From NCBI RefSeq assembly GCF_001719165.1, contig NZ_CP017057.1:2232001-2296000 (forward strand): a stretch of DNA of 64,000 bases, given 5' to 3'. The translations under genes were made by a program, and so were the position numbers. Of this stretch, positions 1 to 64,000 are shown in pieces. This DNA comes from Erythrobacter litoralis. GTDB lineage: Bacteria; Pseudomonadota; Alphaproteobacteria; Sphingomonadales; Sphingomonadaceae. The notes under the pieces were generated by a model that saw only the letters and a program-made list of their open reading frames with translations, was not told the origin of the DNA and did not search any database. Positions within the stretch are counted from its first letter, which is position 1, and each line of letters opens with the position of its first letter.

Positions 1-169
1 GGCTTTCGCGAGCCAGCGCCACGTGTTCTGGAATTTCGTCTCTTCCAGCCGCGAGCGGATCGAACAGGCGAAACAGGACTGGCGCGAAGGCTGCTTCCCC
101 AAGGTTCCGGGCGATGAGGCGGAATTTATCCCCTTGCCTGACAGGCCCAAGACCGTCAGCTATCCGTAA
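1..169 (+). CDS. Pirin family protein, C-terminal end (partial)
   Basis: Reading from base 2, an open frame of 55 codons runs into the window and ends with TAA at 167-169. It contains [18 protein letters not shown], then [12 protein letters not shown] and FIPLP, which is the conserved C-terminal cupin tail of pirin proteins (Trp-Asn-Phe-Val-Ser-Ser, Pro-Gly-Asp, Ile-Pro-Leu-Pro). Pirins are iron-binding bicupins, some with quercetin dioxygenase activity. The metal-binding N-terminal cupin lies outside the window, so its substrate cannot be judged. It ends 25 bases before the SDR gene and may be co-transcribed with it. Confidence 0.85.
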
Positions 170-194
170 AACGAGAGCTTTCGGGAGGGATTTC

Positions 195-1007
195 ATGGAC
201 TATGCGGGCAGGACCGCCTGGATCACGGGCGCGTCTTCGGGGATCGGCGCGGCTCTGGCACACGACATTGCGGGACGCGGCGCGAATGTCGTGCTGTCGG
301 GCCGGGACGAGGCGCGGCTGGAGGCGGTGGCCAAGGATTGCGGCGAAGCGCTCGTCCTCCCCTTCGACGTGCGCGACGAGGCGGCTCTGGCCGATGCGAC
401 CGCGAAGGCCATCGCGTGGAAGGGCGGCGTCGACCTCGCCTTTGCCAATGCGGGCGTTTCGCAGCGGAGCCGTGCGCTCAAGACCTCGATGCAGGTCTAT
501 CGCGACATCATCGACATCGATTTGACCGCCCAGATCGCCTTTTCGCAGGGGCTGATCGGCCACATGACCGAGCGCGGGAGCGGCGCGCTCGCCTTCGTTT
601 CCTCCATCGCAGGCAAAGTCGGCGTGCCGATGCGCACCGCTTATTGCGCGGTCAAGTTCGGCCTCGCGGGCTATGCCGACGCGCTGCGCGCCGAATTGTC
701 GCAGACCGGCGTCAGCGTTCACGTGATCTATCCCGGATCGGTCGCGACCGATGTCGCGAAGAACGCGCTCGTCGCCGACGGATCGAAGCGCGGGCGCAGC
801 GACCGGGCGATCGACGAGGGTATTCCCGCGCCCGACGCGGCGAAGACCATGCTCGATGAAATCGCCGCCGGCACGCGCGAGATCATCGTCGCGCAGGGCA
901 TGGAAGCGGGCATGGGCGAAATGCGCCGCACGCCCGATCAACTCTTCGACCAGGTCGCGGCGATGGTGGCGAACGGCTACATGGAAAAACTCGAGGCGGA
1001 GGGCTGA
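195..1007 (+). CDS. Short-chain dehydrogenase/reductase (SDR)
   Basis: A 270-residue classical SDR oxidoreductase using NAD(P)H. The Rossmann glycine motif TGASSGIG is at about residues 13-20, the NAG motif (FANAGVS) near 85-90, and the catalytic Ser-Tyr-Lys set is in SSIAGKVG and YCAVK near 135-155. I chose ATG 195 because GGGAGG (183-188) lies 6 bases upstream and the protein then starts right before the first beta strand; a longer in-frame start at 114 would overlap the pirin gene. It is followed after one base by an alpha/beta hydrolase, so the two probably form an operon. The substrate is unknown; SDR sequence alone does not predict it. Confidence 0.93.
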   Translation: MDYAGRTAWITGASSGIGAALAHDIAGRGANVVLSGRDEARLEAVAKDCGEALVLPFDVRDEAALADATAKAIAWKGGVDLAFANAGVSQRSRALKTSMQVYRDIIDIDLTAQIAFSQGLIGHMTERGSGALAFVSSIAGKVGVPMRTAYCAVKFGLAGYADALRAELSQTGVSVHVIYPGSVATDVAKNALVADGSKRGRSDRAIDEGIPAPDAAKTMLDEIAAGTREIIVAQGMEAGMGEMRRTPDQLFDQVAAMVANGYMEKLEAEG

Positions 1008-1008
1008 A

Positions 1009-1896
1009 ATGGAGCAGAAGCGGGTAGAACTGGCGAACGGGATTCACCTCGACATCGTCGACGAGGGACCGACCGATGCGCCCGTGCTGATCTTCCTCCA
1101 CGGCTTTCCCGAAAGCCACAGGACGTGGCGCCACCAGATCCGGCATTTCTCGAAAAGCTTCCGCTGCATCGCGCCCGACCAGCGCGGCTATCGCGGTTCG
1201 TCCAAGCCGCAGGAGGTCGAGGCCTACACGCCCGACAAGCTGATCGGCGACGTCTTCCTGCTCGCGGACGCGCTCGGCATCGCGAAATTCACAATCGTCG
1301 GCCACGACTGGGGCGGCGCGATCGCGTGGGGCGTGGCGTTGGGAGGGCAGCACATGCGGGTCGAACGCGCGGTGATCGCCAACGCCCCGCACCCGCAGAT
1401 CTTCCAGCGCCTGCTCTACACCAACCCGCAGCAGCGCGAGGCGAGCCAGTATATCCGCGGCTTTCGCGATTCCGCCAACGATCCGCTGGTCAAGGAGCAC
1501 GGGCTGACCGGCCTGCTGCTGAAGGAGGTCAAGTGGGACCGCCCCGACGCGATGGAGGCGGAGGAACGGGACGCGCTGCTGCGCGACTGGCAGAACCGCG
1601 ACGCGGCGTTCGGGATGCTCAATTATTACCGCGCCTCGCCCATCGACGTGCCGGAAATGGACGCGCCCTACGAACTGCCCGAAGGCTACACGGCGCCCGA
1701 CCTGCCCAAACTGACCATCCCGACGCTCGTCATCTGGGCGCTCGATGACCTTGCCCTGCCCCCGGAGAATCTCGATGGGCTGGAGGAGATCGTCGATCCG
1801 CTGACGATCGTGCGGGTTCCCGATTGCGGGCATTTCGTGCCGTGGGAAGCGCCGGACGCGGTTAACCGGGCGATGGAGGAATTCCTCGGCGGCTAG
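1009..1896 (+). CDS. Alpha/beta hydrolase, epoxide-hydrolase-like
   Basis: A 295-residue alpha/beta hydrolase. Visible features are the oxyanion-hole motif HGFPESHRTW (residues ~30-39), the nucleophile elbow GHDWGG with Asp as nucleophile (~100-105), a cap region with NYYRASP (~205), and the catalytic His in CGHFVPWE near the C-terminus (~275). HGFP plus an Asp nucleophile is the pattern of soluble epoxide hydrolases and of the related haloalkane dehalogenases. Two cap tyrosines would favour an epoxide hydrolase, and NYY can supply at least one. It begins one base after the SDR stop codon, so the pair is probably translated together. The natural epoxide or ester substrate is not evident. Confidence 0.88.
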   Translation: MEQKRVELANGIHLDIVDEGPTDAPVLIFLHGFPESHRTWRHQIRHFSKSFRCIAPDQRGYRGSSKPQEVEAYTPDKLIGDVFLLADALGIAKFTIVGHDWGGAIAWGVALGGQHMRVERAVIANAPHPQIFQRLLYTNPQQREASQYIRGFRDSANDPLVKEHGLTGLLLKEVKWDRPDAMEAEERDALLRDWQNRDAAFGMLNYYRASPIDVPEMDAPYELPEGYTAPDLPKLTIPTLVIWALDDLALPPENLDGLEEIVDPLTIVRVPDCGHFVPWEAPDAVNRAMEEFLGG

Positions 1897-1974
1897 CCGG
1901 GCGCGCCCGCGGTCCCGCGCACCCGGCCAAGCGTTATTGCCCTTTCCCGGCCGAGTGCCTAGATGCGCGGCTCC

Positions 1975-2643
1975 ATGACAAGCCGACTGACTTTCGCCGT
2001 GCCCAAGGGGCGCATCCTCGACGAGGCGCTGCCCGTGATGGCGCGCGCCGGGATCGTGCCCGAGGATGGCTTTCACGATCCTGCGAACCGCGCGCTCTCC
2101 TTTGCCACGCAGCGCGCCGATATCGGCCTTATCCGCGTGCGCGCCTTCGATGTCGCGACTTTCGTCGCCCATGGCGCGGCGCAGGCGGGGATCGTCGGCT
2201 CGGACGTGGTCGAGGAATTCGATTATGACGACCTGTACGCGCCCGTCGATCTCGATATCGGCCATTGCCGCCTGTCGGTCGCGAGGCTGGCCGAGGACGA
2301 AGGCGTCGATAATGGCGCGAGCCACCTGCGCGTCGCGACCAAGTACCCGAACCTCACCCGCCGCCATTTCGAGGCCGCGGGCGTGCAGGCCGAATGCGTC
2401 AAGCTCAATGGCGCGATGGAGCTTGCGCCGTCACTGGGCCTTGCGCGGCGGATCGTCGATCTCGTCTCGACCGGGCGCACGCTCAAGCAGAACGGGCTGG
2501 TCGAAACGAGCCGGATCCTCGACATTTCCGCGCGTCTCATCGTCAATCGCGCCGCTTTGAAGACCGACCCGCGCGTCGCCGAACTGGTCGCCGCCTTCCG
2601 CAAGGAAGCCGAAGCGCGCAGAAACGCGGAGGTCGCAGCCTGA
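1975..2643 (+). CDS. hisG: ATP phosphoribosyltransferase, short form (HisG)
   Basis: Catalyses the first step of histidine synthesis, condensing ATP and PRPP. The 222-residue product begins [17 protein letters not shown] and contains the PRPP-binding block [14 protein letters not shown] near residue 165, diagnostic of HisG. It lacks the ~80-residue regulatory domain of long HisG, so it is the short form, which in known systems works with HisZ; no hisZ is in the window. ATG 1975 is preferred because it matches the usual HisG N-terminus; ATG 1963 is an in-frame alternative adding four residues. Neither has a strong ribosome-binding site. Its TGA overlaps the hisD ATG by one base, indicating translational coupling. 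Confidence 0.95.
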
Positions 2644-3935
2644 TGCAGATGCTTTCGACACTCGACCCCGATTTCGAGGCGCGCTTTGCCCGGATAGTCG
2701 CAGATCGGCGCGAATCCACCGATGACGTCGCGGCAAGCGTTGCCTCGATCCTTTCCGCCGTGAAGAGCCGCGGCGACGAGGCGCTGATCGAATACACCGC
2801 GCGTTTCGACCATTACGACATCGCGACGGACAGCGACTGGACGATCGCGCCCGAAGCCTGCGAGGCGGCTTACAAGGCGCTCGATGCGGAGCTGCGCGAG
2901 GCGCTCGACCTCGCCGCGGCGCGCATCCGGGCCTATCATGCGGCGCAGCTGCCCGAGGACCGCGACTACACCGACGATGCGGGCGTGCGGCTGGGCGCGA
3001 TCTGGCGGGCGGTTGATGCGGCCGGGCTGTATGTGCCGGGCGGGCGAGCGGCCTATCCCTCCTCGTTGCTGATGAACGCGATACCGGCCAAGGTCGCAGG
3101 GGTCGAACGGCTCGCGATCTGCACCCCGACACCGCGCGGAAAGACCAACGACCTCGTCCTTGCCGCCGCCCATGTCGCGGGCGTAGACGAAATCTGGCGC
3201 GTCGGCGGCGCGCAGGCGGTCGGCGCGTTCGCCTATGGCACGGACCGGATCGGCGCGGTCGATGTCATCACCGGCCCCGGCAATGCCTATGTCGCGGAGG
3301 CCAAGCGCCAGCTTTACGGCGTGGTCGGGATCGACATGGTCGCGGGGCCTTCCGAAATCCTCGTCATCGCCGACAAGGACAACGATCCCGACTGGATCGC
3401 CGCCGACCTGCTGTCACAGGCCGAACACGATCCGACCTCGCAATCCATCCTGATCACCGACGATGCCGGTTTCGCCGCGCTGGTGGACGACTGCGTCACC
3501 GTGCAGACCAGCCAGCTTTCAACCGAGGCGGTCGCGCGCGAAAGCTGGGAGACGAACGGCGTCATCATCGTGGTCGAGGATCTCGCACGCGAAGCCCCGC
3601 CGCTCGCCGACCGGCTGGCGGCCGAACATGTCGAACTCGCCATTGCCGAACCCGAAAGCATGCTGCGCGAAATCCGCCATGCGGGCAGCGTCTTTCTCGG
3701 CCGGATGACGCCCGAGGCGATAGGCGATTATGTCGGCGGGCCGAACCACGTCCTTCCCACCGGACGCCGCGCGCGTTTCTCGAGCGGGCTTTCGGTGCTC
3801 GACTTCATGAAGCGCACCAGCTTTCTCGAGGTGAACGAAGCCGCCTTCGCTCGAATCGGCCCGGCGGCCGCGACCCTTGCCCATGCCGAAGGGCTGCCCG
3901 CCCATGCCCGCTCGGTCGAATTGAGGCGCAAATGA
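2643..3935 (+). CDS. hisD: Histidinol dehydrogenase (HisD)
   Basis: A 430-residue enzyme for the last two oxidations of histidine synthesis (histidinol to histidine, NAD+, Zn2+). Conserved features: YVPGGRAAYPSS (~127-138), the NAD-binding block GPGNAYVAEAK (~205), Zn ligands in LSQAEHDPTS (Gln and His, ~260), the catalytic Glu-His pair in AAEHVELAI (~327), GGPNHVLPT (~365), and the terminal Zn-binding His in EGLPAHARSVE. All key residues are present and the length is normal for the family. Its start overlaps the hisG stop and its stop overlaps the nusB start (ATGA), so hisG-hisD-nusB is a tightly coupled run. A second possible start is ATG 2649. Confidence 0.97.
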   Translation: MQMLSTLDPDFEARFARIVADRRESTDDVAASVASILSAVKSRGDEALIEYTARFDHYDIATDSDWTIAPEACEAAYKALDAELREALDLAAARIRAYHAAQLPEDRDYTDDAGVRLGAIWRAVDAAGLYVPGGRAAYPSSLLMNAIPAKVAGVERLAICTPTPRGKTNDLVLAAAHVAGVDEIWRVGGAQAVGAFAYGTDRIGAVDVITGPGNAYVAEAKRQLYGVVGIDMVAGPSEILVIADKDNDPDWIAADLLSQAEHDPTSQSILITDDAGFAALVDDCVTVQTSQLSTEAVARESWETNGVIIVVEDLAREAPPLADRLAAEHVELAIAEPESMLREIRHAGSVFLGRMTPEAIGDYVGGPNHVLPTGRRARFSSGLSVLDFMKRTSFLEVNEAAFARIGPAAATLAHAEGLPAHARSVELRRK

Positions 3936-4402
3936 CCACCCGGAACCCCCGTTCGCAGGCGCGCTCCAGCGCCCGCCTTGCCGCCGTGCAGGCGCTTTAC
4001 CAGCAGCAGATGGAAAAGACCCCTCTCCCCCGCCTGCTCGACGAATTCCACCAGCACCGGCTCGGCCGGACGGTCGACGACGACGAGCATGGCGATGCGG
4101 TCTATGCCGAGGCGGAGGTCGCCTTTTTCGACGACATCGTGCGCGGCGTCGATGCGCGCCGGGCCGAGATCGACGAGGCGCTGAGCGCCCGCCTGGCGAG
4201 CGGGTGGACGCTCGCCCGGCTCGACAAGACCATGCTCCAGGTCCTGCGCGCGGGCGCCTATGAACTGATCGCCCGCACGGACGTGCCGGCAGGGGCGGCG
4301 ATCAACGAATATGTCGATGTAGCAAAAGCGTTTTTCGACGACCGGGAGGCGAAATTCGTGAACGGAATCCTCGACGCCCTCGCCCGCGAGGTGCGCGGTT
4401 AG
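3932..4402 (+). CDS. nusB: Transcription antitermination factor NusB
   Basis: A 156-residue all-helical NusB: RSSARLAAVQALYQ at the N-terminus, then a variable acidic linker (DDDEHGDA) and the conserved C-terminal half with LDKTMLQVLRAGAYEL, PAGAAINEYVDVAKAF and FVNGILD. NusB binds NusE (S10) and boxA RNA in rRNA antitermination complexes. It overlaps hisD by four bases (ATGA). Linkage of nusB to thiL is common in proteobacteria and thiL follows here after 115 bases. The intervening 4403-4517 holds only a weak GCGTGC/GCACGC inverted repeat and no clear terminator, so thiL may be read through from the his operon. Confidence 0.96.
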   Translation: MTTRNPRSQARSSARLAAVQALYQQQMEKTPLPRLLDEFHQHRLGRTVDDDEHGDAVYAEAEVAFFDDIVRGVDARRAEIDEALSARLASGWTLARLDKTMLQVLRAGAYELIARTDVPAGAAINEYVDVAKAFFDDREAKFVNGILDALAREVRG

Positions 4403-4517
4403 TTTCCCTGCACTTGCGTGCGACGATCCGGCACTTGCACGCTTACGCCTTCCCCTCCTTTTCCATACGGTTTATGATCCTGTCACGATAGGATTGTATT
4501 GGGATGGGGTCGCAATC

Positions 4518-5378
4518 ATGAACGAGCTGGATTTTGTCACCGCGCTTCGCAGCCTTCCGCTGCATCCCGGGGCGCAGGGGCTGCGCGATGATTGCGCCCT
4601 GATCGAGATCGGCGACGAGGTGCTGGTCATCAACATGGATTCGATGGCCGAGGACACCCATTGGCGGCCCAGCGCCGACCTTGCGGATGTCGCGTGGAAG
4701 CTCGTCGCGCTCAACCTGTCGGACATTGCGAGCAAGGGAGCCGAACCGGTCGGCGTGCTGCTGGGCTATGCGCTGGGCGGCGACGAGGACAATCGTTTCC
4801 TTGCCGGCCTCGCCGATGCGCTGACCGAATTCGACGTGCCGCTGCTTGGCGGGGACACGATCGCGACCACGGGGGCGAGCACCTTTTCCATCACCGCGAT
4901 CGGGCGCGCGACCTGCCGCCCGGTCCCTTCGCGCACCAATGCGACCGCGGGTGAGGCGCTGTTCGTCACCGGTTCGCTGGGACGCGCCATGCTTGGTTTC
5001 GAGGGCGACAAGAACCATCTCGACGCGTTCAATCGCCCCCGCCCGCGCCTTGCCGAGGGTATTGCGCTCGCGCCCGTCGCCGGGGCGATGATGGACATTT
5101 CGGACGGCCTGCTGCTCGATGCCTATCGCATGGCAGAGGCGAGCGATGTCACCGTCGTGATCGATCCGCAGCTCGTGCCCGTAGCCGCATCCGACAGGCT
5201 CGACGACTGCATGCGCTGGGGCGACGATTACGAATTGCTCTTCACCGCCAGCTGGGACGCGGAACTGCCGGTCGACGCGGTTCGCATCGGCTGCATAGAG
5301 GAAGCGGGCGAGGCGCCGCTGATGCTCGGCGCGTCGAGCTTCACCGATCCGGACGCGCTCGGTTACCAGCACGGCTGA
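4518..5378 (+). CDS. thiL: Thiamine-monophosphate kinase (ThiL)
   Basis: Phosphorylates thiamine monophosphate to thiamine pyrophosphate, the active cofactor. The 286-residue protein has the PurM/ThiL-type ATP-binding features: GLRDDCAL (~22-29), NMDSMAEDTHW (~44), VALNLSDIASKGAEPVG (~75-91), LLGGDT (~115), and MMDISDGLLLDA (~196), with the C-terminal block RWGDDYELLFT. ATG 4518 was chosen because homologues begin with a similar acidic N-terminus; an upstream in-frame start at 4494 would add eight unusual residues. This organism also carries a thiaminase-II gene (tenA) in the accessory region near 44.3-45.0 kb, so thiamine salvage and kinase steps are both represented. Confidence 0.95.
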   Translation: MNELDFVTALRSLPLHPGAQGLRDDCALIEIGDEVLVINMDSMAEDTHWRPSADLADVAWKLVALNLSDIASKGAEPVGVLLGYALGGDEDNRFLAGLADALTEFDVPLLGGDTIATTGASTFSITAIGRATCRPVPSRTNATAGEALFVTGSLGRAMLGFEGDKNHLDAFNRPRPRLAEGIALAPVAGAMMDISDGLLLDAYRMAEASDVTVVIDPQLVPVAASDRLDDCMRWGDDYELLFTASWDAELPVDAVRIGCIEEAGEAPLMLGASSFTDPDALGYQHG

Positions 5379-5490
5379 CGCGTCTGCGGCGACGGCGCGC
5401 GCGTTCCCACGTCATGAAATCCCCCGCCTTGCCGGGGCTGGCGACGGTTAAGGGCTTGCCACGATTCGTGCGTGCCATAGACTGACCCCT

Positions 5491-5590
5491 CGCAGCCCCC
5501 GCTGCGCGTGGTAGGACCAGGGAAGGACGGGGGCAGCCATTCCCTCATGGACTCCGGCAAGAACCGGGGCGTTTCCTACGTCAGGAGAGG
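5491..5590 (+). promoter_or_regulatory. Candidate structured leader upstream of hppA
   Basis: The 215-base gap between thiL and hppA contains a compact set of possible RNA stems. CGCAGC/GCTGCG (5491-5506) closes a CCCC loop; CGGGGGC at 5528-5534 could pair with that loop, giving a pseudoknot. CTCCGG/CCGGGG (5552-5557 with 5564-5569) closes a CAAGAA loop. TCCT at 5574-5577 can pair with AGGA of the ribosome-binding site at 5583-5586. I do not recognise a known riboswitch class, and a GC-rich genome yields some stems by chance. Confidence 0.35.
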
Positions 5591-5593
5591 GGA

Positions 5594-7753
5594 TTGATCG
5601 TGGAGCTTGTCTACATATCGATAGGGCTGGGATTGCTCGCCGTGGTCTACGGCTTCGTCACCAGCCGCCAGGTGCTCAGCGCGAGCGCGGGCAATGCGAA
5701 AATGCAGGAAATCGCCGGGGCGATCCAGGAGGGCGCGCAGGCCTATCTCAACCGGCAATACACGACGATCGGCATCGTCGGCGTGGTGGTCGCGGTGCTG
5801 GTGGGGGCGTTTCTGGGGATAGTGCCCGCGATCGGATTTCTCATCGGCGCGGTCCTGTCGGGCGTCGCCGGCTATATCGGCATGAACATCTCGGTGCGCG
5901 CGAATGTCCGCACGGCGCAGGCGGCGAGCACCGGCTTGCAGGAGGGCCTCACCCTCGCCTTTCGCGCGGGCGCCGTCACGGGCATGCTGGTCGCGGGCCT
6001 CGCCCTGCTTGCCATCGCGGTGTTCTTTGCCGTGCTGATCGGCCCCGTCGGCCTTGCGCCCAATGACCGGATCGTGATCGACGGGCTGGTCGGCCTCGCT
6101 TTCGGAGCCTCGCTGATCTCGATCTTCGCGCGGCTGGGCGGCGGGATCTTCACCAAGGCCGCCGATGTCGGCGCCGACCTTGTCGGCAAGGTCGAAGCGG
6201 GCATCCCCGAGGATGACCCGCGCAACCCCGCCGTGATCGCGGACAATGTCGGCGACAATGTCGGAGACTGCGCCGGGATGGCCGCCGACCTGTTCGAGAC
6301 CTACGTGGTCACGGTCGGCGCGACCATGGTGCTGACGGCGCTGCTGCTGCCCGATGTCGGCGACCTGCTGCTGCCGCTGATGGCATTGCCGCTGCTGATC
6401 GGGGGCGCGTGCATCGTCACCTCGATCATCGGGACCTATTTCGTGAGGCTCGGAGGCGGGACCAACGTGATGGGGGCCATGTACAAGGGCTTCATCGTCA
6501 CCGCCGTGCTCGCCGTGCCGCTGATCTGGCTGGTCACGCAATATGCGCTGGGCGGCGTCGGGATCGACATGGGCACGGTGCTCAACCCGCAGACGCTGGC
6601 CGCCGGTGAAACCGCTACGCTGGGCGAAGCGCCGATGGTCGAGTTTACCGGGACCGCCCTGTTCGGATGCGCGCTCATCGGCCTGGCTCTGACGGGCATC
6701 ATCATCTGGATCACCGAGTATTACACCGGCACCGCCTATCGCCCGGTCCGCTCGATCGCCAAGGCCTCGGAAACGGGCCACGGCACCAACGTGATCCAGG
6801 GCCTTGCGATCAGCCTTGAATCGACCGCGCTGCCCACGCTCGCGATCATCGCGGCGATCATCGGGGCCTACCAGCTCGCCGGGCTGATCGGCCTTGCCTA
6901 TGGCGCGACCGCGATGCTGGCGCTGGCCGGGATGGTCGTGGCGCTCGATGCCTATGGTCCTGTCACCGACAATGCCGGCGGCATCGCCGAGATGGCGGGG
7001 CTCGATGACAGCGTGCGCGAGAAGACCGACCTCCTCGATGCGGTCGGCAACACGACCAAAGCGGTGACGAAAGGCTATGCGATCGGCTCCGCCGGGCTTG
7101 CAGCGCTCGTCCTGTTCGCGGCCTACACCGCGGATCTGGGCGAGTTCTTTCCCGATGCGGACGTCGATTTCAGCCTCGAGAACCCTTACGTCATCGTCGG
7201 CCTGCTGCTGGGCGCGCTGCTGCCCTACCTGTTCGGCGCGATGGGGATGACCGCGGTCGGCCGCGCTGCCGGAGACGTCGTCACCGACGTGCGCGAACAG
7301 TTCGCGGGTGATCCGGGGATCATGGCGGGGACCAGCCGCCCCGACTATGCCCGGACGGTCGATCTCGTCACGAAGGCCGCGATCAAGGAAATGATCCTGC
7401 CCTCGCTGCTACCGGTGCTTGCGCCGATCGTGGTCTATTTCGTGATCACGGCGCTTGCGGGGCAGGAGAACGGCTTTGCCGCCCTGGGCGCGCTGCTGCT
7501 CGGCGTGATCGTGGGCGGGCTGTTCGTCGCGCTCTCCATGACCGCAGGCGGCGGGGCGTGGGACAATGCCAAGAAATACATCGAGGACGGCCATCACGGC
7601 GGCAAGGGCTCCGAAGCCCACAAGGCCGCGGTGACAGGCGACACGGTGGGCGATCCCTACAAGGACACGGCGGGTCCCGCGGTGAACCCGATGATCAAGA
7701 TTACCAACATCGTCGCCCTGCTCCTGCTCGCCGCGCTGGCCGGAGCGCAGTGA
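5594..7753 (+). CDS. hppA: K+-independent membrane H+-translocating pyrophosphatase
   Basis: A 719-residue polytopic membrane enzyme that couples PPi hydrolysis to proton export. The substrate-binding loops are visible: [20 protein letters not shown] (~190-209), the [19 protein letters not shown] region just after it, [17 protein letters not shown] (~455), and the C-terminal [12 protein letters not shown] and [15 protein letters not shown]. In [16 protein letters not shown] the Lys after GNTT marks the K+-independent class; K+-dependent enzymes have Ala there. About 15 membrane segments are evident. I chose TTG 5594, six bases after AGGAG; GTG 5600 is an equally reasonable start. It is monocistronic, with a possible structured leader before it and an inverted repeat after it. 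Confidence 0.96.
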
Positions 7754-7812
7754 GCGACCGGGCGAAGGCACGGCAGACCCCGCCGGGCGCAGCGTTCGGC
7801 TGGGTCCGCGTT

Positions 7813-7842
7813 TAGCGCGAGGTTAAGCTTACCCTCGCGCTA
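7813..7842. terminator. Perfect 10-bp inverted repeat after hppA
   Basis: TAGCGCGAGG (7813-7822) and CCTCGCGCTA (7833-7842) are perfect reverse complements separated by ten bases. The hairpin lies 60 bases after the hppA stop and before the next gene. There is no T-run, so it may stop or stabilise transcripts rather than act as a classical intrinsic terminator. Confidence 0.55.
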
Positions 7843-7961
7843 ATGTCCCTTTCGCGGACAACACCCATCTCGGCCCGCGCGCGCCGGACCGCCTCGTGGC
7901 ATGATGCGCTGTCGATGCGGCGGTTGTCGCTGCACGTGGCAAACGGGACGGGTATCACGCG

Positions 7962-9158
7962 ATGGACATGGCGCATTCGCCAAGGCTGGCATGGGAGCGC
8001 GGGGCCGCGACCGCGCAGACGCGCGCGCCCGCCGCCGATCGCCCCCCTGCCCGCATCGCGATCATCGATCCAGCGGCGCTGGGCGAGCCGTCCTTTCGCG
8101 CAAGGTGGGAAATGCTCGCGCGCGAGGCGGCCGAGCCCAATCCCTTTCTCGAACCGTGGTTCCTGCTGCCCGGCCTTGCCCGCTGGGGCAAGGCGGGCCG
8201 GGCGACGATCAAGGCCTTCTTCATCGGCGAAAGGCTGTGCGGGCTCTACCCGGTGGTCCGGGCGCAGCGTTCTTACGGCTATCCTGTGGCCCATGCGACC
8301 GGCTGGCTCCACGCCAATGCGTTCTGCGGCACGCCGCTCGTCGCGCGCGGGTTCGAGCATGCGTTCTGGCGCGCGCTCTTCGCCCATTTCGACCGTTCGG
8401 CACGGCGCGCGCTGTTCCTGCACGTGCCGATGATGCCCGAACGCGGTCCGGTCGGCGAAGCCCTGGAGGAGGTGCTGGCCGAACAGGGCCGTGCGCGCAC
8501 GCTCGCGAGGCGCGAAAGTCGCGCCATGCTCGCCTCGGATGCCGGCCCGGCGGCCTATCTCGAAATCTCGATGACCGCCAAGAAACGCAAGGAGCTGCGC
8601 CGCCAGCATGCGCGCCTCGCCGAACTGGGCGACCTCACCTTCGAGCGCTGCGAAGGCGACGAGCGCATCGCGCACTGGACCCGCGAATTCCTCGCGCTCG
8701 AAGCGTCGGGGTGGAAGGGCGAAGCCGGCTCGGCACTCGCCAGCCATGCCGATACGACCGGCTTCTTCGCCGAAACGCTGGCGGGCGCGGCTGCGGCTGG
8801 GCGGCTCGAACGGCTCGCGCTGAGACTCGACGGAGCGCCGGTCGCTATGCTCGCCAATTTCCTCTGCCCGCCCGCCGCGTTCAGCTTCAAGACTGCCTTC
8901 GATGAACGCTTCGCGCGCTTTTCGCCCGGCCTGCTGCTGCAGCTCGAAAACCTCGCCCTGATGGAACGGCCCGGGATCGAATGGGCCGACAGCTGCGCGG
9001 CCGAGGGCCATTCCATGATCGAGCGGCTGTGGCGCGAGAAGCGCACGCTGGCGAGCCACAACATCGCGATCGCCGGTCGCCCGCGCAGAGCGCTCTATGG
9101 TGCGCTGATGCGATGGGAAAATCGCCGCCGCATAATCCGCCCCGGGAGGCCCGAATGA
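7962..9158 (+). CDS. GNAT-family acyltransferase, CelD/BcsL-like
   Basis: A 398-residue protein with the double-GNAT layout of the CelD/BcsL group (Acetyltransf_6). The N-terminal half carries NPFLEPWFLLPG (~60-71), typical for this family, and the C-terminal half carries the acyl-CoA-binding fold region around RLERLALRLDGAPVA and FSFKTAFDERFARFSPGLLL (~290-330), followed by the ADSCAAEGHSMIERLW block. Members acylate polysaccharides, lipids or small molecules; the substrate cannot be predicted here. Its stop codon overlaps the start of the next gene, a cupin-like protein, so both are likely made as a unit. It begins 120 bases after the hairpin that follows hppA. Confidence 0.8.
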   Translation: MDMAHSPRLAWERGAATAQTRAPAADRPPARIAIIDPAALGEPSFRARWEMLAREAAEPNPFLEPWFLLPGLARWGKAGRATIKAFFIGERLCGLYPVVRAQRSYGYPVAHATGWLHANAFCGTPLVARGFEHAFWRALFAHFDRSARRALFLHVPMMPERGPVGEALEEVLAEQGRARTLARRESRAMLASDAGPAAYLEISMTAKKRKELRRQHARLAELGDLTFERCEGDERIAHWTREFLALEASGWKGEAGSALASHADTTGFFAETLAGAAAAGRLERLALRLDGAPVAMLANFLCPPAAFSFKTAFDERFARFSPGLLLQLENLALMERPGIEWADSCAAEGHSMIERLWREKRTLASHNIAIAGRPRRALYGALMRWENRRRIIRPGRPE

Positions 9159-10030
9159 ACGCACCCTATCGCCGCTTCGAACCGAGCGTGCAGCCGGTAT
9201 TCGACGACAAGGCCCGGCGCGTCTTCGCCGCGCATTACCCCGAACAGCCGCACCGGCTCGAACACGGCCTTGCCCGCCACCCGCTGCTCGAGATCCCGGC
9301 GCTGGCCGAACTCGCAGCGCGGCTGCCTTCGGCAAGCGTCGAATACAATCGCGGCGACGTTCCCGTGGGGGTCGCGGGCAAGCCCGGCCCGACGGGCCTT
9401 TCGATCACCGAGACCATCCTCAAGATCGCGCGCACGAACAGCTGGGCGGTGCTCAAGAATGTGGAACGCGTGCCCTCCTACGCCGCGCTGTTGCAGGACC
9501 TGCTGGGCGAACTCGCCTCCGAAATCGAGGCGAAGACGGGCGAGGTGATGGACCCGCAGGCCTTCATCTTCATCTCGAGCCCGAATGCGGTGACGCCCTA
9601 TCACTTCGATCCCGAACACAACCTCCTGCTGCAGGTCGCAGGGTCCAAGGTGATGACCCAGTTCCCGGCGGGCGATCCCCGTTTCGCCCCCGACGAGGCG
9701 CACGAACAATACCACCTGGGCGGCCCGCGCGAACTCGAATGGGACGACGCCTTCCTCGAACACGGACTTCAGTTCCCGCTGCGCCCCGGAGAGGCGGTGC
9801 ATGTCCCCGTCATGGCACCCCATTTCGTGCGCAATGGCCCACAAAACTCGGTCTCGCTGTCGATCACCTGGCGTTCCGAATGGAGCCATGGGGAAAGCGA
9901 TGCGCGCTGCTTCAACGGTCTCGTGCGGCGCATCGGGCTTTCTCCGAGGGCGCCCGGCCGCTGGCCGCACCGCGCGCCGGGCAAGGCGCTCGCCTGGCGG
10001 GCATGGCGCAGGCTCTTCGCGCGCGGCTGA
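9155..10030 (+). CDS. Cupin-like/JmjC-type oxygenase candidate
   Basis: A 291-residue protein with a double-stranded beta-helix signature: PYHFDPEHN gives a His-x-Asp iron-binding pair (His150, Asp152) and HVPVMAPHFVRNG offers a distal His (His216 or His223). This matches the Cupin_8/JmjC-like family of Fe(II)/2-oxoglutarate oxygenases, but neither hydroxylase activity nor a target is established by sequence. The C-terminus is very basic (RRIGLSPRAPGRWPHR, ending WRRLFARG), which may aid RNA or membrane binding. ATG 9155 overlaps the GNAT stop (9156-9158) and has GGGAGG (9144-9149) upstream. The acyltransferase plus cupin pairing suggests shared modification of one substrate, which is inference only. 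Confidence 0.75.
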   Translation: MNAPYRRFEPSVQPVFDDKARRVFAAHYPEQPHRLEHGLARHPLLEIPALAELAARLPSASVEYNRGDVPVGVAGKPGPTGLSITETILKIARTNSWAVLKNVERVPSYAALLQDLLGELASEIEAKTGEVMDPQAFIFISSPNAVTPYHFDPEHNLLLQVAGSKVMTQFPAGDPRFAPDEAHEQYHLGGPRELEWDDAFLEHGLQFPLRPGEAVHVPVMAPHFVRNGPQNSVSLSITWRSEWSHGESDARCFNGLVRRIGLSPRAPGRWPHRAPGKALAWRAWRRLFARG

Positions 10031-10076
10031 CGCGCCTGCTTGACCTTGGCGCGCGGGCGCAGCATTGCCCGGCTCC

Positions 10077-11000
10077 ATGAACGACACGCCCTCTCCCGAA
10101 GATCTCGTCGCCGGTCTCGTCCAGCTGCTTCGCGTCGAGAAGCGCGCCGCCGACGTCTATCTCGGCCGCGCGCAGAAAGGCGGCGTCGGCCGGGTGTTCG
10201 GCGGGCAGGTGCTGGCACAGGCGCTGATGGCGGCGCAGGGGTCGATCCCTGCAGGCAAGGTCGCCCATTCGCTCCACGCCTATTTCCTGCGCGGCGGGCG
10301 CGAGGGTTCGGGGATCGAATACCGCATCGCGCGCGATTTCGACGGAAGGAGCTTCGCCAATCGCCGCGTCGTCGCCGCGCAGGAGAACGAGGACGGGTCG
10401 TGTACCCCGATCCTGAACCTCACCGCCAGTTTCCAGACGCCCGAGGACGGCCTCGAACATTGCGACGCGCCGATGCCCGACGTTGCCGGGCCGGAGGAGC
10501 TGAAGCCCGACATCGCAACCCGCCGCGAACTCGCCGAGGCGATGGGCGACCGGCTCGACGAGGCGCAGCGCGCGGTGATGCTGCGTCCGCGCCCGATCGA
10601 GATGCGCACATTGGACCAGCTCCACTGGATGAGCCGCGAGCCACGGAGCCCTCGCGCCCACACCTGGTTTCGCACCGTCGCGGCCCTCCCCGACGACCCG
10701 CTGCTTCACCGCGCGGTGATCACCTATGCGAGCGACTATACGCTGCTGGGCACGAGCGCGCTGCCGCATGGCCTGTCGTGGATGCGGGGCGAACTTGTCG
10801 GCGCGAGCCTCGATCACGCGATCTGGTTCCACCGGGAAGCACGTGCGGACGAATGGCTGCTCTATGCGACCGATGCGCCCTGGTCGGGCGGCGGCCGCGG
10901 CTTCAACCGGGGGCGGATCTTCGACCGCGAGGGGCGGCTGGTGGCAAGCGTCGCTCAGGAGGGCATGATGAGGAAGCGGCGCCCGAAGAAGGGCGAGTAG
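10077..11000 (+). CDS. tesB: Acyl-CoA thioesterase II (TesB)
   Basis: A 307-residue double-hotdog thioesterase that hydrolyses medium- and long-chain acyl-CoA. The family hallmarks are present: GRVFGGQVLAQAL (~38-50), VAHSLHAYFLRGG (~63), and the catalytic set in C-terminal order: Asp in LDHAIWFHR (~244), a Thr/Ser region near YATDAPWSGGGRGFNRG (~265-281), and Gln in VASVAQEGMMR (~297). ATG 10077 gives the usual N-terminus. The gene starts 46 bases after the cupin-like gene and faces the convergent uspA gene across an 80-base gap that shows no clear terminator. Confidence 0.95.
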   Translation: MNDTPSPEDLVAGLVQLLRVEKRAADVYLGRAQKGGVGRVFGGQVLAQALMAAQGSIPAGKVAHSLHAYFLRGGREGSGIEYRIARDFDGRSFANRRVVAAQENEDGSCTPILNLTASFQTPEDGLEHCDAPMPDVAGPEELKPDIATRRELAEAMGDRLDEAQRAVMLRPRPIEMRTLDQLHWMSREPRSPRAHTWFRTVAALPDDPLLHRAVITYASDYTLLGTSALPHGLSWMRGELVGASLDHAIWFHREARADEWLLYATDAPWSGGGRGFNRGRIFDREGRLVASVAQEGMMRKRRPKKGE

Positions 11001-11081
11001 CCCCCCTCCCCGGGCCGCACGCGCGACAGCGCACCCCCGGCGCTGGCGAGGAAGCCGGATCGCGGCTGCGATGCAGATAAG

Positions 11082-11897
11082 CTAATGCGCCAGCAGGATC
11101 GGCAGCTGCGGGTCGGTCAGGCTCCGCCGCGTGACACCGCCCAGCAGCATCTCGGCCAGCCGCGAATGACCGTAGGCACCCATCACCATCCAGCCGCAAT
11201 CGCGCATCTGCGCCGCCGAGAAGAGCGTGTCGGAGATCTTCGCCTCCCCGCGCGGAATCTCGATGATCTCCGACGAAATGCCGTGGCGGCTGAGATATTT
11301 CCCGCCTTCGGTGGGCGGGAAGTCGAACCGCTCGCGCTCGGAATCTTCCGACACGGTGGCGAGATAGACCTTGGAGGCGTGCCTGAGCAGAGGCACCGCG
11401 GCGCGCAGCGCGACGCAGGCCTCGCTCGATCCGTTCCACGCGACCAGCACCGGGCCGCTCACATTCAGCTGCTTGGTCGCCTTGGGCACGACCAGCACCG
11501 GCGCGGGTGCCTTCAGCACCAGTTCGCCGACCATGGCGGACGGCCCGCGCCCTTCCTCGCCGACATCGTTCGGCCCGACGAGGATCACGTCATGCAGCGC
11601 CGATTGTTCGAGCAGGCGCGTCTCGGCCATGCCGTACATGAACCGCCATTCGAACGAGACGCCCTCGTTTTCGAGATCCTTCTCGATCTCGCTGCGCAAT
11701 TCCTCGGCCGCTTCCTTGATCTTGGGCATCGCGGCAGCAAGCGCCGAGCCATAGAAATCGCCCGGCGCGAAGACCTCGTAGCTGACCGCCTGCAGGCAGG
11801 TGATATGGGCGTCGCACGAACGGGCAATGTCGAGCGCGACCTGCATGCGCGCCTCCATGCAGCTGTCGCCTTCGATATGCAGCAGAACCGATTTCAT
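11082..11897 (-). CDS. Universal stress protein with two Usp domains
   Basis: A 271-residue cytoplasmic protein made of two tandem Usp folds. Domain 1 starts KSVLLHIEGDSC; domain 2 starts near residue 150 with GPVLVAWNGSSEA and ends with MVMGAYGHSRLAEMLLGGVT, which carries the Gly-x2-Gly-x9-Gly ATP-binding pattern of UspA-type domains. ATG 11897 was chosen because GGAG lies just upstream on the minus strand; longer in-frame extensions to 12077 would run into the divergent promoter. A near-consensus FNR/FixK box (11952-11965) lies 55 bases upstream of the start, suggesting induction under low oxygen, a common pattern for usp genes in alphaproteobacteria. Confidence 0.9.
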   Translation of the reverse strand: MKSVLLHIEGDSCMEARMQVALDIARSCDAHITCLQAVSYEVFAPGDFYGSALAAAMPKIKEAAEELRSEIEKDLENEGVSFEWRFMYGMAETRLLEQSALHDVILVGPNDVGEEGRGPSAMVGELVLKAPAPVLVVPKATKQLNVSGPVLVAWNGSSEACVALRAAVPLLRHASKVYLATVSEDSERERFDFPPTEGGKYLSRHGISSEIIEIPRGEAKISDTLFSAAQMRDCGWMVMGAYGHSRLAEMLLGGVTRRSLTDPQLPILLAH

Positions 11898-11951
11898 GAG
11901 CCTGTCTCCCTCCAGATGCCCCGCTTGTGCCCCCGCCAGGGGCGCGCTGCC

Positions 11952-11965
11952 TTGACGAAGATCAA
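11952..11965. promoter_or_regulatory. FNR/FixK-type box in the uspA promoter
   Basis: TTGAC-GAAG-ATCAA matches the FNR/FixK consensus TTGAT-N4-ATCAA at nine of ten positions. It lies between the divergent uspA and carotenoid oxygenase genes, 55 bases from the uspA start codon and 93 bases from the other. It probably acts on uspA. Confidence 0.55.
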
Positions 11966-12057
11966 TTTTCACCGCGGACGCCGCGCTTTGCAACACGCAT
12001 CGGCGGCGCTTGCAACCCGTATGCGCTGCGCTAGGCTCGCGCACGAGGAGAGAGCGC

Positions 12058-13548
12058 ATGGAGATCACCCGGCACAAACCCGTCAGGGCCAGCCTGAAAC
12101 CGTCGAACCACCCCTATCTGTCGGGTCCGTGGACCCCATGTCACGAGGAGGTGGACGTTCCCGAACTCGAGGTGATCGAGGGCGAGATCCCGGCCGACAT
12201 GGACGGGATTTACCTGCGCAACACCGAAAACCCGGTGCACCAGCCATTGGGCCGCCACCACCCCTTCGACGGCGATGCGATGATCCATGCCGTCAGCATT
12301 TCGGGCGGCCGCGCGAGCTATCGCAACCGCTTCGTGCGCACCCATTGCTTCGAGGCGGAACAGATCGCCGGGGGCAGCCTGTGGGGCGGGCTGATGGACC
12401 CGCCGGGCACGAGCCTGCGCCCCGGTTACGGCGCGCATGGCGGGCTGAAGGACACCGGCTCGACCGATATCGTGGTCCATGCCGGCATCGCCTATGCGAC
12501 CTTCTACCAGTGCGGCGAGGCGTGGATGGTCGATCCGGTGACGCTGGAGACGCTCGGCAAGGCGCCGTGGGGTCCATTGGACGGCGTATCCGCCCATCCC
12601 AAGGTGGACGAGGAGACGGGCGAGCTCATGTTCTTCAACTATGGAAAGCATCCGCCCTTCATGCATTACGGCGTGGTCGACCGGTCGGGGCGGCTGGTCC
12701 ATTACGTGCCCGTCCCGCTTGCCGGCCCGCGCCTGCCCCACGACATGGCGATCACGAAAAACTGGTCGATCCTCAACGACATGCCACTGTTCTGGGATGA
12801 AAAGCTGCTCGAACGCGGCATCCATGCCGCGCGGCTGCATGAGGGCGTGCCTACCCGCTTCGCCCTGATCCCGCGGCACGGCGAACCCGAGGACATCCGC
12901 TGGTTCGAGGCCGCGCCGACCTACGTGCTGCACTGGACGAACGCGTACGAAGACGGCGACGAGGTCGTGCTCGAGGGCTATTTCCAGGACAAGCCGATGC
13001 CCGACCCGCTCGAGGAAGCGGGCGAATACAGCCACATGATGGCCTATGTCGACGAACACTCCTTCCAGTCCCGCCTGCACCGCTGGCGTTTCAACCTCGC
13101 CACGGGCGAGACGCGGGAAGAGCGATTGTCGGACCGGATCGTCGAATTCGGCATGATCAACCCCGCCTTCGCGATGCGCCCGAGCCGCTATGTCTGGTCG
13201 ACCACCACCAGGCCGGGCTGGTTCCTGTTCAACGGATTCGTCCGCCACGACACCCGGACGGGCGAGGAAGATGTCTACCGCCTGCCCGAAGGCGTCTATG
13301 CCAGCGAAAGCCCGATCGTGCCGAAAAAGGGCGCCACCCGGGAGGACGAGGCCTATCTCGTGACCTTCCTCATCGACGAGAACAGCGGCAGCTCGCACTG
13401 CGCGATTCTCGATGCGGGCGATATCGCGAAGGGGCCGATCTGCCGGATGGCATTGCCGCACAAGATATCAAGCGGGGTTCACTCGACCTGGGTCGAACAC
13501 GACCAACTCGACCGCGCGGCGCAATGGCGGCGCACGGCACTGGCCTGA
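12058..13548 (+). CDS. Carotenoid cleavage oxygenase
   Basis: A 496-residue seven-bladed-propeller iron oxygenase that cleaves carotenoids or apocarotenoids. The four iron-binding histidines are recognisable in order: VSAHPKVDEETG (~183), PHDMAITKNWS (~234), LHWTNAYEDGDEV (~297) and the final SGVHSTWVEHD (~480). The motif DGDAMIHAV near residue 78 and the YLRNTENP block near 55 are typical of the family. ATG 12058 follows GAGGAGAGAG. No signal peptide is seen, so it acts in the cytoplasm or at the inner membrane face. In a carotenoid-rich erythrobacter it would turn over pigments or make an apocarotenoid; it could also be a lignostilbene-type dioxygenase, since the family covers both. Confidence 0.92.
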   Translation: MEITRHKPVRASLKPSNHPYLSGPWTPCHEEVDVPELEVIEGEIPADMDGIYLRNTENPVHQPLGRHHPFDGDAMIHAVSISGGRASYRNRFVRTHCFEAEQIAGGSLWGGLMDPPGTSLRPGYGAHGGLKDTGSTDIVVHAGIAYATFYQCGEAWMVDPVTLETLGKAPWGPLDGVSAHPKVDEETGELMFFNYGKHPPFMHYGVVDRSGRLVHYVPVPLAGPRLPHDMAITKNWSILNDMPLFWDEKLLERGIHAARLHEGVPTRFALIPRHGEPEDIRWFEAAPTYVLHWTNAYEDGDEVVLEGYFQDKPMPDPLEEAGEYSHMMAYVDEHSFQSRLHRWRFNLATGETREERLSDRIVEFGMINPAFAMRPSRYVWSTTTRPGWFLFNGFVRHDTRTGEEDVYRLPEGVYASESPIVPKKGATREDEAYLVTFLIDENSGSSHCAILDAGDIAKGPICRMALPHKISSGVHSTWVEHDQLDRAAQWRRTALA

Positions 13549-13552
13549 GGCG

Positions 13553-13828
13553 TCAGAGCACGCGGAACAACATCGCGGCGCGGACCCATTCTGGCTCTAT
13601 GAAGCCCAGGCCACGCTGCTGATCGCTGTTGATAACCTCGACCGAATAGCGCCCGTTCCGCCCGACGGCGTAGATCTGTCGGACGAGTTCACCATGTTCA
13701 GGGTGTCTCAGCAGGAAGACATCGCCGCGGACATAGGCCGGCTGGCTGCGGAACAACCCGACAGTCCCGCCCGGCAGGATACGGCTCATCTTCTTGCATG
13801 GCACCCATGCCAGCCTGAGGCCGAACAT
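13553..13828 (-). CDS. S26 signal-peptidase-like protein lacking the catalytic dyad
   Basis: A 91-residue protein that lines up with the S26 protease core: VRGDVFLLRHPEHGELVRQI corresponds to the GDVV...P...VKR region and NSDQQRGLGFIEPEWV to the NSxDSRxFG region of signal peptidases and of the nickel-superoxide-dismutase processing protease. The usual GxSMxPTL serine box is replaced by CKKMSRIL and the catalytic Lys position reads Arg-Gln. If this alignment is right it cannot be an active protease. ATG 13828 has GGGAAG upstream. It is convergent with the carotenoid oxygenase (four-base gap). The next 170 bases (13829-13999) hold no gene I can support. Confidence 0.5.
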   Translation of the reverse strand: MFGLRLAWVPCKKMSRILPGGTVGLFRSQPAYVRGDVFLLRHPEHGELVRQIYAVGRNGRYSVEVINSDQQRGLGFIEPEWVRAAMLFRVL

Positions 13829-13999
13829 CGCTCTTCCCGCTTTTATCTTTGTCTCTGGCAAGCCGCCAGTCCGGCTTGCGAGGTGGGCGGATATCCAATC
13901 ATTGCGGATTTCGCAAGTTCGCCTCCCCGTCTCATGCACCGGATTTGTGACGCCGGATTCGTGACGCCGGATTTGGAACGGGCGCACAGCCGGCCCCGC

Positions 14000-14517
14000 G
14001 TCAGCCGCGCTCGGCCTGGCGTGCCCATTCCACCAGCCTTGCAAGGCCCAGCAATTGCTTCGTCGCGGCATCGCTGCGTTCCCGCCCGAGCCGGTCTGCG
14101 ATGCGCCCCGTGACGGCGGCGAGCGGGGCGTAGGCATCGCGGACGGCACGGCACGGCGGGCGGGCGGGCATGGACGATGAGAGCGCGGCGATCGGCCGGA
14201 TCGCTCGCGCGCCGGACGAGGCCGCGCGCCTCCAGCCGGTCGATCAGCGTCGTCACGCTGCCACTGGTAAGGCCAAGCGCCGCGCCGATATCGCGCGGGG
14301 CCTGCGCCCCGCCTTCGACCAGCAGGCGCAGCGCGCGCCAGTCGTTCCGGCCGAGCCCGAGCCGGCCTGCGGCCTCGACATCGAAACGGTCGATCGCGCC
14401 CTGAAGCAGGCGCATGGCGCTGGAAAGGGGAGCTTCCGAAAGAGGGACGTCGGAAAGGGAGGGCTCCGAAAGAGGGGCCTCTGAAATGCGCGCAGCAGGG
14501 GCGAGAGGTTCGGACAT
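14000..14517 (-). pseudogene. MarR-family regulator, frameshifted
   Basis: A winged-helix MarR regulator. The N-terminal part has an odd Ser/Pro/Leu repeat (APLSEPSLSD, PLSEAPLS), then the DNA-binding helices in LGLTSGSVTTLIDRLEARGL and the wing RRASDPADRRALIVHA. After that the frame changes: the continuation AVRDAYAPLAAVTGRIADRL through LVEWARQAERG is read one frame away and stops at 14000-14002. The switch lies in the repetitive GC tract at about 14145-14165, and restoring one base gives a 172-residue protein of normal MarR length. It could be a true mutation or a sequencing error in that repeat. The target genes are unknown. Bases 14518-14631 upstream hold only a small inverted repeat. Confidence 0.8.
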
Positions 14518-14631
14518 TGCTCCGACCCTGACAGCCTTGGCTCGGCAATAAATTCAGGAGAAATGCGTGCATCCGGAGAATCGAGAAGCTCGATTGGCCG
14601 ATTGCTCGACGATCAAGCGATCGCGCGCCTT

Positions 14632-16590
14632 TCAGCCCCCGGCGTGGTAGAAATCGTAGACCGTGCGCGCGACCTTGTCGCTCACGCCTGGCGCGCGGCG
14701 AAGATCTTCTAGGGCGGCGGCGCGGACCTTCGACGCGGTGCCGAAATGGAGCAGCAGCGCGCGCTTTCTTGCCGGGCCGATGCCGGGGATTTCGTCCAGC
14801 GGGCTGGCTGTGATCCCCTTGGACCGCTTCGCCCGGTGTGCGCCGATGACATAGCGGTGGACCTCATCGCGCAGCCGCTGGGCGTAGAACAGGACCGGCG
14901 AATTGGTCGGCAGGGTCTTTTCGCGCCCGTCGGGAAAATGGAACACCTCGCGGCCCTCGCGCCCGTGATGCGGGCCCTTGGCGATGCCGACCACGGGCAC
15001 GTCCTCGGCAAGGCCGAATTCCTCGAGCACGGACATGACGCTCGATAGCTGGCCCTTGCCGCCGTCGATCAGGACGAGGTCGGGCAGCACGGCATGGTGA
15101 CCCTTCGCACCCTCACCCGGCTCCTCCCCGTCGGCGAAGCGGCGGAAGCGGCGGCGCATGACCTCGCGCATCATGCCGAAATCGTCGTTCGACTGCGCCT
15201 CGCGGATGTTGAACTTGCGATATTGCGACTTCTCGAAACCCTCGGGACTGGCGACGATCATCGCGCCGACCGCCTTCGCGCCCTGGATATGGCTGTTATC
15301 GTAGATCTCGATGCGCTGCGGCGGCTCTTCGAGTTCGAGGAATTCGGCAAGCTCGCGGTGGACCTTGGCCTTGGTCCCCGTCTCGGCCAGCCGCCTATCC
15401 AGCGCCTCGACCGCATTGCGGCTCGCCTGCGCCATGAGCTTGCGCCGGTCGCCGCGTTGCGGGATCGAGAGCACGACCTTGCGTTCCGCGAGTTCCGACA
15501 GCGCGGCCTCGATCAGCTCGGCCTCGGGCAGGTCGCGGTCGACGAGGATGGTCGGCGGCGGGGGAACCTCCTCGTAGAATTGCAGCATGACATCGGTCAG
15601 GACTTCGGCCTCTTCGACCTCCTTCACATGGCGCGGGAAGAAGGCGCGGTGGCCCCAGTTCTGCCCGCCGCGAATGAAGAAGGCCTGCACGCAGATCTGC
15701 CCGCCCTTGGCCGCCAGCGCGAAAACGTCGGCATCGCCCACGGCCTTGGCATTGATCGCCTGCGAGCCCTGGATAAAGGTCGCCGCGCGCAGCCGGTCGC
15801 GCAGGATCGCGGCGGTTTCGAAATCGAGGTTCTCCGCCGCCTTCGCCATCTGCTTCTCGAGATCGGCCTGAACCGCGCCCGATTTCCCCGCGAGGAAATC
15901 CTTCGCCTGCCGCACCAGCCCGGCATAATCCTCCTCGGATATGCGTCCGACGCAAGGGGCCGAACAACGCTTGATCTGGTAGAGCAGGCAGGGCCGGTCG
16001 CGATTGTTGAAGAAACTGTCGGTGCAGCTTCTGAGCAGGAACAGTTTCTGCAGCGCGTTCAATGTCGTGTTGACGCTCCCCGCGCTGGCGAAGGGGCCGT
16101 AATAATTGCCCTTCGCCCGGCGCGCGCCGCGATGCTTGTGGATGCGCGGAAAGGTGTGATCGGCACGCAGCAGGATAAAGGGAAAGCTCTTGTCGTCGCG
16201 CAGAAGCACGTTGAAGGGCGGGCGGAACCGCTTGATCAGCTGCGCTTCGAGCAGCAGCGCCTCGGCCTCCGAATTGGTGGTGACGATTTCCATGCTGCGG
16301 GTCTGGCTGACCATCCGCTGGAGCCGCCCGGACAGCGCCTTCCACTGGGTGTAATTCGCCACCCGCGCTTTCAGGCTCCGCGCCTTGCCGACATAGAGCA
16401 CGCCGCCCCTCGCATCGACCATGCGATAGACGCCGGGCACGGGCCGCAGCACCTTCACCATTTCGCGGATCGCCTTCACACCCGCTTCGAGATCGGGCTG
16501 GGCGCGCGCGACCGTGGAGGCCGCGCGGCTTTCATCGAAGCGCTCGGCCCCTCTCGGATCGTGCGGTGTGCCGGCCTCGGTTCGGGACAT
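14632..16590 (-). CDS. uvrC: Excinuclease ABC subunit C (UvrC)
   Basis: A 652-residue nucleotide-excision-repair nuclease that makes the two incisions around UvrB-bound lesions. Domains in order: GIY-YIG nuclease (GVYRMVDARGGVLYVGKARSL, ~52-72), the UvrB-binding UVR helix pair (LEKQMAKAAENLDFETAAILRDRL, ~245), the RNase-H-like nuclease (IEIYDNSHIQGAKAVGAMI, ~425, and DLVLIDGGKGQL, ~510), and a C-terminal tandem helix-hairpin-helix (LDEIPGIGPARKRALL). ATG 16590 is preferred over upstream in-frame starts because the extra residues are not UvrC-like. It stands alone on this strand. The 260 bases upstream (16591-16850) are AT-richer and probably hold divergent promoters for uvrC and the peroxidase gene. 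Confidence 0.96.
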   Translation of the reverse strand: MSRTEAGTPHDPRGAERFDESRAASTVARAQPDLEAGVKAIREMVKVLRPVPGVYRMVDARGGVLYVGKARSLKARVANYTQWKALSGRLQRMVSQTRSMEIVTTNSEAEALLLEAQLIKRFRPPFNVLLRDDKSFPFILLRADHTFPRIHKHRGARRAKGNYYGPFASAGSVNTTLNALQKLFLLRSCTDSFFNNRDRPCLLYQIKRCSAPCVGRISEEDYAGLVRQAKDFLAGKSGAVQADLEKQMAKAAENLDFETAAILRDRLRAATFIQGSQAINAKAVGDADVFALAAKGGQICVQAFFIRGGQNWGHRAFFPRHVKEVEEAEVLTDVMLQFYEEVPPPPTILVDRDLPEAELIEAALSELAERKVVLSIPQRGDRRKLMAQASRNAVEALDRRLAETGTKAKVHRELAEFLELEEPPQRIEIYDNSHIQGAKAVGAMIVASPEGFEKSQYRKFNIREAQSNDDFGMMREVMRRRFRRFADGEEPGEGAKGHHAVLPDLVLIDGGKGQLSSVMSVLEEFGLAEDVPVVGIAKGPHHGREGREVFHFPDGREKTLPTNSPVLFYAQRLRDEVHRYVIGAHRAKRSKGITASPLDEIPGIGPARKRALLLHFGTASKVRAAALEDLRRAPGVSDKVARTVYDFYHAGG

Positions 16591-16850
16591 GGGGTTCGAG
16601 ATAGGGCGCCAGCGTACGGGATGGAAGGTGTCGAGCCGCGATTGCCACAGCGCGCCTTTCGCCAACCGCCCGCCGATCGCCCGCTCTTTTGCGCGCTGGC
16701 ATCGAATTCATGTATTCGTCTCCGAAAATGCACGTAAAGACGCAATAGATTCGCCTTATATTCGGCTTAAGACAAGCTATGTTAAATAAACAGGGAATCG
16801 GGTTGCCTTACTTTTAGTTAACTTCAGTAACTGACAGGGGAGGCAGACAA

Positions 16851-18299
16851 GTGACTACTACAGAACATCATGGCATGAAGCCGCTGGAGGGATTATCGCC
16901 CTTTTGCCGCATGAGCCAATATTCGGCAGGCCAGCGCGACGATCGCTTCGGCCGACTGTTCCCCGAACTCGCCCCGGCCTATACCCGGCCCGAAATCCTC
17001 GAGGCGATCGGAGCGATCGACGGGCCGATGGACGGCAAGAGCCAGGCCGACCGCACCGACAGCGTCGCGGTCGGCCAGGTCTTCTTCGGCCAGTTCGTCG
17101 ATCACGACATCACCCTCGATGCATCGACCACCTTCGACAGCGTCGTCGACAATCCCGGCGAGATCGCCAATGTCCGAACGCCAACGCTCGATCTCGACTG
17201 CATCTACGGGCTCGGCCCGGAGGCGCAGCCCTACCTGTTCAACCAGGACCGCGTGGACGGCAATCCCGGCCCCTTCGCCGGCGTCAAGCTGCTGACGGGG
17301 GCCGACAATCCGGGTCAGGCGGGGATGCCCGACAACGACCTGCTGCGCGCGCCCAATGGCCGCGCGATCATCGGCGACCCGCGCAATGACGAGAACCGGA
17401 TCATCAGCCAGATCCAGCTCGCCATCATCCGGTTCCACAATCTCGTCGCCCAGACGATCCACGACGAGGAGGGTCTCACCGGCCATTCGCTCTACGAAGA
17501 GGCCCGGCGGGTGACCACTTGGCATTACCAATGGGCGGTGGTGCACGATTTCCTCGTCGCGATGTGCGGCCTGCCCGTGGTCGAACGGATTCTCGGCTGC
17601 GGGCGCAAGGTCTATTGCGGCTCCGTCCCCTTCATCCCGGTCGAATTTTCGGTCGCGGCCTATCGTTTCGGCCATTCGATGATCCCGATGAAGATCCAGA
17701 CCCAGAAGGGCGGCGGCAAGTTCGAGCTGTTCGGCACGACGCTGGGTTCCGGTTTCGATCCGCTGAACGATGCGGATGCGGTGGTGGACTGGCACGAACT
17801 TCTCTTCACGCCCGAAAACCGCCAGGTCGAACGGGCGCTCAAGCTCGACACGAAGCTCGCCGGAGACCTGCTCGAACTGCCATTCATCGATCCGCGTGCC
17901 CCGGCGCGGGAGAAGTCGCTTGCCACCCGCAACCTGCTGCGCGGCAACACCTTCCTCCTGCCCGCGGGAGAAAAAATCGCCGAGGCGGTGGGATGCCCGC
18001 AGGCGCAGATCGAAAAGGTGCTCAACAAGGTCGCACAGGTGAACGGCGATCTCGGTCGTGACGGCATCCCGCTGTGGCTCTATCTCCTTGCCGAGGCCGA
18101 GGTGATCGGCCGGGCCGAGAGCAATGGCAGCGACAATGAGGGCGAGGGGCTGGGCCCGGTCGGCGCGACCATCGTCGCCGAGGTCATCATCGGCCTGCTC
18201 GAACTCGACGACCATTCCTTCCTCGGCGCGAACCGCAACTGGTCCCCGCGCGACGAATGGAACACGCTCGGCAAGCTGGTTACCGCGGCCCAACCATGA
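16851..18299 (+). CDS. Animal-type haem peroxidase
   Basis: A 482-residue member of the animal haem peroxidase (An_peroxidase) family, rare in bacteria compared with catalase-peroxidases. The distal His lies in FFGQFVDHDITLD (~80-90), the conserved Asn-Glu block in GDPRNDENRIISQIQ (~177), the calcium/helix region in FHNLVAQTIHDEEG, and the proximal haem His in VAAYRFGHSMIPM (~275). No signal peptide or membrane segment is seen, so it may be cytoplasmic or exported by a type I route. The start is GTG 16851, seven bases after AGGGGAGG. It is followed by a strong intrinsic terminator at 18370-18422, indicating a single-gene transcript. Its physiological substrate is unknown. Confidence 0.92.
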   Translation: MTTTEHHGMKPLEGLSPFCRMSQYSAGQRDDRFGRLFPELAPAYTRPEILEAIGAIDGPMDGKSQADRTDSVAVGQVFFGQFVDHDITLDASTTFDSVVDNPGEIANVRTPTLDLDCIYGLGPEAQPYLFNQDRVDGNPGPFAGVKLLTGADNPGQAGMPDNDLLRAPNGRAIIGDPRNDENRIISQIQLAIIRFHNLVAQTIHDEEGLTGHSLYEEARRVTTWHYQWAVVHDFLVAMCGLPVVERILGCGRKVYCGSVPFIPVEFSVAAYRFGHSMIPMKIQTQKGGGKFELFGTTLGSGFDPLNDADAVVDWHELLFTPENRQVERALKLDTKLAGDLLELPFIDPRAPAREKSLATRNLLRGNTFLLPAGEKIAEAVGCPQAQIEKVLNKVAQVNGDLGRDGIPLWLYLLAEAEVIGRAESNGSDNEGEGLGPVGATIVAEVIIGLLELDDHSFLGANRNWSPRDEWNTLGKLVTAAQP

Positions 18300-18369
18300 C
18301 GAAAGGGCCCTGATCGGACCGACTTGCGCGTCGCCTCTGCCAAACGGCCCCGGCTGAGGCGGCGCATCT

Positions 18370-18422
18370 GGCGGGGCGAAGCGGTATCCGGCGACCCCCG
18401 GCCGCTTCGTCCCGCCCTTTTT
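18370..18422 (+). terminator. Intrinsic terminator after the haem peroxidase
   Basis: A 15-base-pair stem (18370-18384 with 18402-18416, one G-U pair) contains an inner CCGG/CCGG pairing and is followed by CTTTTTCTT. This is the clearest rho-independent terminator in the window. It lies 70 bases after the peroxidase stop and 44 bases before the next start. Confidence 0.85.
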
Positions 18423-18465
18423 CTTCCCTTTGCACGGGCGTGCGCGGAGGCCTATCGCGCCTGGC

Positions 18466-19635
18466 ATGAAGCATTACGACGCGATCATCCTGGGAGCGGG
18501 CGCCGCCGGCCTGATGTGCGCCGCGCGCGCGGGCCAGCGGGGGCTGCGGGTCGCGGTGCTCGAACGCGCGGCAAAGCCGGGCAAGAAGATCCTCATTTCG
18601 GGCGGCGGGCGGTGCAATTTCACCAATCTGCACGCAGGGCCCGGCAATTACCTTTCGGCCAATCCCCATTTCGCCAAGAGCGCGCTCGCCCGATACACGC
18701 CCGCCGATTTCATCGAACTGGTCGAACGGCACGCAATCGCGTGGCACGAAAAGACGCTCGGGCAATTGTTCTGCGACGGATCGGCGAAGGCGATCGTCGA
18801 CATGCTGATCGCCGAATGTCCCGACAGCGTGGAGGTGATCTGCGACGCCGATGTCAGCGCGGTCGTGAAGGACGGGGAGACATTCGCCGTCTCCGCCTCG
18901 GGCGAAAGCTATGCCGCGCCCGCGCTCGTCATCGCGACCGGCGGGCCGTCGATCCCGAGAATGGGCGCGACCGGCTTCGCCTACGATCTTGCGCGGCAAT
19001 TCGGGCTGAAAGTGGTCGAGCCGCGCCCCGCCCTAGTGCCGCTCACGCTGGGCGGCGAGGATGTCCTGTTCCGCGAGCTGTCGGGCGTTTCCGCGCCCGT
19101 GAGAGCGCGCGCCGGGGCGGGCAGTTTCGATGAGGCGGCCCTGTTCACGCACAATGGGCTTTCGGGCCCTGTGATCCTCCAGGTTTCCTCCTACTGGACG
19201 CCCGGCTCCGAAGTCGCGGTGACATTCGTCCCGCAGGAGGATGCCGAATGGCTCGTCCAGATGAAGCGCGACAGGCCGCGGGCGAGCGTGCGCGCGGCCC
19301 TGCGCGAACACCTGCCCGACCGGCTTGCCGATGCGCTGGCCGACCGGCTGGGGATCGAACGCGAACTCGGCAATGTCCCCGACGCGGCGCTGCGCGAAGC
19401 GGGCGCGCGGCTCGCCGAATGGCGCTTTTCGCCGACGGGCACGGAAGGCTTCGCCAAGGCCGAGGTGACGATCGGCGGCATCTCCACCGGCGAGCTTTCC
19501 TCGCGCACGATGGAGGCGAAACGCGTCCCCGGCCTCTACGCGATCGGCGAGGCGGTGGACGTGACCGGCTGGCTCGGCGGTTACAATTTCCAGTGGGCCT
19601 GGGCGAGCGGGGTCGCCTGCGGGGAGAGTTTGTAA
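18466..19635 (+). CDS. HI0933/YhiN-type flavoprotein
   Basis: A 389-residue FAD-binding protein of the HI0933 family (often annotated as an aminoacetone oxidase or NAD(P)/FAD-dependent oxidoreductase). It has the N-terminal dinucleotide-binding motif AIILGAGAAGLMCAARAG, the family signature GKKILISGGGRCNFTN (~42-57), IATGGPSIPRMGATGFAYDLA (~155-175), and the C-terminal FAD motif YAIGEAVDVTGWLGGYNFQW. The true reaction is not established for most members. ATG 18466 puts the Rossmann strand at residue 5. It starts after the terminator at 18370-18422 and ends 24 bases from the convergent TonB receptor gene. Confidence 0.9.
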   Translation: MKHYDAIILGAGAAGLMCAARAGQRGLRVAVLERAAKPGKKILISGGGRCNFTNLHAGPGNYLSANPHFAKSALARYTPADFIELVERHAIAWHEKTLGQLFCDGSAKAIVDMLIAECPDSVEVICDADVSAVVKDGETFAVSASGESYAAPALVIATGGPSIPRMGATGFAYDLARQFGLKVVEPRPALVPLTLGGEDVLFRELSGVSAPVRARAGAGSFDEAALFTHNGLSGPVILQVSSYWTPGSEVAVTFVPQEDAEWLVQMKRDRPRASVRAALREHLPDRLADALADRLGIERELGNVPDAALREAGARLAEWRFSPTGTEGFAKAEVTIGGISTGELSSRTMEAKRVPGLYAIGEAVDVTGWLGGYNFQWAWASGVACGESL

Positions 19636-19659
19636 CCCTTCCTGACAGGTCGAGGGACG

Positions 19660-22600
19660 CTAGAAGAGCTTTCTTATGTCGATCCCCACGAACAGGCCGG
19701 TCGGATCGATCAGCAGCGGCTGGTAATTGATCGGCACATTGCCCGCCTCGTCCCTCACCCGGCGCTGAGCGTCGAAGATGTTGTCCGCCCGCAGCGACAC
19801 ACGGACATTGTCGAGCCACTTCTCCTCGCTTCCCGTCAGCTCGTCGACATTGGCGAAGATGCGCAGGTCAAAGGTCACGATGTCGCCGAAGAACAGGTCG
19901 GTGCTGCCCGGCAGGCCCGAACCGTCCAACCGGGTCTCGCCCGTGTACCGGCCCGACAGGCGGAGGCCGAGGCCCTCGCCGAACACGCCCGCCTCGAGAC
20001 GCGAGGAATGGCGCGGGAAGCCGAAAGCCCCGGTCGCATCCCCGTCGAGCTGATCGAGAACCGGCACGCCGGGGGCGATCAGGATCTCGTTGGCAAGTTC
20101 GATCGTGTGGGTGAGGTTGGCGAAGTAGAAAAAGCCGCTCGGCCGCCCGCCGCCGCCCAACGGGTTGAAGGCCGGGCCTCCCCCGCCGCCCGGACGACCG
20201 CCCTGCTCGCCGTCCTCGCTCATCTGGCACATGCGCGTGCGGAAGCGTTCGAGCACTTCGTCGGGGATGGTCCCGTCGGGTCCGCGCGACTGGTCTATGC
20301 CCATCTTGACGAAAGCGGGATCGACACCGGGCAGGAGGGCGGAGACATCCTCTCCTGCATCGATCCTGGCGATCAGTTCGCGCAGCGCCGCGATGCCGTC
20401 ATCGCCGCACAGCCGCGCGCGGAAGGCTTCGTATTGCGCGCTGCGCTCGCCGCCGCCGCCGCCCGGAGCCGCCGGAGCACCGCCCGCAGGCGGTCCCGAA
20501 GCACCGCCCATCATGGCCGGGTCGATCGCGCAGATGCGTGTCCGGAACATGGCGAGGCGTTCGGGGTCGATGGTCCCGTCATCGCTGCGCGCGCGGGCGA
20601 TCATCGCCTTGAAGCGGTCAGCATCGAAGCCGGGGATTTCCGCCGAAAGGTCCTCGCCCGCATCGATTCGTGCGATGAGATCGGCGAGCCATTCGGCACC
20701 GTCATCGGCGCACAGACGGTTGCGGAAGGCCATGAACTGCTCGCGTTGGCCCGCCGATGGCGCGCCGCCGCTTCCTTCGTCGCCGCCCGACGCTCCCGAC
20801 GGCGGACCACCCGAAGGCCCGCCGCTGCCGCCGCCCCCGCCTTCGCGACCACCGCCGCCGCGCGCGCCCGGAGGCCCGCCTTCCGCCTCGTCCTGGCCAA
20901 AGCGCCCGCGCGTCCCCAGCGTGAATTGCAGCCGGTCGGAACGCGTCTCGGCAAAGCTGACGGCGCGCCGGTCGATGAAGGTCAGCCGCCCGTTCGCATC
21001 GCGCTGTATCCGGTCGGGAAAGGCCGCCTCGATCGCCTGCGTGACCTGCGGGAAGCCGCTGGTGACGTTGTCCGAACGGTTGCGGATATATTCCACGGTG
21101 AAGCGGGTGTTCTCCCAGAAAGGCAGCTCCCAGTTCGCCTGGAAGCGCCAGTCGGTCTGGGTCTCGGCGGGAAGGTCGGCATTGCCGCCGGTCAGCACCT
21201 CGGCGAGCACGGTCTCGCCCGTGACGAGGTCGAAGACGGGCACGTTGGGCTGAAGCACCTGCGGATCGCCCAATTGGCGCAGCCCCGGCGCGACCTCGCG
21301 GTAGACATAGGTCGCCGACAATTCGAGCCTTTCGGTCACGCCCCAGTTGAGGCCGACCGAATAGTCCCCGAGCGTGCCGAAATCCGACAAGTCGTTGATC
21401 CCGGCATTGAGATTGACCGTGAAGCTCCCCAGCGCATCGGCGAAGCCCCGGCGGCGGCTGGTGATCGGGACGACGAGGTTCGCGCCCGTGGAAACTTCGC
21501 CGCGGGTCAGGTCCACCGGCAGGTTGCCGCGCGTGTCCGAAGCCTCGACCCGGTTCCAGTCGTAGCCGACATCGAAGGTCGCCATCAGCTCGCCGCCCGG
21601 AAGGTCCGCGAGCGGGCCGTTCAGCGTGTGCAGCGTCGTCGCGTTGATGCCGCGTGTGTTCGCGACATCGAAGCCGCCGTCCACCGCGCGAGGCAGCTCT
21701 GCGTCAAGCGCGAGAGTGCCGGCCAGCGCCTGCGCTTCGAGCCCGGAGGTGTCGAAGCGGCGGTCGATCACCTGCTCGAGTTCGGAAAAGCCCGCATCGA
21801 ATGTCCCGGTATACTGGAAGGCATTGACCCGCTTGTTCAGCGAACCCGAGGCGTTGAGGAAATCTTCCGCCCGGGTCTGGGTGAGCGGTGTCTCCTCGCC
21901 GAAGGTGCGCGTCAGGCTCTCGCCCCCCGGACCGGTCAGCGTGACGAGATTGAGCCCGTTCTGCGCCCGGCTGTCGTTGCGCGCGTAATTGACGTTGGCC
22001 GAGACGGAGACGCCAGTGTCGATGAAGGCCTTGGCATAGCTGACATTGGCATCGAAGGAGCGCGTGTCGGCGAGCAGGCTGCGGAATTGCGCCTGGTCGG
22101 GATCGGTCGCGAGGTCCGAGGTCGAACCGGGCGTCTGGATGATCCCGCGCTCCGCCTCGGTCAGCAGCGAGCGGTCGTTGGCGGTGAAATTGGCGTTGAT
22201 CCGGCCGCCGTCGGCGATGCGCAGGTAACCCAACTCCTGCTCGGTCTGGAAATAGCCGCCCCGGCTCGGCCCCTCGAATTCAAGCTCGACCTCGGCGTTT
22301 TCGTAATTGTCCTTGAGGATGAGATTGATGACCCGGCGGTCGGGCGGAAAGCCGAATCGCTGGGCGACCTCTTCGGGGAAGACCTCGACCCGGGCGAGCG
22401 CCTCGGGCGGATATTGCGCGAATTCGCGGAAGGAGCCGACGCGGATGCCGTTGACGAGCACGACCGGGCGTTCGCCCCCGCGCCCGCGCGCCGATCCGGT
22501 GCGGGCCTCGATCTGCTGGATGAGATCGCTGATCGAGGCGACCCCTTCGGACGCGATCGCTTCCTCGTCGAGTTCGAGCAGCGGGGCCTGTTCGACATCG

Positions 22601-22818
22601 AGCTGGCCGCGCAGGCGCTGGGCGCGCACGATGATCTCACCGCCTCCTCCGGAGGTCTGGTCTTCGGCCTCCTGGGACGAAGCTTCGGTCGCCCGGGCGC
22701 TGTCGCTTTCCCCTTCCGCCTCCTGCGCGCCCGCCGGCATCGCGGCGAGCCAGAGCCATACGGCAGAGGAGCAGAGGGCGGCCCGGACAAGCGGGCGCGG
22801 GGAAGCAAAGCGTTTCAT
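19660..22818 (-). CDS. TonB-dependent receptor with duplicated domain inserted in the barrel
   Basis: A 1052-residue outer-membrane receptor. A signal peptide ends near AMPAGAQ, followed by an acidic Ser/Glu region and a plug with IIVRAQRL and [17 protein letters not shown]; the C-terminus ends with an outer-membrane Phe (GIDIRKLF). The plug and first barrel strands look normal. About two thirds along (roughly 20,150-20,890) the barrel is interrupted by long Gly/Pro-rich linkers and two copies of a ~75-residue acidic domain, each with a Cys near its start (FRNRLC, FRARLC) and another near its end (FRTRIC, FRTRMC). Barrel strands resume with [15 protein letters not shown] 22818 begins the signal peptide. 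The substrate is unknown. The receptor is convergent with the flavoprotein and divergent from infA. Confidence 0.85.
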
Positions 22819-22933
22819 GCGGCTCTCTCTTGAGCGGAACGGTGCATCGGACAAGCGCTTCTATTGTAACGCTTTGCACCTGAACCTACGGATAGTGCGC
22901 GTGGGGAGATGCAGCGCGCACCCCCGGCGCGAA

Positions 22934-23029
22934 TGCGTCCGTAACGCACGACCCTTCCCTTTTGTCCCGGGCATCGCTAAATGCGCCGCTCACATCGACG
23001 AACGCATTGTGCGTTGCAACACGGACGCA
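22934..23029 (+). promoter_or_regulatory. Candidate switch-like leader of infA
   Basis: TGCGTCCGT-AACGCAC (22934-22949) is fully complementary to GTGCGTT plus ACGGACGCA (23009-23015 and 23021-23029), with a five-base GCAAC bulge: 16 base pairs whose 3' arm abuts the ribosome-binding site AAGG (23029-23032). A second copy of AACGCA at 23001-23006 can instead pair with TGCGTT at 23010-23015. The two forms exclude each other, which would allow control of IF-1 translation. Confidence 0.45.
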
Positions 23030-23038
23030 AGGAAATTC

Positions 23039-23284
23039 ATGGCGAAAGAAGAACTCCTCGAAATGCGCGGGCGTGTGGTCGAGCTGCTGCCCAATGCGAT
23101 GTTCCGGGTGGAGCTTGAAAACGGCCATGAAGTCCTCGGGCACACGGCGGGCAAGATGCGCAAGAACCGCATCCGCGTGCTCGTCGGCGACGAAGTGCTG
23201 TGCGAACTGACGCCGTATGACCTGACCAAGGCGCGGATCACCTACCGCTTCATGCCGGGCCGCGGCGGTCCCGGCCCGCAGTAA
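23039..23284 (+). CDS. infA: Translation initiation factor IF-1
   Basis: An 81-residue OB-fold protein that binds the ribosomal A site during initiation with IF-2 and IF-3. The family core is intact: [19 protein letters not shown], then [20 protein letters not shown] and [20 protein letters not shown]. Typical IF-1 proteins end at about residue 72 after the TYRF-like motif; here nine extra residues ([10 protein letters not shown] region) follow. ATG 23039 sits six bases after AAGGA. It starts the compact run infA-maf-RNase E/G-like-yacG, an arrangement common in Sphingomonadales. The leader upstream can form alternative hairpins. Confidence 0.97.
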
Positions 23285-23302
23285 GTTCGCGCTGCCCCGC
23301 TG

Positions 23303-23875
23303 ATGGGCGCGCTTCACCTGACGCTGGCATCGGCCTCGCCCCGGCGGCGCGAACTGATCGCGCGGCTCGGGATCGAACCCGATGCGGTCACGCCTGCCGA
23401 TATCGACGAAACGCCGCTCAAGGGCGAGCTTCCGCGCGCCTATGCCCTGCGCATGGGACGAAAAAAGGCGCTTGCCGTGAACGCGCCCGGCTTCGTGCTG
23501 GCGGGCGACACGGTCGTCGCCGCGGGCCGCCGCATCCTGCCCAAGACCGAAATGCGCGAGGAAGCCGAGGCCTGCCTCAAACTGCTTTCGGGCCGCCGCC
23601 ACACCGTGCTCTCCAGCGTGGTCCTGCGCGCGCCCGACGGCTCGCTGCGCGAACGGCTGAGCGAGAACGTGGTCCGCTTCAAGCCGCTTTCGGGGCAGGA
23701 GATCGCGGATTATCTCGCGGGCGGCGAATGGCACGGCAAGGCTGGCGGTTACGCGATACAGGGCGCGGCGGAAGGGCTGATCCAGTGGATCCGGGGCAGC
23801 CATTCCTCCGTGATGGGTCTGCCGCTCTATGAAACGCGGGCGCTGCTCAAGGCGGCGGGATTCGCAATTGCCTGA
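23303..23875 (+). CDS. maf: Maf-family nucleotide pyrophosphatase
   Basis: A 190-residue Maf/HAM1-like nucleotide pyrophosphatase, which removes pyrophosphate from non-canonical or selected nucleoside triphosphates. Conserved motifs are LTLASASPRRRELI (~6-19), VLAGDTVVAAGRRILPK (~67-83), LLSGRRHTVLSSVVL (~95-109) and the catalytic region AGGYAIQGAAEGLIQWIRG with its Gln. The length is normal. It begins 18 bases after infA and overlaps the next gene by eight bases. Residue differences between the dTTP/UTP and m7GTP subgroups are too subtle to assign a substrate here. Confidence 0.94.
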   Translation: MGALHLTLASASPRRRELIARLGIEPDAVTPADIDETPLKGELPRAYALRMGRKKALAVNAPGFVLAGDTVVAAGRRILPKTEMREEAEACLKLLSGRRHTVLSSVVLRAPDGSLRERLSENVVRFKPLSGQEIADYLAGGEWHGKAGGYAIQGAAEGLIQWIRGSHSSVMGLPLYETRALLKAAGFAIA

Positions 23876-24839
23876 TCGCGGGTCCGAATGGCTGGTCGAG
23901 GACGGGATCGGCGAATGGCGCGCGCTGCTGATCGAAAACGGCGAGGCTGTGGATGCGAAACTGCTGTGGCCGGGCGAGATGCGTACGGGCGAGTTCGTCA
24001 CCGCGCAGCTCGTCGCCAAGCGGGCGGGCAAGGGGCGCGGCACGGCGCGGACCGAATGCGGGCGCGAAATCCTCGTCGACCAGCTTCCCTGGGGAATCAC
24101 CGAAGGCGAAAAACTCACCGTGCTCATCACGCGGGCAGCGATCGCCGAGCGCGGCCGGCTCAAGCGGGCGCAGGGCCGGGTGGTCGATGGCGTGCCCAAA
24201 AACGAGGCAGCGCCCTGGCCCACGCTCGATGCGCGCCGAGTGCACCGGTTTCCAGCCGGGCTGTGGGAAGATGCGTGGTCCGCCGCTTCAAGCGGCTCGA
24301 TCGCCTTTCCGGGCGGCGAGGTCCTGTGTTCGGTGACGCCGGCCATGACCGTGATCGATGTCGATGGAGAGGGCGGAGCGCGCGAACTCGCCCTTGCCGC
24401 GGTCCCCGCGATCGCCCGCGCGCTCCGCCTGTTCAACATCGGCGGGAATATCGGCGTCGACTTTCCCTCGATCGAGGCCAAGGCCGACCGGCGCGCAGTG
24501 GATGAAGCGTTGGGCGGGGCGCTGGGCGGGTTTTCGCATGAACGCACAGCGATGAACGGGTTCGGTTTCGTGCAGATCGTCGCGCGGCTCGAAGGCCCCT
24601 CGCTGCTCCACCGCTTCTGGACCAGCCGCGTCGGCATGTGCGCGCGCATGGCGCTGCGGCGGGCTGAAATGCTCGAAGGGGCGGGCGCGGCGCTGCTGAC
24701 GGTGCATCCCGCGCTCAAGGCGAAGATAACGGACGAATGGCTCGAAGAGCTCGCCCGCCGCGCGGGGCGCGACGTGCGCCTGGAGACCGATCCCGGCCTT
24801 GCACTCGAGGCGCCGAGTGCTCAACTTGTGGCCCCATGA
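23868..24839 (+). CDS. RNase E/G-family protein, short form
   Basis: A 323-residue protein resembling the catalytic core of RNase E/G but lacking the C-terminal scaffold and the zinc-link cysteines. The TRAAIAERGRLKRAQGR region and NIGGNIGVDFPSIEAKADRRAVDEAL (around residues 185-210) match the RNase H-like subdomain, with the conserved Asp in GVDFPS; later MNGFGFVQIVARLEG corresponds to the family's GL...ITRKR region but is divergent. Because the RKR-type residues and Zn-link are missing, nuclease activity is uncertain. It starts with TTG 23868 inside the end of maf (eight-base overlap) and its TGA overlaps the yacG start, so it is a mid-operon gene. Confidence 0.8.
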   Translation: MPDRGSEWLVEDGIGEWRALLIENGEAVDAKLLWPGEMRTGEFVTAQLVAKRAGKGRGTARTECGREILVDQLPWGITEGEKLTVLITRAAIAERGRLKRAQGRVVDGVPKNEAAPWPTLDARRVHRFPAGLWEDAWSAASSGSIAFPGGEVLCSVTPAMTVIDVDGEGGARELALAAVPAIARALRLFNIGGNIGVDFPSIEAKADRRAVDEALGGALGGFSHERTAMNGFGFVQIVARLEGPSLLHRFWTSRVGMCARMALRRAEMLEGAGAALLTVHPALKAKITDEWLEELARRAGRDVRLETDPGLALEAPSAQLVAP

Positions 24840-25024
24840 CCACGAGCCCGAACCGCCCCTGCCCGATCTGCCGCAAGCCGCGCAGGCCCGACTTCAGCCC
24901 GTTCTGCTCGCAGCGCTGCAAGGACCGCGACCTCGCCCGGTGGTTCGGCGATGGCTATGCCGTGCCCGGTCGCCCGGCCAGCCCGGACGAACTCGCGCAG
25001 GATAACTGGGACGAGCAGGACTGA
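24836..25024 (+). CDS. yacG: YacG, zinc-ribbon DNA gyrase inhibitor
   Basis: A 62-residue protein with a treble-clef zinc site: CPICRKP near the N-terminus and FCSQRCKDRDLARWF in the middle supply the CxxC and CxxxC ligands, which together with the length define YacG. In E. coli the homologue binds GyrB and inhibits gyrase. The C-terminus is acidic (DNWDEQD). Its ATG overlaps the stop codon of the RNase E/G-like gene (ATGA), so it is the last gene of the infA run. A tRNA-Phe gene follows 120 bases downstream. Confidence 0.94.
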   Translation: MTTSPNRPCPICRKPRRPDFSPFCSQRCKDRDLARWFGDGYAVPGRPASPDELAQDNWDEQD

Positions 25025-25144
25025 CGGCCCGACATTGCGGTGCCGGCCCCGAGATTTCCCTCTTGCCAAGCGCCGCACCGTTCGCCATAGGCCCGCACTC
25101 ATTCGCTCGCCGGCATGGCTTTCCATGTCGCCGCGGAGTAGGAA

Positions 25145-25220
25145 GCCCAAGTAGCTCAGTTGGTAGAGCATACGACTGAAAATCGTAGTGTCGGTGGTTC
25201 GATTCCGCCCTTGGGCACCA
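25145..25220 (+). tRNA. tRNA-Phe (GAA)
   Basis: 76 bases folding as a complete cloverleaf: acceptor GCCCAAG/CTTGGGC, D-arm with AGCTCAGTTGGTAGAGC, anticodon stem ACGAC/ATCGT region with loop CTGAAAA (anticodon GAA at its centre), T-arm GGTGGTTCGATTCCGCC, and an encoded CCA end. Nothing in the window is integrated at its 3' end; purC starts 35 bases downstream. Confidence 0.97.
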
Positions 25221-25254
25221 CTCCCCTCCTGACGCGAGGCACCATAATTCCATC

Positions 25255-26052
25255 ATGTCCCGCCGCACCAAGATCTACGAAGGCAAGGCCAAGATCCTCT
25301 ATGAGGGGCCAGAGCCCGGCACGCTCATCCAGTATTTCAAGGATGATGCGACCGCCTTCAACGCCGAGAAGAAGGGCACGATCAACGGCAAGGGCGTGAT
25401 CAACAACCGCATCAGCGAACACGTCTTCACGCGTCTCGCCCATATCGGCATCCCCACCCATTTCATCCGCCGCCTCAACATGCGCGAGCAATTGATCCGG
25501 CAGTGCGAGATCATCCCGATCGAGGTCGTGCTGCGCAATGTCGCGGCCGGATCGATTTCCAAGCGTCTCGGGATCGAGGAAGGCGAACCGCTCCCTCACA
25601 CGCTGATCGAATATTATTACAAGGACGATGCGCTGGGCGATCCGCTGGTCGCTGAAGAGCACATCGCCTGTTTCAACTGGGCCTCGAACGAGGAGATGCA
25701 CGACATTTCCTCGATGGCGATCCGGATCAACGATTTCCTGTGCGGCATGTTCGCCGCGATCGATATCCGGCTGGTTGATTTCAAGCTCGAATTCGGGCGC
25801 CTCTATGACGGCGATTACAGCCGCGTCATCCTCGCCGACGAAATCAGCCCGGACGGCTGCCGTCTGTGGGACATGAATTCGGGCGAAAAGCTCGACAAGG
25901 ACCGCTTTCGCCGCGATCTCGGCGGCGAGGAAGAGGCCTATCGCGAAGTCGCCCGCCGGCTCGGCCTGCTCGCTGGCGAGGAAAACGGACCGGGTGAAGT
26001 GCTCGATCTGTCGACGCACCGCTCGCGGCTGCGCACCCCGCCCAAGAAATAG
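25255..26052 (+). CDS. purC: SAICAR synthetase (PurC)
   Basis: Phosphoribosylaminoimidazole-succinocarboxamide synthase, an ATP-dependent ligase of purine synthesis joining CAIR and aspartate. The 265-residue sequence has the N-terminal nucleotide-binding strands [12 protein letters not shown], then [30 protein letters not shown], and the C-terminal [10 protein letters not shown] and [15 protein letters not shown], all PurC hallmarks. In related genomes purC is usually close to purS and purQ. Here purS/purQ lie 6 kb away at 32.0 kb, separated by an M16 peptidase gene and a TonB receptor gene. A 468-base gap follows. Confidence 0.96.
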
Positions 26053-26520
26053 TCGCGGCGCCCCGGCGCGCGCGGATCAGCCCTCCTCGCATGACCGGGG
26101 CCTGCCGCTTTCGCGTGCAGCGCGATTCGCCGTGGGCGGCCCGGCCCACGCCAGCCCATGCCATGCCCACGCGGAAGGCAATGCCCCGCCTGCCCATTTT
26201 CGCGGCAGCCGGATGCCCTGCCCGCACCTTGGGCATGGCATCAGGAGGCGCGCCCCCGGGGCGGTGTGTCATCCGGCCCGAATATCGGTGCTGCCCGCGA
26301 AACGGGCAGCCCCGACCGGCCCAGAAATGCCCGTTCAGCAGGCAGTCAAACCCGGCCCGGCAAAGGGTCGCACGCAAGCTGCCGGCGCCCGGCAAGCGCC
26401 TGCCGCCGCCTGCCCTCGGGAGGGGCAATCGCCCTGCCTTGCCACGGCGGGGCTGACAAAGCGCTGCGGGCCGCTAGGCTGGCGGCACAGAGGGAACAAT
26501 CGGGGCTCGCACGACTGCAC
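26053..26520. other. 468-base gap with a perfect hairpin and no supported gene
   Basis: Open frames here are GC-rich shadows without family motifs. The only clear structure is GCTGCCCG (26290-26297) paired with CGGGCAGC (26303-26310) around a CGAAA loop. The region is full of CCCGC/GGCAT words and repeats the words ATGCCC and GGCATGGC. It could hold the promoter of the M16 gene, a small RNA, or the remains of a lost gene. Confidence 0.4.
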
Positions 26521-29385
26521 ATGATTTCGACATTGCGACTTTTCGCCGCCGGGCTCTGGCTCGCGCTGGTTCCGCCTGCCCTTGTCCCGCTTCATGCGCA
26601 GGACCCGCCGGCCCAGGCGGGCGGCGAGGCCCCCGCCGACGCGCCCCGATGGGCGTTCGAGGACAGCGACGTGCCGGTCGATGCTGGCTATGTCTTCGGG
26701 ACGCTGCCCAATGGCATGCGCTATATCCTGCGCGAAAACGCGACGCCTGATGGCACGGCGCTGGTGCGCATGCGGATCGGATCGGGCTCGCTCGAAGAGC
26801 GCGCCGACGAACGCGGCCTGTCGCACTATCTCGAACACATGGCCTTCAACGGGTCGACGGGCGTGCCCGAGGGCGAGATGGTCAGGCTGCTCGAACGCGA
26901 AGGGCTTGCCTTCGGCGCGGACACGAACGCTTCGACCGGCTATGAGGCGGTAACCTACAAGCTCGACCTTCCGCGCAATGACGAGGGTCTGCTGGACACC
27001 GCGCTAATGCTGATGCGCGAGACGGCGAGCGAACTCACGATTGCACCGGCTGCGGTCGAACGCGAGCGCGGAGTGATCCTCGCCGAACGGCGCGACCGGG
27101 CGGGCCATGCGCTGTCGGCCTATGAGGACGAGGTCGAATTTCTCGCACCCGCAGCGCGCTATGGCGAACGCCTGCCGATCGGGACGCTGGAGGTGCTCGA
27201 AAGCGCGGGGGCAGCGGACATCCGCGCGCTCTACGAACGGACCTATGTGCCCGCCAACACGGTTCTGGTCGTGGTCGGCGACTATCCCGTGGAGCTTATG
27301 GAAGCGAAGGTCCGCGCGATGTTCGCGGACTGGCAGGGCGGCCCGGCGCCGGAAGAGCCGGTCACAGGCCCCGTCGATGCGGCGCGCAAGGGGTTGACCG
27401 ACATCCACATCGACCCGGCGCTGTCGGAAAGCGTCGCCCTATCCCGCCTCTCCCCCTTCGAGGACGAGGCGGACACGCTCGCCGCGCGCGAACGGGCCAC
27501 CCTGCGATCGATCGGCTATTCCATCGTCAATCGCCGCCTCGCCGCGCTCGCTCGCGGGGCCGACGCGCCGTTCAATTCGGCGCGCTTTTCCTCCGGCGAC
27601 CTGTTCGAGGATGCGCGCCTCACCAGCCTCACCGTGAACACCGCCGACGGCCAATGGCGCGAAGGCATGCTGGCAGCGGTGCGCGCCGTGAACGAAGCGC
27701 TGACCCATGGCTTCACGCGCGCCGAACTCGACGAGCAGCTGGCGGGCCGCCGCACGGGACTGCAGAACCTCGCCGCCGCAGCTGAAACGCGCACCCATGC
27801 CGCCTATGTCAGCGGCGCGCTGCGGCTGGTCGACGACGGCACGATCCCGACCGAACCTGAATTCCGGCTCGCTCTGTTCGAGAAACTCGCCGCGCGAATC
27901 ACGCCCGAGACGGTCCATGACGCATTGATCGAGGATGCCGCCCCGCTCGAAGAGCCGCTGATCCGCGTCGAGGGCCGCACGGCCCCCTCAGGCGGAGAGG
28001 ACGCGCTGCGCGGCGCCTTTGCCGAGGCGATGGCGCTCCCCATCGCTCCGCCGGACGAGGCCGGCGCGCTGGCCTTCGCCTACGGGGATTTCGGCGAGCC
28101 CGGAAACGTGGTCGAGGACCGGGTGGACGAACGGCTCGGCATCCGCCTCGTTGCCTTCGACAACGGCGTGCGGCTCAATCTCAGGCGCACCGATATCCGC
28201 AAGGACCGGCTGCAGGTGCGCATCGCCGTGGATGGCGGGCAATTGCTCGAGACGGTCGAGGACCCGCTCGCCACCGCCATGGTCGTCGCACTGGCCGGCG
28301 GCGGGCTCGGCGCGCACAGCCAGGACGAGCTCGCGACGATCCTTGCCGGGCGCACGGTGAGCTTCGGTGTGTCGTCGGCGAGCGACAGCTTCGTCGTCAC
28401 CGGAGGGACGACGCCGCGCGATCTCGAACTGCAATTGCAGCTCGCCGCCGCGCTGCTGACCGATCCTGGCTACCGGCCCGAGGGCGAGGAGCGCTATGCC
28501 CGCTCGGTCGAGAACTATTTCGCCAGTCTCGACGCCACTCCGGGGCGTGCGCTGGGGACCGCGATCGGCGGAATCCTGTCGGACGGCGACCCGCGCTTCA
28601 CGCTGCAGCCGCAGGAGGCCTATCTGGCGAAGGATTTCGCCCAGCTGCTCGATGTCCTCGCGGACCGGTTCGAACGCGGGGCGATCGAGGTCGCGATCGT
28701 CGGCGATATCGAGGAGGACGAGGCGATCGCAGCGGTCGCGGCGACGCTCGGCGCGCTGCCACGGCGCGAGGCGTCATTCCGCGAGCGGACCGAGGCGCGC
28801 AAGCGGACCTTCACCAGAGACCGGAGCCCGCGCGTGCTGACCCATGCGGGCGAGGCGGACCAGGCGCTCGTGCGCCTGACATGGCCGACCACCGACGATT
28901 CCGACCACGAGGAAGCGCTCCGCCTCGCGGTGCTCGCCCGCGCGGTTCGGATCGCGCTCACCGATAGCCTGCGCGAGGAACTGGGCGAGGCCTATTCGCC
29001 GGGCGCCAGCTCCTCACCCAGCCGGACCTATGAAGGTTACGGCACTTTCCAGGTCCAGGCCGCGCTAGATGTCGCATCGGTCGACATTGCGCGCGCGGCG
29101 ATTGTCGGCGTGGTCGAGGATTTCCGAGCCGGAAAGATCGATGCCGACACGATCGAGCGGGCCAAGCGGCCGCTGCTCGAGGATTACCAGAACGCGCTCA
29201 AGACGCTGACCGGCTGGATGAACCTCGTGCGGCGCGTCCAGAGCGAGCCCGAGCGGATCGACCGCTGGCTTGCCGTGCCCGAACGGCTCGGGCGGATCGG
29301 CGCGCAGGAGATCGCGGCGGCGGCCGAGCGCTGGCTCGATCCGGCAGGCGCGGTCGAAATCCTCGTCCTGCCCAGGGGCGATTGA
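26521..29385 (+). CDS. M16-family zinc metallopeptidase, two-domain, exported
   Basis: A 954-residue pitrilysin/insulysin-type peptidase. A signal peptide is visible (LRLFAAGLWLALVPP, cleavage near LHAQ), so it acts in the periplasm. The inverted zinc motif is in SHYLEHMAFNG (HxxEH, ~100), with the distal Glu in AAVERERGVILAE (~180). The second, inactive M16 half starts near residue 540 and carries the family pattern RLTWPTTDD ... EELGEAYSPGASS. ATG 26521 fits the signal peptide although no good ribosome-binding site precedes it. From 27,776 to the end the sequence is repeated at 47,695-49,303, where the gene has lost its first ~418 codons. This upstream copy is the complete one. Confidence 0.9.
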   Translation: MISTLRLFAAGLWLALVPPALVPLHAQDPPAQAGGEAPADAPRWAFEDSDVPVDAGYVFGTLPNGMRYILRENATPDGTALVRMRIGSGSLEERADERGLSHYLEHMAFNGSTGVPEGEMVRLLEREGLAFGADTNASTGYEAVTYKLDLPRNDEGLLDTALMLMRETASELTIAPAAVERERGVILAERRDRAGHALSAYEDEVEFLAPAARYGERLPIGTLEVLESAGAADIRALYERTYVPANTVLVVVGDYPVELMEAKVRAMFADWQGGPAPEEPVTGPVDAARKGLTDIHIDPALSESVALSRLSPFEDEADTLAARERATLRSIGYSIVNRRLAALARGADAPFNSARFSSGDLFEDARLTSLTVNTADGQWREGMLAAVRAVNEALTHGFTRAELDEQLAGRRTGLQNLAAAAETRTHAAYVSGALRLVDDGTIPTEPEFRLALFEKLAARITPETVHDALIEDAAPLEEPLIRVEGRTAPSGGEDALRGAFAEAMALPIAPPDEAGALAFAYGDFGEPGNVVEDRVDERLGIRLVAFDNGVRLNLRRTDIRKDRLQVRIAVDGGQLLETVEDPLATAMVVALAGGGLGAHSQDELATILAGRTVSFGVSSASDSFVVTGGTTPRDLELQLQLAAALLTDPGYRPEGEERYARSVENYFASLDATPGRALGTAIGGILSDGDPRFTLQPQEAYLAKDFAQLLDVLADRFERGAIEVAIVGDIEEDEAIAAVAATLGALPRREASFRERTEARKRTFTRDRSPRVLTHAGEADQALVRLTWPTTDDSDHEEALRLAVLARAVRIALTDSLREELGEAYSPGASSSPSRTYEGYGTFQVQAALDVASVDIARAAIVGVVEDFRAGKIDADTIERAKRPLLEDYQNALKTLTGWMNLVRRVQSEPERIDRWLAVPERLGRIGAQEIAAAAERWLDPAGAVEILVLPRGD

Positions 29386-29479
29386 CCGCCGGCAGGGCCT
29401 GCCAAGGCCGCCACCAGAAAGGGCAGCACAAAAAAGGGGCCGGCAAGTCGCCTCTTGCCCGCCCCCATTCTGGAAGTGG

Positions 29480-29500
29480 TCCGGGCTTGATACGCCCGGA
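29480..29500. terminator. Hairpin between convergent M16 and TonB receptor genes
   Basis: TCCGGGC (29480-29486) pairs perfectly with GCCCGGA (29494-29500) across a seven-base loop. It lies between two convergent stop codons and may end both transcripts. No T-run is present. Confidence 0.5.
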
Positions 29501-29519
29501 ACCGTGTCGTTGTGGCGCC

Positions 29520-31721
29520 TTAGTAATCGACCCCGAAGGAAACGCCAACCACCCGCGGATCGTTCACGAAAGCGGTAAGGTTGTTGAAGTCGACCGCGCC
29601 GAGGATGTTGTCCTCATTTGTGATGTTGCGCGCGAACAGGGCGACTTCCCACTGGCCGTCGCCGCCCGAATAGCCGATGCGAAGGCCGCCCTCGATCCGG
29701 CTGTCGGCGTTGAATTCGGCGCTTTCGTAGAGGAAGAAGTTCGTCTCGCCGAGATAGATCCAGTCGGTGAAGATGAAGAATTCGCCCGAATTGCCCACCG
29801 GAACGCCATAGCGCGCGGTGAAATCGCCGCTCCATTCGGGTGCGTTAGGGAATGGATTGCCGTCCACCAGCGCAAAGCCGTTCGCATTGAGCGGGTCGAG
29901 CACGGTGCATTGCGCGCACACGCCCACGGCAAGGCTGTCGTCGTTGATCTGCGTGTCGTTATAGGCGAGCCCTAGCGTCAGCGTGATGTTCGGGGTCGGC
30001 TGGAACGCGGTGTCGAATTCAAAGCCCCAGGCCTCGCCTTCATTCGCATTGATCAGCTGGACGAGATTGCCCGCCCCGCCGACGGCGGTGAACTGCGGGT
30101 CCTCGACCGTGTAGTAGAAGGCCGAACCGTTGATCCGCACCTTGCGGTCGGCGAACTCGCTCTTGAAGCCCGCCTCGTAGCTGGTGATGTTCTCCGACTG
30201 CGCGACCGAAGGCGCGGCGAAGAAGGCGACGTCGCGGCCCTGGATGGTCGGCGCGCGAAACGCATTGGCGACGCGGGCATAGACGCTGGTCGTGTCGGTC
30301 ACGTCGGCGAAGATGCTGACGTCCCAGTCGATGTTGTCGTCCTGCACGCTGACCGGCTGGAGCGGCGCGCCCGAGCGCACGAAGAAGTCCTTCTCGTCGT
30401 CGGTGTAGCGCAGCCCTGCGGTCACGCGCAGCGCCTCCGTCAGTTCGTAGCTCGCCTGCCCGAAGACCGCCCAGGCGGTGTTGGTGTGATTGACGGTGAC
30501 GGGCGGCGGAAAGGTGAAGCCGACGGTCGTCACGTCGAAATCGCTGTCGAAGATGAACCCGCCGACCTGCCAGGACAGAGGCCCGTCGCCGTTCGAGGCG
30601 AGGCGCACTTCGTGGGTCAGCTGTTCGAGATCGATCGAATCCTGCGTGTCGGAGGGGAACGGGATGAAGCCCGGCCCCGTCACGAGATTGCCCCCGTCGA
30701 TATCGCCGCGGCTGAAGCCTTCGCTGGTCCAGTAGCTGGTGATCGAGGTGAGGGTGGCGAAATCGTATTCGTAGGACGCATTGAGCGTCGCGCCGAACTG
30801 GTTGTACTCGGCCGGATTGCCGCCGCCCGCATCGTAGAACACAGTGTCGCGGTCATAGTTCTGGTTCAACTCGTTGCTGCCGGGCGACAGAACGTTCGCG
30901 CGAAAGAAGGTCGATGACCCGTCGAGATCGCGGAAATTGACCTGGGCGAGGATCTCGCTGCGTTCGTCCGGCGTCCACAGCAGCTGGCCGCGAATGGCGA
31001 AATCGGTGAACCCGCCGAGCGCATTCTCCTCGCCGGTGAAGCCGTTGTCGATCCAGTCGCCGCGGCGCTGGAACTGGGTCGAGACGCGGAAGGCCAGCTT
31101 GTCCTCCACGATCGCCCCGCCGACCGCGCCGGTCAGCGAAGCCGTGTCGAGCGAACCGAAGCTGAGACCGGCCTGGACGTCGGGCTCGAACCCGGGCTTG
31201 ACGGTTTCGATCTTGACGATGCCCGCCGGCGTGTTGCGACCGAACAGCGTGCCCTGCGGCCCGCGCAGCACTTCGACGCGCTGGACATCGAAGATCGGGA
31301 AGCTCTTGAGCGTCACGTTCTCGAGCACGATTTCATCGAGGATCACCGAAACCGGCTGCGAGGCGGCAAGGTCGAAATCGGTGTTGCCCAGCCCGCGAAT
31401 GTAGAACCGCGGCGCGACGCGCCCGTTCGAGCTTTCAACATTGAGGCCGGGCGCAGCGCCGGCAAGCGCGGTCGTGTCGGCAGCGCCCGAGAAGATGAGA
31501 TTGACGCGCTGTTCGTCGAGGATGTCGGCGGAGACGGCCACGTCCTGCAGGCTTTCCTCGCGCCGGTTGGCGGTGACGATGATCGTCGGCAATTCGCCTT
31601 CGGAGCTCTGCGCGGTCTCGTCGTCCTGCGCGGCTGCGGGCGCGGCAAACCCGATGCCGGCGGCCGCGATAAGGCTGGTGGAGGCCCAGAGGGCGCGCAC
31701 GAAAGGAATACGCTGTGACAT
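29520..31721 (-). CDS. TonB-dependent receptor
   Basis: A 733-residue outer-membrane receptor with a signal peptide (ALWASTSLIAAAGIGFAAPA, cleavage after AAAQ). A TonB-box-like IIVTANRREESLQDV is followed by a plug with RFYIRGLGNTDFD, VILDEIVLEN and VEVLRGPQGTLFGRN, then a 22-strand barrel ending GVSFGVDY with the terminal aromatic residue. This is the large sphingomonad receptor group whose ligands are mostly siderophores, vitamins or plant-derived compounds; the ligand here is not evident. It is divergent from purS (283-base gap with inverted repeat 31742-31763) and convergent with the M16 gene. The second copy at 49,438-51,640 is frameshifted, so this one is the reliable reading. Confidence 0.93.
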   Translation of the reverse strand: MSQRIPFVRALWASTSLIAAAGIGFAAPAAAQDDETAQSSEGELPTIIVTANRREESLQDVAVSADILDEQRVNLIFSGAADTTALAGAAPGLNVESSNGRVAPRFYIRGLGNTDFDLAASQPVSVILDEIVLENVTLKSFPIFDVQRVEVLRGPQGTLFGRNTPAGIVKIETVKPGFEPDVQAGLSFGSLDTASLTGAVGGAIVEDKLAFRVSTQFQRRGDWIDNGFTGEENALGGFTDFAIRGQLLWTPDERSEILAQVNFRDLDGSSTFFRANVLSPGSNELNQNYDRDTVFYDAGGGNPAEYNQFGATLNASYEYDFATLTSITSYWTSEGFSRGDIDGGNLVTGPGFIPFPSDTQDSIDLEQLTHEVRLASNGDGPLSWQVGGFIFDSDFDVTTVGFTFPPPVTVNHTNTAWAVFGQASYELTEALRVTAGLRYTDDEKDFFVRSGAPLQPVSVQDDNIDWDVSIFADVTDTTSVYARVANAFRAPTIQGRDVAFFAAPSVAQSENITSYEAGFKSEFADRKVRINGSAFYYTVEDPQFTAVGGAGNLVQLINANEGEAWGFEFDTAFQPTPNITLTLGLAYNDTQINDDSLAVGVCAQCTVLDPLNANGFALVDGNPFPNAPEWSGDFTARYGVPVGNSGEFFIFTDWIYLGETNFFLYESAEFNADSRIEGGLRIGYSGGDGQWEVALFARNITNEDNILGAVDFNNLTAFVNDPRVVGVSFGVDY

Positions 31722-31741
31722 GGTGGAAATTCCCTTTGCTT

Positions 31742-31763
31742 GTCACGGAGAGAGGGACGTGAC
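31742..31763. promoter_or_regulatory. Inverted repeat in the receptor-purS promoter region
   Basis: GTCACG (31742-31747) and CGTGAC (31758-31763) form a symmetrical site 20 bases upstream of the receptor start codon. It could be an operator or a 5' hairpin. The rest of the 283-base divergent gap shows nothing else I can support. Confidence 0.35.
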
Positions 31764-32004
31764 GCCCGCGGGCTGGCAGATTTGCCCGATTCTGGCGAGA
31801 TGCGGCGGTGCACAAACGACGCAAAAGCGGCATTTCCGGGTCATTCCCGTATCACCTGTGGCAAAGGGGTTACATCTGTCAGCATCCCGGCGCGCGTCCC
31901 ATCCCGGCGCGATCCCGGGGAGAGCCGCGAGGAACCCCCTCCCCCTGACGCCCAAGCCTCGCTATAGGCGCACCGCGCAAGACCCACATTCGCAGGAACC
32001 GCCC

Positions 32005-32247
32005 ATGAAAATCCGCATCCTCGTCCGCCTCAAGCCCGGCGTGCTCGATCCGCAGGGACGCGCCGTGCACCACGCACTGGACGGGCTCGGCTTCGCGGGC
32101 ATCGAGGACGTGCGCGTGGGCCGGATGATCGAACTCGAAGTCGCCGACGGCACCACCGACGAGACGCTGGCGAAGATGTGCGAACAGCTCCTCGCCAACA
32201 TGGTGATCGAGGATTACGTCATCGAACGTGCAGGGGAGCAGGGCTGA
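32005..32247 (+). CDS. purS: FGAM synthase small subunit PurS
   Basis: An 80-residue protein that bridges PurL and PurQ in the three-subunit phosphoribosylformylglycinamidine synthase. [20 protein letters not shown] and the C-terminal [17 protein letters not shown] match PurS along the full length. Its stop overlaps the purQ start by one base. No purL is visible downstream in either copy; the large subunit must be elsewhere. An identical copy is at 51,924-52,166. Confidence 0.96.
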
Positions 32248-32936
32248 TGGGCTTTCGCGCAGGGGTCGTCACCTTCCCCGGCTCGAACTGCGACCGGGAC
32301 ATGGCGGTGGCGCTGGAGAAGGTCTCCGGCGAACCCGCGATCCGCATCTGGCACGGCGAGGCGAGCCTGCCCGAGCGGCTCGACCTGATCGCGCTTCCGG
32401 GCGGCTTTTCCTATGGCGATTACCTGCGTTCGGGCGCGATGGCGGCGAAAAGCCCGATCCTGCGCGCCGTCATCGATGCAGCAGAACGCGGCGTGCCGGT
32501 CCTCGGCGTGTGCAACGGCTTTCAGGTCCTGACCGAAGCGGGCCTGCTGCCGGGTGCGCTGATGCGCAATGCGAACCAGACCTTCATCTGCCGCACCGTC
32601 CCGCTGACGGTCGAAAACACCGACAGTATCTTCACCCACGGATTCGAGGCTGGCGAGACGATCCGCATCCCCGTCGCCCACCACGACGGCAATTACTTCG
32701 CCGACGATGCCACGCTCGACCGGCTGGAGGGCGAAGGCCGCGTCGCCTTGCGCTATGGCGAAACCTGCAACGGATCGCGCCGCGACATTGCAGGCGTGCT
32801 GAGCGCCAATGGCCGCGTGCTTGGCATGATGCCGCATCCCGAACGCGCGATCGAACCGGTGAGCCACCCCTCGCTCGGCGGGCCGGACGGGCGGCGATTC
32901 TTCGAGAACCTGATCGGCGCACTCGCCTCGGCCTGA
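32247..32936 (+). CDS. purQ: FGAM synthase glutaminase subunit PurQ
   Basis: A 229-residue class I glutamine amidotransferase giving ammonia to [18 protein letters not shown] opens the protein, the nucleophile Cys is in [20 protein letters not shown] (~86), and the His-Glu pair is in [14 protein letters not shown] (~196). ATG 32247 overlaps the purS stop codon (TGATG), so the two subunits are made together. It is convergent with the GGDEF-EAL gene across 37 bases. An identical copy is at 52,166-52,855. Confidence 0.97.
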
Positions 32937-32973
32937 CCCTGATTCGCAGGCGCAGGCTTAGGTGCGCAAGGGC

Positions 32974-35328
32974 CTAGGCGCTGATCCGGCGCCGGGTCCG
33001 GAACAGGAGGCGGGCTTCCTCGTTCGACATCGGACGGCCGAAATAGAAGCCCTGGATCTTGTCGCAGCCCAGATTGCGGATCATCGCGGCCTCTTCGGCG
33101 GTCTCGACACCCTCGGCCGTGGTGGTCATGTCGAGGCTTTTCGCCATCGCGACCACTGCATTGATGATCGCGAGGCTTTCATTGGCCCCCTGCGCCGCGC
33201 CCTGGACGAAGGTGCGATCCACCTTGATCGTCGAGAACTTCAGCTTCCTGAGGTAGCCCAGCGACGAATAGCCGGTCCCGAAATCGTCCAGTGCAACCGA
33301 GCAGCCCAGCGCCATGACCTGTTCGAGCGCGTTGCGGGCGATGCTCGCATCGCGCAGGAAGATGCTCTCGGTCACCTCGACCTCGAGCCGTTCGGGCCTG
33401 AGCCCGCTCGCGGCGAGCGCATCGACCACGTCCTGGTGGAAATCGGGTTCCAGCAGCTGTTCGGGCGAAACGTTGACATTGACCTTGACCTCTTCGGGCC
33501 ATTCGCGCGCTTCCATGCAGGCCTGGCGCAGGACCCATTTGCCGATTGGCACGATCAGGCGCGTATCCTCGGCAAGGGGGATGAACTTGCCCGGGCTGAC
33601 GAAACCGTGCTCGGAGGAATTCCAGCGCACCAGCGCCTCGAAGCTGACGACGTTCTCGCTGCGCGCATCGACCACCGGCTGGTAATGGAGCACGAATTCG
33701 TCGAGCCCCAATGCCTTGCGCAGGGAATCTTCGAGCTGGCGCCGCTCCTCGGCCGATGCGTGGAGGACCGGTTCGAAGCGGCAATGTTCGCCCCCGCCGA
33801 TATCCTTCGCCTGATAGAGCGCGAGGTCGGCATTGCGCATCAGCTCCTCGACCGTCTTGCCGTCGCGCGGACCGATCGCCGAACCGACGCTCGCCCCGAC
33901 ATAAAGCGTGTGCTGTTCGACCTGGTAGGGCTCCGACAGCGCCTCGATCACCTGCCGCGCGACTTCGCAGACCCGTTCGCTCTCGCTTGCATCGCGGATC
34001 ACGATGGCGAATTCGTCGCCGCCCAGCCTGCCGCACATCAGATCGTCGTTCATCAGGACCTGGAGGCGCGAGGAAACCTGCGCGAGCAGCTTGTCCCCGG
34101 TCATGTGGCCGAGCGAATCGTTGACCGCCTTGAACCGGTCGAGATCGACCATCAGCAGCGCGCAGCGCGAGCGCCATTTCTCGGCATCGCGCAATGCTTC
34201 GCCCAATGCCTCGGTCAGCTGGAGGCGGTTGGGCAGCTGGGTAAGCGTGTCGTAGCGCGCGAGATAGGCGATCTTCTCGGAGGACTGGCGCTGTTCGGTG
34301 ACGTCCGAGCCGACCCCGCGAAAGCCGTCGAAGCGACCGCGCTCGTCGCGCATCGGCGTGCCCGAAAGCTCCCACCAGCGCTTTTCCCCGTTGATCCTGA
34401 CCTCGACCAGCAGCGCCGAGAAATTCTCGCGGTTCTTGAGCTTATCGGCGAGTTCGTGGAGGCTTTCGGGAAAGCGCCCCTCGCCCCAGCGCCCGCCGGT
34501 GACCAGTTCGAGCAGCGGCTTGCCTGTGACCGCGGCCTGCGATGCGCCCAGCGCGAAGGCGAAGCGCGGAGAGACCGAACGCAGCCTGCGCTGGGTGTCG
34601 ACTTCCCACAGCCAGTCGGCCTCGTTCTCCTCGAATTCGCGCAGCAGCAGCGAGACGACCTCCTCCTTTTCCGCGATCGCGGTTTCGGCAAGGCGCGCCG
34701 TGAGGTAATGCCGCCCGGTCTCGATCGCGCCGATGATCGACACGATGGTGAATACGATCGAGACCGTCATGGTGAGGAATTCCCCGGCAATCGCGAGGGC
34801 GATGGTCGTGCCGGTGCCGACGATGAGCGAGAAGACGACCACGCCGAGCGGGGCGGCGGTGTTGAAGAACACACCGCCCGCGATCAGGATCGCGAGGATA
34901 TAGAGCATCGCGCCGAACTCGCCGCTCGTCCCTTGCGGGCCGAAACCGACCACGGCGGCCGCCCACAGCAGGCCCGACAGCGCCGGGGTGATGGTCTGGC
35001 GGTAGAATTCGCGGGTGGTGATCCGGCGGTGCGCGACATCGCCGAGCGAGCGGTCGAAGGCAGCTCCGCGCAAATGCACCCAGGCGAGCGCCGCCATCCA
35101 CAGCGCGATCCAGGCGAAGGAGACGCTGTCGCGGTAGAGCACGGCCACGAACACCGCGAACAGGGCATGGGCATAGGAGCGCAGGAAGGTGAGTCCGGCG
35201 AGCGCCGAATATTGCAGACCCCGCAGCCGCGCCCACTCCGCCCCGCCCCGGCCCGACAGGCCAAGCACGGCCGCAGCCGTCAGTCCGGGAATCGCCGGCT
35301 GGGAGGGGGAGTGTGCCTGGTCGCTCAC
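32974..35328 (-). CDS. Membrane GGDEF-EAL cyclic-di-GMP enzyme
   Basis: A 784-residue signalling protein. The N-terminal ~200 residues contain five or six membrane segments (LFAVFVAVLYRDSVSFAWIA, YILAILIAGGVFFNTAAPLG, SIVFTIVSIIGAIETG). A PAS-like domain follows (WLWEVDTQRRLRSVSPRFAF ... GVGSDVTEQRQ), then GGDEF with an intact RLGGDEFAIV and DRFKAVNDSLGH, and EAL with FEALVRW, VEVTESIFL, LDDFGTGYSSLGYL and AEGVETAEEAAM. Both catalytic sites look complete, so it may make and degrade c-di-GMP. GTG 35328 is the likely start: the membrane part follows directly and further upstream coding is not family-like. The second copy (52,893-55,247) carries two compensating indels. Confidence 0.9.
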   Translation of the reverse strand: MSDQAHSPSQPAIPGLTAAAVLGLSGRGGAEWARLRGLQYSALAGLTFLRSYAHALFAVFVAVLYRDSVSFAWIALWMAALAWVHLRGAAFDRSLGDVAHRRITTREFYRQTITPALSGLLWAAAVVGFGPQGTSGEFGAMLYILAILIAGGVFFNTAAPLGVVVFSLIVGTGTTIALAIAGEFLTMTVSIVFTIVSIIGAIETGRHYLTARLAETAIAEKEEVVSLLLREFEENEADWLWEVDTQRRLRSVSPRFAFALGASQAAVTGKPLLELVTGGRWGEGRFPESLHELADKLKNRENFSALLVEVRINGEKRWWELSGTPMRDERGRFDGFRGVGSDVTEQRQSSEKIAYLARYDTLTQLPNRLQLTEALGEALRDAEKWRSRCALLMVDLDRFKAVNDSLGHMTGDKLLAQVSSRLQVLMNDDLMCGRLGGDEFAIVIRDASESERVCEVARQVIEALSEPYQVEQHTLYVGASVGSAIGPRDGKTVEELMRNADLALYQAKDIGGGEHCRFEPVLHASAEERRQLEDSLRKALGLDEFVLHYQPVVDARSENVVSFEALVRWNSSEHGFVSPGKFIPLAEDTRLIVPIGKWVLRQACMEAREWPEEVKVNVNVSPEQLLEPDFHQDVVDALAASGLRPERLEVEVTESIFLRDASIARNALEQVMALGCSVALDDFGTGYSSLGYLRKLKFSTIKVDRTFVQGAAQGANESLAIINAVVAMAKSLDMTTTAEGVETAEEAAMIRNLGCDKIQGFYFGRPMSNEEARLLFRTRRRISA

Positions 35329-35600
35329 GCTGCCGGGGATTAACCGCGAAAGGTTAGAGGCCGGTAAAGCGGCAGCGCTTTTTGCTTTTTTGCGACCGGT
35401 CGAAAAGGCGGGATGGCACAGGCCCTTACGCCCGCCGGGCGCGTTCGCGCACCTTGCATCGGCATTGCTTCCCACCCGCGCCTGCCGATCCGCAAAGGCC
35501 CCGTATTTTCCCCCGCAGGGCCTCCGCTTCGATCTTAACCGGCCGGTTCCATCACTTCTGCCGACATTGCGAAAATGTCCAACGAAAGGAGAGTGCACCC

Positions 35601-35897
35601 ATGTCCCCCCAACTGACAGGATCGTCCCAGGTGGAGGAAGCGCTCGAAAGTCTCGAACAGCAGCTGGTTGCGCTGTACGAGGAAAAGCAGGCCGCAGCCG
35701 CCGACGGCGCCGAAACCGCCGCCATGCGCGAGACGATGTGCAATCTCGAAGCCCAGATCGTCGAACTCTACCGCGAGAAGGAGGAGCTCCATCGCGGCGA
35801 AGGCCTGATCGCGCAGAAAGACGAGACGATCGCCAATCTCGAAGCGCAGATCGTCGAGCTCTACCGCGAGAAGGAAGATCTCGCCCGCGCCGCCTGA
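35601..35897 (+). CDS. Small coiled-coil protein with an internal 16-residue repeat
   Basis: A 98-residue hypothetical protein, strongly acidic and heptad-rich. The segment NLEAQIVELYREKEEL occurs twice (about residues 48-63 and 78-93, the last acid/aromatic pair varying), separated by HRGEGLIAQKDETIA, and a related LEQQLVALYEEKQ unit precedes them. Leu/Ile spacing fits a parallel dimeric or trimeric coiled coil. It has a strong ribosome-binding site (AAAGGAGAG, 35585-35593) preceded by a perfect hairpin (GACATT 35563-35568 with AATGTC 35574-35579). It is divergent from the GGDEF-EAL gene across 272 bases otherwise empty of genes. I do not recognise the family; a scaffold or partner role is a guess. 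An identical copy is at 55,520-55,816. Confidence 0.7.
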   Translation: MSPQLTGSSQVEEALESLEQQLVALYEEKQAAAADGAETAAMRETMCNLEAQIVELYREKEELHRGEGLIAQKDETIANLEAQIVELYREKEDLARAA

Positions 35898-35910
35898 CCG
35901 CGCCCGGGCG

Positions 35911-36723
35911 GTGCACGGCACCGGCGCGTCATGCTTCGCTTGCCAAAGGTTTCGTCAGGGCCGTTCGCCCGCCTTCGAGCTGCGCGAAAGCGGCCTTGGC
36001 CTCGGCGACGTGCTGTGCTGCGCCCCGCGCGGGAGCTTTCAGGCGGCGATCGATTTCGTGGCCTGCGCCATAGGCGGCTTCGTCTATCTTCACCTCGCCT
36101 GCGATCGTTTCGCCGCTCTGCGCCGGGAACTGGCGGGCGAACCGGTCATCGGCCGGGCCGGTATCATGCTGTGCGACGAGCGCGGCGGCACCGAACGCCA
36201 TTGCGACCGCCTCCCCGCAAGCCTCGCCGGGCTCCATTCGGCGGACGAGGCGCTGCTCGGATTGTTCCTGCCTGCTTCCCCGCATGCAGAAAGGCTTCAT
36301 CCGTTCGCCGGTCGGGCCATCGAAAGCACCCTTGCGCGCCTCTCATGCGAACTTTCCACGCCCTCCGGCGGCGCGCGGATGACGCGGGTCTGCACGCACC
36401 ACGATGCAGGCTTCGTGGTCGACCTGCTGCTCGGCCTGTGCAACCGCCAGACGATCTATCTGCGCGCGGGGAACGCGGAGAGCGCGGCAGAGACGGTGCA
36501 CGAGGCGATCGCGCTCGAAATCGACGATCTCGTCCTTGCGCCCGGCATGATCGAAGCGATCGCGCAGGACGGTCTGCAGCTGGAGGGGACGGCACGGACA
36601 GCGCTGGCCCGGATCCGGCTGCACACGGGGGGCGAACCGCTTTCCAGCGCCCAGCGCGACATGGCCGCGCGCCTGTTCGGCAAGGTATTCGTCGAACCGC
36701 CGCTTGCTGCGCTCGCCGTGTGA
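35911..36723 (+). CDS. Degenerate acyl-adenylate-synthetase-like protein
   Basis: A 270-residue protein of unclear family. Its order of elements resembles the N-terminal domain of ANL (acyl-CoA synthetase/NRPS adenylation) enzymes: GLGDVLCCAPRGSFQAAIDF with AIGGFVYL, then a TIYLRAGNAESAAETV strand-helix unit, DLVLAPGMIEAIAQDG, and ARIRLHTGGEPLS ahead of RLFGKVFVEP. The ATP-binding TSGTTGxPK loop is absent (LFLPASPHAERLHPFAG stands there) and the C-terminal domain is missing, so adenylation is unlikely. The start GTG 35911 has no good ribosome-binding site; it follows the coiled-coil gene by 13 bases. Copy 2 (55,830-56,643) has one extra T and is out of frame. Confidence 0.5.
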   Translation: MHGTGASCFACQRFRQGRSPAFELRESGLGLGDVLCCAPRGSFQAAIDFVACAIGGFVYLHLACDRFAALRRELAGEPVIGRAGIMLCDERGGTERHCDRLPASLAGLHSADEALLGLFLPASPHAERLHPFAGRAIESTLARLSCELSTPSGGARMTRVCTHHDAGFVVDLLLGLCNRQTIYLRAGNAESAAETVHEAIALEIDDLVLAPGMIEAIAQDGLQLEGTARTALARIRLHTGGEPLSSAQRDMAARLFGKVFVEPPLAALAV

Positions 36724-36756
36724 GGCGGTCCCGAGCGCCGGCAATCCGCCTTGCTC

Positions 36757-37413
36757 TCAGCCGCGATCCGTGCGGTTGAGCACCAGAAGCAGTCGAGGGC
36801 CGCTGGCGCTCGCGATCGGGGGAGAGCGGTGGATCGCCGGATGATCGGTCGCAAGCTTGCCCTTGAAGATGCCGACATCGCCGGGTTCGAGCCGGTTGAT
36901 CGCGCGCGGTTCTTTGCCGGCGCGCACGCGCGCGGCGTCTGCGCGCGTGAGCCATTGCGTGCCCGGCCCGACATAGGTCGTGATCATCCGCGCGGCGACG
37001 TAATCGGCATGGAACTTGCGGCAGGAATCGGTCGTCACGACTTCGAGCCGCAATTCCAGTTCCTCGATTTCCATGACCGCGCAGAAGCGTTCGGCCAGAA
37101 GCGCGACATCATAGCAAAGCGCACGATGAAGATTGCGTCCCCCGAATCCATGGCTGGCGAGCGCCGCAGCGAAACGCGCCGCAAGGTCGGCGCGCGAGGC
37201 GTCGAAGCGGATATCCCGGGGGCTCCCTTCGATCAGCGCGCTCCAGTCGATCAACAAGTTGCGCTGCCAGATGGCGAGATTGCAGTCATCGTCGCTGATC
37301 GCGCCGAGTATCCCGGCAGCGGTGGATATCGCGGCGCCCGTTTCGCGCAAGGGTGCGCCTAGGGTTTGGGCACGGCTTTCCAAAGCTGCGGTTCGGGCGA
37401 TCGTGGCGGTCAC
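36757..37413 (-). CDS. DUF1826 protein, probable zinc-responsive
   Basis: A 218-residue DUF1826 protein. The family block LRLEVVTTDSCRKFHADYV continues with a potential metal-binding Cys/His pair, then ARMITTYVGPGTQWLTR and a C-terminal GDVGIFKGKLATDHPAIHRS with further His residues. Its molecular function is unknown, but DUF1826 genes are often found with zinc-starvation genes. I chose GTG 37413, eight bases after AAAGG, because the longer frame from ATG 37452 would put the possible Zur box inside the coding region. It is divergent from the MerC-ABC cluster and shares its promoter gap. An identical copy is at 56,677-57,333. Confidence 0.8.
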   Translation of the reverse strand: MTATIARTAALESRAQTLGAPLRETGAAISTAAGILGAISDDDCNLAIWQRNLLIDWSALIEGSPRDIRFDASRADLAARFAAALASHGFGGRNLHRALCYDVALLAERFCAVMEIEELELRLEVVTTDSCRKFHADYVAARMITTYVGPGTQWLTRADAARVRAGKEPRAINRLEPGDVGIFKGKLATDHPAIHRSPPIASASGPRLLLVLNRTDRG

Positions 37414-37440
37414 GGCAATTGCCTTTGCGTTCAAGATGTG

Positions 37441-37452
37441 ATGTTGTAACAT
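37441..37452. promoter_or_regulatory. Possible Zur box in a divergent promoter
   Basis: ATGTT-GT-AACAT, read on the minus strand inside AAATGTTACAACAT, resembles one half and core of the Zur operator (AAATGTTATA-TATAACATTT). It lies 28 bases from the DUF1826 start and 38 bases from the MerC start, so one dimer site could control both. Identity is partial and unproven. Copy 2 has the same site at 57,361-57,372. Confidence 0.45.
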
Positions 37453-37489
37453 TTACCTAGTTCCCTTCTCACCCATATGCAAGAGAGCC

Positions 37490-37870
37490 ATGAAACCCGC
37501 CGCCCCGAGCCCGCTGTTCGATCGCTTCGGCATCGCCCTTTCCGGGCTCTGCCTCGTCCATTGCCTTGCCCTCCCTGTCGCGCTCGCGCTCCTTCCTGTC
37601 CTCGCGTCGAGCGCATTGGGCACCCTGGCGCAGGCCGAGTGGTTCCATGCCGCACTGCTGGTGCCGGTCGTGCTGGTAAGCGGCGGCGTGCTCGGTCCGC
37701 GGGCGCTCGTCGTCCGGTGGCTAGGCCCGCTCCTCCTCTTTGCCCTTGGCGCCATGACGGGCGCGCTTTTCGTTGCGGTGCAGTGGCAGGAACAGGCGAT
37801 GACCGCGGGCGGAGCCAGCCTTCTCATTCTCGCGCATTGGCTGAACCTGCGCGAACGCGGCCGGGCATGA
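37490..37870 (+). CDS. MerC-domain membrane protein
   Basis: A 126-residue protein with four membrane segments (GIALSGLCLVHCLALPVALAL, WFHAALLVPVVLVSGGVLG, LLLFALGAMTGALFVAV, and the C-terminal SLLILAHWLNLRE). The GLCLVHCLALP motif holds the Cys-x3-Cys-like pair of MerC, which in mercury operons carries metal into the cell. No mer genes are nearby; the neighbours (DUF1826, ABC ATPase and permease, DUF3299) point to zinc. It begins 38 bases after the possible Zur box and 51 bases before the ABC ATPase gene. Identical copy at 57,410-57,790. Confidence 0.85.
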   Translation: MKPAAPSPLFDRFGIALSGLCLVHCLALPVALALLPVLASSALGTLAQAEWFHAALLVPVVLVSGGVLGPRALVVRWLGPLLLFALGAMTGALFVAVQWQEQAMTAGGASLLILAHWLNLRERGRA

Positions 37871-37921
37871 CGTCCCGGCAGCCCCACCGACCTTAGCCCC
37901 GTCCAGACCGGCCGACCGAAC

Positions 37922-38593
37922 ATGACCACCCTTTGCGTCCGCGATGTCGCCCTTTCCTATGACGGCCGACCGGTGCTGGAACAGGTGTCCTTCGACCTCG
38001 CACCGGGTTCGCGCACGCTGCTGCTCGGCGCGTCGGGGTCCGGCAAGTCGAGCCTTCTCAACATCGTCTGCGGCCTGCAATCGCCGGACCGGGGCGAGGT
38101 GAAACTGGGCGAAGAGGCGATCGCGCCTGCACGCTCCGCCGCCGCCGCGGACCGGGTTCGGCAGCGGCACATGGGGATCATCTTCCAGACCCTGCGCCTC
38201 GTCTCCGCGCTCAGCGTGCGCGGCAATCTGCTGCTCGCCCAGAAGCTTCAGACCGGAAGGCGCGACCCCGCCCTTGTCGACAGCGTGCTGCGCGAACTCG
38301 GCATTGCCGACCGCGCCCATGCCCGGCCCTTCGCGCTCAGCCAGGGCGAGGCGCAGCGGGCCGCGATCGCGCGCGCGCTGGTTGTGCGCCCGAAGCTGCT
38401 GATAGCGGACGAGCCGACCTCGGCGCTCGACCGCGACAATGCGCACAGGGTCGCAGGGCTGCTGCTCGATGCCGCCAAAGCCTCGCATGCGAGCCTTCTC
38501 ATCGCGACCCATGACGAGCGGCTGCTGCCGCATTTCGAGAAGGTGCTGCGGATCGAGCGCGGCAGGATAGAGGAAGGGCGGATCACGGCATGA
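37922..38593 (+). CDS. ABC transporter ATPase (LolD/MacB type, zinc-cluster)
   Basis: A 223-residue ATPase of the MacB/LolD/FtsE branch. Walker A is LLGASGSGKSSLLNIV (~35-50), the Q-loop IIFQTLRLVSALSV (~90), the signature FALSQGEAQRAAIARAL (~138-154) and Walker B LLIADEPTSALDRDN (~158-172), followed by the H-loop LIATHDERLL. All catalytic elements are present. It overlaps the permease gene by four bases. This ATPase/permease/DUF3299 set matches the Zur-controlled PA4064-PA4066 genes of Pseudomonas aeruginosa. Identical copy at 57,842-58,513. Confidence 0.92.
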   Translation: MTTLCVRDVALSYDGRPVLEQVSFDLAPGSRTLLLGASGSGKSSLLNIVCGLQSPDRGEVKLGEEAIAPARSAAAADRVRQRHMGIIFQTLRLVSALSVRGNLLLAQKLQTGRRDPALVDSVLRELGIADRAHARPFALSQGEAQRAAIARALVVRPKLLIADEPTSALDRDNAHRVAGLLLDAAKASHASLLIATHDERLLPHFEKVLRIERGRIEEGRITA

Positions 38594-39870
38594 TCTCGCT
38601 CGCGATCGCCTATCTCAAGGACCGCCCGCTGACGAGCGCGCTCAACGTGGCCCTGCTCGCAATTTCGGTCGCGCTGCTCGTCCTGCTGCTGCAATTCGGC
38701 CACCAGGCGGGTGAGCGGCTCGAGCGCGATGCGCGCGGGATCGACCTCGTCGTTGGAGCCAAGGGGTCGCCGCTCCAGCTGATCCTGTCAGCCGTGTTCC
38801 ATATCGACCGGCCGACCGGCAACATCCCGCTGGACAGCCTCGACTTGCTGCGCCGCGACCCGGCAGTGGAGCGCGCGGTCCCGATCGCGCTGGGCGACAA
38901 TTTCGCAGGCTACCGGATCGTCGGGACGGACGACTCGTTCATGGCGCTTTACGGGGCAGAACTGGCCAGCGGCAGCACCTTCGATGAACCGATGGAAGCC
39001 GTCCTCGGATCGGAAGTCGCGCGGGCGACCGGAGCGGGGCCTGGACAGGCCTTCGTCTCCAGCCACGGCCTTGCCGACGAACAGGACGCGGAACAGGGCC
39101 ACGGCCATGCCCCGTTCGAAACCGTCGGCGTGCTCGTCCCGACCGGCACGGTGGTCGATCGGCTCGTCCTGACGCCCTATGAAAGCGTATGGGACGTTCA
39201 CGGCATCGCGCACGGCCGACCGGAGAGCGAACACGCGCACGATCATGAAAGCGCCGCAGGGGATGCCGGGGCACCGGACCAGCCGGGCAGGCGCAGCGCC
39301 CTCACCATGACTTCCCGCGCGCCGGAAGCCGAACTCACCGCGCTTCTCGTCACCTACCGCAACGCCGCGGGCGCGCTTCGCATTCCCGCGCTGGTCAACC
39401 GGCAGACCGCGATGCAGGCCGCCGTCCCGGCGAGCGAGACGGCCCGCCTGCTCGACCTGCTCGGCGCGAGCCTCGAAGGCGTGCGGGTGCTGGGCTGGCT
39501 GCTCGCGGTGACCGGCGGGCTCGCAATCTTCGTCGCGCTCCTCAACATGGTCCGCAGCCGCGAGGGCGACCTCGCCCTGCTGCGCGTCATGGGGGCGAGC
39601 CGGATGCAGGTCTTCGCCACGGTGCTTCTCGAAGGCGTGGTCACGGCTGTTCTCGGCGCGGCGCTCGGATGGTTCGCGGCGCATTGCCTCATCGCGGCGG
39701 CGCGGGCGAATTTCGCGACACTGGGCAACCTGGGGCTTGCCGCGTGGCACCCCCTGCCGGAGGAATTGCTGCTGGTGGCGGCGGTGCTGGGCCTCGGCGC
39801 GCTCGCAGCGCTGATTCCGGCGCTGCGCATCTACCGCGTGGATGCCGCGCGCATCCTCGCACGGAGCTGA
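38590..39870 (+). CDS. FtsX-type ABC permease with His-rich periplasmic loop
   Basis: A 426-residue permease with the MacB/FtsX plan: one N-terminal membrane helix (SALNVALLAISVALLVLLLQ), a large periplasmic domain, and three C-terminal helices (LGWLLAVTGGLAIFVALLNM, VLLEGVVTAVLGAALGWFA, LLLVAAVLGLGALAALIPAL). The periplasmic domain carries two His clusters, EQGHGHAPFE (~168-177) and HGIAHGRPESEHAHDHE (~203-219), which are good candidates for binding zinc. Together with its ATPase it would move a zinc complex or use ATP to remodel a periplasmic partner. It starts inside the ATPase gene (ATGA overlap) and is followed by the DUF3299 gene. Identical copy at 58,510-59,790. Confidence 0.9.
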   Translation: MISLAIAYLKDRPLTSALNVALLAISVALLVLLLQFGHQAGERLERDARGIDLVVGAKGSPLQLILSAVFHIDRPTGNIPLDSLDLLRRDPAVERAVPIALGDNFAGYRIVGTDDSFMALYGAELASGSTFDEPMEAVLGSEVARATGAGPGQAFVSSHGLADEQDAEQGHGHAPFETVGVLVPTGTVVDRLVLTPYESVWDVHGIAHGRPESEHAHDHESAAGDAGAPDQPGRRSALTMTSRAPEAELTALLVTYRNAAGALRIPALVNRQTAMQAAVPASETARLLDLLGASLEGVRVLGWLLAVTGGLAIFVALLNMVRSREGDLALLRVMGASRMQVFATVLLEGVVTAVLGAALGWFAAHCLIAAARANFATLGNLGLAAWHPLPEELLLVAAVLGLGALAALIPALRIYRVDAARILARS

Positions 39871-39905
39871 CACCCATGGATCAAGGCGACCGACTGGAGG
39901 ACATC

Positions 39906-40413
39906 ATGCATCGCATCGCGCTGGTCATCCTCGCCGCAATGGCGACGTTCAGCCTCGCCCGGTCACGAGCGCCCAGGCGCCCGATCCAAAGACCGGGCCC
40001 GTGATCGAAGACGTTTGGCAGCCCGCGCGCACGCCCAGGGGCGGCGTCTCGTGGAAAGTGCTCGAGGCGACCGAGGAGATCACCCGGCTCGACGATGAGG
40101 GCTACATCCTTTCGAGGCCCGCTTCACCAAGCAGGTGCGCGCGCTGGCGGGCAAGCGGATCAAGGTCGCCGGCTGGATGATGCCGCTCGATGCTCAGCGG
40201 ACCCAGAAGCGCTTCGTCCTGCTCGGCTATCCGCCCGGCTGCCCGTTCCATTTCCACGCGGCGCCCAACCAGTTCGTCGAGGTGATCGCGAGCACGCCCT
40301 TCCCTACCGACGAACGCAAGGTGTTTGTGGTCAGCGGAGTGCTCGAACTGACAGGATATGACGAAAGCGGAATCTTCTACCGCCTGCGCGATGCGAGGCC
40401 GGGCTTGTTGTGA
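39906..40413 (+). pseudogene. DUF3299 secreted protein, copy 1, frameshifted twice
   Basis: This is the copy of the DUF3299 gene at 59,826-60,335 with one G missing near 39,956 and one C missing near 40,118. The signal peptide MHRIALVILAAMATFS is in frame, then the frame is lost; the C-terminal RVLLGYPPGCPFHFHA-type region is read in another frame. Because the other copy is intact and both losses are in short homopolymers (GG to G, CCCC to CCC), a sequencing or polishing error is more likely than a true mutation. The function is described under the intact copy. Confidence 0.85.
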
Positions 40414-40584
40414 GACAGAAAAGATCTTCCGTTTTTTCATGCGAATCCCAGCTTCCCGCCCTACCCTCTGACAATATAGTTTTTTCGATTTTCGCAGTCT
40501 CGTACGGAACAAACACAGAATAGGAGGTGGTCTGAGCCCGAAGTTTCTACCAGCTAGGAGTAGAGCCTTGGGCCGTTTGCACTG

Positions 40585-41464
40585 CTACCCAACGTTGGAC
40601 CACTCGGGTCTGGAGTTTTCCGCCTTGCTCAGGTCCGGCGGGCCGGTCTCACCGGCTGAGTTTGCCAGCATGATCGGGGGTATATTCCCGATCGCGCTGA
40701 GCGGTCGCTCTTCGTTGTAGTGTCTACGCCACGCCTCCAGCTTTTCGCAAGCGTCTTGCAGGTTCAGGAACCAGTGCGCGTTCAGGCATTCGCTGCGCAG
40801 CTTGCTGTTGAACGCCTCGATGAACGCATTGTCTGTCGGCTTGCCAGGGCGGGAGAAGTCGAGGATCACACCGCGCTGGTAAGCCCACAGATCCATGTCC
40901 TCGAGATGAACTCGCTGCCATTGTCCACCCTGATCGTCTTGGGATAACCGATCTTTCGGCACGCCCGGTCCAGCGTCGCGACGACGTCTTCGCCACGATA
41001 GCTGAACCGAGGATCGACCACCGGCGATAGTCGGGAGTAGGTGTCGACCACCGTCAGGATGCGCAACTTGCGACCCGTTGCCAGCTGGTCGTGCACGAAG
41101 TCCATCGCCCATACATCGTTCGGCCGGATGGCAGGAGCACGGTCCTCGCGCAGCTTCGCTTTGACCCGTCACTTGGCGTTTTGTTGCGCAGCTGCAGGCC
41201 CAACTCCCTGTAAAGCCGATAGACCTTCTTCATGTTCACGACCCAACCGTCGCGGCGAAGGATGTAATAGACCCGCCGGTAGCCATAGCGGACGTGCGTC
41301 TCGCAGATCTCCTTGATGCGCTTCTTCAGAAAGGCCGGATCGGTCCGGCGGGACTGGTAGTGGTAGGTCGAACGATCAAAATGCAAAGCCGAACATGCCC
41401 TGCGGATCGTAACCTGCCAGTCCTGCCGAACCGCGTCGATAATCTCGCGCTTGCGATCCGGCCT
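40585..41464 (-). pseudogene. IS3 transposase OrfB, copy 1, damaged
   Basis: The DDE transposase subunit of the IS. It contains VWAMDFVHDQLATGRKLR-type sequence, LTVVDTYSRLSPVV, IRVDNGSEFIS, FSRPGKPTDNAFIEAFN and RRHYNEERPLSAIG, which include the DDE residues. Two single-base losses near 40,900 and 41,175, absent from copy 2, break the frame. Both copies also share a TGA in place of an Arg codon just after NKTPK, so even the undamaged reading is interrupted. Confidence 0.8.
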
Positions 41465-41793
41465 CAGAGCTTTCGCTTGATAACATCCTGCAGCATCTCG
41501 CGATCAAGCGTCAGATCGGCGACGATCTTCTTCAGCCGACTGTTCTCATCCTCCAGCTCACGCAGTCTGCGCATCTCAGACGGCATCAGCCCCGCGTATT
41601 TCTTCTTCCAGTTGAAGTAGGTCGCCTGGCTAATCCCTGCCTTGCGGCAGATCTCCGCCACAGGCGTTCCTTCCTCGCCCTGTTTTTACGACGAACGCCT
41701 TCTGGGCGTCCGTGAACTTCGATGCCTTCATGCCGCAACTCCTCACCCAGCCAAGGAAACCTACGGCAGAAAACTCTAACCAGAAATGGTCCA
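40596..41793 (-). mobile_element. IS3-family insertion sequence (IS407-like), copy 1
   Basis: A 1.2-kb element whose ends are imperfect inverted repeats starting TGGACCA, with GAGTTTTC-GCC some 20 bases in (20 of about 29 positions match). It carries the two-gene orfA/orfB layout of IS3 elements on the minus strand. I see no convincing target duplication (ACGT on one side, GTTT on the other), and the orfB stop codon lies 11 bases outside the left repeat, so the exact ends are provisional. The other copy is at 60,517-61,715. Confidence 0.8.
41464..41731 (-). pseudogene. IS3 transposase OrfA, copy 1, frameshifted
   Basis: The helix-turn-helix subunit of the IS transposase. One extra T in a T-run (41683-41687) breaks the frame near the N-terminus; the remainder, from AEICRKAGISQATYFNWKKK through a leucine-zipper-like RLRELEDENSRLKK, is intact. 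The copy at 61,387-61,653 is open throughout. Confidence 0.85.
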
Positions 41794-42017
41794 GTTTTCA
41801 GGTGGCAGAGCAAGGGCCTTCGCTCATAGCTCTTATACAACCAAGTGATGTCCGCTCTCGGGGTCGGCTTGGGTTATTATACCGGGCCTATCCTTAACGC
41901 TTTGATCTTTTCAGGCGGCGGGTTGCTCCGCCGCGACTGCATTCTGTCAGGATCCGAATTCAGCCGGGATTAAGGTGCTTTTGGCAGGCTGTTCAGCCAC
42001 AGGCATGAGGAGGCAGG

Positions 42018-42514
42018 ATGATGGTCTTCGGAATAGTCGGTGCTGCAGCACTCGCGTTGTCGCCCGTTTCGGCTTCGGTGCCGGACGTGACCGTCGAGTT
42101 CGTCGACCGGGTGCGGCGCGATGCGCAAAATAGCCTCTGGCATCGCTACGATTTCCGCTTCACCAATTCAGGGTCCGAGGAGCGGATCCTCTCGCTCTGT
42201 CCGACCGAAGCGACGCTGTATTTCAAGAACACCATGGCGGGCCTCACGCGGCTTGAGCGCCTCGCGGCCAGCGCGCTCGCGATTGACGGCGAAAGCTGGA
42301 GCTTCAATTGCCGCAAACGCACGATCGCGCGGGCGACAGCGTCATGCTTGGCATCTACTTTCGCTGGTGGGAGGGCGACTTTCGCTGGTGGGAGGGCGAC
42401 GGCGTTCGCGCCGTCCGACCGATCATGTTCGAGACTTCGCTCGGCAAGTTCTTCGTGAAGGAGGGGCGCATCATCGCGCTCGGCGAAGGCGACGAGGAGA
42501 CGCTCGCGATCTGA
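42018..42514 (+). pseudogene. Secreted hypothetical protein, copy 1, frameshifted
   Basis: The damaged twin of the gene at 61,942-62,439. The signal peptide and first ~100 residues read correctly, then one C is missing near 42,330 and the frame is lost before the tandem FRWWEGD repeat. AGGAGG at 42,008-42,013 favours the second ATG (42,021) as start. A sequencing error is the simplest explanation. Confidence 0.75.
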
Positions 42515-42666
42515 TCCGGGACCCGCAGTCGGGAAACGGCCCAGTCTCAGACTATTCAAAGTTACTGCGCGAGACCATACGAGACCCATCGCCGCAAGGC
42601 GGGCACCCCTCATAGCGTATCGAACATGCATAAGGTCTGCGTACGCGCAGCGAAAATTCTCTCTCG

Positions 42667-43723
42667 TTAACGAGGTAGCTGTCGTTTCTGCCGAATCAAT
42701 TCGGCGATCCGGATAGTTGAGCCGGAAGCAGTTTTTTCGCGCGTGATCTGCGCCCACACTCTCGGCGGTGGCCGCTGCGTCGGCGAATAGTCGCCCTCCT
42801 ACCGACACGACTGTTAAGTGATCGGGCGATGCAAACCGGCTGCGTTCAACCGTCTGGCGCAGTAATTTGAGCTTCTGCTGGCGCGGCAGAGCATCAGACA
42901 GTCCGATATCAAGCGCGTCTGGCTTTTGTGAGGCGAGCTGGTTGGCGAGCGCCTGGTCGCTGTCGGGAAACGCCATGTCAACGTGCCAACCTGCATCCGT
43001 GAAGAGGTCCGCCAGGAGCGAGGTACCAAGCGCATGCGGCTCTCCAGGAGCCGTCGCCAGCATGATGCTGTATCGTCGCTGCCTGAGCGATTGCGGGGTT
43101 GGAGCGTGCCTAACGGCATGGCCAGCGAGTTGGAGCATGCTCAGCCCAATCGTCAGATCGACTTCGGAACAGTCGTCCGACAGCCAAGCATCTCCGAGCG
43201 CCCGAGCGGTTGGCTCGATTAGATGGGTAATGATTGCATCGCCAGACCACCCTTGCTCGGCCGCAGAAGCGACAAAGGCATTGATGCCAAGATCATCGCC
43301 GTTGAGCACCAGTTCCATAAGAGCGGGCACCTGCGAGGTTAGCCCGTGCTGTGGCTTGATCTTATCGACTTTGTGAAAAGGTTCCTCGTCGGCATGATAG
43401 CTGAGCAAATCCCAGCCACCAAAGAGTTGGGCGGGAACGATGTGCTCGCTCAGTATCTCGATATGGCTGTGACGTCGATCCTCGTTGATCGACTGCCACA
43501 GCACGCTCAGACTTTTTGGCGGACCTTCGAGTGTCTGAAAGAACCGCCCCTTGTCGTAAAGCAACATGCCGGTGACGCCGAGGCTACGGTTACGCTGCCG
43601 CGCTTTCCAGGCAAGTTCGCGCAAATCGCCGGGCGTCGGTCTCGAGGTAGCCTTGCTTTGATAAGTCAGACTACTGGTCCAGTCGGGGGGATTGACCTCT
43701 GTGGTTTCGATTTGAAATGACAC
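42667..43723 (-). pseudogene. AppA-like BLUF-cobalamin photoreceptor, copy 1, frameshifted near its end
   Basis: Same gene as 62,590-63,645. One additional T in the run at 42,732-42,737 changes the frame after VGADHARK and lets the reading continue for ~180 unrelated residues, to 42,146, antisense to the neighbouring gene. The copy 2 reading (IRIAELIRQKRQLPR then stop) ends as cobalamin-binding domains normally do, so copy 2 is taken as correct. The BLUF domain and most of the second domain are unaffected here. Confidence 0.9.
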
Positions 43724-44009
43724 GGGCAGTCTCCCAGTTTTTCGCCGGGATGCAACAACAGAATTACATCATGCCAATCTACTGAAGGCTTGGCTCGCTG
43801 CTTCAAGATGGTTGCGCGCTTGTACCGTTTCTCGCCAGCGCGCTGAATCTTAAAGCATAGCGTAATAGCCTTGGTCGCAGGGTAAGGCTGCGGCAATGCA
43901 ACTCCGGATTCGATCCCTGACAAAAGCTGAAGAAAAGCCTAAACGCTGTCAAGCCAGATTGGCGGAGTCTCTTGTCGTCTTGGGCAAGGCGGAAGCCTCT
44001 CTCGACCGA
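43724..44009. other. 286-base gap between the photoreceptor gene and the tenA-linked gene
   Basis: No gene is supported. This is upstream of the photoreceptor gene, so it should hold its promoter. I looked for the TGT-N12-ACA operators bound by PpsR/CrtJ and found none that was convincing. Confidence 0.5.
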
Positions 44010-44339
44010 TTAGAACTGCTCAAGGCAACGTTTGCGTTCCGCTTCTACAAAGGCGTATGCCTCGGCTCCCTCATCCGCGCCGTCATAGAGCCCAAGCTCC
44101 CGGGTCACAATGAAGAAGCCTGGCGCGGGCAATCCGGCTCGCGCTTTCGACACCACAAAACTTGCAAGCTGCGATTCACTGCCGGCAGCTTGGCTGCGCA
44201 TTAGGTCTTCGATCAGAAGCGCGGTCTTGTGAATCGTATGCGGCGGCTGAAGCTGAAGTGATTTCGCTACCTCGGCATAGATTAGCGTTCGGCCCGAGCG
44301 CGCCGCCTCGATCAACAAGACCTTGAGCGCTTCGCGCAT
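44010..44339 (-). CDS. Small protein coupled to tenA, unknown function
   Basis: A 109-residue protein I cannot assign. It contains ALKVLLIEAARSGRTLIYAEV followed by AKSLQLQPPHTIHKTALLIEDL, which looks like a small winged-helix or helical unit, then a more conserved-looking LASFVVSKARAGLPAPGFF and a C-terminal AYAFVEAERKRCLEQF helix. ATG 44339 overlaps the tenA stop codon by one base (TGATG), so it is translated with tenA. Longer starts at 44,387 and 44,447 would lie inside tenA and are less likely. The C-terminal 22 codons appear again at the right window edge. Confidence 0.65.
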   Translation of the reverse strand: MREALKVLLIEAARSGRTLIYAEVAKSLQLQPPHTIHKTALLIEDLMRSQAAGSESQLASFVVSKARAGLPAPGFFIVTRELGLYDGADEGAEAYAFVEAERKRCLEQF

Positions 44340-45004
44340 CAAAGCGGCCAGCTCTCCAATCGGTCTGCGCTGTCCCAGAACATCCATTCGAGCTGAGCTG
44401 AACGGCGATAGGCCAGGTGCATCCTCTCGATACTGCGCGCAGAGCATCGGGCGGCCACGCTGTCGAGCGTCGCAATGACCGCATCGACGGCTTCTGAGAA
44501 GTCTTCGCCCGCATAGGTTTCGATCCAGGCGCTGTAGGAGTTATTTGTAGCGGCGCTTTCGTGAATCGCTCTGCCCACTTCGCGGTAAATCCAGAAGCAA
44601 GGTAGGAGCGCGGCTAGCCCCACTTCGAACGGCGCCTGCGCGCAGGTTGCCTGAAGATAGCTCACATAGTGATTGCAGACTTGGCTGAGCTCAGCGGACG
44701 CAAAGTCTTGCGGGGATACGCCGAACCGCTCGAAATAGTCGGCATGCAGCTCGCGCTCGACGATAATCGTCACTTCGGCTGCCTTGGCGAACTGAACGAT
44801 ATGATCCGCATCCCAGCCTTTCGCGGCTACGAACGCCAAGCTGCGCGCGAAGCCTTCGAGGTAATGCGCATCCTGGATGATGTAGTGCCGAAACTTCTCC
44901 GGCGGTAGCACGCCTTCGGCAAGCTCGCGGTTAAAAGGCATGTCGCGGGTGGTTTCGAAGAGCGGCAGATTGGCCTGCCAGGCAGTCTGAGTGAAGCTGG
45001 TCAC
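44339..45004 (-). CDS. tenA: TenA-family aminopyrimidine aminohydrolase (thiaminase II)
   Basis: A 221-residue all-helical TenA, which salvages thiamine breakdown products by hydrolysing aminomethylpyrimidine to HMP. Family features: PFNRELAEGVLPPEKFRHYI (~23-42), IQDAHYLEGFARSLA (~43), IIVERELHADYFERFG (~76-91), and the active-site Cys in LAALLPCFWIYREVG (~128-142), followed by YSAWIETYAGEDF (~155). The Cys type (TenA_C) is therefore intact. GTG 45004, six bases after GGAG, is the best start; ATG 45049 would add 15 unconserved residues. It is coupled to the small gene downstream. No TPP riboswitch is visible upstream. The window also has thiL, the last step of the same cofactor pathway. Confidence 0.9.
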   Translation of the reverse strand: MTSFTQTAWQANLPLFETTRDMPFNRELAEGVLPPEKFRHYIIQDAHYLEGFARSLAFVAAKGWDADHIVQFAKAAEVTIIVERELHADYFERFGVSPQDFASAELSQVCNHYVSYLQATCAQAPFEVGLAALLPCFWIYREVGRAIHESAATNNSYSAWIETYAGEDFSEAVDAVIATLDSVAARCSARSIERMHLAYRRSAQLEWMFWDSADRLESWPL

Positions 45005-45260
45005 AGGGAACTCCAATCTTGAAAGACGAGCTAGAGGACGCTCATCCAATCCGCCACCGCAATATACACCATGAAGCGGTCCGCCACTTGCATCCTAAGG
45101 GTCCCTTCGCGCATCAGCGACGCGATGAACAAGTTTCGTCTGCTCTAAGGTTCTGCCAGCCCAAAAGCGGACCGACCGCTAACGAAAATCGAAGCGGACT
45201 GACCGCAAACGACCCCTTGGCGGACGGGCAACGGAGCTGACGCCATGCGCGCTGCGAAGC

Positions 45261-45830
45261 TCAGTTGGCCACCGATACAAGAACCTTATCGACTTTCGCT
45301 TGAATTTCGCCCGCATCCACTGCTGCTGCAAATATCTTGGCGCTCCCTTTGAGCTGCTCGAATGTTTCGAAGGAACAGACTTTCTCATCTCCCTTTACGC
45401 CTTCAACCGCCGCGACCTCTTTGGTGCACACCGGTTCGATTGTCTCGATCCTGCCATCACGCCAGCGAATGAACTGATAGCCTGAAATTCCGGTCGGTTT
45501 ACGTTTCCCTTTTTGCCCTTCCTCAGAGCCATAGCGTATCTCTTTTTCTTCCTTCACTGGGTCGGAGAACTGGAAGACGAACCATTCCGGGCTGACTTCC
45601 ATGAAATAAAAGCTTTCGGACCTGCCGTCCGCCCCGATCTCGTAGGCCATACCTGCGCCTTTGGAGATGGTCGCCACCTCTTGCGGATTGTCCCCGCTCG
45701 CAAAGGTTCCCTCAAAAGGAATATCTGAGGCGTTGCTGTCGTTAAGTATCGGCTCTTGCGAGATCCAGCACGCGGCCAAAGCCAGATAAAGCGGCGCGAT
45801 ACATAAAGCTTTCAGGCAACGTCTCAACAT
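45261..45830 (-). CDS. Hypothetical lipoprotein
   Basis: A 189-residue protein with a lipoprotein signal (LKALCIAPLYLALAAC, lipobox LAAC, Cys ~22), so probably membrane-anchored in the periplasm. The mature part is acidic and has no motif I recognise; FYFMEVSPEWFVFQFSD and GISGYQFIRWRDGRIETIEP suggest a small beta-rich domain, and VCTKEVAAVEG...KVCSFETF holds two Cys that could form a disulfide. ATG 45830 follows AAGGGGGAAG. It is AT-richer than the chromosomal genes and sits in the accessory stretch. The 256 bases before tenA (45,005-45,260) hold no supported gene, only near-repeats of GCGGACYGACCGC. Confidence 0.7.
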   Translation of the reverse strand: MLRRCLKALCIAPLYLALAACWISQEPILNDSNASDIPFEGTFASGDNPQEVATISKGAGMAYEIGADGRSESFYFMEVSPEWFVFQFSDPVKEEKEIRYGSEEGQKGKRKPTGISGYQFIRWRDGRIETIEPVCTKEVAAVEGVKGDEKVCSFETFEQLKGSAKIFAAAVDAGEIQAKVDKVLVSVAN

Positions 45831-46172
45831 GATGGCTTCCCCCTTCTTGGATCCGTGGCCTGTCAATGTTTGGAGCAAACGGAAAATGCAGTCCACTAGC
45901 CGGTGAGAGATGTCCGCTCACTACCCATGAGCGGTCATGAGCGGGCAGCCGCCCCGATCCTGAAACCTGCCGGACAGCTTCAACGGGTTGTTCGCCAGAA
46001 GCCGAAATTCTCAAACCGACCCCATTTCGGATGCCGCAAATGGCCAAGGTGACATACAAAACTTTTCAAAAGTGAAGGCTGTTCAACTGCTAGATCAAAA
46101 CCAGGGCGGCACCGAAAGCTCAGTGTTTCATCGACCCTTGCACCGGTCGCATCTAGCGGCAATGATTGCTTT

Positions 46173-46933
46173 ATGCCGTCGCCAAAATCAGATTCATCGC
46201 CCCCGATCAGCCCATCTGAGCGCGAAGTGCTGGCAATGTTGGCTGAGGGTCATACTGCGAAATCCATCGCGACGGAGCTCAACCTGTCAGTAAACGCAGT
46301 CAACGAAAGGCTGCGCGAGGCGCGCCGCAAAACGGGTGCCGCCAGCAGCCGCGAACTGGCCCGCCATCTGGCTGCACAAGAAAATTGGGACAAGGAAACT
46401 GGGGTTTCGAGCGTCGCGATGCCTGATGCAGAGCCGGAGACGCCTGGCGCAGCCATAATGGCTCGCCAACAACCAAGGAGTCTCATCATCATGTTCATCA
46501 CTGTTGCTGCATCGCTCTCGCCGTCGTGGGCGTGCAGAATGCTTCTACTTCGACTCAGGAAATTTCCGAACCAGTAGGATCGGAAGCGAGCGTTTCGCGC
46601 GGTGTATCTGCGCTAGATCCTTTTCAAACTCGTTTCGACGCAGAAACGCGTGACAGTGATTGGGCGGCTCCCGCCGAACTGCGCGCCTTGGCGTTTTTCA
46701 CTCTCGTCGATGGCGTCCGCTCGGTCCAGGTCCATTGCGCAGCTACTTTGTGCCGTGTCGAAGGCCGCGTGGTGCCTGATGCAATGAAGGGCGCCAAAGG
46801 AGAAGTGCGAGGAGACGCATTGCGTGATCGCCTACGAGGGGCCGGGCTAGAGATGACGGCTGCGGGCTTTCGTGACGCTCCGAATAAGGTGGAGGGGGGC
46901 AAGTTTACCGCCTTCCTGCGCCGTGCTGGCTGA
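46173..46933 (+). pseudogene. LuxR-type HTH protein with membrane anchor, frameshifted
   Basis: The N-terminal ~70 residues form a GerE/LuxR helix-turn-helix: PSEREVLAMLAEGHTAKSIA and LNLSVNAVNERLREARRKTG. After a linker, PRSLIIMFITVAA begins a membrane segment, but the frame then changes near 46,513; IALAVVGVQNAS in the next frame completes the helix and continues to a periplasmic domain (FDAETRDSDWAAPAELRALA ... VQVHCAATLCRVEGRVV) ending at 46,933. Restoring one base gives a continuous 253-residue protein. An HTH-TM-periplasmic layout implies a one-component membrane sensor. The 276-base region before it (45,897-46,172) has no supported gene. Confidence 0.65.
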
Positions 46934-47426
46934 GATCATCCTCCGTGCGACGACATCGTATTAGCGTCGCACAGTGGAATGAATTCGATTTCAGATGGTT
47001 TGAGCCCAAAGCCGCCGTTCCGAATTCCACCCATTCTGAGCCGTTTGGAGCGCTCTGTCTGCCCCCCGCTAGCAGACCGACCCATTGGACTGTTATACTC
47101 CTAAAACCTGACCGACAGGAGGCGCATATCCAGCTATTCTCTTCGCGCGGAAGGTCCATCCGGTAGAAGTATGCTGTCTTAACTTGACCGTCATTGCCGT
47201 TCAGAAGGGTGATTGTGATTTTGTCGTCATCCGGTCCGGGTTGAATCGATAAGACCTCGCGATCGGATGTGTCAGGCTCTTCTCGGATGAGATCTTCGAC
47301 TGTCGCTTGAGGCCCTCCGTCCTGATCAACTCGAAAGACGTCGGCCTCATAGTTGCCCCGCTCTTCGTTCGCGTATGTGAATGAAGGCGATAACGCTGCA
47401 CCGAGAAACAGCACAAAATCGATCAA
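46905..47426 (-). CDS. Hypothetical secreted protein
   Basis: A start TTG 47426 has an excellent ribosome-binding site (AAAGGAG, six-base spacing) and is followed by a signal peptide (IDFVLFLGAALSPSFTYA). The next ~70 residues, acidic and with ITITLLNGNDGQVKTAYFYR, look like a folded beta-rich domain. Beyond that (WICASCRSGF onward) the sequence looks like read-through; another frame stops near 47,100 after AGYAPPVGQVLGV, and the long reading overlaps the convergent LuxR-HTH gene by 29 bases. A single indel near 47,130-47,150 is therefore likely, and the true protein may be ~110 residues. No family recognised. Confidence 0.45.
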   Translation of the reverse strand: MIDFVLFLGAALSPSFTYANEERGNYEADVFRVDQDGGPQATVEDLIREEPDTSDREVLSIQPGPDDDKITITLLNGNDGQVKTAYFYRMDLPREENSWICASCRSGFRSITVQWVGLLAGGRQSAPNGSEWVEFGTAALGSNHLKSNSFHCATLIRCRRTEDDLSQHGAGRR

Positions 47427-47568
47427 GCTAAACTCCTTTGAGTCTAGAAATCGGCATCAGTTAGATCGATTAGTTTCTATCTGACACAAGGTCGGTTCAC
47501 CACCCACGACAAGACATCGAGGGCTAATCTGAGCGCTCCTCAATGCGGACATTCGGTTGCTTGAGCTT

Positions 47569-47595
47569 GCCGCCGACCTCTGGAAGGCCGGCGGC
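47569..47595 (-). terminator. Hairpin after the integrase fragment
   Basis: GCCGCCG (47569-47575) pairs with CGGCGGC (47589-47595), with inner CCT/AGG pairing. It lies nine bases past the integrase stop on the minus strand, as expected for a terminator of that gene. Confidence 0.5.
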
Positions 47596-47603
47596 AATGA
47601 CGA

Positions 47604-47694
47604 TCAAATCTCAGTCTTCTCCGCGAGAGTGAGCGCATCCTCTATATCGACACCAAGATACCGGACGGTGTTCTCGATCTTGGAATGGCCGAGC
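47604..47694 (-). pseudogene. Tyrosine integrase, C-terminal end only
   Basis: Thirty codons on the minus strand read LGHSKIENTVRYLGVDIEDA followed by LTLAEKTEI and a stop. LGHS plus TVRYLG with the nucleophile Tyr is the catalytic C-terminus of a phage-type tyrosine recombinase. Upstream of this point the frame runs into M16 peptidase sequence, so the rest of the integrase is missing at this junction. In the real chromosome it should continue to the right; finding that continuation would settle what this join is. Confidence 0.85.
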
Positions 47695-49303
47695 CCGCAG
47701 CTGAAACGCGCACCCATGCCGCCTATGTCAGCGGCGCGCTGCGGCTGGTCGACGACGGCACGATCCCGACCGAACCTGAATTCCGGCTCGCTCTGTTCGA
47801 GAAACTCGCCGCGCGAATCACGCCCGAGACGGTCCATGACGCATTGATCGAGGATGCCGCCCCGCTCGAAGAGCCGCTGATCCGCGTCGAGGGCCGCACG
47901 GCCCCCTCAGGCGGAGAGGACGCGCTGCGCGGCGCCTTTGCCGAGGCGATGGCGCTCCCCATCGCTCCGCCGGACGAGGCCGGCGCGCTGGCCTTCGCCT
48001 ACGGGGATTTCGGCGAGCCCGGAAACGTGGTCGAGGACCGGGTGGACGAACGGCTCGGCATCCGCCTCGTTGCCTTCGACAACGGCGTGCGGCTCAATCT
48101 CAGGCGCACCGATATCCGCAAGGACCGGCTGCAGGTGCGCATCGCCGTGGATGGCGGGCAATTGCTCGAGACGGTCGAGGACCCGCTCGCCACCGCCATG
48201 GTCGTCGCACTGGCCGGCGCGGGCTCGGCGCGCACAGCCAGGACGAGCTCGCGACGATCCTTGCCGGGCGCACGGTGAGCTTCGGTGTGTCGTCGGCGAG
48301 CGACAGCTTCGTCGTCACCGGAGGGACGACGCCGCGCGATCTCGAACTGCAATTGCAGCTCGCCGCCGCGCTGCTGACCGATCCTGGCTACCGGCCCGAG
48401 GGCGAGGAGCGCTATGCCCGCTCGGTCGAGAACTATTTCGCCAGTCTCGACGCCACTCCGGGGCGTGCGCTGGGGACCGCGATCGGCGGAATCCTGTCGG
48501 ACGGCGACCCGCGCTTCACGCTGCAGCCGCAGGAGGCCTATCTGGCGAAGGATTTCGCCCAGCTGCTCGATGTCCTCGCGGACCGGTTCGAACGCGGGGC
48601 GATCGAGGTCGCGATCGTCGGCGATATCGAGGAGGACGAGGCGATCGCAGCGGTCGCGGCGACGCTCGGCGCGCTGCCACGGCGCGAGGCGTCATTCCGC
48701 GAGCGGACCGAGGCGCGCAAGCGGACCTTCACCAGAGACCGGAGCCCGCGCGTGCTGACCCATGCGGGCGAGGCGGACCAGGCGCTCGTGCGCCTGACAT
48801 GGCCGACCACCGACGATTCCGACCACGAGGAAGCGCTCCGCCTCGCGGTGCTCGCCCGCGCGGTTCGGATCGCGCTCACCGATAGCCTGCGCGAGGAACT
48901 GGGCGAGGCCTATTCGCCGGGCGCCAGCTCCTCACCCAGCCGGACCTATGAAGGTTACGGCACTTTCCAGGTCCAGGCCGCGCTAGATGTCGCATCGGTC
49001 GACATTGCGCGCGCGGCGATTGTCGGCGTGGTCGAGGATTTCCGAGCCGGAAAGATCGATGCCGACACGATCGAGCGGGCCAAGCGGCCGCTGCTCGAGG
49101 ATTACCAGAACGCGCTCAAGACGCTGACCGGCTGGATGAACCTCGTGCGGCGCGTCCAGAGCGAGCCCGAGCGGATCGACCGCTGGCTTGCCGTGCCCGA
49201 ACGGCTCGGGCGGATCGGCGCGCAGGAGATCGCGGCGGCGGCCGAGCGCTGGCTCGATCCGGCAGGCGCGGTCGAAATCCTCGTCCTGCCCAGGGGCGAT
49301 TGA
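47695..49303 (+). pseudogene. M16 peptidase, copy 2, 5' truncated and frameshifted
   Basis: Corresponds to codon ~419 to the end of the gene at 26,521. The signal peptide, the zinc motif and the distal Glu are all missing, so it cannot be active. A G is also lost near 48,217 (GGCGGCGGG-type run), splitting what remains. It reads out of the integrase fragment at its left end. Confidence 0.95.
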
Positions 49304-49397
49304 CCGCCGGCAGGGCCTGCCAAGGCCGCCACCAGAAAGGGCAGCACAAAAAAAGGGCCGGCAAGTCGCCTCTTGCCCGCCCCCATTCTGGAAGTGG

Positions 49398-49418
49398 TCC
49401 GGGCTTGATACGCCCGGA
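49398..49418. terminator. Hairpin between M16 fragment and receptor, copy 2
   Basis: Same TCCGGGC/GCCCGGA hairpin as at 29,480-29,500, between the convergent ends of the M16 fragment and the receptor gene. Confidence 0.5.
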
Positions 49419-49437
49419 ACCGTGTCGTTGTGGCGCC

Positions 49438-51640
49438 TTAGTAATCGACCCCGAAGGAAACGCCAACCACCCGCGGATCGTTCACGAAAGCGGTAAGGTT
49501 GTTGAAGTCGACCGCGCCGAGGATGTTGTCCTCATTTGTGATGTTGCGCGCGAACAGGGCGACTTCCCACTGGCCGTCGCCGCCCGAATAGCCGATGCGA
49601 AGGCCGCCCTCGATCCGGCTGTCGGCGTTGAATTCGGCGCTTTCGTAGAGGAAGAAGTTCGTCTCGCCGAGATAGATCCAGTCGGTGAAGATGAAGAATT
49701 CGCCCGAATTGCCCACCGGAACGCCATAGCGCGCGGTGAAATCGCCGCTCCATTCGGGTGCGTTAGGGAATGGATTGCCGTCCACCAGCGCAAAGCCGTT
49801 CGCATTGAGCGGGTCGAGCACGGTGCATTGCGCGCACACGCCCACGGCAAGGCTGTCGTCGTTGATCTGCGTGTCGTTATAGGCGAGCCCTAGCGTCAGC
49901 GTGATGTTCGGGGTCGGCTGGAACGCGGTGTCGAATTCAAAGCCCCAGGCCTCGCCTTCATTCGCATTGATCAGCTGGACGAGATTGCCCGCCCCGCCGA
50001 CGGCGGTGAACTGCGGGTCCTCGACCGTGTAGTAGAAGGCCGAACCGTTGATCCGCACCTTGCGGTCGGCGAACTCGCTCTTGAAGCCCGCCTCGTAGCT
50101 GGTGATGTTCTCCGACTGCGCGACCGAAGGCGCGGCGAAGAAGGCGACGTCGCGGCCCTGGATGGTCGGCGCGCGAAACGCATTGGCGACGCGGGCATAG
50201 ACGCTGGTCGTGTCGGTCACGTCGGCGAAGATGCTGACGTCCCAGTCGATGTTGTCGTCCTGCACGCTGACCGGCTGGAGCGGCGCGCCCGAGCGCACGA
50301 AGAAGTCCTTCTCGTCGTCGGTGTAGCGCAGCCCTGCGGTCACGCGCAGCGCCTCCGTCAGTTCGTAGCTCGCCTGCCCGAAGACCGCCCAGGCGGTGTT
50401 GGTGTGATTGACGGTGACGGGCGGCGGAAAGGTGAAGCCGACGGTCGTCACGTCGAAATCGCTGTCGAAGATGAACCCGCCGACCTGCCAGGACAGAGGC
50501 CCGTCGCCGTTCGAGGCGAGGCGCACTTCGTGGGTCAGCTGTTCGAGATCGATCGAATCCTGCGTGTCGGAGGGGAACGGGATGAAGCCCGGCCCCGTCA
50601 CGAGATTGCCCCCGTCGATATCGCCGCGGCTGAAGCCTTCGCTGGTCCAGTAGCTGGTGATCGAGGTGAGGGTGGCGAAATCGTATTCGTAGGACGCATT
50701 GAGCGTCGCGCCGAACTGGTTGTACTCGGCCGGATTGCCGCCGCCCGCATCGTAGAACACAGTGTCGCGGTCATAGTTCTGGTTCAACTCGTTGCTGCCG
50801 GGCGACAGAACGTTCGCGCGAAAGAAGGTCGATGACCCGTCGAGATCGCGGAAATTGACCTGGGCGAGGATCTCGCTGCGTTCGTCCGGCGTCCACAGCA
50901 GCTGGCCGCGAATGGCGAAATCGGTGAACCCGCCGAGCGCATTCTCCTCGCCGGTGAAGCCGTTGTCGATCCAGTCGCCGCGGGCGCTGGAACTGGGTCG
51001 AGACGCGGAAGGCCAGCTTGTCCTCCACGATCGCCCCGCCGACCGCGCCGGTCAGCGAAGCCGTGTCGAGCGAACCGAAGCTGAGACCGGCCTGGACGTC
51101 GGGCTCGAACCCGGGCTTGACGGTTTCGATCTTGACGATGCCCGCCGGCGTGTTGCGACCGAACAGCGTGCCCTGCGGCCCGCGCAGCACTTCGACGCGC
51201 TGGACATCGAAGATCGGGAAGCTCTTGAGCGTCACGTTCTCGAGCACGATTTCATCGAGGATCACCGAAACCGGCTGCGAGGCGGCAAGGTCGAAATCGG
51301 TGTTGCCCAGCCCGCGAATGTAGAACCGCGGCGCGACGCGCCCGTTCGAGCTTTCAACATTGAGGCCGGGCGCAGCGCCGGCAAGCGCGGTCGTGTCGGC
51401 AGCGCCCGAGAAGATGAGATTGACGCGCTGTTCGTCGAGGATGTCGGCGGAGACGGCCACGTCCTGCAGGCTTTCCTCGCGCCGGTTGGCGGTGACGATG
51501 ATCGTCGGCAATTCGCCTTCGGAGCTCTGCGCGGTCTCGTCGTCCTGCGCGGCTGCGGGCGCGGCAAACCCGATGCCGGCGGCCGCGATAAGGCTGGTGG
51601 AGGCCCAGAGGGCGCGCACGAAAGGAATACGCTGTGACAT
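49438..51640 (-). pseudogene. TonB-dependent receptor, copy 2, frameshifted
   Basis: Same gene as 29,520-31,721. One additional G at 50,982-50,984 puts the signal peptide and plug (51,640 to about 50,985) out of frame with the barrel. The copy 1 reading is uninterrupted and is the one to trust; everything else matches it. Confidence 0.93.
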
Positions 51641-51923
51641 GGTGGAAATTCCCTTTGCTTGTCACGGAGAGAGGGACGTGACGCCCGCGGGCTGGCAGAT
51701 TTGCCCGATTCTGGCGAGATGCGGCGGTGCACAAACGACGCAAAAGCGGCATTTCCGGGTCATTCCCGTATCACCTGTGGCAAAGGGGTTACATCTGTCA
51801 GCATCCCGGCGCGCGTCCCATCCCGGCGCGATCCCGGGGAGAGCCGCGAGGAACCCCCTCCCCCTGACGCCCAAGCCTCGCTATAGGCGCACCGCGCAAG
51901 ACCCACATTCGCAGGAACCGCCC

Positions 51924-52166
51924 ATGAAAATCCGCATCCTCGTCCGCCTCAAGCCCGGCGTGCTCGATCCGCAGGGACGCGCCGTGCACCACGCACTGGA
52001 CGGGCTCGGCTTCGCGGGCATCGAGGACGTGCGCGTGGGCCGGATGATCGAACTCGAAGTCGCCGACGGCACCACCGACGAGACGCTGGCGAAGATGTGC
52101 GAACAGCTCCTCGCCAACATGGTGATCGAGGATTACGTCATCGAACGTGCAGGGGAGCAGGGCTGA
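51924..52166 (+). CDS. purS: PurS, copy 2
   Basis: Identical in sequence to the 80-residue PurS at 32,005-32,247, with the same one-base overlap with purQ. If the duplication is real, the cell has two purSQ pairs; if it is an artefact, this is the same locus counted twice. Confidence 0.93.
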
Positions 52167-52855
52167 TGGGCTTTCGCGCAGGGGTCGTCACCTTCCCCGG
52201 CTCGAACTGCGACCGGGACATGGCGGTGGCGCTGGAGAAGGTCTCCGGCGAACCCGCGATCCGCATCTGGCACGGCGAGGCGAGCCTGCCCGAGCGGCTC
52301 GACCTGATCGCGCTTCCGGGCGGCTTTTCCTATGGCGATTACCTGCGTTCGGGCGCGATGGCGGCGAAAAGCCCGATCCTGCGCGCCGTCATCGATGCAG
52401 CAGAACGCGGCGTGCCGGTCCTCGGCGTGTGCAACGGCTTTCAGGTCCTGACCGAAGCGGGCCTGCTGCCGGGTGCGCTGATGCGCAATGCGAACCAGAC
52501 CTTCATCTGCCGCACCGTCCCGCTGACGGTCGAAAACACCGACAGTATCTTCACCCACGGATTCGAGGCTGGCGAGACGATCCGCATCCCCGTCGCCCAC
52601 CACGACGGCAATTACTTCGCCGACGATGCCACGCTCGACCGGCTGGAGGGCGAAGGCCGCGTCGCCTTGCGCTATGGCGAAACCTGCAACGGATCGCGCC
52701 GCGACATTGCAGGCGTGCTGAGCGCCAATGGCCGCGTGCTTGGCATGATGCCGCATCCCGAACGCGCGATCGAACCGGTGAGCCACCCCTCGCTCGGCGG
52801 GCCGGACGGGCGGCGATTCTTCGAGAACCTGATCGGCGCACTCGCCTCGGCCTGA
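52166..52855 (+). CDS. purQ: PurQ, copy 2
   Basis: Identical to the 229-residue PurQ at 32,247-32,936, with the catalytic Cys in GVCNGFQ and the His-Glu pair in PHPERAIEP. Again no purL follows; the convergent GGDEF-EAL gene ends 37 bases away. Confidence 0.94.
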
Positions 52856-52892
52856 CCCTGATTCGCAGGCGCAGGCTTAGGTGCGCAAGGGC

Positions 52893-55247
52893 CTAGGCGC
52901 TGATCCGGCGCCGGGTCCGGAACAGGAGGCGGGCTTCCTCGTTCGACATCGGACGGCCGAAATAGAAGCCCTGGATCTTGTCGCAGCCCAGATTGCGGAT
53001 CATCGCGGCCTCTTCGGCGGTCTCGACACCCTCGGCCGTGGTGGTCATGTCGAGGCTTTTCGCATCGCGACCACTGCATTGATGATCGCGAGGGCTTTCA
53101 TTGGCCCCCTGCGCCGCGCCCTGGACGAAGGTGCGATCCACCTTGATCGTCGAGAACTTCAGCTTCCTGAGGTAGCCCAGCGACGAATAGCCGGTCCCGA
53201 AATCGTCCAGTGCAACCGAGCAGCCCAGCGCCATGACCTGTTCGAGCGCGTTGCGGGCGATGCTCGCATCGCGCAGGAAGATGCTCTCGGTCACCTCGAC
53301 CTCGAGCCGTTCGGGCCTGAGCCCGCTCGCGGCGAGCGCATCGACCACGTCCTGGTGGAAATCGGGTTCCAGCAGCTGTTCGGGCGAAACGTTGACATTG
53401 ACCTTGACCTCTTCGGGCCATTCGCGCGCTTCCATGCAGGCCTGGCGCAGGACCCATTTGCCGATTGGCACGATCAGGCGCGTATCCTCGGCAAGGGGGA
53501 TGAACTTGCCCGGGCTGACGAAACCGTGCTCGGAGGAATTCCAGCGCACCAGCGCCTCGAAGCTGACGACGTTCTCGCTGCGCGCATCGACCACCGGCTG
53601 GTAATGGAGCACGAATTCGTCGAGCCCCAATGCCTTGCGCAGGGAATCTTCGAGCTGGCGCCGCTCCTCGGCCGATGCGTGGAGGACCGGTTCGAAGCGG
53701 CAATGTTCGCCCCCGCCGATATCCTTCGCCTGATAGAGCGCGAGGTCGGCATTGCGCATCAGCTCCTCGACCGTCTTGCCGTCGCGCGGACCGATCGCCG
53801 AACCGACGCTCGCCCCGACATAAAGCGTGTGCTGTTCGACCTGGTAGGGCTCCGACAGCGCCTCGATCACCTGCCGCGCGACTTCGCAGACCCGTTCGCT
53901 CTCGCTTGCATCGCGGATCACGATGGCGAATTCGTCGCCGCCCAGCCTGCCGCACATCAGATCGTCGTTCATCAGGACCTGGAGGCGCGAGGAAACCTGC
54001 GCGAGCAGCTTGTCCCCGGTCATGTGGCCGAGCGAATCGTTGACCGCCTTGAACCGGTCGAGATCGACCATCAGCAGCGCGCAGCGCGAGCGCCATTTCT
54101 CGGCATCGCGCAATGCTTCGCCCAATGCCTCGGTCAGCTGGAGGCGGTTGGGCAGCTGGGTAAGCGTGTCGTAGCGCGCGAGATAGGCGATCTTCTCGGA
54201 GGACTGGCGCTGTTCGGTGACGTCCGAGCCGACCCCGCGAAAGCCGTCGAAGCGACCGCGCTCGTCGCGCATCGGCGTGCCCGAAAGCTCCCACCAGCGC
54301 TTTTCCCCGTTGATCCTGACCTCGACCAGCAGCGCCGAGAAATTCTCGCGGTTCTTGAGCTTATCGGCGAGTTCGTGGAGGCTTTCGGGAAAGCGCCCCT
54401 CGCCCCAGCGCCCGCCGGTGACCAGTTCGAGCAGCGGCTTGCCTGTGACCGCGGCCTGCGATGCGCCCAGCGCGAAGGCGAAGCGCGGAGAGACCGAACG
54501 CAGCCTGCGCTGGGTGTCGACTTCCCACAGCCAGTCGGCCTCGTTCTCCTCGAATTCGCGCAGCAGCAGCGAGACGACCTCCTCCTTTTCCGCGATCGCG
54601 GTTTCGGCAAGGCGCGCCGTGAGGTAATGCCGCCCGGTCTCGATCGCGCCGATGATCGACACGATGGTGAATACGATCGAGACCGTCATGGTGAGGAATT
54701 CCCCGGCAATCGCGAGGGCGATGGTCGTGCCGGTGCCGACGATGAGCGAGAAGACGACCACGCCGAGCGGGGCGGCGGTGTTGAAGAACACACCGCCCGC
54801 GATCAGGATCGCGAGGATATAGAGCATCGCGCCGAACTCGCCGCTCGTCCCTTGCGGGCCGAAACCGACCACGGCGGCCGCCCACAGCAGGCCCGACAGC
54901 GCCGGGGTGATGGTCTGGCGGTAGAATTCGCGGGTGGTGATCCGGCGGTGCGCGACATCGCCGAGCGAGCGGTCGAAGGCAGCTCCGCGCAAATGCACCC
55001 AGGCGAGCGCCGCCATCCACAGCGCGATCCAGGCGAAGGAGACGCTGTCGCGGTAGAGCACGGCCACGAACACCGCGAACAGGGCATGGGCATAGGAGCG
55101 CAGGAAGGTGAGTCCGGCGAGCGCCGAATATTGCAGACCCCGCAGCCGCGCCCACTCCGCCCCGCCCCGGCCCGACAGGCCAAGCACGGCCGCAGCCGTC
55201 AGTCCGGGAATCGCCGGCTGGGAGGGGGAGTGTGCCTGGTCGCTCAC
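52893..55247 (-). CDS. Membrane GGDEF-EAL protein, copy 2, local frame scramble
   Basis: Same as 32,974-35,328 except for a lost C at about 53,061 and an added G at about 53,093. The two changes cancel, so the frame stays open but about ten residues of the EAL domain are scrambled: copy 1 reads SLAIINAVVAMAKSLD and this copy reads SPRDHQCSGRDAKSLD. The scrambled part is a conserved helix before the AEGVE motif, so copy 1 is clearly the true reading. GGDEF and EAL catalytic motifs are intact. Confidence 0.88.
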   Translation of the reverse strand: MSDQAHSPSQPAIPGLTAAAVLGLSGRGGAEWARLRGLQYSALAGLTFLRSYAHALFAVFVAVLYRDSVSFAWIALWMAALAWVHLRGAAFDRSLGDVAHRRITTREFYRQTITPALSGLLWAAAVVGFGPQGTSGEFGAMLYILAILIAGGVFFNTAAPLGVVVFSLIVGTGTTIALAIAGEFLTMTVSIVFTIVSIIGAIETGRHYLTARLAETAIAEKEEVVSLLLREFEENEADWLWEVDTQRRLRSVSPRFAFALGASQAAVTGKPLLELVTGGRWGEGRFPESLHELADKLKNRENFSALLVEVRINGEKRWWELSGTPMRDERGRFDGFRGVGSDVTEQRQSSEKIAYLARYDTLTQLPNRLQLTEALGEALRDAEKWRSRCALLMVDLDRFKAVNDSLGHMTGDKLLAQVSSRLQVLMNDDLMCGRLGGDEFAIVIRDASESERVCEVARQVIEALSEPYQVEQHTLYVGASVGSAIGPRDGKTVEELMRNADLALYQAKDIGGGEHCRFEPVLHASAEERRQLEDSLRKALGLDEFVLHYQPVVDARSENVVSFEALVRWNSSEHGFVSPGKFIPLAEDTRLIVPIGKWVLRQACMEAREWPEEVKVNVNVSPEQLLEPDFHQDVVDALAASGLRPERLEVEVTESIFLRDASIARNALEQVMALGCSVALDDFGTGYSSLGYLRKLKFSTIKVDRTFVQGAAQGANESPRDHQCSGRDAKSLDMTTTAEGVETAEEAAMIRNLGCDKIQGFYFGRPMSNEEARLLFRTRRRISA

Positions 55248-55519
55248 GCTGCCGGGGATTAACCGCGAAAGGTTAGAGGCCGGTAAAGCGGCAGCGCTTT
55301 TTGCTTTTTTGCGACCGGTCGAAAAGGCGGGATGGCACAGGCCCTTACGCCCGCCGGGCGCGTTCGCGCACCTTGCATCGGCATTGCTTCCCACCCGCGC
55401 CTGCCGATCCGCAAAGGCCCCGTATTTTCCCCCGCAGGGCCTCCGCTTCGATCTTAACCGGCCGGTTCCATCACTTCTGCCGACATTGCGAAAATGTCCA
55501 ACGAAAGGAGAGTGCACCC

Positions 55520-55816
55520 ATGTCCCCCCAACTGACAGGATCGTCCCAGGTGGAGGAAGCGCTCGAAAGTCTCGAACAGCAGCTGGTTGCGCTGTACGAG
55601 GAAAAGCAGGCCGCAGCCGCCGACGGCGCCGAAACCGCCGCCATGCGCGAGACGATGTGCAATCTCGAAGCCCAGATCGTCGAACTCTACCGCGAGAAGG
55701 AGGAGCTCCATCGCGGCGAAGGCCTGATCGCGCAGAAAGACGAGACGATCGCCAATCTCGAAGCGCAGATCGTCGAGCTCTACCGCGAGAAGGAAGATCT
55801 CGCCCGCGCCGCCTGA
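55520..55816 (+). CDS. Small coiled-coil protein, copy 2
   Basis: Identical to the 98-residue coiled-coil protein at 35,601-35,897, including both NLEAQIVELYREKE units, the ribosome-binding site and the upstream hairpin. Confidence 0.68.
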   Translation: MSPQLTGSSQVEEALESLEQQLVALYEEKQAAAADGAETAAMRETMCNLEAQIVELYREKEELHRGEGLIAQKDETIANLEAQIVELYREKEDLARAA

Positions 55817-55829
55817 CCGCGCCCGGGCG

Positions 55830-56643
55830 GTGCACGGCACCGGCGCGTCATGCTTCGCTTGCCAAAGGTTTCGTCAGGGCCGTTCGCCCGCCTTCGAGCT
55901 GCGCGAAAGCGGCCTTGGCCTCGGCGACGTGCTGTGCTGCGCCCCGCGCGGGAGCTTTCAGGCGGCGATCGATTTCGTGGCCTGCGCCATAGGCGGCTTC
56001 GTCTATCTTCACCTCGCCTGCGATCGTTTTCGCCGCTCTGCGCCGGGAACTGGCGGGCGAACCGGTCATCGGCCGGGCCGGTATCATGCTGTGCGACGAG
56101 CGCGGCGGCACCGAACGCCATTGCGACCGCCTCCCCGCAAGCCTCGCCGGGCTCCATTCGGCGGACGAGGCGCTGCTCGGATTGTTCCTGCCTGCTTCCC
56201 CGCATGCAGAAAGGCTTCATCCGTTCGCCGGTCGGGCCATCGAAAGCACCCTTGCGCGCCTCTCATGCGAACTTTCCACGCCCTCCGGCGGCGCGCGGAT
56301 GACGCGGGTCTGCACGCACCACGATGCAGGCTTCGTGGTCGACCTGCTGCTCGGCCTGTGCAACCGCCAGACGATCTATCTGCGCGCGGGGAACGCGGAG
56401 AGCGCGGCAGAGACGGTGCACGAGGCGATCGCGCTCGAAATCGACGATCTCGTCCTTGCGCCCGGCATGATCGAAGCGATCGCGCAGGACGGTCTGCAGC
56501 TGGAGGGGACGGCACGGACAGCGCTGGCCCGGATCCGGCTGCACACGGGGGGCGAACCGCTTTCCAGCGCCCAGCGCGACATGGCCGCGCGCCTGTTCGG
56601 CAAGGTATTCGTCGAACCGCCGCTTGCTGCGCTCGCCGTGTGA
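55830..56643 (+). pseudogene. Acyl-adenylate-synthetase-like protein, copy 2, frameshifted
   Basis: Same gene as 35,911-36,723, with four T instead of three at 56,027-56,030. The frame is lost after LHLACDRF. The copy 1 reading is continuous. Confidence 0.7.
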
Positions 56644-56676
56644 GGCGGTCCCGAGCGCCGGCAATCCGCCTTGCTC

Positions 56677-57333
56677 TCAGCCGCGATCCGTGCGGTTGAG
56701 CACCAGAAGCAGTCGAGGGCCGCTGGCGCTCGCGATCGGGGGAGAGCGGTGGATCGCCGGATGATCGGTCGCAAGCTTGCCCTTGAAGATGCCGACATCG
56801 CCGGGTTCGAGCCGGTTGATCGCGCGCGGTTCTTTGCCGGCGCGCACGCGCGCGGCGTCTGCGCGCGTGAGCCATTGCGTGCCCGGCCCGACATAGGTCG
56901 TGATCATCCGCGCGGCGACGTAATCGGCATGGAACTTGCGGCAGGAATCGGTCGTCACGACTTCGAGCCGCAATTCCAGTTCCTCGATTTCCATGACCGC
57001 GCAGAAGCGTTCGGCCAGAAGCGCGACATCATAGCAAAGCGCACGATGAAGATTGCGTCCCCCGAATCCATGGCTGGCGAGCGCCGCAGCGAAACGCGCC
57101 GCAAGGTCGGCGCGCGAGGCGTCGAAGCGGATATCCCGGGGGCTCCCTTCGATCAGCGCGCTCCAGTCGATCAACAAGTTGCGCTGCCAGATGGCGAGAT
57201 TGCAGTCATCGTCGCTGATCGCGCCGAGTATCCCGGCAGCGGTGGATATCGCGGCGCCCGTTTCGCGCAAGGGTGCGCCTAGGGTTTGGGCACGGCTTTC
57301 CAAAGCTGCGGTTCGGGCGATCGTGGCGGTCAC
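56677..57333 (-). CDS. DUF1826 protein, copy 2
   Basis: Identical to 36,757-37,413: the DUF1826 block with TTDSCRKFHADYV and a GTG start after AAAGG. It shares the divergent promoter, with the possible Zur box at 57,361-57,372, with the MerC gene. Confidence 0.79.
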   Translation of the reverse strand: MTATIARTAALESRAQTLGAPLRETGAAISTAAGILGAISDDDCNLAIWQRNLLIDWSALIEGSPRDIRFDASRADLAARFAAALASHGFGGRNLHRALCYDVALLAERFCAVMEIEELELRLEVVTTDSCRKFHADYVAARMITTYVGPGTQWLTRADAARVRAGKEPRAINRLEPGDVGIFKGKLATDHPAIHRSPPIASASGPRLLLVLNRTDRG

Positions 57334-57360
57334 GGCAATTGCCTTTGCGTTCAAGATGTG

Positions 57361-57372
57361 ATGTTGTAACAT
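57361..57372. promoter_or_regulatory. Possible Zur box, copy 2
   Basis: Same ATGTT-GT-AACAT site as at 37,441-37,452, between the divergent DUF1826 and MerC genes. Confidence 0.45.
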
Positions 57373-57409
57373 TTACCTAGTTCCCTTCTCACCCATATGC
57401 AAGAGAGCC

Positions 57410-57790
57410 ATGAAACCCGCCGCCCCGAGCCCGCTGTTCGATCGCTTCGGCATCGCCCTTTCCGGGCTCTGCCTCGTCCATTGCCTTGCCCTCCCTGTCG
57501 CGCTCGCGCTCCTTCCTGTCCTCGCGTCGAGCGCATTGGGCACCCTGGCGCAGGCCGAGTGGTTCCATGCCGCACTGCTGGTGCCGGTCGTGCTGGTAAG
57601 CGGCGGCGTGCTCGGTCCGCGGGCGCTCGTCGTCCGGTGGCTAGGCCCGCTCCTCCTCTTTGCCCTTGGCGCCATGACGGGCGCGCTTTTCGTTGCGGTG
57701 CAGTGGCAGGAACAGGCGATGACCGCGGGCGGAGCCAGCCTTCTCATTCTCGCGCATTGGCTGAACCTGCGCGAACGCGGCCGGGCATGA
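57410..57790 (+). CDS. MerC-domain membrane protein, copy 2
   Basis: Identical to the 126-residue MerC protein at 37,490-37,870, with four membrane helices and the GLCLVHCLALP motif. First gene of the rightward cluster. Confidence 0.84.
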   Translation: MKPAAPSPLFDRFGIALSGLCLVHCLALPVALALLPVLASSALGTLAQAEWFHAALLVPVVLVSGGVLGPRALVVRWLGPLLLFALGAMTGALFVAVQWQEQAMTAGGASLLILAHWLNLRERGRA

Positions 57791-57841
57791 CGTCCCGGCA
57801 GCCCCACCGACCTTAGCCCCGTCCAGACCGGCCGACCGAAC

Positions 57842-58513
57842 ATGACCACCCTTTGCGTCCGCGATGTCGCCCTTTCCTATGACGGCCGACCGGTGCTGGA
57901 ACAGGTGTCCTTCGACCTCGCACCGGGTTCGCGCACGCTGCTGCTCGGCGCGTCGGGGTCCGGCAAGTCGAGCCTTCTCAACATCGTCTGCGGCCTGCAA
58001 TCGCCGGACCGGGGCGAGGTGAAACTGGGCGAAGAGGCGATCGCGCCTGCACGCTCCGCCGCCGCCGCGGACCGGGTTCGGCAGCGGCACATGGGGATCA
58101 TCTTCCAGACCCTGCGCCTCGTCTCCGCGCTCAGCGTGCGCGGCAATCTGCTGCTCGCCCAGAAGCTTCAGACCGGAAGGCGCGACCCCGCCCTTGTCGA
58201 CAGCGTGCTGCGCGAACTCGGCATTGCCGACCGCGCCCATGCCCGGCCCTTCGCGCTCAGCCAGGGCGAGGCGCAGCGGGCCGCGATCGCGCGCGCGCTG
58301 GTTGTGCGCCCGAAGCTGCTGATAGCGGACGAGCCGACCTCGGCGCTCGACCGCGACAATGCGCACAGGGTCGCAGGGCTGCTGCTCGATGCCGCCAAAG
58401 CCTCGCATGCGAGCCTTCTCATCGCGACCCATGACGAGCGGCTGCTGCCGCATTTCGAGAAGGTGCTGCGGATCGAGCGCGGCAGGATAGAGGAAGGGCG
58501 GATCACGGCATGA
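57842..58513 (+). CDS. ABC transporter ATPase, copy 2
   Basis: Identical to 37,922-38,593: Walker A GASGSGKS, signature LSQGEAQR, Walker B LLIADEPTSALD. It overlaps the permease gene by four bases. Confidence 0.91.
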   Translation: MTTLCVRDVALSYDGRPVLEQVSFDLAPGSRTLLLGASGSGKSSLLNIVCGLQSPDRGEVKLGEEAIAPARSAAAADRVRQRHMGIIFQTLRLVSALSVRGNLLLAQKLQTGRRDPALVDSVLRELGIADRAHARPFALSQGEAQRAAIARALVVRPKLLIADEPTSALDRDNAHRVAGLLLDAAKASHASLLIATHDERLLPHFEKVLRIERGRIEEGRITA

Positions 58514-59790
58514 TCTCGCTCGCGATCGCCTATCTCAAGGACCGCCCGCTGACGAGCGCGCTCAACGTGGCCCTGCTCGCAATTTCGGTCGCGCTGCTCG
58601 TCCTGCTGCTGCAATTCGGCCACCAGGCGGGTGAGCGGCTCGAGCGCGATGCGCGCGGGATCGACCTCGTCGTTGGAGCCAAGGGGTCGCCGCTCCAGCT
58701 GATCCTGTCAGCCGTGTTCCATATCGACCGGCCGACCGGCAACATCCCGCTGGACAGCCTCGACTTGCTGCGCCGCGACCCGGCAGTGGAGCGCGCGGTC
58801 CCGATCGCGCTGGGCGACAATTTCGCAGGCTACCGGATCGTCGGGACGGACGACTCGTTCATGGCGCTTTACGGGGCAGAACTGGCCAGCGGCAGCACCT
58901 TCGATGAACCGATGGAAGCCGTCCTCGGATCGGAAGTCGCGCGGGCGACCGGAGCGGGGCCTGGACAGGCCTTCGTCTCCAGCCACGGCCTTGCCGACGA
59001 ACAGGACGCGGAACAGGGCCACGGCCATGCCCCGTTCGAAACCGTCGGCGTGCTCGTCCCGACCGGCACGGTGGTCGATCGGCTCGTCCTGACGCCCTAT
59101 GAAAGCGTATGGGACGTTCACGGCATCGCGCACGGCCGACCGGAGAGCGAACACGCGCACGATCATGAAAGCGCCGCAGGGGATGCCGGGGCACCGGACC
59201 AGCCGGGCAGGCGCAGCGCCCTCACCATGACTTCCCGCGCGCCGGAAGCCGAACTCACCGCGCTTCTCGTCACCTACCGCAACGCCGCGGGCGCGCTTCG
59301 CATTCCCGCGCTGGTCAACCGGCAGACCGCGATGCAGGCCGCCGTCCCGGCGAGCGAGACGGCCCGCCTGCTCGACCTGCTCGGCGCGAGCCTCGAAGGC
59401 GTGCGGGTGCTGGGCTGGCTGCTCGCGGTGACCGGCGGGCTCGCAATCTTCGTCGCGCTCCTCAACATGGTCCGCAGCCGCGAGGGCGACCTCGCCCTGC
59501 TGCGCGTCATGGGGGCGAGCCGGATGCAGGTCTTCGCCACGGTGCTTCTCGAAGGCGTGGTCACGGCTGTTCTCGGCGCGGCGCTCGGATGGTTCGCGGC
59601 GCATTGCCTCATCGCGGCGGCGCGGGCGAATTTCGCGACACTGGGCAACCTGGGGCTTGCCGCGTGGCACCCCCTGCCGGAGGAATTGCTGCTGGTGGCG
59701 GCGGTGCTGGGCCTCGGCGCGCTCGCAGCGCTGATTCCGGCGCTGCGCATCTACCGCGTGGATGCCGCGCGCATCCTCGCACGGAGCTGA
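58510..59790 (+). CDS. FtsX-type permease with His-rich loop, copy 2
   Basis: Identical to 38,590-39,870, including the periplasmic His clusters EQGHGHAPFE and SEHAHDHES. In this copy the DUF3299 gene after it is intact, so this is the best view of the complete operon. Confidence 0.89.
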   Translation: MISLAIAYLKDRPLTSALNVALLAISVALLVLLLQFGHQAGERLERDARGIDLVVGAKGSPLQLILSAVFHIDRPTGNIPLDSLDLLRRDPAVERAVPIALGDNFAGYRIVGTDDSFMALYGAELASGSTFDEPMEAVLGSEVARATGAGPGQAFVSSHGLADEQDAEQGHGHAPFETVGVLVPTGTVVDRLVLTPYESVWDVHGIAHGRPESEHAHDHESAAGDAGAPDQPGRRSALTMTSRAPEAELTALLVTYRNAAGALRIPALVNRQTAMQAAVPASETARLLDLLGASLEGVRVLGWLLAVTGGLAIFVALLNMVRSREGDLALLRVMGASRMQVFATVLLEGVVTAVLGAALGWFAAHCLIAAARANFATLGNLGLAAWHPLPEELLLVAAVLGLGALAALIPALRIYRVDAARILARS

Positions 59791-59825
59791 CACCCATGGA
59801 TCAAGGCGACCGACTGGAGGACATC

Positions 59826-60335
59826 ATGCATCGCATCGCGCTGGTCATCCTCGCCGCAATGGCGACGTTCAGCCTCGGCCCGGTCACGAGCGCCCAGGCG
59901 CCCGATCCAAAGACCGGGCCCGTGATCGAAGACGTTTGGCAGCCCGCGCGCACGCCCAGGGGCGGCGTCTCGTGGAAAGTGCTCGAGGCGACCGAGGAGA
60001 TCACCCGGCTCGACGATGAGGGCTACATCCTTTCGAGGCCCCGCTTCACCAAGCAGGTGCGCGCGCTGGCGGGCAAGCGGATCAAGGTCGCCGGCTGGAT
60101 GATGCCGCTCGATGCTCAGCGGACCCAGAAGCGCTTCGTCCTGCTCGGCTATCCGCCCGGCTGCCCGTTCCATTTCCACGCGGCGCCCAACCAGTTCGTC
60201 GAGGTGATCGCGAGCACGCCCTTCCCTACCGACGAACGCAAGGTGTTTGTGGTCAGCGGAGTGCTCGAACTGACAGGATATGACGAAAGCGGAATCTTCT
60301 ACCGCCTGCGCGATGCGAGGCCGGGCTTGTTGTGA
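59826..60335 (+). CDS. DUF3299 secreted protein (intact copy)
   Basis: A 169-residue protein with a signal peptide (HRIALVILAAMATFSLGPVT, cleavage near TSAQA), so periplasmic. The DUF3299 core is VRALAGKRIKVAGWMMPLDA, RFVLLGYPPGCPFHFHAAPN, and VVSGVLELTGYDESGIFYRL; the Cys-x-Phe-His-x-His group is a likely metal site. ATG 59826 is used because GGAGG lies seven bases upstream. It is the last gene of the MerC-ABC-permease cluster. In Pseudomonas aeruginosa the equivalent gene PA4066 lies with Zur-repressed transporter genes, supporting a zinc role. The other copy (39,906-40,413) is broken by two one-base losses. Confidence 0.85.
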   Translation: MHRIALVILAAMATFSLGPVTSAQAPDPKTGPVIEDVWQPARTPRGGVSWKVLEATEEITRLDDEGYILSRPRFTKQVRALAGKRIKVAGWMMPLDAQRTQKRFVLLGYPPGCPFHFHAAPNQFVEVIASTPFPTDERKVFVVSGVLELTGYDESGIFYRLRDARPGLL

Positions 60336-60505
60336 GACAGAAAAGATCTTCCGTTTTTTCATGCGAATCCCAGCTTCCCGCCCTACCCTCTGACAATATA
60401 GTTTTTCGATTTTCGCAGTCTCGTACGGAACAAACACAGAATAGGAGGTGGTCTGAGCCCGAAGTTTCTACCAGCTAGGAGTAGAGCCTTGGGCCGTTTG
60501 CACTG

Positions 60506-61387
60506 CTACCCAACGTTGGACCACTCGGGTCTGGAGTTTTCCGCCTTGCTCAGGTCCGGCGGGCCGGTCTCACCGGCTGAGTTTGCCAGCATGATCGGGG
60601 GTATATTCCCGATCGCGCTGAGCGGTCGCTCTTCGTTGTAGTGTCTACGCCACGCCTCCAGCTTTTCGCAAGCGTCTTGCAGGTTCAGGAACCAGTGCGC
60701 GTTCAGGCATTCGCTGCGCAGCTTGCTGTTGAACGCCTCGATGAACGCATTGTCTGTCGGCTTGCCAGGGCGGGAGAAGTCGAGGATCACACCGCGCTGG
60801 TAAGCCCACAGATCCATGTCCCTCGAGATGAACTCGCTGCCATTGTCCACCCTGATCGTCTTGGGATAACCGATCTTTCGGCACGCCCGGTCCAGCGTCG
60901 CGACGACGTCTTCGCCACGATAGCTGAACCGAGGATCGACCACCGGCGATAGTCGGGAGTAGGTGTCGACCACCGTCAGGATGCGCAACTTGCGACCCGT
61001 TGCCAGCTGGTCGTGCACGAAGTCCATCGCCCATACATCGTTCGGCCGGATGGCAGGAGCACGGTCCTCGCGCAGCTTCGCTTTGACCCGTCACTTGGGC
61101 GTTTTGTTGCGCAGCTGCAGGCCCAACTCCCTGTAAAGCCGATAGACCTTCTTCATGTTCACGACCCAACCGTCGCGGCGAAGGATGTAATAGACCCGCC
61201 GGTAGCCATAGCGGACGTGCGTCTCGCAGATCTCCTTGATGCGCTTCTTCAGAAAGGCCGGATCGGTCCGGCGGGACTGGTAGTGGTAGGTCGAACGATC
61301 AAAATGCAAAGCCGAACATGCCCTGCGGATCGTAACCTGCCAGTCCTGCCGAACCGCGTCGATAATCTCGCGCTTGCGATCCGGCCT
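60506..61387 (-). pseudogene. IS3 transposase OrfB, interrupted by TGA
   Basis: The integrase-core transposase. From ALRPDRKREIIDAVRQDW through RSTYHYQSRRTDPAFLKKR to RELGLQLRNKTPK it is open, then TGA (61,091-61,093) stands where related transposases have Arg, after which RVKAKLRED and the catalytic core (AMDFVHDQLATG, VDTYSRLSPV, VDNGSEFIS, NAFIEAFN, HYNEERPL) continue in the same frame to 60,506. Both copies share the TGA, so it is not a copy-specific error; a C-to-T change in CGA would explain it. OrfB normally needs a -1 frameshift from orfA, and the two overlap near 61,387. The stop codon lies 11 bases outside the assigned IS end. Confidence 0.82.
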
Positions 61388-61715
61388 CAGAGCTTTCGCT
61401 TGATAACATCCTGCAGCATCTCGCGATCAAGCGTCAGATCGGCGACGATCTTCTTCAGCCGACTGTTCTCATCCTCCAGCTCACGCAGTCTGCGCATCTC
61501 AGACGGCATCAGCCCCGCGTATTTCTTCTTCCAGTTGAAGTAGGTCGCCTGGCTAATCCCTGCCTTGCGGCAGATCTCCGCCACAGGCGTTCCTTCCTCG
61601 CCCTGTTTTACGACGAACGCCTTCTGGGCGTCCGTGAACTTCGATGCCTTCATGCCGCAACTCCTCACCCAGCCAAGGAAACCTACGGCAGAAAACTCTA
61701 ACCAGAAATGGTCCA
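60517..61715 (-). mobile_element. IS3-family insertion sequence (IS407-like), copy 2
   Basis: 1199 bases with imperfect inverted ends beginning TGGACCA. orfA (61,387-61,653) is intact. orfB is open apart from one TGA. The sequences outside both ends are the same as around copy 1, so this is the same insertion event carried in the long repeat, not an independent transposition. Confidence 0.83.
61387..61653 (-). CDS. IS3 transposase OrfA (intact)
   Basis: An 88-residue protein of the IS407 group: KASKFTDAQKAFVVKQGEEG, the helix-turn-helix in AEICRKAGISQATYFNWKKK, then a leucine-zipper segment (RELEDENSRLKKIVADLTLD). ATG 61653 matches the usual OrfA start. It binds the IS ends and, by frameshift fusion with OrfB, forms the active transposase. 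Confidence 0.92.
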   Translation of the reverse strand: MKASKFTDAQKAFVVKQGEEGTPVAEICRKAGISQATYFNWKKKYAGLMPSEMRRLRELEDENSRLKKIVADLTLDREMLQDVIKRKL

Positions 61716-61941
61716 GTTTTCAGGTGGCAGAGCAAGGGCCTTCGCTCATAGCTCTTATACAAACCAAGTGATGTCCGCTCTCGGGGTCGGCTTGGGTTAT
61801 TATACCGGGCCTATCCTTAACGCTTTGATCTTTTCAGGCGGCGGGTTGCTCCGCCGCGACTGCATTCTGTCAGGATCCCGAATTCAGCCGGGATTAAGGT
61901 GCTTTTGGCAGGCTGTTCAGCCACAGGCATGAGGAGGCAGG

Positions 61942-62439
61942 ATGATGGTCTTCGGAATAGTCGGTGCTGCAGCACTCGCGTTGTCGCCCGTTTCGGCTTC
62001 GGTGCCGGACGTGACCGTCGAGTTCGTCGACCGGGTGCGGCGCGATGCGCAAAATAGCCTCTGGCATCGCTACGATTTCCGCTTCACCAATTCAGGGTCC
62101 GAGGAGCGGATCCTCTCGCTCTGTCCGACCGAAGCGACGCTGTATTTCAAGAACACCATGGCGGGCCTCACGCGGCTTGAGCGCCTCGCGGCCAGCGCGC
62201 TCGCGATTGACGGCGAAAGCTGGAGCTTCAATTGCCGCAAACGCACGATCGCGCCGGGCGACAGCGTCATGCTTGGCATCTACTTTCGCTGGTGGGAGGG
62301 CGACTTTCGCTGGTGGGAGGGCGACGGCGTTCGCGCCGTCCGACCGATCATGTTCGAGACTTCGCTCGGCAAGTTCTTCGTGAAGGAGGGGCGCATCATC
62401 GCGCTCGGCGAAGGCGACGAGGAGACGCTCGCGATCTGA
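61942..62439 (+). CDS. Secreted hypothetical protein with a tandem FRWWEGD unit (intact copy)
   Basis: A 165-residue protein of unknown function. A signal peptide (FGIVGAAALALSPVSAS) is followed by a beta-rich domain (DVTVEFVDRVRRDAQNSLWH, YDFRFTNSGSEERILSL) with two Cys, and ITIA-PGDSVMLGIY-type turns reminiscent of small periplasmic immunoglobulin-like folds. FRWWEGD occurs twice in a row because of a perfect 21-base tandem duplication (62,285-62,326), which may be a recent slippage event. The start may be the second ATG, 61,945, which is better spaced from AGGAGG. It lies between the IS and the photoreceptor gene and converges on the latter. Confidence 0.72.
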   Translation: MMVFGIVGAAALALSPVSASVPDVTVEFVDRVRRDAQNSLWHRYDFRFTNSGSEERILSLCPTEATLYFKNTMAGLTRLERLAASALAIDGESWSFNCRKRTIAPGDSVMLGIYFRWWEGDFRWWEGDGVRAVRPIMFETSLGKFFVKEGRIIALGEGDEETLAI

Positions 62440-62589
62440 TCCGGGACCCGCAGTCGGGAAACGGCCCAGTCTCAGACTATTCAAGTTACTGCGCGAGACA
62501 TACGAGACCCATCGCCGCAAGGCGGGCACCCCTCATAGCGTATCGAACATGCATAAGGTCTGCGTACGCGCAGCGAAAATTCTCTCTCG

Positions 62590-63645
62590 TTAACGAGGTA
62601 GCTGTCGTTTCTGCCGAATCAATTCGGCGATCCGGATAGTTGAGCCGGAAGCAGTTTTTCGCGCGTGATCTGCGCCCACACTCTCGGCGGTGGCCGCTGC
62701 GTCGGCGAATAGTCGCCCTCCTACCGACACGACTGTTAAGTGATCGGGCGATGCAAACCGGCTGCGTTCAACCGTCTGGCGCAGTAATTTGAGCTTCTGC
62801 TGGCGCGGCAGAGCATCAGACAGTCCGATATCAAGCGCGTCTGGCTTTTGTGAGGCGAGCTGGTTGGCGAGCGCCTGGTCGCTGTCGGGAAACGCCATGT
62901 CAACGTGCCAACCTGCATCCGTGAAGAGGTCCGCCAGGAGCGAGGTACCAAGCGCATGCGGCTCTCCAGGAGCCGTCGCCAGCATGATGCTGTATCGTCG
63001 CTGCCTGAGCGATTGCGGGGTTGGAGCGTGCCTAACGGCATGGCCAGCGAGTTGGAGCATGCTCAGCCCAATCGTCAGATCGACTTCGGAACAGTCGTCC
63101 GACAGCCAAGCATCTCCGAGCGCCCGAGCGGTTGGCTCGATTAGATGGGTAATGATTGCATCGCCAGACCACCCTTGCTCGGCCGCAGAAGCGACAAAGG
63201 CATTGATGCCAAGATCATCGCCGTTGAGCACCAGTTCCATAAGAGCGGGCACCTGCGAGGTTAGCCCGTGCTGTGGCTTGATCTTATCGACTTTGTGAAA
63301 AGGTTCCTCGTCGGCATGATAGCTGAGCAAATCCCAGCCACCAAAGAGTTGGGCGGGAACGATGTGCTCGCTCAGTATCTCGATATGGCTGTGACGTCGA
63401 TCCTCGTTGATCGACTGCCACAGCACGCTCAGACTTTTTGGCGGACCTTCGAGTGTCTGAAAGAACCGCCCCTTGTCGTAAAGCAACATGCCGGTGACGC
63501 CGAGGCTACGGTTACGCTGCCGCGCTTTCCAGGCAAGTTCGCGCAAATCGCCGGGCGTCGGTCTCGAGGTAGCCTTGCTTTGATAAGTCAGACTACTGGT
63601 CCAGTCGGGGGGATTGACCTCTGTGGTTTCGATTTGAAATGACAC
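62590..63645 (-). CDS. AppA-like photoreceptor: BLUF plus cobalamin/haem-binding domain
   Basis: A 351-residue sensor. Residues ~17-110 are a BLUF domain: LTYQS with Tyr21, RQRNRSLGVTGMLLY with Asn45, GRFFQTLEG with Gln63, and FGGWDLL with Trp104, the same numbering as the flavin-binding residues of Rhodobacter AppA; Met106 of AppA is Leu here. Residues ~140-345 are a cobalamin-binding-type (SCHIC) domain: helical cap with LIEPTARALGDAWLSDDCSE, then APGEPHALGTSLLADLF with His230 at the axial-ligand position, and VSVGGRLF near the end. AppA has the same order and controls photosynthesis genes through the repressor PpsR. The Cys-rich tail of AppA is absent. Copy 1 has one additional T near its end. 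Confidence 0.92.
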   Translation of the reverse strand: MSFQIETTEVNPPDWTSSLTYQSKATSRPTPGDLRELAWKARQRNRSLGVTGMLLYDKGRFFQTLEGPPKSLSVLWQSINEDRRHSHIEILSEHIVPAQLFGGWDLLSYHADEEPFHKVDKIKPQHGLTSQVPALMELVLNGDDLGINAFVASAAEQGWSGDAIITHLIEPTARALGDAWLSDDCSEVDLTIGLSMLQLAGHAVRHAPTPQSLRQRRYSIMLATAPGEPHALGTSLLADLFTDAGWHVDMAFPDSDQALANQLASQKPDALDIGLSDALPRQQKLKLLRQTVERSRFASPDHLTVVSVGGRLFADAAATAESVGADHARKTASGSTIRIAELIRQKRQLPR

Positions 63646-63931
63646 GGGCAGTCTCCCAGTTTTTCGCCGGGATGCAACAACAGAATTACATCATGCCAAT
63701 CTACTGAAGGCTTGGCTCGCTGCTTCAAGATGGTTGCGCGCTTGTACCGTTTCTCGCCAGCGCGCTGAATCTTAAAGCATAGCGTAATAGCCTTGGTCGC
63801 AGGGTAAGGCTGCGGCAATGCAACTCCGGATTCGATCCCTGACAAAAGCTGAAGAAAAGCCTAAACGCTGTCAAGCCAGATTGGCGGAGTCTCTTGTCGT
63901 CTTGGGCAAGGCGGAAGCCTCTCTCGACCGA

Positions 63932-64000
63932 TTAGAACTGCTCAAGGCAACGTTTGCGTTCCGCTTCTACAAAGGCGTATGCCTCGGCTCCCTCATCCGC
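63932..64000 (-). CDS. tenA-linked small protein, copy 2, C-terminal end (partial)
   Basis: The last 22 codons and stop of the 109-residue gene described at 44,010-44,339, cut by the window edge. It shows that the repeat continues at least this far and probably includes tenA. Confidence 0.6.
   Translation of the reverse strand, partial: ADEGAEAYAFVEAERKRCLEQF

Follow-up and report, generated by a model that had tools for sequence, protein, structure and literature searches.

A 19.9-kb direct tandem repeat in the chromosome record of Erythrobacter litoralis, very probably an untrimmed overlap of contig ends

The repeated unit and the genes at its edges

The window, i.e. the whole stretch of 64,000 nt analysed here, covers positions 2,232,001 to 2,296,000 of a single 3,251,353-base contig and has a G+C content of 65.2%. 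The genome entry in PMC7660246 for Erythrobacter litoralis DSM 8509 (CP017057) gives 3.25 Mb, 1 contig and 65.2%. When the window was compared with itself by BLASTN, one off-diagonal match was obtained, 27,776–44,078 versus 47,695–64,000, with 99.89% identity, 1 mismatch and 17 gaps. Once the next 19 kb of the record were added, the full match was observed, 27,776–47,694 versus 47,695–67,617, the alignment containing 1 mismatch and 18 gaps of one base each. The two copies (19,919 bp for copy 1 and 19,923 bp for copy 2) are in direct tandem without any spacer, and copy 2 ends at position 67,617 (G000:C1:2299617), 3.6 kb beyond the window.

Nineteen sites distinguish the copies (18 one-base indels and 1 substitution), and the offset across these sites ranges from 19,918 to 19,925. 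An earlier note, made from the letters of the window, had described a direct 16.3-kb repeat with the tandem geometry of 27,776–47,694, about 18 single-base indels and one substitution, and a period of 19,918–19,925. BLASTN confirmed this geometry and extended the repeat to the complete 19.9-kb unit; the complete alignment and the offsets at the 19 sites agree with the differences and the period given there. The unit carries the 3′ half of an M16 peptidase gene, a TonB receptor gene, purS/purQ, a GGDEF/EAL gene, an ABC transporter and genes for a BLUF protein and a TenA-like protein. The features used in this section and the following ones are:

26,158–29,385, + strand: complete M16 peptidase gene (1075 aa, Pfam), across the left edge of copy 1
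27,776–47,694, + strand: copy 1 of the 19,919-bp unit (BLASTN), which we read as the end of the original linear contig; seven assigned errors in its last 7.8 kb
39,957–46,510, no strand: thirteen differences near the end of copy 1, seven of them assigned, all as errors of copy 1
47,604–47,694, − strand: last 91 nt (3′ end) of the tyrosine integrase gene that the join interrupts
47,694/47,695, no strand: blunt join of the two copies, 0 bp common on either side
47,695–64,000, on to 67,617, + strand: copy 2, which we read as the start of the original linear contig; four assigned errors in its first 5.4 kb
47,695–49,303, + strand: M16 gene of copy 2, reduced to its 3′ half and carrying a frameshift at 48,219
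48,219–53,092, no strand: five differences near the start of copy 2, four of them assigned, all as errors of copy 2
L005:3527–4159 (L005 is the record DNA after the window), − strand: whole 210-aa tyrosine integrase gene (PF00589), across the right edge of copy 2

Each edge of the unit lies within a gene. The left edge cuts the M16 gene near codon 540 of 1075, and the right edge cuts the phage-type integrase gene 91 nt (about 30 codons) before its end. Each interrupted gene is whole once, at the outer edges of the repeat: M16 at the left of copy 1, where the complete gene spans the edge as the earlier note had stated, and the integrase at the right of copy 2. Both genes had been described there as cut in the middle. 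This holds for M16; the integrase is cut near its 3′ end, because just its last 91 nt remain at the join. The 5′ part of the integrase gene had been considered missing and was found, upon looking beyond the window, directly after copy 2. The 210-aa integrase frame covers positions 3–168 of 172 of the Phage_integrase profile and has no other Pfam match; as judged by this profile coverage, the N-terminal DNA-binding domain may be absent.

To compare gene order around the left edge, we used the 28 of 80 loci that were longer than 20 kb and carried an M16 match of more than 50% identity. In all 28, PurQ and the GGDEF/EAL gene are found within 10 kb downstream of M16, with a TonB receptor in between in 17. 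Order and strands are as in the window in 27 of the 28 loci, the exception being L039 where PurQ and GGDEF/EAL are inverted. Thus, the order M16 - TonB receptor - PurQ - GGDEF/EAL at the left edge of copy 1 is the usual one among the relatives examined. The best relatives of the M16 protein come mostly from Erythrobacter/Porphyrobacter records.

The join itself, at record position 2,279,694/5, is blunt. The left flank of copy 1 and the left flank of the join have no identical bases, and neither do the right flank of copy 2 and the right flank of the join. The 6-base CCGCAG homology proposed previously at this position is therefore absent, since no base is common to the flanks on either side.

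Which copy departs from relatives

For each of the 19 sites we determined which copy agrees with relatives, using tblastn with 9,706 open frames from the relatives' loci together with diverged IS relatives from the same genome, the latter also being compared directly with both copies. The final comparison intervals each hold one site or one close pair; composition correction was off, the threshold was E ≤ 1e-4, and weak matches enter the counts given below. Initial intervals of ±500 bp mixed neighbouring sites: the 'copy 2 better' results at 40,480, 41,839, 41,954, 42,330, 42,558 and 42,575 were wholly or partly driven by a neighbouring site, and these six sites were kept out of the assignment. 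In total, the wrong copy was assigned at 11 of the 19 sites (positions are those of copy 1).

Four of these are departures of copy 2. At 28,300, copy 1 was favoured by 88 of 99 loci and copy 2 by none, with 11 ties. At 31,064, 46 of 80 loci were for copy 1 and 1 for copy 2, with 33 ties, and for the pair 33,144 and 33,174 the figures among 65 loci were 43, 3 and 19, respectively. The other seven are departures of copy 1. Copy 2 was favoured over copy 1 at 39,957 by 13 loci against 2 (44 ties among 59), at 40,118 by 40 against 4 (8 ties among 52), at 40,899 by 13 against 1 (2 ties among 16), at 41,175 by 16 against 2 (5 ties among 23), at 41,683 by 7 against 4 (5 ties among 16) and at 42,732 by 9 against 1 (5 ties among 15). 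For 39,957, a frame switch was visible with L094/L132 and L135 in the ±500-bp comparison. The assignments at 40,899, 41,175 and 41,683 depend mainly on one IS relative of the same genome (L124, 87% identical), which favours copy 2 at 41,683; the more distant IS relatives L125/L126 favour copy 1 at 41,175, by 2 bits. At 46,510, copy 2 has one LuxR-type frame of 253 aa where copy 1 has pieces of 134 and 135 aa; among the relatives, 2 loci favoured copy 2 and none copy 1, with 8 ties, all of these matches being weak, and the assignment was made by reading-frame continuity alone.

Together with 29,436 and 36,108, the six sites set aside above form the eight outside the assignment, where matches are too weak to count. 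At 36,108, copy 1 was favoured by 27 loci and copy 2 by 3, with 34 ties (best match 62 bits, several frames), and at 42,330, copy 2 was favoured by 22 and copy 1 by 3, with 9 ties (best match 44 bits); both leanings would agree with the polarity described below. The leaning at 42,558/42,575, with 4 loci on the side of copy 1, 2 on that of copy 2 and 12 ties (top matches about 35 bits), goes against it. One locus was found each way at 29,436, with 86 ties, and only ties were obtained at 40,480 (25/25), 41,839 (2/2) and 41,954 (9/9).

Along the unit, the assigned errors follow the order copy 2 four times, then copy 1 seven times, with no exception among the 11. Errors of copy 2 are located 0.5–5.4 kb after the join and those of copy 1 1.2–7.7 kb before it; none of the 11 lies in the join-distal part of either copy. 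With a 4:7 split, so perfect an order has a chance of 1/330; taking 33,144/33,174 as one event gives 1/120. In each copy the assigned errors are thus concentrated on the side that faces the join, so that the join has poor sequence to its left and to its right. The density of differences does not rise smoothly towards the join: 12 of the 19 sites fall within 39,957–42,732 and none in 42,733–46,509.

We further examined frame switches against relatives as a control. In the upstream flank, 3 or more relatives covered 26 of 56 bins, and no frame switch had majority support there; minority candidates were seen at 19,600 (6 of 23 loci), 23,000 (1/30), 23,200 (2/30) and 25,000 (9/35). Within the repeat, majority switches were found at 40,100 (11/11), 48,200 (36/37) and 50,900 (20/21). 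In the IS relic, with 3 covering loci, switches were supported by 2 of 3 at 41,300, 41,600 and 61,200. The switch at 41,300/61,200 is attributed to IS decay and not to a difference between the copies, because it occurs at the same place in both and its loci L125/L126 overlap. The remaining minority switches are at 32,200 and 32,900 (2/33 each), with matching ones at 52,100 and 52,800, at 39,900 (2/11) and, in the IS relic, at 41,100, 60,800 and 61,500 (1/3 each). Past copy 2, only 6 of 32 bins were covered, and this stretch gives no useful frameshift control.

Record start and origin of the repeat

Base 1 of the record falls between two genes: hemE (URO-D), which has rho downstream of it, and a PF03618 Kinase-PPPase gene, which occupies the 3′ end of the record (L114). 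The dnaA gene is found at 541 kb. DUF299 corresponds to the present-day PF03618. The Caulobacter origin has been placed between hemE and COG1806, a DUF299 gene (PMC1914354). The two 15-kb ends of the record gave no BLASTN match (E ≤ 1e-3) to each other or to the window and the next 19 kb, so that no terminal overlap was found between these 15-kb ends. A start at the alphaproteobacterial origin, together with record ends free of overlap, means that the circle was opened at a chosen point, i.e. that the record was rotated, and the original contig ends of the assembler must then be inside it. In the part of the record read, the join at 47,694/47,695 is the natural candidate for their site.

We consider it very probable, on the basis of the sequence, that the apparent tandem duplication is an assembly artefact, an untrimmed overlap of circular-contig ends that were joined and then rotated, and that it does not exist in the cell. 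The assembly history we infer is the following. A long-read assembler would have given one linear contig of the circular chromosome, running 19.9 kb past its own start. The ends of this contig, poorly covered and poorly polished, would have shared about 19.9 kb and would have been joined without trimming of the overlap, copy 1 being the contig's end and copy 2 its start. The circle would then have been recut between hemE and the PF03618 (COG1806) gene, where the replication origin lies. Because untrimmed ends were joined and the circle recut at the origin, the overlap would take the form of a mid-record tandem duplication, with poor polishing on both sides of the join. A sequencing platform of the long-read type and a single copy of the unit in the cell would follow from the same scenario. 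The earlier note had left the choice between a very recent real duplication and a product of the assembler; the blunt join, the polarity of the errors and the rotated record favour the assembler, and the real duplication is improbable.

Untrimmed terminal overlaps in long-read assemblies are addressed by Circlator, Minimus2 and BLAST trimming (PMC4699355). The present case resembles those treated there by its near-identical ends, both of low quality, by differences of the indel type and by a start that was shifted to a chosen gene; in contrast to them, the overlap is here already internal to a finished record that was rotated after joining. A published draft, presumably of the same strain, has about 3.17–3.22 Mb compared with 3.25 Mb for the complete record, which fits an excess of 20 kb and decides nothing. 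Among the matches listed for literature on untrimmed overlaps and tandem duplications, none dealt with this genome.

Bacterial tandem gene duplications arise via recombination between repeats, or by short-homology or illegitimate joining. The repeat is similar to them in being a direct head-to-tail repeat of a multi-gene segment and differs from them by its join without homology and by sequencing-type indels polarised to the join. Zero-homology joins can come from end joining, and the geometry alone would permit a real, very recent 19.9-kb tandem duplication formed in this way in the sequenced culture, the differences being errors from ambiguous read placement; copies that differ almost only by one-base indels would then be too young to have diverged. 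We nevertheless regard this as improbable: placement errors would be expected on either copy and anywhere, whereas the 11 that were assigned all fall on the join-facing side of their copy. Moreover, the edges have neither homology nor an IS, and a record that starts at the origin and ends without overlap requires an internal place for the original contig ends.

That repeats or IS copies at the unit edges recombined to give the duplication is hardly credible, even though the unit contains an IS3-type element, of which diverged relatives occur at other places in the genome. This element is located 12.8–14.0 kb from the left edge, and the edges, inside the M16 and integrase genes, have 0 bases in common, a comparison that refutes an IS-mediated duplication and bears out the exclusion of homologous recombination between IS copies in the earlier note. 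A small dispersed repeat near an edge is a 118-bp, 81% match to window positions 40,402–40,520 (beside the IS relic), found at G000:C1:2,300,690–2,300,807; it lies 1.07 kb past the end of copy 2, outside the right edge and away from the join. One edge being inside a tyrosine integrase gene, an element encoding the truncated integrase could be imagined to have duplicated the unit by site-specific recombination. Such recombination leaves a common core, however, and here the cut lies within coding sequence without a repeated att-like core (0 common bases), the other edge is the middle of the M16 gene, and the sole tRNA gene detected in the window by ARAGORN (25,145–25,220) is 2.6 kb outside the unit. 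We give this integrase-driven event virtually no weight.

If the overlap of untrimmed contig ends is the correct explanation, the record is about 19.9 kb too long, a gene set is counted twice and several genes are frameshifted in one copy, so that misleading numbers of paralogues, pseudogenes and duplications would be obtained for this genome. The polarity test, in which the errors of each copy are found on its join-facing side, needs no reads: the sequence alone is enough for it to flag a join of this kind.

Other elements in the unit and in the genome

The unit includes, at window positions 42,146–43,723 (− strand), a gene for a BLUF blue-light sensor with a stretch resembling a B12-binding domain, the latter match being below the curated Pfam cut-off. 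Matches to the BLUF protein at E ≤ 1e-20 were found in 47 of 100 genomes of the genus searched, including that of the window itself. The 525-aa BLUF frame of copy 1 is probably too long, as judged by the alignments, since for most of the relatives listed the match is limited to about residues 1–331.

An IS transposase relic with rve/rve_3 matches (Pfam), which we take to be of the IS3 type, occupies 40,578–41,812. A relative with 87% identity is located at G000:C1:466,836–468,123, and about 22 nt of gaps against this relative are common to both copies of the unit. Elsewhere in the genome, six equal-scoring frames of 287 aa matching PF00308 were found, at G000:C1 77,505, 422,822, 463,215, 641,068, 1,559,233 and 2,395,452. 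They probably correspond to the ATP-binding helper of a six-copy insertion element, presumably of the IS21 type.
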